Positions 1 through 26,128 of a stretch of 26,128 nucleotides of DNA are shown here, piece after piece. The position numbers were made by a program, and so were the translations under genes. Source of the DNA: a virus; IMG/VR virus record IMGVR_UViG_3300017967_000177, positions 1-26,128 of that record. One strand, 5' to 3'. How positions within the stretch are numbered: the first letter of the stretch is position 1; the number at the start of each line of letters is the position of its first letter. Under the pieces are notes generated by a model. That model worked only from the letters and a program-made list of their open reading frames with translations. It had not been told where the DNA came from and did not search any database.

Positions 1-648
1 ACCATTGAGACTGACGAGGATGATCTTATTGGTGGTTTCCGTCTTGTTAATGGCGAAACTGTCTGGCATAATGGACCCGTCGTGGAGGCTCTTTCACGCG
101 GAGCTGTGCTGCTTCTAGACGAGGTTGACCTGGCATCTAACAAGATCCTGTGTCTCCAGTCTGTTCTTGAAGGTAAGGGTGTCTTTCTCAAGAAGATTGG
201 TAAGTATGTCAAGGCAGCTCCTGGTTTCACCGTAGTTGCTACTGCTAACACCAAGGGTAAGGGTAGCGATGACGGTCGCTTTGTTGGCACTAACGTTCTC
301 AATGAAGCATTCCTTGAGCGCTTCCCTGTAACCTTCGAGCAGGAGTATCCTACTCCTGCTATCGAGCAGAAGATCTTGGCTCACCACTGTGAGGATGAGA
401 TGTTCAATCGTAATCTCTGTGACTGGGCAGACATCATCCGCAAGACCTTTGCTGATGGTGGCATTGATGAGATCATCTCCACTCGTCGCCTTGTTCACAT
501 CGCCCGTGCCTATGCTATCTTTAATGATAAGGCAAAGGCAATCAAGGCATGTATCTCTCGCTTTGACGATGAGACCAAGCAAGCCTTTCTGGAGTTGTAT
601 GACAAAGTTGACGCTGAGGTGAGCATCGATGAAGGATCTGTGGATTGA
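1..648 (+). CDS. cobS: CobS-like AAA+ ATPase (3' part, runs in from the left edge)
   Basis: The frame is open from base 1, so the N-terminus and Walker A lie outside the window; 215 C-terminal residues are visible. They show a Walker B box LLLDEVD (about residues 37-43 of the visible part), a sensor-1 stretch VVATANTKGKG (78-88) and an arginine-finger region EAFLERFPVTF (102-112). This order is typical of the MoxR/CobS branch of AAA+ ATPases. Cellular CobS is the ATPase subunit of aerobic cobaltochelatase in cobalamin synthesis. T4-like cyanophages commonly carry a homologue without the catalytic CobN, so its real role in infection is unknown (cofactor synthesis or a MoxR-like remodelling job). 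It overlaps the following bilin reductase gene by 20 bases. The family call is firm; the metabolic role is inference. Confidence 0.85.
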   Translation, partial: TIETDEDDLIGGFRLVNGETVWHNGPVVEALSRGAVLLLDEVDLASNKILCLQSVLEGKGVFLKKIGKYVKAAPGFTVVATANTKGKGSDDGRFVGTNVLNEAFLERFPVTFEQEYPTPAIEQKILAHHCEDEMFNRNLCDWADIIRKTFADGGIDEIISTRRLVHIARAYAIFNDKAKAIKACISRFDDETKQAFLELYDKVDAEVSIDEGSVD

Positions 649-1255
649 GTATCAGCGGGCGGTCTCTGAGACCTTCCCTGATCTAGAAAACATCTGTGAC
701 TGGGCAGACTGGGAGGAGAAAGGAACCTCCCTCTCTGCTAAGATCTACAGCAACCAATACATTGCTAAGTCACGAGAGGTTTTGATTTGGAGTGAGAAGT
801 CGTGTATCTATAACACGATCATCTATCCTAAGACTGGATCTAACCTCCCTTGCTTTGGGATGGACTTGATGGGTTTCTTTGAGAAGAAGGTCATCTTGGT
901 ATTTGACTTCCAGCATCCAGTAGAGAACTACCTGTTTTCTCATCCAGATCTCCCTAAGGCAGAGGGTGACTATAGGTTCTTTGAGCCAGGTAATCACTTC
1001 TCTGAGAACATCTATGTTGCCAAGTGTACGATGTCTGAGGTTAATGATCACCTTGAGATGTTCAAGAAATACTTGACCATTTACAAGGATATGGTAGAAT
1101 GTAAGAAGCCCAATGGGCTGGACATGTCTTCCACTTACTCTGACTTCGATAAGTACATGACGCGACTTGATCCTGTTGGTGGATATCTTGCTAGTACATT
1201 TGGTAAGGAGAAGGCAGAGTCTTTGGTCAATGACTTCCTCTTTACCTATGGTTAA
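629..1255 (+). CDS. pebS: PebS-like ferredoxin-dependent bilin reductase
   Basis: The 208-residue product closely resembles the cyanophage phycoerythrobilin synthase PebS as I remember it. PebS reduces biliverdin to phycoerythrobilin with electrons from ferredoxin. Visible landmarks are YPKTGSNLPCFGMDLM (66-81), VFDFQHP (91-97), RFFEPGNHFSENIY (116-129) and FDKYMTRLDPVGGY (173-186). Asp79 and Asp181 are 102 residues apart, matching the catalytic Asp105/Asp206 pair of PebS. Asn62 occupies the place where PcyA has its catalytic His88, arguing against a PcyA-type enzyme. The N-terminus is about 25 residues shorter than PebS of phage P-SSM2. The start is supported by a GAGGTGAG sequence 6 bases upstream, inside cobS. 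No heme oxygenase or ferredoxin gene is in this window, so the substrate source must be elsewhere. PebA or PcyX specificity cannot be excluded from sequence alone. Confidence 0.85.
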   Translation: MKDLWIEYQRAVSETFPDLENICDWADWEEKGTSLSAKIYSNQYIAKSREVLIWSEKSCIYNTIIYPKTGSNLPCFGMDLMGFFEKKVILVFDFQHPVENYLFSHPDLPKAEGDYRFFEPGNHFSENIYVAKCTMSEVNDHLEMFKKYLTIYKDMVECKKPNGLDMSSTYSDFDKYMTRLDPVGGYLASTFGKEKAESLVNDFLFTYG

Positions 1256-1670
1256 CTCTTGGTCCCTGCTTTATGATGCTATGGAAGAAGATAAAATTGT
1301 TTTGAACTATGACAGAGAACCTGTTGTAGATTATGTCGGACCTGACAGTATTTTTAATGTGAACGTAAACGAATCTCTCCCTCATTATCGATTCAATGAG
1401 GACGCAGTTCTTAAAACTGCCAAGGACTATATTGCTTCGACGTATCGTCAGCACTATACTTCTGATAAATCTCCCACTCAGACTCTTGATCTGATTGCTT
1501 CCATTGGCGATGGTGAACCCTTCTGCCGTAGCAATGCGATTAAGTATTTGAGCCGTTATGATAAGAAGGGCAGTGCCAAGAATGACATCTTGAAAGCAAT
1601 TCACTACTGCGTCCTACTGTATAATTTTGTTGAACAATCTACTGAGACTGAAACCTATGAGACTTTCTAA
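1248..1670 (+). CDS. DUF3310-like phage protein (nucleotide-kinase-like, SaV family)
   Basis: A 140-residue protein starting at an ATG that overlaps the end of the bilin reductase gene; a longer in-frame reading from 1167 lies wholly inside that gene and is unlikely. The C-terminal half has the DUF3310 signature: GDGEPFCRSNAIKYLSRYD at 87-105, then a K-rich turn and an HY-containing helix (AIHYCVLLYNF, 117-127). DUF3310 proteins are common in phage replication regions and sometimes labelled nucleotide kinase, but their function is not established. The N-terminal 80 residues show nothing recognisable. Its 3' end overlaps the sliding clamp start by 14 bases, so the two are probably translationally coupled. 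The family call is fairly sure; no function is claimed. Confidence 0.7.
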   Translation: MVNSWSLLYDAMEEDKIVLNYDREPVVDYVGPDSIFNVNVNESLPHYRFNEDAVLKTAKDYIASTYRQHYTSDKSPTQTLDLIASIGDGEPFCRSNAIKYLSRYDKKGSAKNDILKAIHYCVLLYNFVEQSTETETYETF

Positions 1671-2337
1671 TCGAACCGTACAGATCCTGAAGACGTTCGT
1701 TAATATCAATAAGTCTATCCAGTTTCGGAAGGGTAACGAAATTTCTACTCTGGCTATCCAGAAGAATGTTCTTGCTCGTGCTCCTGTTGAGGAAGATTTC
1801 CCCCAGGACTTTGCTATCTATGATCTTGGTGAGTTTGTACAGGTGCTTAACCTGTTTCAGGATGGTGAACTCACCTTCGATAGTCCAAGTTATGTGACTA
1901 TCTCTTCTGGTCGCAACCAGGCACGATACTTCTTTGCGGATCCTAGCATCATCACTGCTCCTCCCACTAAAGCACCTTCCCTTCCTAGTGTTGAGGTTGA
2001 GTTTGATCTCAGTCGCGATGATCTCCAGCGAGTTGTCCAGTCTATTAACATCTATAAGGTAGAAGATATTTCTATCGTAGGTGAGCCTGGTGGTCATGTG
2101 TCTATCGTTGTTCGTGACCGTAAGAATGATTCTTCCAATACCTATTCTGTAGATGTTGGTGAGGCAGACGCAAACTTCTGCTTCAATCTCAAGGCAGAGA
2201 ATCTAGTCGGTAAGGTTATTCCTGGCGACTACAAAGTCAAGATCAGCTCTAAGGGTGCTAGCACCTGGCGTTGTACCTCTGACAGTCTTGAGTACATGAT
2301 TGCTCTAGAGCCAGATTCTAAGTATGAGGCAGGTTGA
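1657..2337 (+). CDS. 45: DNA polymerase sliding clamp gp45
   Basis: The 226-residue product matches T4 gp45 (228 residues) along its length. The N-terminus MRLSNRTVQILKTFVNIN parallels T4 gp45. Further landmarks are DFAIYDLGEFVQVL (51-64), the YFFADPSI segment (95-102), and the C-terminal pattern GDYKVKISSKG followed by YMIALEPDSKYEAG. gp45 forms the trimeric ring that tethers gp43 to DNA and, in T4, also activates late transcription. The ATG at 1657 is chosen because the residues before it in the longer reading have no counterpart in T4 gp45. It overlaps the upstream DUF3310-like gene and, by 14 bases, the downstream oxygenase. The sequence is diverged but complete. Confidence 0.93.
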   Translation: MRLSNRTVQILKTFVNINKSIQFRKGNEISTLAIQKNVLARAPVEEDFPQDFAIYDLGEFVQVLNLFQDGELTFDSPSYVTISSGRNQARYFFADPSIITAPPTKAPSLPSVEVEFDLSRDDLQRVVQSINIYKVEDISIVGEPGGHVSIVVRDRKNDSSNTYSVDVGEADANFCFNLKAENLVGKVIPGDYKVKISSKGASTWRCTSDSLEYMIALEPDSKYEAG

Positions 2338-2923
2338 TATTGAAGTCATAGATGATTTTGTTTCTCCTTCTTATCTGAAGGAGTTACAAACTCTACTGAC
2401 AGGCACCGACTTCCATTGGCATTTTCAGAGTTCACAATCTCTGGACTATTCTTCTGAGAAGCTGGAAGACTTTGGGTTCTCACAGGGCATTGTCCCTCCC
2501 TGGGAACCCAATCGATTTTTAGATACAGGTTGTGCTTTCTTTATTGCTCCATTGATCTATCAGATCAAAGACAATCTACAGGCAGATAATATCATGCGCT
2601 GTAGATTAGACATGACCGTACTTCATAAACCACCATATCTTCACCCACCACACATTGACATTGGTGAAGATCATGTTGCTTGTATTGTGTACATCAATGA
2701 AACTGATGGTGACACCGTGATCTATGACAAGCAACTGACAAATATGGAACTGGCACAATGGAAGCTTGACATGACCTTGAACCTCCCCGATAATGTAGAG
2801 GTCAAGAGACGTATCTCACCCAAGCCAGGACGTGTGGTATTATTTAATGGAAGGTACGCCCACACTGGGCACTCTCCTAGCGAGCATCAGTCTCGCATCT
2901 TGATCAACTCTGTCTTTACTTGA
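2324..2923 (+). CDS. predicted Fe(II)/2-oxoglutarate oxygenase (prolyl-4-hydroxylase-like)
   Basis: A 199-residue protein with an Fe(II)/2OG dioxygenase core. The metal triad is visible as His110-x-Asp112 in HPPHIDIG and His180 in GRYAHTGH, and Arg191 is placed to bind 2-oxoglutarate. Between them lies a beta-rich stretch (ACIVYINETDGDTVIYD, 119-135) ending with KPGRVVLFNG, the usual strand before the distal histidine. The small size and spacing fit the prolyl-4-hydroxylase/AlkB-like fold class. Substrate unknown: protein side chain, nucleobase or small molecule are all possible. It lies between clamp (gp45) and clamp loader (gp44) genes, overlapping gp45 by 14 bases, so it is probably co-expressed with replication genes. 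It is one of nine such predicted enzymes in the window. Confidence 0.8.
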   Translation: MRQVDIEVIDDFVSPSYLKELQTLLTGTDFHWHFQSSQSLDYSSEKLEDFGFSQGIVPPWEPNRFLDTGCAFFIAPLIYQIKDNLQADNIMRCRLDMTVLHKPPYLHPPHIDIGEDHVACIVYINETDGDTVIYDKQLTNMELAQWKLDMTLNLPDNVEVKRRISPKPGRVVLFNGRYAHTGHSPSEHQSRILINSVFT

Positions 2924-2925
2924 TT

Positions 2926-3873
2926 ATGAGTGACTTTCTTTGGGTAGAAAAGTATCGCCCTAAGACTATTGATGAATGTATTCTTCCTGCTGAAACGAAG
3001 AGTACATTCAACTCCTTTGTTGCTAAAGGAGAATTGCCCAATCTTCTTCTGTCTGGCTCTGCTGGTATTGGTAAGACTACCATTGCTAAAGCATTGTGCG
3101 AAGAGTTGGGTCTAGACTATATTGTTATTAATGGATCTGATGAAGGACGATTTCTTGACACGGTACGGAACACCGCAAAGAGCTTTGCTTCGACCGTCTC
3201 ACTACTTGGTGCTGACAACAAGCACAAAGTCATCATTGTTGACGAAGCTGATAACACGACCCACGATGTACAACTCTGCCTACGGGCGTTTATTGAGGAG
3301 TTTCATCGCAACTGTCGATTCATCTTCACCTGTAACTACAAGAACAACATCATTCCAGCGCTCCATTCTCGCTGTACAGTCTTCGATTTCGCAATCAAAG
3401 GCAAAGCAAAAGCCAGTCTCGCAGCCCAATTCTTTAAGCGTGTCGGGACTATACTTGAGGGAGAGGGGATCTCGTATGATCCAGCAGTCGTGGCAGAGGT
3501 TATTCAGAAGCACTTCCCTGACTTCAGGAGAGTCCTCAATGAACTCCAGCGATACTCAGCGTCGGGATCCATCGACACTGGCATTCTGGCGTCGCTGAGT
3601 GAGGTACACATTGGTAACCTCGCTGCTTATCTAAAGGGCAAGCAGTTCAGCAAGGTTCGTCAATGGGTAGTTGATAACCTTGACAATGACGCAAACACTA
3701 TTCTGAGAACTCTTTATGACAACCTTTATCAAACGCTTGAGCCCGCTTCCATTCCTCAAGCAGTGCTCATCATCGGCAAGTACCAGTATCAGTCTGCTTT
3801 CGTTGCCGATCAAGAGATCAACCTTTTGGCAGCTCTGACGGAGATGATGTGTGAGTGTGATTTCAAAGCTTAG
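2926..3873 (+). CDS. 44: clamp loader large subunit gp44
   Basis: A 315-residue AAA+ ATPase matching T4 gp44 (319 residues). The N-terminus WVEKYRPKTIDECILP is the clamp-loader signature. Walker A is SGSAGIGKTT (43-52), Walker B is IIVDEAD (103-109), and the SRC motif with the arginine finger is at 148-150 (ALHSRC). gp44 forms a 4:1 complex with gp62 that opens the gp45 ring and loads it on primed DNA. The ATG at 2926 is preferred to an in-frame TTG at 2920, because the preceding gene stops at 2923 and the protein then begins MSDFLWVEKYRP. The end overlaps the GTG start of the next gene. Confidence 0.94.
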   Translation: MSDFLWVEKYRPKTIDECILPAETKSTFNSFVAKGELPNLLLSGSAGIGKTTIAKALCEELGLDYIVINGSDEGRFLDTVRNTAKSFASTVSLLGADNKHKVIIVDEADNTTHDVQLCLRAFIEEFHRNCRFIFTCNYKNNIIPALHSRCTVFDFAIKGKAKASLAAQFFKRVGTILEGEGISYDPAVVAEVIQKHFPDFRRVLNELQRYSASGSIDTGILASLSEVHIGNLAAYLKGKQFSKVRQWVVDNLDNDANTILRTLYDNLYQTLEPASIPQAVLIIGKYQYQSAFVADQEINLLAALTEMMCECDFKA

Positions 3874-4390
3874 GAATCCTCTTAGGGAGTCCTACCAAAC
3901 ATTCAAGGAACTTGTCAACGGACAAGAGTTTCCTTGGTATTATTACGAACATAGTGTAGAAGGGAAGAACGATGAGTTCGACAACGTTCCTTTCTACGGT
4001 CACACTATTCTGGCTAGACCTGGGTATGGAAACGCTTTGTACTCTACTCCCATGTCTCCTTATATAGAGTTAGCCAACCTTGTACTTTCTGACATCTTCG
4101 AGTATAATAATATCGATGTGAACGTAGTTCATAGGATCAATGTGAACTGTACTCATTGGTCAAGTGACCTCCCTTCCGTCCCACATGTTGATCATGATTT
4201 CCCACACAAGAATCTAGTCATTTATCTTAGCGGATTTGACTTTGGCGAAACTTGTCTGTGGAAAGATGGTAAATGTGTCTCCCGATATATACCAGTCGAA
4301 GATGGTATTATCACTTTTGAAGGACTACATAACATAGAACAACCAAGAGCTGGTTGTAGAAGAATTGTTTTAGTTGCTACTTATTCATGA
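3851..4390 (+). CDS. predicted Fe(II)/2-oxoglutarate oxygenase (small, divergent)
   Basis: A 179-residue protein. The metal triad is inferred from His112-x-Asp114 in PSVPHVDHDFPH and His160 in FEGLHNIEQPR, with Arg170 or Arg171 as the 2OG-binding basic residue before VLVATYS. The strand NLVIYLSGFDFGETCLW between them is the expected jelly-roll segment. Start choice: no ATG is available between an in-frame TGA near 3845 and the coding region, so GTG at 3851 (or GTG at 3857) must be used. It overlaps gp44 by 23 bases and the methylase gene by 4 bases (ATGA). Spacing matches phage 2OG oxygenases, but overall similarity to named families is low and the substrate is unknown. Confidence 0.65.
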   Translation: MSVISKLRNPLRESYQTFKELVNGQEFPWYYYEHSVEGKNDEFDNVPFYGHTILARPGYGNALYSTPMSPYIELANLVLSDIFEYNNIDVNVVHRINVNCTHWSSDLPSVPHVDHDFPHKNLVIYLSGFDFGETCLWKDGKCVSRYIPVEDGIITFEGLHNIEQPRAGCRRIVLVATYS

Positions 4391-5247
4391 AATCTTTGAA
4401 GACGCCATTGCGATACCCTGGGGGAAAGTCCAGAGCAGTTCCTAAACTGTTTGAATATCTTCCTAAGGAAATTAGCGAGTATCGAGAGCCATTCCTAGGT
4501 GGTGGTTCTATGGCGATTGCTATTACTAAAGCGTATCCAGATGTCCCTATCTGGGTGAATGATCTTTACGAACCTCTGTATAACTTCTGGGTAAATCTTC
4601 GTGAGTTCGGTACCAGCATGACTGAAGAACTCAGGTCGTTGAAGAAAGAAAACCAGAACACAGAGACTGCTCGTGCCCTCTTCGATTTTTGTAAGGTACA
4701 GGTCAATGATAAGGATGTTGATCCTCTCCAGCGTGCTGTGGCTTTCTATGTTGTTAATAAGTGTTCGTTTAGTGGACTCACTGAATCGAGTAGTTTCTCA
4801 GGACAGGCTTCAAACAACAACTTCACCATGAGAGGTATTGAAAAACTTCCTGAGTACAGCGATCTTATTGCTGACTGGAAGATTACTAATCTTTCTTATG
4901 AAGAAGTAGTTGCTGATTGTACTCACAAGACACCTATCGGTTCTGTGAACGAGACTGCTTTCATTTATGTTGATCCTCCGTATAACATCAAAGATGTTTT
5001 GTATGGAAAGAAGGGCAACATGCATAAAGGATTTGATCATGCTAAGTTCGCTGATACCATGGACTCGGTTCTTAGTAATGTGATGATCTCATATAACAAC
5101 CACCCAGATATCCAACAGAGATTTGATGAGTGGCATCAGTATGACTGGGATCATACTTATACGATGCGATCTACTGGAGACTACATGAAGAACCAGCAAG
5201 AGCGTCGTGAACTTCTTTTGACGAATTATGGATGGTGTGTTGACTGA
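4387..5247 (+). CDS. dam: Dam-type DNA adenine N6-methyltransferase (D12 class)
   Basis: A 286-residue protein with the D12-class (alpha group) adenine methyltransferase layout. The N-terminal LRYPGGKSR (8-16) and EPFLGGGS (34-41) form the S-adenosylmethionine pocket; VNDLYEPLYNFW (57-68) is the acidic ribose-binding loop; VDPPYN (195-200) holds the catalytic DPPY motif. Length is typical for Dam. The usual target of close relatives is GATC, but specificity cannot be proved here. No restriction partner is apparent next to it, so this looks like an orphan phage methylase. Possible roles are protection from host restriction or marking of phage DNA. It overlaps the upstream oxygenase (ATGA) and the downstream small ORF (TGATG). 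Confidence 0.92.
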   Translation: MKSLKTPLRYPGGKSRAVPKLFEYLPKEISEYREPFLGGGSMAIAITKAYPDVPIWVNDLYEPLYNFWVNLREFGTSMTEELRSLKKENQNTETARALFDFCKVQVNDKDVDPLQRAVAFYVVNKCSFSGLTESSSFSGQASNNNFTMRGIEKLPEYSDLIADWKITNLSYEEVVADCTHKTPIGSVNETAFIYVDPPYNIKDVLYGKKGNMHKGFDHAKFADTMDSVLSNVMISYNNHPDIQQRFDEWHQYDWDHTYTMRSTGDYMKNQQERRELLLTNYGWCVD

Positions 5248-5459
5248 TGGGTGGAAGTTTAGGTGTACGGGTAAAGAATGGCTATTGCTCTCTCTATCAC
5301 ACGAAGAGAGGAGTTCTCAGTACCTTCTGCCCCAATTCGCAATCCGCCATCATCAATGGCGATGAGATCCATGTCACCCTGAACAGTGGCAGCATTGCGA
5401 TCTATGAAATTAATTCTAATGGGACAGGTGTCCGTGGACCTGTCAAAATTATCACATGA
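5247..5459 (+). CDS. small conserved-looking hypothetical protein, 70 residues
   Basis: Not recognised. Its ATG overlaps the methylase stop in a TGATG junction, and its own stop overlaps the next ATG (ATGA), supporting a real, coupled gene. The product is beta-rich and glycine-rich with alternating hydrophobic residues (for example GDEIHVTLNSGSIAIYEIN, 38-56), suggesting a small beta-barrel or sandwich. There are no membrane segments, signal peptide or catalytic motif. Its place between a methylase and an oxygenase gives no firm clue to function. Confidence 0.6.
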   Translation: MGGSLGVRVKNGYCSLYHTKRGVLSTFCPNSQSAIINGDEIHVTLNSGSIAIYEINSNGTGVRGPVKIIT

Positions 5460-6055
5460 AGTATGTCAACATCAGTTCGCCAATCTTATATAAGGATCGC
5501 TTTGAATTTGACGAGCGCTATGTTGAAAAAGCCGACGAGCTATTCCGACTGGTTACCAAGTACAGCGTTGATACACCTGTAGAGAAGGGTGGATCATCCA
5601 CAGCAAATCTCTATGGGATTAAGGAGCATCGTCTTCCACATACGGATCCTCTCTTTAATCCATTTCTTTATTGGTTGGATGAGAAACTTGCTTACCTGAA
5701 AAAGGTATGGAAGTATGAAAATTCTTTCCCCCACTTTATTTCTAATAGTTGGTTCAACGAACACTTCAGAGGAGACTGGACTGACGAACATGCTCACGGT
5801 CCTTGTATTGTCTGTACGGCATACGTACGCAAGCCAGAAGACTCTGGGAACCTATTGGTAAGAGATCCACTCACTGAGGTTAGAACCAGTGAACCCATGG
5901 ACATACAACCATGGAGACTAATCCCTGTGGAGCAGGGAGACGTTGTTTTCTTTCCTGGGTGGCTGAGACATAAGACAGAACCAAGTCAATCAGACACCAG
6001 ACGTTTGACATTAACTTTGAATATCACACCTAATTATGAGTGCGGAACTTTCTGA
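5456..6055 (+). CDS. predicted Fe(II)/2-oxoglutarate oxygenase (TIGR02466-like)
   Basis: A 199-residue protein of the TIGR02466-like group of putative 2OG-Fe(II) oxygenases common in marine phages. The metal site reads His112-x-His114 (DEHAHGP) rather than the standard H-x-D/E, followed by the strand CIVCTAYVRKP, a GNLLVRDPL turn, GDVVFFPGWLRH with distal His172, and Arg182 or Arg183. In this group H-x-H is the usual arrangement, so it need not mean loss of activity, although some H-x-H proteins in the superfamily may be halogenase-like or inactive. It begins in an ATGA overlap with the small upstream ORF and overlaps gp62 by 20 bases. Substrate unknown. Confidence 0.75.
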   Translation: MKYVNISSPILYKDRFEFDERYVEKADELFRLVTKYSVDTPVEKGGSSTANLYGIKEHRLPHTDPLFNPFLYWLDEKLAYLKKVWKYENSFPHFISNSWFNEHFRGDWTDEHAHGPCIVCTAYVRKPEDSGNLLVRDPLTEVRTSEPMDIQPWRLIPVEQGDVVFFPGWLRHKTEPSQSDTRRLTLTLNITPNYECGTF

Positions 6056-6413
6056 TTATTTGAACTCGATCAATCAAACTAAGGAGCACCTTGGTGATGA
6101 TGCGATGAAAAAATACCCAGCGTACATTGTGAACCGCTGTCTCTCTGGTCACATTGATGCTATCTTGTTTGCTAATGAGATGAACAAGATGGCTCATCTG
6201 GACAATAGACTTCAATATGACTTTTTTATAAATACATTGAGAAAACGCAAACGTTTTTCACCTTGGTTGAAGAAAGAACAGATCACTGATCTGGATCTTG
6301 TCAAGCGTCACTATGGTTATAGTAACGAAAAAGCAAAGATCGCTCTCACTCTTCTCACCGAAGAACAACTTGAATTTATTAGATCCAGACATGAGATGGG
6401 AGGACGAAAATGA
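6036..6413 (+). CDS. 62: clamp loader small subunit gp62
   Basis: A 125-residue protein identified by position and by a match to part of T4 gp62. The segment FFINTLRKRKRFSPWLKKEQ (63-82) parallels the T4 segment containing RGKRYGKWAK, and the N-terminal AYIVNRCLSGHIDAILFANEMN matches the T4 region with ENALSQFPECMPAVYAMN. gp62 bridges four gp44 subunits in the clamp loader and has no ATPase motifs itself; none is seen here. It is shorter than T4 gp62 (187 residues), as is usual for cyanophage versions. It sits between an oxygenase gene (20-base overlap) and regA (ATGA overlap). Confidence 0.85.
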   Translation: MSAELSDYLNSINQTKEHLGDDAMKKYPAYIVNRCLSGHIDAILFANEMNKMAHLDNRLQYDFFINTLRKRKRFSPWLKKEQITDLDLVKRHYGYSNEKAKIALTLLTEEQLEFIRSRHEMGGRK

Positions 6414-6859
6414 CAGCAACCTTTGCTGACCAGGAGGTTAAATGGACTCCTGATGATATGGTCGAAGTGAGTTTGACTGAGCCAGATGATTTCCTGAAGG
6501 TGCGAGAAACACTTACGAGGATCGGAGTAGCATCCCGTAAGGAAAAGAAACTCTACCAATCCTGCCACATCCTTCACAAGCAAGGTAGGTATTAAATTGT
6601 TCACTTTAAGGAACTGTTTGCCCTTGATGGTAAGAAAGCAAACCTTTCTCTTAATGATGTACAACGCCGTAACAGAATCATTCAACTCCTGTCTGACTGG
6701 GGTCTAGTTGGTATTGTCAACGCTGCTGATGTAGTAGACGTGGCACCTTTGAGCCAGATCAAAGTTCTTTCTTACAAAGATAAGAATGGTTGGACGTTGG
6801 AATCAAAATATAATATTGGCAAAAAGAAAACAAATTCTGTAGAAGCAACTTCTGCTTGA
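6410..6859 (+). pseudogene. regA: translational repressor RegA, interrupted by an in-frame TAA
   Basis: Two same-frame segments together match T4 RegA (122 residues). The first contains MVEVSLTEPDDFLKVRETLT and YQSCHILHKQGRY; the second begins IVHFKELFALDGKK and includes LLSDWGLVGIV and SKYNIGKKK. Between them codon 62 (6593-6595) is TAA, exactly where T4 RegA has its second tyrosine in GLYYIVHF. A single change from TAT or TAC explains it. RegA binds the start regions of early phage mRNAs, including those of replication genes, and blocks their translation. ATG 6410 has a strong GGAGG about 7 bases upstream and overlaps gp62; an internal ATG at 6458 matches the T4 start better. As written only a 61-residue fragment is made. 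A real nonsense mutation, a sequencing error or readthrough are all possible. Confidence 0.88.
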
Positions 6860-6865
6860 TAAATA
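6858..6865 (+). promoter_or_regulatory. possible T4-type late promoter GATAAATA
   Basis: GATAAATA overlaps the regA stop codon and matches the NATAAATA late promoter box of T4-like phages. A strong terminator lies about 50 bases downstream, before hsp20, so any transcript from here would be short unless it reads through. Only the motif and its intergenic position support it. Confidence 0.35.
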
Positions 6866-6915
6866 GTTCTGTCGCTCTCGTGCGGCACGCTACACATACG
6901 GAAAACGCTACCTTG

Positions 6916-6944
6916 GGGGATCGGTTATCCGATCCTCTTTTTTT
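6916..6944 (+). terminator. Rho-independent terminator after the clamp-loader/regA operon
   Basis: The stem GGATCGG (6918-6924) pairs perfectly with CCGATCC (6929-6935) around a TTAT loop. It can be extended by a G-T and a G-C pair (6917/6936, 6916/6937) and is followed at once by seven T residues (6938-6944). This is a textbook intrinsic terminator separating the regA side from hsp20. The 159-base gap between regA and hsp20 otherwise holds a repeated ACGCTAC (6887-6893 and 6905-6911) and the hsp20 leader. Confidence 0.88.
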
Positions 6945-6958
6945 ATAAGTTTTGACTA

Positions 6959-6964
6959 TATAAT
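6959..6964 (+). promoter_or_regulatory. possible -10 element of the hsp20 promoter
   Basis: TATAAT lies 54 bases before the hsp20 ATG, just after the terminator. No good -35 hexamer is found 16-18 bases upstream, where the terminator T-run sits. If it is a promoter it would need an activator or phage-modified polymerase. Start would be near 6971, giving a leader of roughly 48 bases. Confidence 0.4.
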
Positions 6965-7018
6965 TACGGTTGCCTTCGGGGACCACACAACGCAATCTCG
7001 CTTTTAGGAGAGCTAAAA

Positions 7019-7465
7019 ATGACTGGACTGTCTAAGTGGACATCGAAAGATGCTGACAAATTTTTTGATGCTGTAAACAAATACAGCGTAGGAATGGATG
7101 ACATCATCCATAGACTACATTCATATGGATACCACCAACCTGGCGGACAATACCCACCATATAACATTGTGAAGGAATCCAATGTCAAGTGGCGTATTGA
7201 AGTAGCACTTGCTGGATGGGATAAGAACGACATTGAGGTAAGCACAGAGACAAACGTTCTTCTCATTCGGTCCAAGGCAGCGAAGGACACCATGGAAGAG
7301 GAGTACATGCATCGTGGTGTGGCGACGAGAACCTTCGCTAGAGGATTCAACTTGGCTGATGATGTTGAAGTAGGAGATGTGACCTTTAAGGATGGTCTTC
7401 TTACAATCCCCCTCAAGAAGATCATTCCAGAACATCAGGCACTAAAGGTGTATGAAATCAACTAA
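7019..7465 (+). CDS. hsp20: Hsp20 / small heat-shock protein
   Basis: A 148-residue alpha-crystallin-domain protein. The domain spans about residues 47-135: PPYNIVKESNVKWRIEVALAGW (46-67) opens it, EYMHRGVATRTFARGF (95-110) is the central loop, and FKDGLLTIPL (123-132) is the family hallmark. The N-terminal 45 residues are the variable arm that controls oligomer size. The C-terminal tail lacks a clear I-x-I motif. Small heat-shock proteins hold unfolding proteins in solution; an hsp20 gene is a common core gene of T4-like cyanophages, with no established client. It has a good TAGGAGAG ribosome site 8 bases before the ATG. It forms its own unit between two terminator-like hairpins. Confidence 0.93.
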   Translation: MTGLSKWTSKDADKFFDAVNKYSVGMDDIIHRLHSYGYHQPGGQYPPYNIVKESNVKWRIEVALAGWDKNDIEVSTETNVLLIRSKAAKDTMEEEYMHRGVATRTFARGFNLADDVEVGDVTFKDGLLTIPLKKIIPEHQALKVYEIN

Positions 7466-7495
7466 ATAATTCTGCCCAAATATCGTCGGCGCACG

Positions 7496-7525
7496 GGGGC
7501 GGCTTGACAAAGACCAAGCCGCCCC
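7496..7525 (+). terminator. 11-bp perfect hairpin after hsp20, likely terminator
   Basis: GGGGCGGCTTG (7496-7506) pairs without mismatch with CAAGCCGCCCC (7515-7525) around an 8-base loop ACAAAGAC. It lies 30 bases after the hsp20 stop. The following bases are TTATAATTT, T-rich but not a clean T-run, so termination may be partial. The same bases hold the promoter described in the next entry. Confidence 0.7.
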
Positions 7526-7532
7526 TTATAAT
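7504..7532 (+). promoter_or_regulatory. consensus sigma70-type promoter (TTGACA, 17 bp, TATAAT)
   Basis: TTGACA (7504-7509) and TATAAT (7527-7532) are both exact consensus hexamers at the optimal 17-bp spacing. This fits cyanophage early promoters, which use the unmodified host polymerase. Predicted start near 7539-7540 leaves only about 15 bases before the ATG at 7555, with no clear Shine-Dalgarno sequence in that leader. It would drive the three Sm-like genes and possibly gp43, uvsX and gp41. The -35 box begins inside the left arm of the hairpin and runs into its loop. Confidence 0.85.
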
Positions 7533-7554
7533 TTGTATGGACTTGTAGTTAATC

Positions 7555-7914
7555 ATGGTTGAAGCAGAACGCATTAAACTTATCCTCACTAAAGTAGGTG
7601 AGCATGTTATTGCTGATGTTCAAGAAGCAGTAGATAAGGAAACTGGTGATCGTAAGGCTTATATTCTGACCGTTCCCTATACGGTACAGATTGCTGAGCA
7701 GCCTGAAAGCCAAGTGGACCTTGACACTTTTGAAGATCAGGAAGTAAAGATTAGATACCGCCCTTGGTGCCCCTTCACTATCGATCAGCGTATTGCTATT
7801 GAGTGTGACTATGTGGTTTCTATTATGGACCCAGCACCTAGTCTTCTTCAAACGTATCTGAGTAATGTACGTGCCAAGCAAGGCGATCGTTATGTTGATG
7901 ATGACAAAGAATGA
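7555..7914 (+). CDS. Sm-like (LSm-fold) phage protein, paralog 1 of 3
   Basis: A 119-residue protein, first of three consecutive related genes. Its N-terminal pattern IKLILTKVGEHVIADVQEA (7-25) and the later PWCPFTIDQ (70-78) and IMDPAPSLLQTYL (90-102) recur in the next two genes. The strand-glycine-strand start resembles the first strands of an Sm/Hfq barrel, and an Sm-like protein of putative cyanophage origin has a reported crystal structure, so an LSm fold is plausible. Such proteins often bind RNA as rings, but RNA binding is not shown by this sequence. It is the first gene after the consensus promoter at 7504, with a very short leader, and its stop overlaps the next ATG (ATGA). Confidence 0.7.
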   Translation: MVEAERIKLILTKVGEHVIADVQEAVDKETGDRKAYILTVPYTVQIAEQPESQVDLDTFEDQEVKIRYRPWCPFTIDQRIAIECDYVVSIMDPAPSLLQTYLSNVRAKQGDRYVDDDKE

Positions 7915-8390
7915 GTATTAAACTGATTTACATGAGGACGGGTGAGGAAGTAATCTCTGAAGTAAAAGAGATTGCTCACCCTGAGAGTGGTGAACCTATT
8001 GGTTACCACATGCATAAACCTTTCCGTCTGGATATTGTCCAGCAGAATATTGAATTCAATAGTGAGAAGGGTTATCAATTGGAGTGGTTCCCCTGGGCAC
8101 CTCTTAGTAAAGACAGAGATTTCTTTATCCCAGGATCACAAGTGATCACTGTCTATGAGCCACTAGACTCTCTGATTTCGCAGTATATTTCTGCCATTGA
8201 TGAGACCAGATACGAAGAGAATTTCCGTAAGCATGAGGCAAGATTTAATCTCAGTTACGAAGATATTGATCTCGATGATATGTTTGACGAAGCTGAGAAA
8301 ATGTTAGCCGAATTGGAGGAAGACAATGGAGATAGTCCTGCTGCTGCTGAAGACGGGGGAGTACGTCCTGAGTCAAGTGGAGACACTTGA
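7911..8390 (+). CDS. Sm-like (LSm-fold) phage protein, paralog 2 of 3
   Basis: A 159-residue protein. Residues 1-95 repeat the paralog pattern: IKLIYMRTGEEVISEVKEI (3-21), FPWAPLSKDRD (60-70) and VYEPLDSLISQYISAI (81-96). It has an extra acidic, probably flexible C-terminal tail of about 60 residues (for example DIDLDDMFDEAEKMLAELEE, 118-137), unlike its neighbours. The tail could be a partner-binding or ring-modulating extension; that is inference. It starts in an ATGA overlap with paralog 1, and its last 65 bases overlap paralog 3 in another frame, so the tail's end is constrained by two coding frames. No catalytic motif is visible. Confidence 0.7.
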   Translation: MSIKLIYMRTGEEVISEVKEIAHPESGEPIGYHMHKPFRLDIVQQNIEFNSEKGYQLEWFPWAPLSKDRDFFIPGSQVITVYEPLDSLISQYISAIDETRYEENFRKHEARFNLSYEDIDLDDMFDEAEKMLAELEEDNGDSPAAAEDGGVRPESSGDT

Positions 8391-8562
8391 CGAGGAGCCT
8401 GCTTGCCACCTCCACCTACCATACAAAATAGTTAATGGTATGTTGGAACCTTGGCCAGAATACACAGTGGACCAAGACGTGTTGCTTTATACCTCATTCA
8501 TTGCTACAATACTAGAACCCGACCCAGCGTTGGTGGAAAAGTACAAGGTTCTGACTGAATGA
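8326..8562 (+). CDS. Sm-like (LSm-fold) phage protein, paralog 3 of 3 (shortest)
   Basis: A 78-residue minimal version of the same family: IVLLLLKTGEYVLSQVETL (3-21), LPYKIVNG (31-38), EPWPEYTVDQD (41-51) and ILEPDPALVEKY (62-73). It lacks the linker insert between the first sheet and the PW motif seen in paralogs 1 and 2. The start lies inside paralog 2 but is well supported by a GGAGGA ribosome site at 8315-8320, five bases before the ATG. The stop overlaps the gp43 ATG (ATGA), so translation may be coupled to the polymerase. Function unknown; an RNA-binding or replisome-accessory role is speculation from fold and position. Confidence 0.7.
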   Translation: MEIVLLLLKTGEYVLSQVETLDEEPACHLHLPYKIVNGMLEPWPEYTVDQDVLLYTSFIATILEPDPALVEKYKVLTE

Positions 8563-11060
8563 GTTTTTATACGAACGTACAACTGGTCGGTGATGACCTT
8601 CTCTATCTTGGATATCAAGAGGGACCTGGCGGTCTGCTTGAGCGTATCCAAAGACGGATGAAGTTCTCTCCGACTTTGTTTGTTTGTACCGATAAGAAGA
8701 CGAACTACAAGACTCTGGATGGCAGGTATGCTAAGCCTGTCAAGTTCGAGTCTGTCCGAGAGGCACGAGGATTCGTTGACAAGTATAAGGATGTAGATGG
8801 GTTTGATGTCCATGGATATGACCGTTACCTCTATCAATATATCTCCGAGGAATTTCCAGGAGAAGTGGACTACGATCTTAAAACTCTTAAGATTACGTCT
8901 CTTGATATTGAAGTTGCGTGTGAAAATGGTTTCCCTAACGTGCGTGAGTGCGCTGAACCTCTTCTGTCGATCACAGTCCAGGATTACACTAGCAAACTCA
9001 TTAAAGTATGGGGAACTAAGCCCTACCATACGGATCGCAAAGATGTGGAGTATATCCTTTGCGACGGTGAAGAACATCTTCTCCGTTCTTTCCTGGCTTA
9101 TTGGCAGACTTCATTCCCAGATGTTCTTACAGGGTGGAATGTCGAGCTGTATGATGTGCCTTACATTTGTGGACGTTTGGAACGTCTGTTTGGGGAAAAG
9201 GAGATGAAGCAGATCTCCCCTTGGGGTATTGTCCACAGGGAGGAGATGGAGATCAAAGGTCGTCAGCAGATCTTGTACAACATGTACGGCATTAACGTGC
9301 TGGACTATCTTGATCTGTATAAGAAGTTCACTTATACAAACCAAGAATCTTATCGCCTTGACCACATTGCCTTTGTGGAACTTGGGCAGAATAAGTTGGA
9401 TCACAGTGAGTTCGAGAACTTCAAGGAGTTCTACACTCGTGACTGGCAGAAGTTCATCGACTACAACATCAAGGACGTGGAGCTTGTTCTACGCCTTGAG
9501 GAAAAGATGAAGTTGGTTGAGCTTGCCATCGCCTTGGCTTATGACGCCAAGGTGAATATGAAAGATGTGTACTATCAGGTACGCATGTGGGATACTCTTA
9601 TCTACAATTATTTGAGGGACAAGAACCTCGTAGTTCCCCCTGCGAAACGTAGTTCAAAAAATGAGAAGTATGCTGGTGCGTATGTTAAAGAGCCTGTTCC
9701 TGGGAGATACGAGTGGGTCGTCTCATTTGACCTCAACTCGCTATATCCTCACCTCATCATGCAATACAACATCTCGCCAGAGACGTTGGTTGCTCAAAAG
9801 CATCCATACGCAACCGTAGATAAGTTGCTCAACCAAGCAGTTGAGCCTGACCCTAGGTATGCTTTGTGTGCTAATGGATCACAGTACCGTAAGGACATCC
9901 ATGGTTTCCTGCCTCAGATGATGCAGAAGATCTACAATGAACGTGTTCAAAGCAAGAAGTTAATGCTTGCTGCCAAGCAGGAGTATGAGAAGAATCCTTC
10001 TAAGGAAATCGAGAAGGCAATCAGTAAGTACAACAACATCCAGATGGCTCGTAAGATCCAACTGAACAGTGCTTATGGTGCCATCGGTAACCAATACTTC
10101 CGCTACTATAACCTCGCTAACGCCGAGGCAATCACCTTGTCTGGTCAGGTGTCGATCCGCTGGATCGAAAACAAAATGAACCAGTACCTAAACAACTTAC
10201 TTAAAACGGAGAACCAGGACTATGTTATTGCCAGTGATACTGACAGCATTTATCTCTGTCTTGATGTACTCGTTAATCGCGTATTTGATGTACCGAATGT
10301 TCCTAAATCGCGCATCGTCAGCTTTCTCGATGCTGCCTGTAAGGATCAAATCGAACCCTTCATCACAAGATCATACGAAGAACTAGCCACATACGCTAAC
10401 GCTTATGATCAGAAGATGTTCATGAAGCGTGAGAACATTGCTGACCGTGGTATCTGGACTGCCAAGAAGCGATACATTCTCAACGTCTGGGACAGCGAGG
10501 GTGTACGCTATGCTGAACCCAAGCTTAAAATGATGGGTATCGAAGCAGTCAAGTCTTCTACACCTGCTCCCTGCCGTAAAGCAATTAAGGAAGCCCTGAC
10601 AATCATGATGTCAGGAAGTGAAGATGATCTGATATCTTACATAGATAGATTTAGGGATGAATTCGATTCGTTACCGCCCGAAGATATTGCGTTTCCGAGG
10701 TCGGTCAATGGAATATCCAAGTTCAAGGCGCAAGGTACCGTCTATTCAAAGGGCTGCCCTCTACATGTTCGTGGAGCGTTGCTTTATAATTTTCATGTCG
10801 GTCAGAAAGATCTAGAAAACAAGTACCCACTCATCCAAGAGGGTGAGAAAATTAAATATCTCTATCTCAGGAAGCATAACAAGATTGGCGAAAACGTTAT
10901 CTCCTTCCTTAATACATTCCCAAGAGAACTGGGTCTAGAGAACGCCATTGATCGCACCACTCAGTTCCAAAAAGCCTTTCTCGATCCTTTACAGATCATC
11001 ACCGACGTGATAGGATGGGAGACTGAGAAAGTATCCAACCTAGAATTTTTATTCGCATGA
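8559..11060 (+). CDS. 43: family B DNA polymerase gp43
   Basis: An 833-residue replicative polymerase of T4 gp43 type (T4: 898 residues). The 3'-5' exonuclease domain begins with Exo [13 protein letters not shown] (115-126, Asp116 and Glu118). Later exonuclease motifs include the [13 protein letters not shown] region (191-203) and [10 protein letters not shown] (301-310). Polymerase motif A is [12 protein letters not shown] (389-400, catalytic Asp391), motif [17 protein letters not shown] (499-514) and motif C ASDTDSIY (558-565, Asp560 and Asp562). The C-terminal NLEFLFA is a short hydrophobic tail like the one by which T4 gp43 binds the gp45 clamp. No intein, frameshift or split is seen, although gp43 is split or invaded in some T4 relatives. 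It overlaps uvsX by 4 bases. Confidence 0.96.
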
Positions 11061-12073
11061 GTTTTCTACATGATGTTGTCAAGGAAATTGACAATGATTA
11101 CGCAGGTCTCCTCTCCGAAGGATCTGTGGGTGATATCGGAGGGTATATTGACTCTGGTTCTCATATCTTCAACGCCCTTGTTAGCGGCAGTATTTTTGGT
11201 GGCATTCCCTCAAACAAAATTACCGCAATCGCGGGAGAATCTTCGACAGGTAAGACATTCTTCTGCCTGGGTATGGTATCAAGCTTCCTCTCTTCAAACC
11301 CTGAGGCAGGAGTTGTCTACTTTGAAAGCGAATCGGCAATCTCAAAGACCATGATTGAAGAGAGAGGTATCGATTCCTCTCGTATGATCCTGGTTCCTGT
11401 GACTACGGTACAGGAGTTCCGTACACAAGCCATCAGGATCCTTGATAAGTATATGGAACAGAAGGAAGACGATCGCAAACCTCTGATGTTTGTGCTTGAC
11501 TCCCTGGGTATGCTCTCTACCACTAAGGAGATTGAAGACTCTGAGGCAGGTAAGGAGACTCGTGACATGACACGAGCACAGGTTACTAAGTCCATCTTCC
11601 GTATCCTCACCCTTAAGTTGGGTAAGGCGAATGTTCCTATGATCGTGACCAACCACACCTATGATGTGGTGGGTGCCTATGTGCCAACCAAAGAAATGGG
11701 CGGTGGTAGTGGACTGAAGTACGCAGCATCGACTATCATATATTTGTCCAAGTCGAAGGAACGCGATGGCAAAGAGGTGGTGGGTAACATCATCAAAGCA
11801 ACAGCAGCAAAGTCTCGTCTTACTAGAGAAAATGCTAGAGTAGAAACGAGGTTGTTCTATGATTCACGGGGACTTGACAAGTATTACGGCTTACTGGAAC
11901 TGGGTGAGAAGTACGGAGTATTCCAGCGCAAGGGCAATCGCATCCTTGTTGGGGAATCTTCCGTTTATCCTTCTGTTATTCTTGGTGATCCAGAGAAGTA
12001 TTTCACGCCCGAAGTAATGGAACAGCTTGATTGGGCTGCTGGTCAAGAATTTAAGTATGGTTCTGAAAAATGA
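11057..12073 (+). CDS. uvsX: RecA-like recombinase UvsX
   Basis: A 338-residue RecA/UvsX-family strand-exchange ATPase (T4 UvsX: 391 residues). Landmarks are [17 protein letters not shown] (44-60), Walker A GESSTGKT (60-67), catalytic Glu in VVYFESESA (87-94), Walker [10 protein letters not shown] (143-151) and the DNA-binding loop 2 region with [12 protein letters not shown] (214-225). It coats single-stranded DNA and drives strand invasion for recombination-dependent replication and repair. It starts in an ATGA overlap with gp43 and ends in an ATGA overlap with a 2OG oxygenase gene, giving the T4-like order polymerase, recombinase, helicase with one insertion. Confidence 0.95.
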
Positions 12074-12690
12074 AAGTAGATTTGTTTCCCACTAGCGTCT
12101 ATCGCTACCATGTAGAAGAACCTGAAGCACTTAAGCAACGGGTAATCGAATTCTACAATGAGAATAAATTCAAAGATGAGAATCTAACTCCTCAAGATTG
12201 GAATTGCCAACTCTTTACCACCTTTGGTAGTGGATACTTTCCTATCTCTGAGGCAATCGAAGCCTTCTCTCCCCACTTTGATGAGTTCCAAGAAGAGACG
12301 AAAAATTATGGTAATGTAATTCTCACTGACCTTTGGCTCAACTGCTATGAATCTACAAACTGGCAGGAAAAACACACCCATTCCCCTGGTCAATGGTCTG
12401 CTGTATACTATGCGGTGTTTGATCCTAACGAACACCGTGGCACAAAGTTCTTAGATCCCAATGAGCATGTCCGTGCTGCTAATGGTTTCAAAGAAAACGC
12501 AGCGGAACCATGGGTACAAGAAGGTGACTTGATTATCTTCCCCTCTTATCTTGAGCATTCTGCTCCTCTGAACAAGTCTAGTAAGCTTCGTTCTACTATT
12601 TCATTTAACTTCTTTGTGGAGCAAGAGATCTATGAAGGTGGAGACACTGATTTTGAAAAACTTGTTGTTGGACCAGGAGTATCTACGTAA
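12070..12690 (+). CDS. predicted Fe(II)/2-oxoglutarate oxygenase (TIGR02466-like)
   Basis: A 206-residue protein with the TIGR02466-type layout. The N-terminus [15 protein letters not shown] is shared with the oxygenase at 14812 (MIVNLFPTSIYKAEM), showing they are paralogs. Metal ligands read His102-x-His104 ([17 protein letters not shown]), distal His163 follows [13 protein letters not shown], and Arg174 is the likely 2OG anchor. It is inserted between uvsX and gp41, and its last 59 bases overlap the gp41 start region in another frame. This is a long overlap, suggesting the oxygenase gene is an established resident rather than a recent insertion. Substrate unknown. Confidence 0.8.
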
Positions 12691-13996
12691 GACTCTTCCC
12701 TTCATCAAGCCTGAATACTTCTCGGAGAGCACTGAGAGAGTGCTCTTCGGAGTAATCGACAATTTCTACAAAAACTACACTGAAATCCCCGCAAAAGAAG
12801 CATTGACTATTGAGGTCCAGAACCTCAGGAACCTTACTGATGATCAGTTTAAGGGTATCAATGCTCTAATCGATTCTCTTGACGATGAGAAGTCTGATCA
12901 TAAGTGGATTATCGATACTACTGAAAAGTGGTGTAAAGAACGTGCTATATACTTAGCGCTAATGGAGTCTATCAAGATCGCTGATGGCAGCGATGAGAAG
13001 AAGACTCCTGATGCTATCCCACACATCCTCAGCGAGGCTCTTAGCGTCTCGTTTGACAACCACATTGGACACGATTACATAGACGATTATGAGGAAAGGT
13101 ACGATTCTTACCACAAAGTTGAATCTAAGATCCCCTTTGATATTGAACTCTTCAACAAAATTACGAAAGGTGGTCTCCCTAACAAGACTCTCAATGTCGC
13201 TCTTGCTGGTACAGGCGTCGGGAAATCTCTATTCATGTGCCACATGGCTAGCGCCTGTCTCATGCAGGGAAGGAACGTTCTCTACATCACTCTTGAAATG
13301 GCAGAGGAGAAAATTGCTGAGCGAATTGACGCAAACCTCCTCAACGTAAACATTCAGGACCTTACAACTCTTCCGAAGATGATGTATGAGAATAAGGTCA
13401 TAAATATTGCTAAGAAGACCCAAGGCAAACTGATCGTTAAAGAGTACCCTACTGCCTCTGCTCATGCTGGACACTTCCGTGCTCTCCTCAGCGATCTCAA
13501 TCTCAAAAAGTCTTTTAAGCCTGATATCATATTTGTGGATTATCTCAATATTTGTACCTCTTCGCGTTACAAAGGGGCTGCCAATATTAATTCCTATACA
13601 CTTGTTAAGTCTATTGCTGAGGAGCTTAGAGGTTTGGCTGTCGAAGCCGAGGTCCCTATCGTATCTGCCACCCAGACCACTCGTTCTGGTTATGGTAGCA
13701 GCGATGTTGAGCTTACTGACACTTCTGAATCCTTTGGTCTCCCTGCTACTGCTGATCTTATGTTTGCCCTTATTTCTACAGAAGAGCTTGAACAGGTTGG
13801 ACAAATTATGGTGAAGCAGTTGAAGAACCGATACAATGATCTTACGGTTAATAAGAGATTTGTCGTGGGCATTGACAGAGCAAAAATGAGACTGTATGAT
13901 TGTGAACAGTCGGCACAGCAAAACATTCTTGATTCAGGTCAAGAGGTTGTGTCTTTCTCCGATATGAAATCTAAGTTTGGGGAATTTCAATTTTGA
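12632..13996 (+). CDS. 41: replicative DNA helicase gp41 (DnaB-like)
   Basis: A 454-residue RecA-fold hexameric helicase of T4 gp41 type. The N-terminus [20 protein letters not shown] resembles T4 gp41 (MVEIILSHLIFDQAYF), which fixes the start at 12632 rather than an earlier in-frame position. Walker A is AGTGVGKS (192-199), the next helix is followed by NVLYITLEMAEEKIAERID, Walker B is PDIIFVDYLNIC (297-308), and the later Gln-containing motif reads VSATQTTRSGYG. It unwinds DNA 5'-3' ahead of the polymerase and recruits the gp61 primase, whose gene is not in this window. The start lies 59 bases inside the upstream oxygenase gene. Confidence 0.94.
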   Translation: MKVETLILKNLLLDQEYLRKTLPFIKPEYFSESTERVLFGVIDNFYKNYTEIPAKEALTIEVQNLRNLTDDQFKGINALIDSLDDEKSDHKWIIDTTEKWCKERAIYLALMESIKIADGSDEKKTPDAIPHILSEALSVSFDNHIGHDYIDDYEERYDSYHKVESKIPFDIELFNKITKGGLPNKTLNVALAGTGVGKSLFMCHMASACLMQGRNVLYITLEMAEEKIAERIDANLLNVNIQDLTTLPKMMYENKVINIAKKTQGKLIVKEYPTASAHAGHFRALLSDLNLKKSFKPDIIFVDYLNICTSSRYKGAANINSYTLVKSIAEELRGLAVEAEVPIVSATQTTRSGYGSSDVELTDTSESFGLPATADLMFALISTEELEQVGQIMVKQLKNRYNDLTVNKRFVVGIDRAKMRLYDCEQSAQQNILDSGQEVVSFSDMKSKFGEFQF

Positions 13997-14172
13997 ACAA
14001 ACACGAAAAGCGTCGCGATGCTCTCGGATTATTCTATGAGTCTGTGCTAAAGCCAGACTCTGAACTCCGACAGTGTGCTCATAACCAAGAGTGCTTCCAT
14101 GAACTCATGGAATGGAGGCAAGAAGTGTTAGAGTACCTCGACCATCGTCGAAACCAAGAATTCCACTATTGA
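13993..14172 (+). CDS. small hypothetical protein, 59 residues, TTG start
   Basis: Not recognised. The reading frame starts at a TTG that overlaps the gp41 stop (TTGA junction) with a GGGGAA ribosome-like site about 8 bases upstream, and ends at TGA 14170-14172. The product begins MNKHEKRRDALGLFYESVLK and continues as a charged, mostly helical protein with Cys and His residues (RQCAHNQECFHELMEW). It fills almost exactly the space between gp41 and the mazG promoter; the promoter -35 box overlaps its last codons. No ATG or GTG start is available after the in-frame TAA near 13970. Coding is likely but unproved. Confidence 0.55.
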   Translation: MNKHEKRRDALGLFYESVLKPDSELRQCAHNQECFHELMEWRQEVLEYLDHRRNQEFHY

Positions 14173-14198
14173 CAATCGCCTAGCATCCATCTTATAAT
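14169..14198 (+). promoter_or_regulatory. consensus sigma70-type promoter for mazG (TTGACA, 18 bp, TATAAT)
   Basis: TTGACA (14169-14174) and TATAAT (14193-14198) are exact consensus hexamers 18 bp apart, in the gap before mazG. Predicted start near 14205 leaves about 16 bases of leader. This is the same arrangement as the promoter at 7504: early-type promoter, very short leader and no obvious Shine-Dalgarno site. MazG and the genes behind it would be expressed early. Confidence 0.82.
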
Positions 14199-14220
14199 TT
14201 CTTGATACCAGCAAAATATT

Positions 14221-14625
14221 ATGTCTATTGATTTTGACCGCTACGAACAGTTCGTTGACGCTGTAACGTCTGATGCTTCTAAGGATTTTGTCGATCTTGC
14301 TGACCGCCTTGTTGAGCTTGATCGAGAAGGTGCCAATATTGAGCGTCTTCTTACTGCTGGCGTTGGCATTAATGCTGAAGGTGGAGAATTCCTTGAGATC
14401 ATTAAGAAGATGGTCTTCCAAGGTAAGCCTTGGAACGATGATAATCGTGAGCATCTCATCATTGAGCTCGGTGATCTTCTTTGGTATGTTGCTCAGGCAA
14501 CTCAAGCACTAGGCGTGTCCTTTGATGAGGTCATTGAAGTCAACGTGAAGAAGCTAGAGAAGCGTTACCCTGGTGGTGAGTTTGATATTTACTACAGCGA
14601 GAACCGCTCTGCTGATGATCGCTGA
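14221..14625 (+). CDS. mazG: MazG-like nucleotide pyrophosphohydrolase
   Basis: A 134-residue all-helical protein with the MazG metal-binding signature: Glu53 and Glu56 in NAEGGEFLEIIKK (51-63), and Glu82 and Asp85 in IIELGDLLWYVAQ (80-92). MazG enzymes hydrolyse nucleoside triphosphates to monophosphate plus pyrophosphate. mazG is a core auxiliary gene of marine cyanophages; early ideas centred on ppGpp, while later biochemical work pointed to a preference for dGTP/dCTP. It is directly behind the consensus promoter at 14169 and overlaps the next ORF in a TGATG junction. Confidence 0.92.
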   Translation: MSIDFDRYEQFVDAVTSDASKDFVDLADRLVELDREGANIERLLTAGVGINAEGGEFLEIIKKMVFQGKPWNDDNREHLIIELGDLLWYVAQATQALGVSFDEVIEVNVKKLEKRYPGGEFDIYYSENRSADDR

Positions 14626-14822
14626 TGCTTAGCTTCTGGATCCACTTGGTAGCATTCTTCCAAGTTGTAGTGATGAATTGTATTCAACCTGTCAACTGGA
14701 AGTATTGCTATCGGGTGGACCAGTGGTTGATTCCAGATCTTGTAGAAGGATACGAGCTCTGGTCTGGTAAGAAGCATCCTTATCAGAATGAAAAAGAATA
14801 CTTGTCTGAGCATGATCGTTAA
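14625..14822 (+). CDS. small hypothetical protein with hydrophobic N-terminus, 65 residues
   Basis: Not recognised. The ATG overlaps the mazG stop (TGATG). The first 20 residues (LSFWIHLVAFFQVVVMNCI) are strongly hydrophobic and could be a membrane anchor; the rest is polar with several aromatic residues (WKYCYRVDQWLIPDL). The last 11 bases overlap the start of the next oxygenase gene. Coupling and fit between two real genes favour a genuine coding sequence. A small membrane protein affecting host physiology is possible but not supported by any motif. Confidence 0.5.
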   Translation: MLSFWIHLVAFFQVVVMNCIQPVNWKYCYRVDQWLIPDLVEGYELWSGKKHPYQNEKEYLSEHDR

Positions 14823-15408
14823 TTTATTTCCCACTTCTATCTACAAGGCAGAGATGCCTGAGTATATCAACTGGGTAGAGAAGAGGTGGACTGAACATAG
14901 ATTTAACACTGATGAAAGTTTGACTGGTGAGATGGAGGGTCAGGTGCTTGTTCACCATGACTCTTACCTCACCTCTTTTTTTGTTGAGCTTAATGAGCAC
15001 CTCAAAGAGTACCTTGAGACTTTCTTGGTTGACTATGACATCCACTTCATGAAAACTTGGTACTCTGTTACTGATGAAAAAAGGTCTGTTCCCCACCATA
15101 ATCACGATCCTGCTCATATTTCATGGGTCTACTATGTCTCTGGGGAAGACCCTCTCTGCTTTGCCAAAGAAAACTTTAACGAGTGGTTTCCAGAGGCTTT
15201 CGCTGGTAAGGAAAAGAACTTTAATAATGGGACCGTCTACCAGATGAATGTGAAGCCAGGTGATCTCCTGATCTTCCCATCTAAATTGTTCCACCACACT
15301 TACAATACGATGCCTAGGGTCAGTGTGGCTGGTGACGTACTGCTCACAAACAAGAACCTAAATACTGAAGGAGGATTACTACATCCGAAGTATTGGAAAC
15401 AGTTCTAA
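14812..15408 (+). CDS. predicted Fe(II)/2-oxoglutarate oxygenase (TIGR02466-like)
   Basis: A 198-residue paralog of the enzyme at 12070, sharing the opening (MIVNLFPTSIYKAEM) and overall order. Predicted metal ligands are His96-x-His98 (VPHHNHDPAHISWVYYVSG) and His161 or His162 in DLLIFPSKLFHHTY, with Arg169 as the 2OG-binding candidate. The start is placed at the ATG aligning with the paralog's start; an in-frame reading from 14788 adds eight unrelated residues. It overlaps the preceding small ORF by 11 bases, and its stop directly abuts the ATG of the next gene. Substrate unknown. Confidence 0.78.
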   Translation: MIVNLFPTSIYKAEMPEYINWVEKRWTEHRFNTDESLTGEMEGQVLVHHDSYLTSFFVELNEHLKEYLETFLVDYDIHFMKTWYSVTDEKRSVPHHNHDPAHISWVYYVSGEDPLCFAKENFNEWFPEAFAGKEKNFNNGTVYQMNVKPGDLLIFPSKLFHHTYNTMPRVSVAGDVLLTNKNLNTEGGLLHPKYWKQF

Positions 15409-16596
15409 ATGGCAGGTCAAGGGCTCACTTGGGCACAGTTCAATAGAAGTGGTAGATACGAAAACAACCTGAGGGAGATCCACAAGAAGTCTGTTGCTGG
15501 ATCCCCTCTGCTTTTAGTTGAGCCTGTAAGTGGACTGGAAGGTAGTGGTGTTCACCTTACCTTTGATGAAATGATATTTACTGTGGGAAAGGTTGAATTT
15601 CAATTCAATCCTTCCGACTATACTGAAGATGAGTTTGTACAGAAGGTCACTGCTCGTGTACCTGACAGTATGAAAAAAGTTTCCATTACCTTTACTCATG
15701 GGCAGAAGAAAGTTGGCAGTGGAAAGGTATTAAAAGGACCAGAATTTGGTGGTAAACCCCCTGCTGGGGCAACGTTGACCGCAAGGTGGGGATACCTTGC
15801 CACGTTGACCGAGGTTTTGGATCCGAGTTACAAACTTGATACTCCTAGTTCACAGGAGATGGGTGAGTTGATGTTCATCAATGATATGAACACTGCGATT
15901 GCGGAATCCATTGACGCAGAACTGGCTAACCCCAACTCCAGAATGGATAAGAACTGCCCTGGCATCACAGTCAAGGTAGGTAGTCATGAGTTTGGTCATG
16001 TTGTTGGTGTAAATAAGGTTGCTGGTACACCCAAAGCTGACCTAGCACTGGTAGCATGTGTCAATAAAAAACTTAAGAACGTTGGATTCCTATCTCACAA
16101 GATGGGTAGTAAGGCAAAGGACTTCGGACAGTGGTCTGGTCTTACTGCTAAGGCAGGAAAAGTTATCTCTGACCATCCTGAGGTAGTTAGATTCATTGCT
16201 GATGTCAAGGCATGGACTGATGCCAATCCTGAGTGGGCAAAACCATCTGGTGTTGCTGTTCGTAGAGAGATTCAGGACAGAGATCTGATGATGTATGCTG
16301 TCTATGGACCTGACTTTGGTAAGAAGTTTGGGACTGAGAACGTCCACGCTGTACTACAGGGTAATCCCAAATTAAATAAGCGTGGAGATGTATATGTCAT
16401 GACGGCTTCTCACGTCAATGATAATGGCGATGACTTGACTGGTGATTTTATCCCTGCTTTGGTGGCAATGAAGAAGGGTGCTTGGGAGAAGATTCAAGAT
16501 CCCAATGCGAAAGGAGTAAGATCCGACTTTGGTATTCGTGGTATGAGAATATCCATCTACACCTACGGTGGTAGAAAGATTACAGATGAAATCTGA
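15409..16596 (+). CDS. uncharacterised protein, possible PD-(D/E)xK-type nuclease, 395 residues
   Basis: First gene of a tight three-gene run. It is not firmly recognised. A stretch in the middle, GTPKADLALVACVNKK (206-221) then GFLSHKMGSKAKDFGQWSG (226-244), resembles the core of PD-(D/E)xK nucleases: a conserved Asp (211) after Lys-Ala, a strand, and an S-x-K (Ser229, Lys231) followed by a glycine/phenylalanine-rich loop. Some restriction enzymes use S-x-K in place of E-x-K, with the acidic residue moved elsewhere. The N-terminal 140 residues look like a beta-rich separate domain, and the C-terminal part has a YGGRK tail. It is adjacent to and probably co-translated with a ligase-like nucleotidyltransferase (TGATG overlap). 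The nuclease call is a weak inference. Confidence 0.45.
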   Translation: MAGQGLTWAQFNRSGRYENNLREIHKKSVAGSPLLLVEPVSGLEGSGVHLTFDEMIFTVGKVEFQFNPSDYTEDEFVQKVTARVPDSMKKVSITFTHGQKKVGSGKVLKGPEFGGKPPAGATLTARWGYLATLTEVLDPSYKLDTPSSQEMGELMFINDMNTAIAESIDAELANPNSRMDKNCPGITVKVGSHEFGHVVGVNKVAGTPKADLALVACVNKKLKNVGFLSHKMGSKAKDFGQWSGLTAKAGKVISDHPEVVRFIADVKAWTDANPEWAKPSGVAVRREIQDRDLMMYAVYGPDFGKKFGTENVHAVLQGNPKLNKRGDVYVMTASHVNDNGDDLTGDFIPALVAMKKGAWEKIQDPNAKGVRSDFGIRGMRISIYTYGGRKITDEI

Positions 16597-17789
16597 TGGC
16601 AAACGTAACGCAACTAAAACACCTAGAGCATATTGAAGATGAGATGCTGAACCATGGCGTCGAAGGATGTCATGCGGCAGTGTCTGCTATGAGAGAACTT
16701 CTCCGTATGCTTGGTAAGAAGCCATCTACAGGGTTTCTACAGACTAAATGGGACGGTGCTCCCTCTGTTGTTTGCGGCACAGATCCTGAGTCAGGGAATT
16801 TTTTCGTAGGCACTAAGTCTGTCTTCAATAAGACTGAGCCTAAAATGTGTTTTACTGAGGAATATATCGATGCTATGTACTCTGGTGACCTGGCAGAGAA
16901 GCTGAAGTTCTCTCTTAAGTATTTCTCTCAGTTAGGTATTGATGGTGTGGTCCAGGGAGACCTCCTGTTTACCTCAGACAAGAAATATGAAAAGGTAGAT
17001 GGAGAAGACCTCATCACTTTCAGACCTAATACTATTACCTATGGTATACCTAGGGATCATCCCATCGGTAAGGTCGTTGATAGAGCCAAGATAGGGGTAG
17101 TTTTCCACACCCACTACGTCGGTGATGATCTACCTAGCATGGCTGCTATGGCAGGCGCTAGGGTTAAGGGATCAGTTGATGTCGCGGTCATCGAAAATGA
17201 TACTCCCTACCATGACATTTCCGTAGACAGAAACATTCTTACGAAGTTCAAAAATAATGTTGATGTTATTGAAAGAATGTGCCAGATTTGTGGTCCTTTT
17301 CTTGACAATCTGGTTAGTAATATCGGTGCCACTGGTGACGCTAAGTTCCACGTCGCTACCTTCCTCAAACAGTTCTTTAACAATGAGATTAAGAACGCTA
17401 GAAACGTGGGTGATCCTACCAGAACTCTCAAGGCTCTTGGTGAGTTCTACCATAGCAAGATGCTGAAGGAGATTGATAAGGTCAAGTCTGATAAAGGTAA
17501 GACCAAGAAGAGGGAACTTCTCTATACAGGTCTGGAATACCTAGAGAAGAATGCTAAAGAGTTTCGTGCCATGCTAGCCCTATATAAAAAACTACAGGAG
17601 AACAAGCAACTGGTCATTGATCAGCTTGATCATCTGGAAACATTTAGAACTCTGGTCCAGACGGACAAAGGATATAAAGCCACGAACCCTGAAGGGTATG
17701 TGTTACATCACAATGGCGACATGATTAAGTTGGTGAACAGAATTGAGTTCTCTTACATCAACTTTACCCTGTCAAAAGAATGGAAGTAG
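16596..17789 (+). CDS. ligase-like covalent nucleotidyltransferase (KxDG superfamily), 397 residues
   Basis: The protein carries, in order, motifs of the DNA/RNA ligase and capping-enzyme superfamily. Motif I is TKWDGAPS (50-57), with Lys51 as the predicted AMP or GMP acceptor. A motif III-like strand is GVVQGDLLF (117-125), with Asp122 where ligases usually have Glu. GVVFHTHY (167-174) matches the motif IIIa position, motif IV is PEGYVLHH (365-372) and motif V is MIKLVNR (376-382). A helical insert of about 165 residues (190-355) separates motifs IIIa and IV, far longer than usual, and no OB-fold domain follows motif V. It could be an RNA or DNA ligase, or an enzyme that nucleotidylates another molecule. 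Family membership is well supported; substrate is not. Confidence 0.68.
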   Translation: MANVTQLKHLEHIEDEMLNHGVEGCHAAVSAMRELLRMLGKKPSTGFLQTKWDGAPSVVCGTDPESGNFFVGTKSVFNKTEPKMCFTEEYIDAMYSGDLAEKLKFSLKYFSQLGIDGVVQGDLLFTSDKKYEKVDGEDLITFRPNTITYGIPRDHPIGKVVDRAKIGVVFHTHYVGDDLPSMAAMAGARVKGSVDVAVIENDTPYHDISVDRNILTKFKNNVDVIERMCQICGPFLDNLVSNIGATGDAKFHVATFLKQFFNNEIKNARNVGDPTRTLKALGEFYHSKMLKEIDKVKSDKGKTKKRELLYTGLEYLEKNAKEFRAMLALYKKLQENKQLVIDQLDHLETFRTLVQTDKGYKATNPEGYVLHHNGDMIKLVNRIEFSYINFTLSKEWK

Positions 17790-18331
17790 TAGATTACAAG
17801 TGCGTGTACTTTACGTTTGGTAGGTTCCAACCTCCAACCATAGGACACGAGGAAAATTTCAAAGCAGTCAAAGGTAAGGCAGGTACCTGTGACTGGTATA
17901 TCTACTTGTCTCAGACTGTTGATAAGAAAGGTAGCAACCCCTTGACACCAGATAGGAAACTCTTCTATGCTAAGAAGATGTTCCCCCAGTTGAGGAACAA
18001 TATCAGGAGTGGTCCTAAGGATCCAGTGGCTATCTTAAAAGAGTTACAAGCAGAAGGTTATGATGATGCCGTCCTAGTTGTCGGATCTGACAGAGTACCC
18101 GCAATGCAATGGATTAAAAAGTACAATGGCAAGGACTTTTATTTTAGAAAACTCGAAGTTATCTCTTCAGGCGAACGCGATGCTGACGGTGACACTTTTG
18201 CTATTTCTGGCACAAAAATGCGACGCGCAGCGGTAGCAGGAGACTTCAAAACATTCCGTCAAGGCATACCTAAAGCCTTATCTGATAAGGATGCTAGGGA
18301 ACTTATGGATGAGATCCGAAAAAATATGTGA
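17780..18331 (+). CDS. T-x-G-H nucleotidyltransferase (cytidylyltransferase/NMN adenylyltransferase-like)
   Basis: A 183-residue Rossmann-type nucleotidyltransferase. The nucleotide-binding signature is GRFQPPTIGHEE (14-25), a T-x-G-H version of the usual H-x-G-H; the T form is common in phage members. The second signature, AISGTKMRRAA, matches the family's ISGTxxR motif that contacts the phosphates. VLVVGSDRVPAMQW is the middle strand. Relatives transfer CMP or AMP to phosphorylated small molecules such as NMN, pantetheine phosphate or sugar and glycerol phosphates. Here it overlaps the ligase-like gene by 10 bases, suggesting a joint function. The stop is followed immediately by a late promoter, so this gene closes the cassette. 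Confidence 0.78.
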   Translation: MEVVDYKCVYFTFGRFQPPTIGHEENFKAVKGKAGTCDWYIYLSQTVDKKGSNPLTPDRKLFYAKKMFPQLRNNIRSGPKDPVAILKELQAEGYDDAVLVVGSDRVPAMQWIKKYNGKDFYFRKLEVISSGERDADGDTFAISGTKMRRAAVAGDFKTFRQGIPKALSDKDARELMDEIRKNM

Positions 18332-18339
18332 CATAAATA
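18332..18339 (+). promoter_or_regulatory. T4-type late promoter CATAAATA
   Basis: CATAAATA begins one base after the stop of the nucleotidyltransferase gene and 30 bases before the next ATG. It matches the NATAAATA late promoter box read by the phage gp55/gp33/gp45 system in T4-like viruses. It marks the switch from auxiliary genes to probable virion genes. Confidence 0.7.
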
Positions 18340-18361
18340 ACAATACAACTATCTAGATGAG

Positions 18362-19450
18362 ATGAAATCTTTCAGCGACTTTAAGAAGACCAGAGAAGTT
18401 GCGGAGCAAAGTGTTCTCCGTGATAAATACTATCGTGAAGAAATTTATAAAGTAGGTGAGTGGGTACTCACCGAGTCAGGCAACGTCGGTAAGATCGTTC
18501 GCCGTGGTCCTAACTATGTTATCTGTGTCACCGCTGAAGATACTTCTTTCCGCACCTGGGTGAGGGACATCAAAGAAGTATTTGAAATTGGAACAGACGC
18601 ATACCGCGAATATGTAATGTCACTTACTCCTGGTCAGAAAGTTCAAAAGCCTGCTGGGAGTGTCAAAGTCAAACAAGTAATCCCCACAGACCCCAAAAAA
18701 GATAAGATGGACAATCACGAGAGTCTGGTACACGCAGTCGCTGCTCACCTCAGTTCCAAATCGGAATCTTGGAGATATGATAAGTCTCCTATCGCTGGTA
18801 ACAAGAACGTCAAAGGTCTTGGTGCCGCAGGTGTAGGTGGTGGTGACGCCCCTGGCATGAAACTTGCTGAACCCAAAGGTACAGAAGGTAAGCCAGCAGT
18901 CAAGAAACCTCAGCACGCTTGCGCTACTAAGGTTGAGCACTCGGAGTGGGGCGAGGGTAACTGTATTAAAGAGATGCACACTCTCGATGAAGCGGGTAAC
19001 ATCTCTCACTATGATGTAATGTTCGAGCATGGTCTTGAGCAGAACGTACCTGTTCAGGTCCTGAACGTTCTGGTCAGCGAGATGCATGAGCACGCTATCA
19101 ACATCGAAAAGAACCAGGAGGTTCTGGACGAGAAGAAAAAGAAACTTGATCCTGTCGGTAAAGAAGACGGCGACGTTGACAACGACGGTGACAAAGATTC
19201 TTCTGATTCCTATCTTATGAATCGTCGTCGTGCTGTTGCTAAGGCAATGGGCAAGAAGACTAAGAAGGAAGAAGTAGAACTTCAAGACGAAGGTATGAAG
19301 CAGGCACGCGCTAATGTTGGTGCCTCTACTTGCTGGGACGGTTATGAAGCCAAGGGTACTAAAACGAAAGGCGGTAAGGAAGTTCCTAACTGCGTGAAGA
19401 AAGAGAGCACCTTCTCCGACTGGAGAAAGGAGATCTCTGAAAAAAAGTAG
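18362..19450 (+). CDS. probable virion-associated protein with EF-hand-like calcium loop, 362 residues
   Basis: A late-region protein of a type seen in T4-like cyanophages. The opening MKSFSDFKKTREVAEQS is typical of their structural-region proteins. Residues 30-75 (VGEWVLTESGNVGKIVRRG onward) and about 188-240 look like two small SH3/KOW-type barrels. DVDNDGDKDSSD (271-282) fits the D-x-D-x-D-G-x-x-D-x-x-D calcium loop exactly. A CWDGYEAKGTKTKGG motif (324-338) with a later Cys344 follows. The gene ends GAA AAA AAG TAG, where A AAA AAG is a canonical -1 slippery heptamer, and the -1 frame is open into the next ORF, so a longer fusion product may be made. The late promoter is 22 bases upstream. 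Precise role unknown. Confidence 0.7.
   Translation: MKSFSDFKKTREVAEQSVLRDKYYREEIYKVGEWVLTESGNVGKIVRRGPNYVICVTAEDTSFRTWVRDIKEVFEIGTDAYREYVMSLTPGQKVQKPAGSVKVKQVIPTDPKKDKMDNHESLVHAVAAHLSSKSESWRYDKSPIAGNKNVKGLGAAGVGGGDAPGMKLAEPKGTEGKPAVKKPQHACATKVEHSEWGEGNCIKEMHTLDEAGNISHYDVMFEHGLEQNVPVQVLNVLVSEMHEHAINIEKNQEVLDEKKKKLDPVGKEDGDVDNDGDKDSSDSYLMNRRRAVAKAMGKKTKKEEVELQDEGMKQARANVGASTCWDGYEAKGTKTKGGKEVPNCVKKESTFSDWRKEISEKK
19441..19447 (+). other. candidate programmed -1 ribosomal frameshift site (A AAA AAG)
   Basis: The heptamer is in the correct zero-frame phase (A, AAA, AAG) and is followed at once by the TAG stop of the 362-residue ORF. After a -1 slip, reading continues GTA GCC TCG GCG with no stop through the ATG of the next ORF at 19471 to its TGA at 20064. 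Downstream, CTCGG (19452-19456) can pair with CCGAG (19475-19479). Alternatively GCCCGAGATC (19473-19482) folds with GATCCATCGGGC (19486-19497) as a stronger hairpin with a CA bulge. A one-base homopolymer sequencing error, which would also fuse the ORFs, is the main alternative. Confidence 0.5.
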
Positions 19451-19470
19451 CCTCGGCGGTAGTTGATATC

Positions 19471-20064
19471 ATGCCCGAGATCGATGATCCATCGGGCAAC
19501 CCCGAGCAAACTTCCGCCAAGAAGATGCCCAAAGTCCCTCAACAGACTGAGGCAAAATGTAATAAGTCTGGTGAAGGAAAAGAGTGTCCTCTTCACGGTA
19601 AGCACGCTTGCCCTGAACTAAAAGAGGAGACTATTGATGAGAAGAGAGGATTGTACGCCAATATCCATGCTAAAAGAAAGCGTGGAGAGTCTCCTGCGAA
19701 ACCAGGCGATGATGATTATCCAGCAAAGGATGCGTTTAGAAAATCCGCCAGAACAGCCAAGAAAGAATCCTACAGATTAGCCGAGGTTGCTCCTTCTGGT
19801 TCTAAGTATGAGCGCATGGTGAAGCATATTAAAAAGTCCTACGCTAAGGACGGTAAACTCACCAAGGATGAGAAGTCTATTGCTTATGCTACCGCTTGGA
19901 AGCATAAGAATAAGATGAAGAAAGAACACTGCGACATGGAGTTTGATGTCGTAGCACATCAGTGTGGTCACTGTAATGCTACTGGGTATCATCCAACTGG
20001 TGAGAAGTGTGATCAGTGTGATGGTAAAGGCACACTTCAGACGGCTAACGATGGAGTTGATTGA
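19471..20064 (+). CDS. zinc-knuckle protein of the late region, 197 residues (possibly the frameshift extension of the upstream gene)
   Basis: The protein has two Cys/His clusters: Cys30, Cys39, His42, His45 and Cys47 near the N-terminus, and a CxxC-x11-CxxC pair (Cys165, Cys168, Cys180, Cys183) in CGHCNATGYHPTGEKCDQC. The second is close to the DnaJ-type zinc motif. KRGLYANIHAKRKRGES (58-74) and SKYERMVKHIKKSYAKDGKL (111-130) are segments I recognise from many marine phage proteins of unknown function. No ribosome binding site precedes the ATG at 19471, and that ATG lies at the base of a hairpin, so independent initiation is doubtful. A -1 frameshift at 19441 would deliver this sequence as a C-terminal extension. 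Function unknown; a capsid or DNA-associated role is speculative. Confidence 0.65.
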   Translation: MPEIDDPSGNPEQTSAKKMPKVPQQTEAKCNKSGEGKECPLHGKHACPELKEETIDEKRGLYANIHAKRKRGESPAKPGDDDYPAKDAFRKSARTAKKESYRLAEVAPSGSKYERMVKHIKKSYAKDGKLTKDEKSIAYATAWKHKNKMKKEHCDMEFDVVAHQCGHCNATGYHPTGEKCDQCDGKGTLQTANDGVD

Positions 20065-20855
20065 TGGCACAGTGGAATAAATCTACTCAGGCATATAGAG
20101 CACAGGACACTACCAACTTTGAGGTAGTGATGATTGCCGATGAAGACGGCAACCCTATCAACTCGTTTGGTGCTGCTTCCAACATCCCCATTGCTGGCGG
20201 ACAGATTGAAGGGTACAATTACGTTCATAAGTTTGGTGCTAACACAGACCTAGCAAACGGATCTTACGAAACTATTTGGGATGGTAATAGTGCTTATCCT
20301 TGGGCGACTTTAGATACTGCTGCTACCACTCTCACTACAAATGCTGATGCTCTAAACAATGGAGCAGAAGTTACCATCCAAGGTCTCAACGAAAACTGGG
20401 AACTAACTACAGAAGTTCTTACACTTGACGGCACAGCACAAACGACACAGAATTCTTACAAGCGTGTATTCAGGGCATTCTGTTCTGGCTCACAAGCATT
20501 GGGTGCTGACTTTACTTTATCAAAGGGTGCTGTTGTAGTTCTAAAAATTCAAGTTGCTCACCAGCAAACTTTGATGTCTGTTTATACTGTTCCTGCTGGC
20601 AAGTCTGGATATCTATTCAACCTAAATGTATCCACTCTAAAGAACGAAGAGATTACCGTAAGAGTTTCATTTAGACAAGAAGGTAAGGTATTCAGGACAC
20701 AGCACATCGCTCAAGTTGCTAGTATTAACTACGATCACACATTCACAGTTCCACTGTATATGCCAGAGAAGACTGATGTTCAGTTAGAAGCATTAGCAGG
20801 ATCTTCTGGTGTTGCTGCTTACGCCCATTTTGATATGATACTTGTAGACAACTAA
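20064..20855 (+). CDS. marine-phage virion structural protein, 263 residues
   Basis: This matches a family of beta-rich structural proteins I recognise from marine phages by NFEVVMIADEDGNPINSFGA (19-38), the GYNYVHKFGANTDL segment, ETIWDGNSAYPW and the repeated VTIQGL / EVLTLDG pattern. No enzyme motif is present and the sequence is dominated by Ala, Thr, Ser and hydrophobic residues, as in capsid or tail decoration proteins. The ATG at 20064 is preferred (TGATG junction with the previous gene) over an in-frame TTG three bases earlier. Transcription probably comes from the late promoter at 18332. The exact location in the virion is unknown. Confidence 0.7.
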   Translation: MAQWNKSTQAYRAQDTTNFEVVMIADEDGNPINSFGAASNIPIAGGQIEGYNYVHKFGANTDLANGSYETIWDGNSAYPWATLDTAATTLTTNADALNNGAEVTIQGLNENWELTTEVLTLDGTAQTTQNSYKRVFRAFCSGSQALGADFTLSKGAVVVLKIQVAHQQTLMSVYTVPAGKSGYLFNLNVSTLKNEEITVRVSFRQEGKVFRTQHIAQVASINYDHTFTVPLYMPEKTDVQLEALAGSSGVAAYAHFDMILVDN

Positions 20856-20859
20856 ACTG

Positions 20860-21555
20860 ATGAGAAAAATTTGGTTTGAGGATGAGTTGGATTTCTTGTC
20901 CTCGTTTCGTAATTTGAAACAACATTATGAACTGATCATCCCTGAAGTCTTGGCTTTTGTTGAGGCAAACAAGTTCCTCTTTGAGGAATGGATTCTCGAC
21001 AAGTGGGTGGATGATCGTAACTTAGGTAGAGTACAACTCTGGGATGGCGCTTGGAGAGTCATTCCTTTTCCTATCAATGCGGTGGGTGCCACTGCTAACA
21101 TGGAAGACTTTGAACTTAGTGAGATGGTTACGTTCACTAAGTTATTCAATACAACCACAGAAAGATGTCGTGAAGTTCTCCCTATGATTACGGAGTCCTT
21201 CCTCAAGACATGCCCTAATACATACGAATTTCTGAAAGAGGATATAGATAATCAAGTGTTGAAAAGTGCGACGCTAAGCCGCATGTCCCCTGGCACAAAG
21301 ATCAATCCTCACAATGGTGACATCGATTCACTTAGACTACACTTTCCTGTTGTTACAGATCCTGGCGCATGGATCAAGGTACGTGCGAGACAGCGGACGT
21401 GGAATGTGGGTGACCTTTTCGCATTCCATGACAATGACAAACACTGGGCGCAACATAACGGCACCCATGATCGCCTCATTGTCATTTTTGATTATAGTCT
21501 CGAACAACTTAAAAGGAAATATAAATACGAACTTGTGAAGGACTATATAGATTAG
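20860..21555 (+). CDS. aspartyl/asparaginyl beta-hydroxylase-like 2OG oxygenase
   Basis: A 231-residue protein whose C-terminal half (about 135-215) matches the aspartyl/asparaginyl beta-hydroxylase (LpxO/AspH) fold. LSRMSPGTKINPHNGDID (139-156) carries the first metal histidine (His151) in the family's P-H-x-G context. RLHFPVV follows, then WNVGDLFAFHDNDKHWAQHN with the second histidine (His195) and Arg205 in DRLIVIFDY. This subfamily often uses only two histidines with no acidic metal ligand, so the absence of H-x-D is expected. The N-terminal 130 residues are not recognised. It sits five bases after a structural gene in the late region, so it might modify virion or host surface components; that is inference. 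Confidence 0.75.
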   Translation: MRKIWFEDELDFLSSFRNLKQHYELIIPEVLAFVEANKFLFEEWILDKWVDDRNLGRVQLWDGAWRVIPFPINAVGATANMEDFELSEMVTFTKLFNTTTERCREVLPMITESFLKTCPNTYEFLKEDIDNQVLKSATLSRMSPGTKINPHNGDIDSLRLHFPVVTDPGAWIKVRARQRTWNVGDLFAFHDNDKHWAQHNGTHDRLIVIFDYSLEQLKRKYKYELVKDYID

Positions 21556-21573
21556 TCTTTCTGGAGTCCTACT

Positions 21574-21747
21574 ATGTGGGCTGTACTTTTTCCTTTTGCT
21601 AAAGCCGTCGTACTGAAGGCTGTTGAGTCTGATAGCGCAAAGCGTTTGGTCGTAGAAGTTTTGAAGCGTATCGTTGCTCGCACAGACAATGATCTGGACG
21701 ATCTTGCCGTAGAGCATCTGGAACGCGCTCTGTTCCCTGAAGGTTAA
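21574..21747 (+). CDS. small hypothetical protein, 57 residues
   Basis: Not recognised. The ORF starts MWAVLFPFAKAVVLKAVESD and ends DLAVEHLERALFPEG. An amphipathic, mostly helical protein with a hydrophobic start; no clear transmembrane span. A CTGGAG ribosome-like site lies about 8 bases before the ATG. It fills the gap between the beta-hydroxylase gene and a hairpin, and codon choice resembles its neighbours, so it is probably a real gene. Confidence 0.6.
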   Translation: MWAVLFPFAKAVVLKAVESDSAKRLVVEVLKRIVARTDNDLDDLAVEHLERALFPEG

Positions 21748-21751
21748 TGCT

Positions 21752-21770
21752 GGGGGGCTTAAAGCCCCCT
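21752..21770 (+). terminator. G/C-rich hairpin without T-run, possible terminator
   Basis: GGGGGGCT (21752-21759) pairs with AGCCCCCT (21763-21770) around a three-base loop. No T-run follows; instead there is CAAATATAAATA, the late promoter of the next gene. It probably terminates or protects the upstream late transcript, but efficiency cannot be judged. Confidence 0.5.
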
Positions 21771-21774
21771 CAAA

Positions 21775-21782
21775 TATAAATA
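21775..21782 (+). promoter_or_regulatory. T4-type late promoter TATAAATA
   Basis: An exact TATAAATA, the T4 late promoter consensus, directly after the hairpin and 27 bases before the ATG of the Ig-domain gene. Position and sequence make this the clearest late promoter in the window. Confidence 0.82.
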
Positions 21783-21809
21783 ATAAAGAACACTGTCTGA
21801 GTTAAACAC

Positions 21810-22385
21810 ATGTCACTTTGGAGTAATACAGACGCCGCTGGATCAGTTCCCAAGTATTTCGTCTCGGGTGATGACGGCAGTGGCGCACAAATGATCTTTG
21901 TTTCCCAAGAGGAAGCACAACTGGCAGAGAACCGCGAGCGTGGTCTCGACTCTCCTGGTTGGTATAGATATTTCACATTTACTGATCAACACGGTAACAC
22001 TCGCCACAAGGCTGAGCTTCAAGTTGCCATGATGATCCCACAAGCAGCTGCTGGTGACCAGGCAGATGACGCCATCGCCGCAGATGTCAGCAACGTTATC
22101 ACTATCAGCGCACAGCCTGCTGCTGCTAGCGTTACTGCTCCTGCTACCGCTACCTTCACTGTTACCGCTTCGGTCACAACTGGTACTGGTACAATCGCTT
22201 ATCAGTGGCAGCGTAAGGCTGAAGGTGGTCGCTGGAATAACATCTCTGGTGCGACTTCTGCTTCCTACACCACACCTGCTACTACAGTGGCTGATAACAA
22301 TGGTGACATGTACCGTGTTAAACTCACCACCGACACTGGTGCTCGTGAGGTAACCTCTGATGCCGCTACTCTTACTGTTGCCTGA
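21810..22385 (+). CDS. Ig-like-domain virion protein, 191 residues
   Basis: The C-terminal half (about 97-190) is a bacterial/phage immunoglobulin-like domain. It starts ITISAQPAAASVTAPATATF, has the core AYQWQRKAEGGRWNNISGATS with the invariant Trp, and ends VTSDAATLTV, an arrangement shared with Hoc-like and tail-decorating Ig domains. The N-terminal 75 residues (SNTDAAGSVPKYFVSGDDGS, then SPGWYRYFTFTDQHGNTRHKAE) look like the virion-attachment part found in T4-like cyanophage proteins. Ig domains on phage surfaces are thought to give weak binding to carbohydrates or cells. The clear late promoter upstream supports a virion role. Confidence 0.78.
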   Translation: MSLWSNTDAAGSVPKYFVSGDDGSGAQMIFVSQEEAQLAENRERGLDSPGWYRYFTFTDQHGNTRHKAELQVAMMIPQAAAGDQADDAIAADVSNVITISAQPAAASVTAPATATFTVTASVTTGTGTIAYQWQRKAEGGRWNNISGATSASYTTPATTVADNNGDMYRVKLTTDTGAREVTSDAATLTVA

Positions 22386-22392
22386 TGATTGA

Positions 22393-22764
22393 ATGAAGTT
22401 CTCTGAGTTGAATGAAGAGAATTATATTCTCTTCGCTATCCAACATTATGACAATCCATCAGCAGTAACTAAGGATGATTTCTTAGAAGACTTGAGGCGT
22501 TTTAAGTATATAAAACGCCTCATCAATAAGTATCTTAAGAACGGCGATGTTAAATTACATCTATTGCTGAATCATATCATCCTCGTTTATAATGTGTTTG
22601 GTGAAGCCGCAGCTCCCCTTCTTTTTTACAAGATGGATAAGGAGTATTGGTCAATCATTAAGTCTATTATGATATTCTTAGACAGGTATCCTGAGAAGGA
22701 AACCGCTACGCTTAAGAGTATTCCAATCAACGAAAAAATTATACAGGAGTTGAGTAAGATATGA
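22393..22764 (+). CDS. conserved T4-like phage protein of unknown function, 123 residues
   Basis: A helical protein of a kind widespread in T4-like phages: MKFSELNEENYILFAIQHYD (1-20) and EDLRRFKYIKRLINKY (32-47), then LHLLLNHIILVYNVFG (55-70) and YWSIIKSIMIFLDRYP (84-99). I recognise the pattern but know of no assigned function. No membrane or catalytic motif is evident. It starts eight bases after the Ig-domain gene and overlaps the next gene by 4 bases (ATGA). Confidence 0.7.
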   Translation: MKFSELNEENYILFAIQHYDNPSAVTKDDFLEDLRRFKYIKRLINKYLKNGDVKLHLLLNHIILVYNVFGEAAAPLLFYKMDKEYWSIIKSIMIFLDRYPEKETATLKSIPINEKIIQELSKI

Positions 22765-23438
22765 TGGGGTCCGCTGGGATCACTAACGTTGGTCCAATCA
22801 ATACACCTGTCACTGGCACTGGTGCTATTGCTGGCTTCGATCCAATTATGTCTTGGAAGAAAGCAGCAAAGAGGAAAGCTGCTGGTAAGGCATGGGATAA
22901 GCGCAGGAACGATCCTTCATACATAGATGGTAGGTCTAAAGCTGCCCGCAAACTTGTTAAACGTCTCGCTAAACGAAAGAAAAAAATGTCAGAAGAATTC
23001 CTTCTAGAATCTGGAGAAGCCACCAAGCAAGCTTACAAGTTCATTTCTCAGCGCCGTAAGGTGCAGAAGAAACAAGAACGTGAGAAGCGTGCGGCTAACC
23101 GTAAGCAAGAGATCGGTACCATCGCTAGAGCGAAGGCATCTGACTATCAAAAGAAAGCAAAGGATCGTCAGAAGAAACTGTCCCAGAACCTTCAGAAGCA
23201 AAAGTCTGAATCGTTTGATGGTCTTACCTATCTGATGAGCTTGATTGAGCAAGTTCAGGACACCAACACCAACCCAGTAACCTATTTCTTCAATGATGAT
23301 AGCGAACTGGAACTGACTCAAGAAGCAGCAGCGTATGTCCTGATCAAGTTTAATGAACTGAGTGAAGAACACAAAGATGAATTCGTCAACACCCTCCCTG
23401 AATCAGCCACTTTCACCGAAGGGTTTATCGAAATCTGA
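22761..23438 (+). CDS. strongly basic protein of unknown function, 225 residues
   Basis: Not recognised. After a glycine/proline-rich start (TPVTGTGAIAGFDPIMSW) comes a Lys/Arg-rich region, about residues 33-150, with long charged helices such as KLVKRLAKRKKKMSEEF and RRKVQKKQEREKRAANRK, likely coiled coil or nucleic-acid binding. The last 65 residues are acidic and more globular (YLMSLIEQVQDTNTNPVTYF onward). Charge asymmetry and late position suggest a scaffold, internal head or DNA-condensing protein, but this is inference. Either ATG at 22761 or the ATG at 22764 could be the start. The 3' end overlaps the next oxygenase gene by 62 bases. Confidence 0.6.
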   Translation: MMGSAGITNVGPINTPVTGTGAIAGFDPIMSWKKAAKRKAAGKAWDKRRNDPSYIDGRSKAARKLVKRLAKRKKKMSEEFLLESGEATKQAYKFISQRRKVQKKQEREKRAANRKQEIGTIARAKASDYQKKAKDRQKKLSQNLQKQKSESFDGLTYLMSLIEQVQDTNTNPVTYFFNDDSELELTQEAAAYVLIKFNELSEEHKDEFVNTLPESATFTEGFIEI

Positions 23439-24087
23439 ACTCCAGTGTGGGTTCCATGATATCCTAAAGTTCAATCCTAGACTTCAACTCCTTGTGGATT
23501 CCTGGCGAGAGATCCATGAGGAGTTTGTTGCGTCTAGAGATAAGTTGGCAATGATCAACTGGGGTGCCATGGGGGACACGGACACTGGATACTTTGGTGA
23601 ACTTACCAAGGCAGAGCATGATGGATACTGGAAGAACATTCCTCTGTATGGTAGTGGTCATGAGTATAGTAAGACTTTGATCGATGCTCCTGGTCAGAAT
23701 AGAAATGATCTTGGGTTCGTGGCAGAGCATCAAAGTAACTGTGAGATGTTATCTAAATTAGTATCCACCGCTAGGAAAGCCAACTGCTATCGTAGAGTGG
23801 GAATCAATCTGCTGAATGCTGGTGAGCAAATTGCCAGGCATACTGATAATGATCCCAACCCTCCAGATGGATTGTTGATGCGTGTTCTGTGGGGATTGGA
23901 CGTACCTACAGATGGCAAAGCAATACTTGCCCTACATAATCCTATGACGGGTAAGTTAGAACACAAGCAGTTTAAGAACAACGAGTTTATATGCTTTTGG
24001 GGTTCTCAATACCATGCGGTGTATAATACTCTCAAGTCCCCTCGTTATGTTTTGGTTATAGATCATGAGATTCGGACGGATTTCTAA
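23377..24087 (+). CDS. predicted Fe(II)/2-oxoglutarate oxygenase (His-x-Asp, hydroxylase-like)
   Basis: A 236-residue protein with a clear 2OG core in its second half. Metal ligands are His155-x-Asp157 (ARHTDNDPNPPDG) and His213 (FWGSQYHAVYN), and Arg223 (KSPRYVLVIDHE) is placed to bind 2-oxoglutarate. The strand GLLMRVLWGLDVP and the NNEFICFW segment complete the barrel. The spacing resembles aspartyl/asparaginyl hydroxylase-like proteins with an intact acidic ligand. ATG 23377 is the best start; a GTG at 23362 is possible, and no start codon occurs later before the conserved region. Translation begins 62 bases inside the previous gene. It overlaps the next oxygenase gene by 23 bases. Substrate unknown. 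Confidence 0.75.
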   Translation: MNSSTPSLNQPLSPKGLSKSELQCGFHDILKFNPRLQLLVDSWREIHEEFVASRDKLAMINWGAMGDTDTGYFGELTKAEHDGYWKNIPLYGSGHEYSKTLIDAPGQNRNDLGFVAEHQSNCEMLSKLVSTARKANCYRRVGINLLNAGEQIARHTDNDPNPPDGLLMRVLWGLDVPTDGKAILALHNPMTGKLEHKQFKNNEFICFWGSQYHAVYNTLKSPRYVLVIDHEIRTDF

Positions 24088-24913
24088 TGTACTGACAGAA
24101 CAAGACTGTCATGCCATTACCGATAAAGTTAAAAAGATACATCCAGTTTGGTTGAACCGTAGTACATGTAAGCCTAAGGTTCCCTTCTACACTCTTGGTG
24201 CCACTACATATCTGGAAGGGTGTGAAGATATCAAGAAGTATCATAAGCACAAGAGTCTACTCAATCCTATTCTTAATAAGCACTTCAGATATCTGTACGA
24301 TATTGTCTGTGATCGACTGAGCATTGAGTTAGATGCTCCTGTGGTTGTAGACGATATGCTTGGATACCCTGGGTTTCATATCTTCGGACTCAAGCCTGGG
24401 GATACTGGTAATCCTGCGATGCTAAAGGCATTAGAGCAGCCACTTGCCAGCATTCATCTGGACATCCAATACAAAGAGCATGGACCGTATTGGAAAACAT
24501 ATGATGAAGTTGACTTCGAGAATCCTTTGTCATTCACTCTCGCAATTAAACTTCCAAAGACAGGTGGTGGTTTATACATCTGGGATTGGATGAAGTTTGA
24601 CGATGGTCTGATTAAAGATTTTAATTTCCAGGAAGAACGCGAGAAGGGAGATTGGATATCTAATCAGTTCATTGAGCATAGTAAAGAGAATATCAAAAAC
24701 AATCCAAACCTATGGGAGAATGACTCTGCTTCTTTCTATAAGCCAGATGGGAACCCTCTAGTTGAAATGTATCATGAGGGAAGCATGGTGTGGTTTACTG
24801 GGCATGTTTTACATCAGATTATCCCTGGGTATAATCTTGAGCCTGATGACATGAGAGTCACTCTTCAGGGTCATGGTGTAAAGTGTGATGGTACTTGGAG
24901 GATATACTTTTGA
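24065..24913 (+). CDS. predicted Fe(II)/2-oxoglutarate oxygenase, tandem paralog A
   Basis: A 282-residue protein whose order of motifs is repeated in the next gene. YPGFHIFGL (101-109), His131-x-Asp133 in ASIHLDIQ, the strand PLSFTLAIKLPKTGGGLYIWD (a beta-hairpin), WFTGHVLHQI with His250 and Arg264 in DMRVTLQGHGV give a complete predicted metal and 2OG site. The C-terminus GTWRIYF matches GKWKLFW in the paralog. It is larger than the other oxygenases because of an N-terminal helical domain (about 1-100) and a mid-barrel insert (about 178-235). Gene duplication next door suggests a paired function or two related substrates. No family-level substrate is known to me. Confidence 0.72.
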   Translation: MRFGRISNVLTEQDCHAITDKVKKIHPVWLNRSTCKPKVPFYTLGATTYLEGCEDIKKYHKHKSLLNPILNKHFRYLYDIVCDRLSIELDAPVVVDDMLGYPGFHIFGLKPGDTGNPAMLKALEQPLASIHLDIQYKEHGPYWKTYDEVDFENPLSFTLAIKLPKTGGGLYIWDWMKFDDGLIKDFNFQEEREKGDWISNQFIEHSKENIKNNPNLWENDSASFYKPDGNPLVEMYHEGSMVWFTGHVLHQIIPGYNLEPDDMRVTLQGHGVKCDGTWRIYF

Positions 24914-25785
24914 ACCTAGGTATTTTTAGAGTCTTAACCTTGGATGAGGTTGATACTGTTTATGCTGAAATCTTATCTCTCAAGAAGATTTGGAAACCCA
25001 GAACTAACTGGCATCCTACTAATGGTAATCTTGGTGATGAGGATCTAGAGAATTATATTCATTACTATACTCTTGGTACTACTCTCTACATGGATGCTTC
25101 TGACTATGGATGGAAGCATTACATGAAGTACAAGCATGTAACTAATCAGATTCTGATGAAGAAACTTGGTTGGTTGTATGATGAGTTTAAGTATGCTATC
25201 AGTGAAGCGTTGGGGGAAGAGTGTGAGTATGAAGGTGAACTTGCTTTGCCTGGGTTTCACATCTATAACTTCGATAGGAATCCTGATCCAAAGCATCATC
25301 ATCGCTGCTTACATATTGACGGTCAGTTTATGCACGCCCTCCCATGGCTTGCTAGAAAGTATGGTAAAGACATAGATGTACAAACACCCCTGTCGTATAC
25401 ATTCACCATCACAAGACCCTCTAGAGGGTCTGCTATCGCCTTCTGGGGACTTCCAGGTGACTTGAGTGCTAAGGCAGTGGAATTGAAAAAAAGTTATCCA
25501 CATCCTATAATTGATAGGTATGAGAACGTAGAGTATGTCAAAACAATTAGAGACCGTAGAGCCATCGAACAACCATGGAAGTACGAATTATTTGATGAGG
25601 ATCCTGGCGATCTGGGGTCTTACATCCCTCACGTCTTTCCTCACACTCCTGGGTATAGTTTCTTCTACACAGGAAAAATAATCCATCAAATGATTCTTGG
25701 TGATCAGTTTGAGGATGGTGATTCTCGCATCACATTCCAGGGTCATGGACTAAAAATTAATGGTAAGTGGAAATTGTTCTGGTGA
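24910..25785 (+). CDS. predicted Fe(II)/2-oxoglutarate oxygenase, tandem paralog B (TTG start)
   Basis: A 291-residue paralog of the preceding gene. Shared segments include YTLGTTLYMD against YTLGATTYLE, LALPGFHIYNF against GYPGFHIFGL, and YTGKIIHQM against FTGHVLHQI. Metal ligands are His135-x-Asp137 (RCLHIDGQ) and His259, with Arg273 in DSRITFQGHGL. The TTG at 24910 overlaps the previous stop (TTGA) and gives an N-terminus, MNLGIFRVLTLDEVD, that aligns with MRFGRISNVLTEQD of the paralog; an in-frame TTG at 24895 is less likely. An 18-bp perfect palindrome sits within the gene at 25414-25431. A late promoter follows its stop. Confidence 0.72.
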   Translation: MNLGIFRVLTLDEVDTVYAEILSLKKIWKPRTNWHPTNGNLGDEDLENYIHYYTLGTTLYMDASDYGWKHYMKYKHVTNQILMKKLGWLYDEFKYAISEALGEECEYEGELALPGFHIYNFDRNPDPKHHHRCLHIDGQFMHALPWLARKYGKDIDVQTPLSYTFTITRPSRGSAIAFWGLPGDLSAKAVELKKSYPHPIIDRYENVEYVKTIRDRRAIEQPWKYELFDEDPGDLGSYIPHVFPHTPGYSFFYTGKIIHQMILGDQFEDGDSRITFQGHGLKINGKWKLFW

Positions 25786-25791
25786 TAAATA
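25784..25791 (+). promoter_or_regulatory. T4-type late promoter GATAAATA
   Basis: GATAAATA overlaps the stop codon of the preceding oxygenase gene and lies 28 bases before the ATG of the coiled-coil protein, the same geometry as the late promoters at 18332 and 21775. Confidence 0.65.
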
Positions 25792-25819
25792 TTAATTGAC
25801 CCTTTGACTTCTACATGGG

Positions 25820-26128
25820 ATGGATGTCAACTCAGCTATTATTGAGAGGCTAGAGAGAGTCGTAGAATCTCTCCAAGATAATAGTATTAAGATGGGTCAG
25901 CTCCTAGCAGTTCATCAAGAGAAACTGGAGCAGCAGGAAAAGGTAGATGATATCCTCTTCACCAAGATTGATCACCTTCATAAAGATCTCCACGAGAAGA
26001 CTGACGAGATCAAGAAAGGGTGTGAGCGTGACATCATGATGGTGGATGGTCGCCTCAGAACTCTTGAAAGGAAACTCTGGAGCATCGCTGGTGGTCTTGT
26101 GGTAGTCAGCATCATCTTCTCCTCAGGT
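25820..26128 (+). CDS. coiled-coil protein with C-terminal membrane segment (XhlA-like), 3' end missing
   Basis: The frame is open to the last base; 103 codons are visible, beginning MDVNSAIIERLERVVESLQD. A long heptad-type coiled coil (about residues 5-85) is followed by LERKLWSIAGGLVVVSIIF, a probable transmembrane helix at the window edge. This coiled coil plus short C-terminal membrane helix resembles XhlA/hemolysin-type phage proteins that sit near holins and help lysis. No holin or endolysin is in view, so a lysis role is inference. The ATG at 25820 gives the open frame; the ATG at 25815 reads into a stop within a few codons. Confidence 0.6.
   Translation, partial: MDVNSAIIERLERVVESLQDNSIKMGQLLAVHQEKLEQQEKVDDILFTKIDHLHKDLHEKTDEIKKGCERDIMMVDGRLRTLERKLWSIAGGLVVVSIIFSSG

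Follow-up and report, generated by a model that had tools for sequence, protein, structure and literature searches.

The window, by which we mean the whole stretch of 26,128 nucleotides that was analysed, belongs to a marine cyanophage, T4-like and akin to Eurybiavirus (P-HM1, P-HM2, MED4-213), and the host of this phage is probably Prochlorococcus. Nine open reading frames (ORFs) of the Fe(II)/2-oxoglutarate (2OG) oxygenase type were confirmed in it, all on the plus strand, and they fall into four subfamilies, namely phrog_274 (EGLN/P4H-like), PF13759, PF05118 (AspH-like) and a WelO5-fold pair. A preliminary description had claimed nine such genes of at least four subtypes and both claims held, as all nine ORFs exist and the metal ligands and the basic residue that binds 2OG are present in 9/9. 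Three of the starts given there (14812, 23377 and 24910) lie inside ORFs beginning at 14788, 23362 and 24895, and either start is possible. The nine genes are as follows.

2324..2923, + strand: oxygenase A, phrog_274 type (EGLN/P4H-like), between gp45 and gp44; phrog_274 3e-38
3851..4390, + strand: oxygenase B, phrog_274 type, between gp44 and dam; phrog_274 5e-26
5456..6055, + strand: oxygenase C, PF13759, between dam and gp62; 48.4 bits
12070..12690, + strand: oxygenase D, PF13759, at the uvsX|gp41 junction; 58.7 bits
14788..15408 (alternative start 14812), + strand: oxygenase E, PF13759, after mazG; 47.6 bits
20860..21555, + strand: oxygenase F, AspH-type PF05118, 77.6 bits; 'TlmH' of P-HM1/P-HM2
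23362..24087 (alternative start 23377), + strand: oxygenase G, AspH-like PF05118 with HxD, 46.2 bits; first gene of the late trio
24065..24913, + strand: oxygenase H, WelO5-like with HxD; phrog_24927 5e-71; PF22814 23.1 bits (cut-off 27)
24895..25785 (alternative start 24910), + strand: oxygenase I, WelO5-fold with HxD, paralogue of H; AF2 model and fold match

Family assignment and active sites

The profile searches and structure predictions that the preliminary description had proposed gave a divided outcome. Genes C, D and E reached the curated Pfam cut-off of PF13759 (27 bits) and genes F and G that of PF05118 (22.6 bits), whereas the thresholds of PF13640 and TIGR02466 were not reached: gene A scored 24.9 bits against PF13640 (curated cut-off 27), and the three PF13759 genes scored 39.1, 57.8 and 34.8 bits against TIGR02466 (curated NCBIfam cut-off 62.5). 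Gene B had no Pfam match, PF13640 included, and gene I had none either. The double-stranded beta-helix fold was predicted for the two genes modelled, B and I, and the other seven rest on profiles. None of the nine profiles matched reversed ORFs, so the matches are more than chance; a loose motif pattern discriminated weakly, being present in 281/1128 non-hit ORFs of 150-300 aa compared to 257/280 hits. Gene E is the counterpart of PHM2_160, and gene F is 62-97% identical to 7 relatives. For gene G, a tblastn search of 50,697 phage records (INPHARED) gave no match at 1e-5 and a sequence search of the PDB none at 0.01. An Rfam search of the window gave no match and a tRNA search found none.

Active-site columns were examined within the cluster of each gene, using clusters with at least three members among 283 hits. 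The arrangement HxD..H..R was found in 27/27 cluster members for gene A, 9/9 for gene B, 4/4 for gene G and 12/12 for H and I together (H140, D142). Gene C has HxH..H..R in 8/8, and in the cluster of gene E the HxH is present in 13/13 and the distal H and R in 12/13, one row being gapped. Gene F has H-x-G..H..H..R in 8/8, that is, the AspH type of site without the acidic ligand. Gene D is intact in the window (HxH..H..R) and in 26 of 45 distinct cluster members. Between the window and the nearest contig, G001, which has a counterpart of at least 325 bits for each of the nine genes, dN/dS was 0.035-0.202 for the oxygenase genes and 0.027-0.127 for eleven other genes, both estimated by plain NG86 counting, in which dS reached 1.7. 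Within the window the only genes to detect each other were H and I (about 1e-20; 28% identity) and C and D (about 1e-6). Because the nine genes hardly resemble one another, one recent amplification is rejected, as the preliminary description had argued.

For the phrog_274 genes the closest relatives, both by fold, where the matches share about 15-20% identity, and by sequence profile, where they are the top PDB relatives of the family, are EGLN1/PHD2 and prolyl 4-hydroxylase (P4H), which are protein prolyl hydroxylases. The AF2 model of gene B (pLDDT 80.5, pTM 0.80) matched 6n1f with Z 14.0 and PHD2/EGLN1 with Z 13.1. In cyanophage records this family is labelled 'DNA endonuclease V/denV', and the label is very probably wrong. 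T4 carries a genuine denV, according to the portion of PMC2984593 available, and its genome gave 0 matches to phrog_274, so that the label is all that T4 DenV and this family have in common. An endonuclease V identity was rejected on this result together with the EGLN1/P4H relatives and the PHD2-like fold of gene B, and our analysis indicates that the label should be dropped.

Oxygenase genes in related phages and at the uvsX|gp41 junction

The preliminary description had read the density of these genes as a sign of a broad modification programme, and this was not borne out. The contig G001 carries the same nine oxygenase genes in the same order and a tenth, and a 26.1-kb stretch with nine of them exists in syn9 and in S-WAM1 too. 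Because the same count is normal in close relatives, an unusual density was rejected. Among twelve named marine T4-like phages and one single-cell Prochlorococcus phage contig (n=13), the number of oxygenase genes per record was 3-25 with a median of 13, as counted with iterated local profiles (E up to 1e-6) on ORFs of at least 90 aa; a second PF05118 gene in P-HM1, P-HM2, MED4-213 and G015 was not counted, so the totals of these four, and some of their 26-kb maxima, are one or more too low. A protein-by-protein recheck covered the syn9 and S-WAM1 clusters, where 18/18 proteins matched phrog_81, phrog_274 or phrog_61 with E no higher than 2e-4 and one match was as weak as 1.9e-4. The window exemplifies a trait of the whole group, which is to carry many oxygenase genes, some of them between replication genes. 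Oxygenase genes from several clusters occupy gp45|gp44 in 8/26 records, gp44|dam in 8/27 and dam|gp62 in 10/33.

The uvsX|gp41 junction, which holds gene D, has the following edges.

11057..12073, + strand: UvsX recombinase, upstream edge of the slot; phrog_97 7e-98
12632..13996, + strand: gp41-like helicase, downstream edge of the slot; phrog_19 1e-137

An oxygenase-fold gene was found at this junction in 57/60 records, drawn from different subfamilies; the 60 records are related and unevenly sampled and do not amount to 60 independent cases. Nineteen sequences form a sister clade of D, those of P-HM1, P-HM2 and MED4-213 among them; every one has lost the first metal-binding His, most have lost all three, and in PHM2_156 three His are gone. 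This ligand-poor clade has a tree support of 1.00 and close-pair dN/dS of 0.03-0.19, values which indicate that it is under purifying selection while the gene keeps its place. A second oxygenase-type gene lies beside the degenerate D in 3 of 17 slots (G011, L037 and L046) and could carry catalysis there. Since the ligand-losing clade retains the gene in place without a full metal site, the slot appears not to be only about catalysis, and for D itself a further role, in binding or as a structural part, is probable. As the clade includes cultured phages, it offers a case in which catalysis is testably separable from structure.

The late trio and its bacterial relatives

Genes G, H and I stand behind a head gene and a putative late promoter.

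21775..21782, + strand: T4-type late promoter-like motif TATAAATA, 27 bases before the head gene that precedes G-H-I
21810..22385, + strand: head protein gene upstream of the late trio; phrog_613 'head protein' 1e-58

The promoter-like motif occurs 3 times in the window compared to 0.79 expected, and 6 of 100 shuffles reach 3; behind the other two (6227 and 21520) there is no gene start. This one 8-base motif suggests that G, H and I should be expressed late. A sigma-70 scan of 6500-26128 gave 26 sites, fewer than in shuffles (36.1). H lies immediately upstream of I in 32 of 35 IMG/VR contigs that bear I, and the remaining 3 begin inside I. The AF2 model of gene I (pLDDT 78.2, pTM 0.83) matched WelO5 by Foldseek at 7e-9 and with Z 17.6 over 223 aligned residues at 3.3 A, the next family being at Z 12.4; the top Foldseek match is titled as a G166D variant.

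Homologues of H and I were found at 41 loci of genome contigs in one pattern-based scan, and the bacterial set was taken as 39 after removing L265, which is exactly contained in phage G015, and L266, a probable phage. By local profiles, an AspH-like gene is near the homologue in 10/39 loci (Pfam-checked in L245, L260, L262 and L274), a lanthipeptide synthetase (LanM) in 6/39 and a GNAT gene in 7/39 (both Pfam-checked in L245), and an NHLP-type leader peptide in 4/39 (Pfam-checked in L261). Two H/I copies and an AspH-like gene occur together in L245, L247, L253, L262 and L274. Five bacterial loci have an ATP-grasp (RimK) fusion, of which one was Pfam-checked, with N-terminal halves 70-90% identical. 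There is no AspH-like gene in 29/39 and no LanM in 33/39, figures to be read with the contig ends and 8 kb flanks that shorten many loci; in L264 a non-ribosomal peptide synthetase takes that place. The tree does not unite the phage pairs and the bacterial pairs as a single orthologous pair. The bacterial AspH profile matched gene F at 1.6e-14, far better than gene G of the window at 0.083; G of the contig G002 reached 1.4e-4, and the tie of gene G to this profile is otherwise by profile-profile comparison (94.8%). LANC_like was found in 0 of 6 phage records (the window and G001, which are fragments, G015, P-HM1, P-HM2 and MED4-213), with its positive control detected; DUF4135 and NHase_alpha (leader-type precursor) were also found in 0 of the 6, and here the positive controls too went undetected. 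SmaO/SmaX appear in the available part of PMC13097080.

Proposed function and comparison with known systems

Fold likeness alone shows no function for any of the nine genes. Family and fold matches, active-site conservation and low dN/dS together support a hydroxylase reading, and hydroxylation of protein or peptide side chains is the function we prefer to predict. In such enzymes Fe(II) would be held by H-x-D/H...H and 2OG by the Arg, and the oxo-iron species would insert oxygen into a C-H bond. The five genes among replication genes should be made together with these, and G, H and I, behind the head gene, should act late. The AspH-like G and the paired WelO5-type H and I may act together on a single substrate of ribosomal origin and oxidise its residues, much as their bacterial counterparts near lanthipeptide synthetases seem positioned to do. 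The best explanation overall, to which we give a probability of about one half, is that most of the nine are protein or peptide side-chain hydroxylases, that the trio acts on one substrate and that D also has the binding or structural role proposed above. The bacterial relatives of the trio, being partly in peptide-modification clusters, name a substrate class to look for. A more specific version, in which the trio would be a phage-borne bacterial peptide-tailoring cassette making successive oxidations on, for example, a head protein, and the uvsX|gp41 fold an iron-dispensable binding module for recombination or replication, is doubtful, and the absence of LANC_like from the six phage records lowered it slightly.

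That the genes are accessory cargo accumulating in variable T4-like junctions, with weak lineage-specific benefit and no programme, would fit the wide spread of counts per genome and the partial occupancy of gp45|gp44, gp44|dam and dam|gp62 by several clusters, but low dN/dS, ligands that are invariant in most clusters and the 57/60 occupancy of the uvsX|gp41 slot make it rather unlikely. A role in DNA repair (AlkB-like) or DNA-base modification serving replication is how the literature reads uvsX-linked genes: the available text of PMC2984593 reports an AlkB/repair suggestion for Syn9 genes beside UvsX and UvsY, and in the window the genes adjoin gp45, gp44, uvsX and gp41. We consider this improbable, as none of the nine proteins matched an AlkB-type or TET/JBP-type Pfam family with E of 1 or below, AlkBH members came at lower Z in the fold lists of both models (for gene I, AlkBH3 at 11.8 compared to 17.6 for WelO5), and the uvsX|gp41 gene lacks metal ligands across a whole clade. 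The suggestion in the preliminary description that phage DNA might be a target found no specific support.

Modification of host envelope lipids (LpxO/OlsC-like), altering the surface of the infected cell, is suggested by the NCBIfam matches of gene F to LpxO (1.2e-9) and OlsC (4e-6); with an LpxO score of 37.7 bits against a curated cut-off of 500, and with one of nine genes covered, it is quite improbable. Very improbable is an action mainly through 2OG itself, by drawing it down or feeding NtcA control, which the accessible text of PMC3037559 proposed in 2010 on the basis of NtcA sites and the multiplicity of 2OG genes. An enrichment of NtcA sites was rejected for the window, where core palindromes are at chance (4 found, 4.07 expected); the active-site types are conserved yet different, which suggests distinct substrates, and no 2OG consumption is expected of a member that lacks metal ligands.

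The WelO5 small-molecule halogenase (PF22814) is the best fold match of gene I, and gene H stays under its Pfam cut-off. The site of WelO5 has a glycine and no acidic ligand, whereas the phage pair has H-x-D in 12/12 members, a hydroxylase-type site on account of which halogenase activity was rejected. Human AspH and LpxO (PF05118) share with gene F the H-x-G and the distal H..R, although F does not reach the LpxO cut-off, and gene G differs from them in having H-x-D instead of H-x-G. The lanthionine synthetase that marks a lanthipeptide (RiPP) cluster was not found in the six phage records searched. Reports of cyanophages with multiple oxygenases go back to 2010 or earlier (PMC3037559), and the portions available of PMC3037559, PMC2984593, PMC13097080 and PMC9964418, all open-licence literature, assign no substrate and describe neither a ligand-poor uvsX|gp41 oxygenase nor a phage trio of AspH and WelO5 types. 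In those portions, the published T4-like cyanophage sets and the window alike have several low-identity 2OG genes per genome of the TIGR02466, PF13759 and PF13640 types, and P-HM1/P-HM2 have two AspH-type genes (PMC3037559). The 3-25 genes counted here in 13 records compare, as far as these texts go, to a maximum of five per genome in 2010, PhyH-like proteins being tallied separately (PMC3037559), and later to ten in S-CREM1 and 24 in S-SCSM1 (PMC9964418).

The nine oxygenase genes and their families

The preliminary description had recognised nine predicted 2-oxoglutarate (2OG) oxygenase genes in the window, and this observation held, as scans with Pfam, PHROG and NCBIfam sorted all nine into four groups. 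They are given here by start position.

2324, + strand, phrog_274 group
3851, + strand, phrog_274 group
5456, + strand, PF13759 group
12070, + strand, PF13759 group
14788, + strand, PF13759 group
20860, + strand, PF05118 group (AspH-like)
23362, + strand, PF05118 group (AspH-like)
24065, + strand, phrog_24927 group (WelO5-like pair)
24895, + strand, phrog_24927 group (WelO5-like pair)

When structure models were made for 3851 and 24895, the two genes without a Pfam match, the 24895 model had the WelO5 fold (Foldseek 7e-9; Z 17.6), the next-best family being N-substituted amino acid dioxygenase at Z 12.4, and the 3851 model resembled 6n1f (Z 14.0) and PHD2 (Z 13.1). In the alignment, the PF13759 genes of the window have H-x-H and not H-x-D, iron binding by both His being putative, and the same H-x-H is found in 3bvc and 2rg4, which are solved but uncharacterised relatives. 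Between the window and its nearest relative, phage record G001, dN/dS was 0.035-0.202 across the nine oxygenase genes, the highest being 5456 (0.202) and 3851 (0.187), and 0.027-0.127 in eleven other genes. The broad modification programme proposed earlier is narrowed here: we infer protein or peptide hydroxylation together with at least one partly structural member.

DNA endonuclease V is the name given to the family phrog_274 and also to its members in syn9, S-WAM1 and P-SSM2. The best solved relatives of the phrog_274 alignment are EGLN1 (3e-5) and P4H (0.003), and T4 has no match to phrog_274 or PF05118. Considering these profile relatives and the lack of a phrog_274 match in T4, the label is very probably wrong. 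On denV in cyanophages, the relevant passages of two 2010 papers are at odds (PMC3037559, PMC2984593).

Gene density and gene order in related phages

Oxygenase genes were counted by an iterated profile search, for which a control on reversed sequences gave 0 matches. The density of the window had been thought exceptional, but other phages are comparable: syn9 and S-WAM1 also reach 9 per 26,128 b, and G001 has 10 in 28 kb compared to 9 in the window. The median count for whole records was 13 (n=13).

Oxygenase genes in each record and, after the semicolon, the maximum per 26,128 b (totals for G015, P-HM1, P-HM2 and MED4-213 are low by at least one, a second PF05118 gene being uncounted)
P-SSM2: 25; 8
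Pelagiphage HTVC008M: 19; 7
G015: 17; 8
S-WAM1: 17; 9
S-SSM4: 13; 5
S-SZBM1: 13; 6
ACG-2014b: 13; 8
syn9: 12; 9
S-MbCM6: 12; 8
P-HM1: 10; 7
P-HM2: 10; 4
MED4-213: 9; 5
RN05-S: 3; 2

In syn9, eight oxygenase-type genes lie within 7.7 kb (L365 554-8289); two of them carry the annotation 'DNA endonuclease V', and a third, annotated as 'minor coat protein' (phrog_1644), also has a weak phrog_274 match (1.9e-4). Published cyanophage counts agree that the density of the window is not unusual: the portion of PMC3037559 (2010) on these genes gives at most five 2OG oxygenase genes per T4-like cyanophage genome, with PhyH-like proteins counted apart, and that of PMC9964418 gives ten in S-CREM1 and 24 in S-SCSM1. 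A tenth oxygenase gene lies upstream of cobS in G001 and G015 (L086 625-1254; L112 11678-12298), in a region that would precede the window start.

The window is a linear IMG/VR virus fragment (26,128 b), colinear with the stretch of P-HM2 that begins at cobS (127-128 kb) and ends with the gene preceding gp61 (152 kb); its genes are, in order, cobS, gp45, gp44, dam, gp62, regA, hsp20, gp43, uvsX, gp41, mazG, cytidylyltransferase, head protein and others. The order of the late genes is retained in fragments G002 and G003. Contig L308 (1-9284), which encodes residues 147-296 of the 24895 protein without a difference, extends beyond the window and has two further oxygenase-type genes there. Because the related phage G015 (189,106 b) exactly contains the 16,849 b compared from L265, a contig deposited under the name Prochlorococcus sp. 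AG-418-C09, the likely host group is Prochlorococcus.

The RegA homologue at 6410-6595 has an in-frame stop at 61 aa, beyond which RegA-like sequence resumes in the same frame; 26 other homologues among the matches listed are 139-149 aa, and the short form could have arisen by genuine truncation or by misassembly. A perfect sigma-70-type match (TTGACA-17-TATAAT, 7495-7532) lies inside and just past a 12-pair GC-rich terminator-like hairpin and a second 12-of-12 match (14169-14198) upstream of mazG. Across 6500-26128, such sites were overall rarer than in shuffles.

Recurrent junctions and the gene between uvsX and gp41

Across lineages oxygenase genes occupy the same junctions, often with different sequence clusters: gp45-gp44 in 8/26 records, gp44-dam in 8/27, dam-gp62 in 10/33, mazG-p455 in 11/22 and uvsX-gp41 in 57/60, no oxygenase gene being found at the last in RN05-S, P-SSM2 and HTVC008M. 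The uvsX-gp41 occupant is PF13759-type (cluster c0, which includes 12070) in the lineage of the window and P4H-type (cluster c1) in the Kyanoviridae examined, and some members of both clusters are located elsewhere. In hhalign comparisons c0 matched other PF13759 clusters with probabilities of 99.7, 99.2 and 99.1%, cluster c2 with 94.7% and c1 with 62.2% (E 7.5e-5), and the cluster nearest to c1 was c2 (97.5%). By these profile comparisons, the occupants belong to a single superfamily but are not simple orthologues.

The motif H-x-H...H...R is complete in 26 of 45 distinct c0 sequences and incomplete in 19, two of which are cut short; these 19 retain the first His in 0, the second in 1, the distal His in 4 (1 gapped) and the Arg in 17. 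The motif reads C-x-T...Y...R in P-HM1 and P-HM2 and S-x-T...Y...R in MED4-213. The P4H-type cluster c1 has H-x-D/E...H...K in 37/37. All 19 form one clade (support 1.00, midpoint root), and 17 of their genes sit between uvsX and gp41, the other two being at contig ends without gp41. Among the 12 pairs listed, dN/dS inside this clade was 0.03-0.19 for close pairs and 0.21-0.47 for more diverged ones. From this we infer a role independent of catalysis for the c0 gene, at least in the degenerate clade. What counts against a purely structural reading is that in three records (G011, L037, L046) a second oxygenase-type gene lies beside the degenerate one, intact in L046 and with H-x-H...H...R visible in G011 and L037.

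The late trio and its bacterial homologues

The late trio (23362, 24065 and 24895) lies downstream of the head gene, and a late-promoter-like TATAAATA is found 27 b upstream of the head gene start. The 24895 gene was found in 35 IMG/VR contigs, three of which are the G001, G002 and G003 contigs again. The 24065-type gene is immediately upstream of it in 32 of the 35, and a 23362-type gene adjoins the pair in 26, upstream in those same three and downstream in 23. LANC_like was found in 0/6 phage records (window, G001, G015, P-HM1, P-HM2, MED4-213).

One scan of genome contigs gave 41 loci with homologues of the WelO5-like pair, of which 39 were kept and L265 (phage) and L266 (probably phage) set aside; their motif is H-x-D wherever visible among the matches listed. 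Neighbours were counted with local profiles in fetched flanks of up to 8 kb, part of the matches being Pfam-checked. An AspH-like gene was near in 10/39 loci (L245, 247, 253, 260, 261, 262, 264, 274, 283, 284; on the other strand in L260), LanM in 6/39 (L245, 253, 257, 260, 261, 284), GNAT in 7/39, NHLP-type leaders in 4/39 and a PF13759-type gene in 5/39 (L249, 271, 275, 276, 280). In these last five loci, from Alcaligenaceae-type MAGs and a cyanobacterium, the WelO5-like homologue adjoins the PF13759-type gene, and thus predicted oxygenases of different families are paired in bacteria too. As L264 contains a non-ribosomal synthetase, not every such setting is ribosomal. In five Nostocaceae loci (L285 6516-8189, L254, L256, L269, L278) an ATP-grasp (RimK-like) half is fused to a WelO5-like half, the N-terminal halves being 70-90% identical and one of the five scanned with Pfam; a conserved 138-147 aa gene is nearby in 4/5, and these loci are possible peptide-modification clusters.

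Two copies of the WelO5-like gene occur in at least 9/39 bacterial loci, directly adjacent or overlapping in 6. Since phage and bacterial pairs are separate in the tree, pairing has apparently evolved repeatedly, and this recurrence suggests cooperation between the two copies. In the part of PMC13097080 that bears on this, ribosomal peptides are reported to be hydroxylated by 2OG oxygenases, one example being a cascade in which two enzymes act on aspartate; any kinship of those enzymes with the families seen here would be putative, and to protein or peptide hydroxylation by the late trio they would lend plausibility only.

Follow-up and report, generated by a model that had tools for sequence, protein, structure and literature searches.

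Predicted programmed -1 ribosomal frameshifting joins two open reading frames in a gene of T4-like marine cyanophages

Two adjacent open reading frames (ORF1 and ORF2) in a virus record of 26,128 bases are, with high probability, a single gene whose two halves are joined by programmed -1 ribosomal frameshifting; direct evidence for the fusion protein is lacking. The whole stretch of DNA that was analysed, referred to here as the window, contains genes that match those of T4-like marine cyanophages and, on the basis of these matches, is a piece of such a genome. A -1 shift joining both ORFs at the heptamer A AAA AAG had been predicted previously, and this proposal was supported by the heptamer itself, by the coding character of the peptide that links the two frames, by hairpins positioned downstream of the slip site and by the internal location of the ATG at 19471 with respect to homologous proteins. 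The features of the locus are listed in Table 1.

Table 1. Features of the predicted frameshift locus (positions are those of the window)
Feature	Position	Strand	Remarks
ORF1, zero-frame product, 362 residues/codons	18362..19450	+	Orthologue of PHM1_163/PHM2_164 (phrog_22379)
Shine-Dalgarno-like AAAGGAGA, upstream of slip site	19425..19432	+	GGAG ending 8 nt upstream of the heptamer
Slippery heptamer A AAA AAG, in phase with ORF1	19441..19447	+	84/84 orthologues
Extension in the -1 frame, 205 residues, VASAVVDIMPEIDDP... to TGA	19447..20064	+	C-terminal part of the inferred 567-residue fusion
Zero-frame stop TAG	19448..19450	+	Sequence and orthologues
Predicted stimulatory stem-loop	19452..19521	+	Main stem GGCGG 19455-19459 / CCGCC 19514-19518; inner hairpin 19472-19498
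ATG called as ORF2 start	19471..19473	+	Matches internal Met of VE[VI]MP motif in true-start homologues

The original prediction described ORF1 as ending in GAA AAA AAG TAG, and this ending was found at 19439-19450 with a run of seven A's, the heptamer being in ORF1 phase and the stop being the next codon, as claimed. The -1 frame is indeed open up to 20064: past the slip site it runs for 205 codons, beginning VASAVVDIMPEIDDPSG... / VASAVVDIMPEIDDPSGN... and closing with TGA at 20062-20064, so that the fusion would have the 567 residues proposed. The nearest named relatives are the Prochlorococcus phages P-HM2, P-HM1 and MED4-213, in which the gene also ends in A AAA AAG followed by TAG (CAA TAG in P-HM2); the peptide across the P-HM1 junction is KVASSSVEIMPELDDPDGMK. 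Most of the more distant genomes that carry the signal (see below) share a gene order in which a cytidylyltransferase gene, often a small gene, the ORF1 gene and a short downstream gene succeed one another, with a structural-protein gene slightly further on. Two other ORFs of the window deserve mention. The cytidylyltransferase ORF carries an in-phase A AAA AAT one codon before its stop (18319-18331), which looks incidental, the -1 frame closing there within a few codons as judged by eye, and a DUF6267 protein (16596-17789) contains TKWDGAPS, similar to the KxDG motif of nucleotidyltransferases and ligases, a resemblance only.

Scans of IMG/VR yielded about 100 related loci, from which, together with P-HM1, P-HM2 and MED4-213, a set of 84 orthologues with a readable end, corresponding to 69 distinct junctions, was assembled. 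Two loci were left out of the 84, one in which the automatic start was wrong (L004) and one in which the frame breaks upstream while the junction is intact (L093); in the latter, a P-HM1-like contig (L093:4001-5471), the ORF1 frame is broken after 264 codons, probably by an assembly indel. Conservation of the heptamer in relatives had been suggested as a check, and the in-phase A AAA AAG was kept in all 84 orthologues, with the zero-frame stop directly after it in 80 and one codon later in the remaining 4. These orthologues are mutually related and therefore do not represent 84 independent events. Within the orthologue ORFs, Lys-Lys is written AAAAAG in only 68 of 704 cases and Glu-Lys-Lys is spelled GAAAAAAAG in 2 of 41 cases elsewhere. 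Moreover, the residue preceding Lys-Lys varies (Glu, Ala, Ser, Gly), yet the A at heptamer position 1 is constant. A survey of 22 cyanophage regions, taking stop-to-stop ORFs no shorter than 100 codons, found the heptamer at the end of 10 out of 363, and all 10 were copies of the present gene. The occurrence of the heptamer at the end of this gene is more than chance.

A hairpin at about 19473-19497 had also been anticipated; it exists, nested within a longer predicted stem (19452-19521). By predicted folding, the distance from the heptamer to the start of the stem is 4-7 nt for the window and 4-9 nt across the orthologues; published structural stimulators begin 5-8 nt downstream (PMC4066793). 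The stem-loop of the window is stronger than those of synonymous recodings (z -4.3), and 70-base segments had a mean z of -2.87, with 93% of them below -1.5. Among 31 representatives the minimum of folding energy lies 0-6 nt past the heptamer (-19.8 kcal/mol vs about -9.5 elsewhere), and in 23 of the 31 the hairpin exceeds synonymous recodings of the same peptide (p < 0.05). Members of the S-CAM3-like family have different hairpin sequences at the same position, with a sharp energy minimum. The position of the hairpin is thus what was observed to be conserved. Covariation was less uniform: pairing-preserving double changes were found at four pairs in one set, with supportive shuffle controls; a second set had a single pair with a double change (A-U to G-C in 7 of 20) and neutral shuffle controls; and the controls for alignment A5 were not decisive. 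RNAalifold on one clade returned a weak fold without double changes. A single covariation model for all clades was tried and failed because the clades use different 3' arms. The hairpins are weak in S-PM2 and its closest relatives, which counts against the frameshifting interpretation; S-PM2, Syn1, S-RIM32, S-H9-2 and Sf-CH11 combine weaker hairpins with AAGGAGG upstream.

Upstream of the heptamer, at 7-12 nt, GGAG, GAGG or AGGA is present in 69 of 69 distinct junctions; the optional Shine-Dalgarno-like stimulator of such signals has been described at 9-14 nt upstream (PMC5009743). Synonymous recodings equal the strength of the element seen here 43% of the time, so it is weak evidence, being largely explained by the encoded residues. 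Its use as independent proof was accordingly downgraded after this control.

The segment between the slip site and the first in-frame ATG behaves as protein-coding sequence in the -1 frame. It comprises 6, 7 or 8 codons in 1, 60 and 23 loci, respectively, that is, always whole codons, and its changes in length therefore preserve the frame. The encoded peptide follows the pattern V.GPVE[IV]MP with conservative changes, and the synonymous share of its single-base codon differences is 59% in the -1 frame, against 33% and 2% in the remaining frames. None of 68 junctions has a stop within the initial 25 codons of the -1 frame, whereas stops interrupt the other frames in 57 and 67. In 72 of the 84 orthologues the -1 frame codon just upstream of AAA AAA is TGA, meaning that no upstream -1 reading can feed the link there.

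These observations bear on the most serious alternative, namely that the locus consists of two ordinary genes, ORF2 being translated from the ATG at 19471 by reinitiation or coupling after the ORF1 stop, without any frameshift. An equivalent ATG is present in 69 of 69 distinct junctions, preceded at the same place by GAG in 62 of them, and a coupled ATGA start does serve the downstream domain in related phages (see below). However, two separate genes would account neither for the conservation of the 6-8 codons before the ATG as -1 frame protein, closed upstream by TGA, nor for the heptamer and the hairpin. Besides, the ATG is read as internal because it aligns with the Met of VEVMP inside homologues that have a true start, and, judging from this alignment, it is probably not the real start. 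Within the link, the codons that resemble starts are chiefly ATC or ATA; some loci have GTG. Several protein families (phrog_32143, phrog_30268 and phrog_11051) have matches to the tails that begin no more than a few residues away from the internal Met, consistent with starts having been miscalled at that residue. We therefore consider the two-gene explanation improbable, and some additional initiation (reinitiation) at the internal ATG, giving a second product, is not excluded. As a separate observation, the Glu codon two before this ATG (19465-19467) is GAG in 62 of the 63 distinct junctions that have Glu, the window having GAT; GAG and GAA are about equally used elsewhere, and this bias could reflect either hairpin pairing or weak initiation.

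Transcription offers another route to the same fusion protein, in which RNA polymerase slips on the A run and adds one A to some transcripts. The site is A-rich; nevertheless, reported transcriptional slippage involves runs of more than seven (PMC3711429) or nine (PMC5009743), and the runs found here fall short of more than seven A or T, being of six or seven A's and of only six in relatives such as L233-L242, L252 and L257. Polymerase slippage would, in addition, leave unexplained the fixed phase, the terminal G and the downstream hairpin, and is regarded as very improbable. A homopolymer sequencing or assembly error splitting one ORF, which was the main rival in the original prediction and would fit the location of the break at a homopolymer, is effectively excluded by relatives carrying the same run and frame change, these being 84 assemblies that include cultured isolates, as well as S-CAM3, S-CAM1, Syn1, S-PM2, S-RIM32 and S-H9-2.

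The arrangement extends beyond the closest orthologues. In S-CAM3 (Charybdisvirus) and about 30 more IMG/VR loci of the same type the upstream ORF ends in A AAA AAG plus a stop and a VE[VI]MP-type motif lies in the -1 frame; the same combination was found in S-CAM1, Syn1, S-PM2, S-RIM32, S-H9-2, Sf-FR1 and Sf-CH11. Four of the surveyed genomes (S-H9-1, S-WAM2, S-RSM4 and ACG-2014d) lack the heptamer, a further point against the frameshift. In the first three the downstream domain has a gene of its own, with an ATG that overlaps the stop (ATGA), and ATGA-coupled genes also occur in sister-group loci (L251, L253-L255, L258, L259, L262-L272, L274-L279 and L281-L286). Such genes begin MKTFKQ... 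or MKSFKQ..., with VEVMP about 30 residues in (VEVLP in S-WAM2). The ATGA pairs of S-H9-1, S-WAM2 and S-RSM4 resemble the window in gene neighbourhood, in having a related upstream protein (phrog_4359 for S-WAM2) and in the VEVMP-type domain in the -1 frame, and differ from it in that a true ATG overlapping the stop takes the place of the slippery heptamer. In relatives where the zero-frame stop is TGA the -1 frame begins with GTG, the corresponding window codon being GTA, so those relatives could also have a GTGA start that overlaps the stop. As far as can be read from the genomes, the frameshift arrangement is kept across several cyanomyovirus genera and others supply the domain from an ATGA-coupled gene.

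According to the frameshifting interpretation, most ribosomes would presumably terminate at TAG 19448, yielding the protein of 362 residues, the share being unmeasured. A fraction may be held by the hairpin 4-7 nt downstream of the heptamer, perhaps helped to slip by the Shine-Dalgarno-like element 8 nt upstream; held ribosomes would move back from A AAA AAG to AAA AAA G and add a further 205 residues in the -1 frame, producing a longer form with an N-terminus identical to that of the short protein. A host in which one tRNA-Lys(UUU) alone decodes both AAA and AAG would favour such slippage. The occurrence of slippage, its frequency and any importance of the ratio between both forms are inferred.

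The function of the products remains obscure. The original prediction compared the fusion with tail assembly proteins, and nothing was found in favour of such a role. The P-HM1 gene (at 142.3 kb) is separated by about 35 kb from the genes for the tail sheath and tube (gp18/gp19, 104.9-107.5 kb), and does not have the lambda-type placement of the chaperone between the major tail and tape measure genes in this phage. Homology to known tail chaperones was not found, PHROG matches being of unknown-function or cytidyltransferase type. A tail assembly chaperone was thus rejected because the location does not fit and homology is missing. Assigned to the two halves, the 'calcium loop' (DVDNDGDKDSSD) and the 'zinc knuckle' did not hold beyond motif readings, as neither ORF1 nor the tail of the window reached the cut-off of any Pfam model. 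For ORF1, secondary structure prediction gave, at low confidence, helices, long regions of disorder and two small stretches rich in beta structure, and the AlphaFold model was poor (mean pLDDT 51). The tails, as short as 32 residues in Syn1, share a core of VE[VI]MP followed by acidic residues and include DUF6321 in L009 (Pfam E 2.9e-23) and DUF3008 in S-PM2 (E 6.7e-06). Recurring short modules (YANIHAKRKRGE, SKYERMVKHIKKSYAKDGKLT, ASTCWDGYKAKGTK..VPNCVK, CPVHG and DUF6321) build ORF1 and the tail and turn up in many cyanophage proteins, where their order and frame context differ (window 18900-20064; L009:5200-5853; L118 and L220, Bellamy gene 123). When in-frame fusions of the junction peptide were sought, the matches were orthologous junctions plus in-frame copies, in other proteins, of the CPVHG module alone. 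The ORF1 protein looks like a string of small modules of unknown function, and is possibly virion-associated, a guess based on the neighbouring structural genes.

In its layout the signal resembles those of Escherichia coli dnaX and the IS1/IS3-family transposases, which have A AAA AAG, a hairpin a few nt downstream and a Shine-Dalgarno-like element upstream (PMC6787027; PMC5009743). The cyanophage gene is unrelated to dnaX. In E. coli dnaX shifting gives the shorter product, whereas here it would give the longer one, the zero-frame stop following directly on the heptamer. Likewise, it shares with lambda G/GT-type tail assembly chaperones the fact of being a phage gene with a C-terminal extension acquired by a -1 shift, but it is not located among tail genes and homology was not found. 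To judge by its title, the study of Vladimirov et al. 2022 (cited in PMC10885494) attributes a non-frameshift mechanism to T4-like tail chaperones. An earlier report of the cyanophage frameshift was not found in the openly licensed literature, which does not prove its absence; the word frameshift does not occur in the main text of the paper on the P-HM1/P-HM2 genomes (PMC3037559). No cyanophage annotation that was fetched joins the two ORFs, and the long protein has been missed because databases list its halves as separate hypothetical genes. Elsewhere in P-HM1, uvsW (L314:5907-7386; PHM1_126 and PHM1_127) is annotated as two overlapping ORFs, representing a split gene or another frame change.

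Altogether, this is very likely a programmed -1 frameshift with a dnaX-like layout in a gene of unknown function, unreported as far as could be searched. Tentatively, and with slightly more doubt than confidence, it can be hypothesized that cyanomyoviruses switched one gene pair between ATGA coupling and -1 frameshifting, that the hairpin stimulator was replaced several times by different sequences, and that frameshifting sets the VE[VI]MP-tailed share of a virion-associated modular protein. As the signal is kept in cultured phages (P-HM1, P-HM2, S-PM2), the frameshift is directly testable. In this very abundant group of ocean viruses it would represent a programmed frameshift that lies outside tail assembly and has apparently not been reported before. 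The alternation of coupling and frameshifting at one locus, together with varied hairpins at one position, provides a natural series on the origins of frameshift signals.
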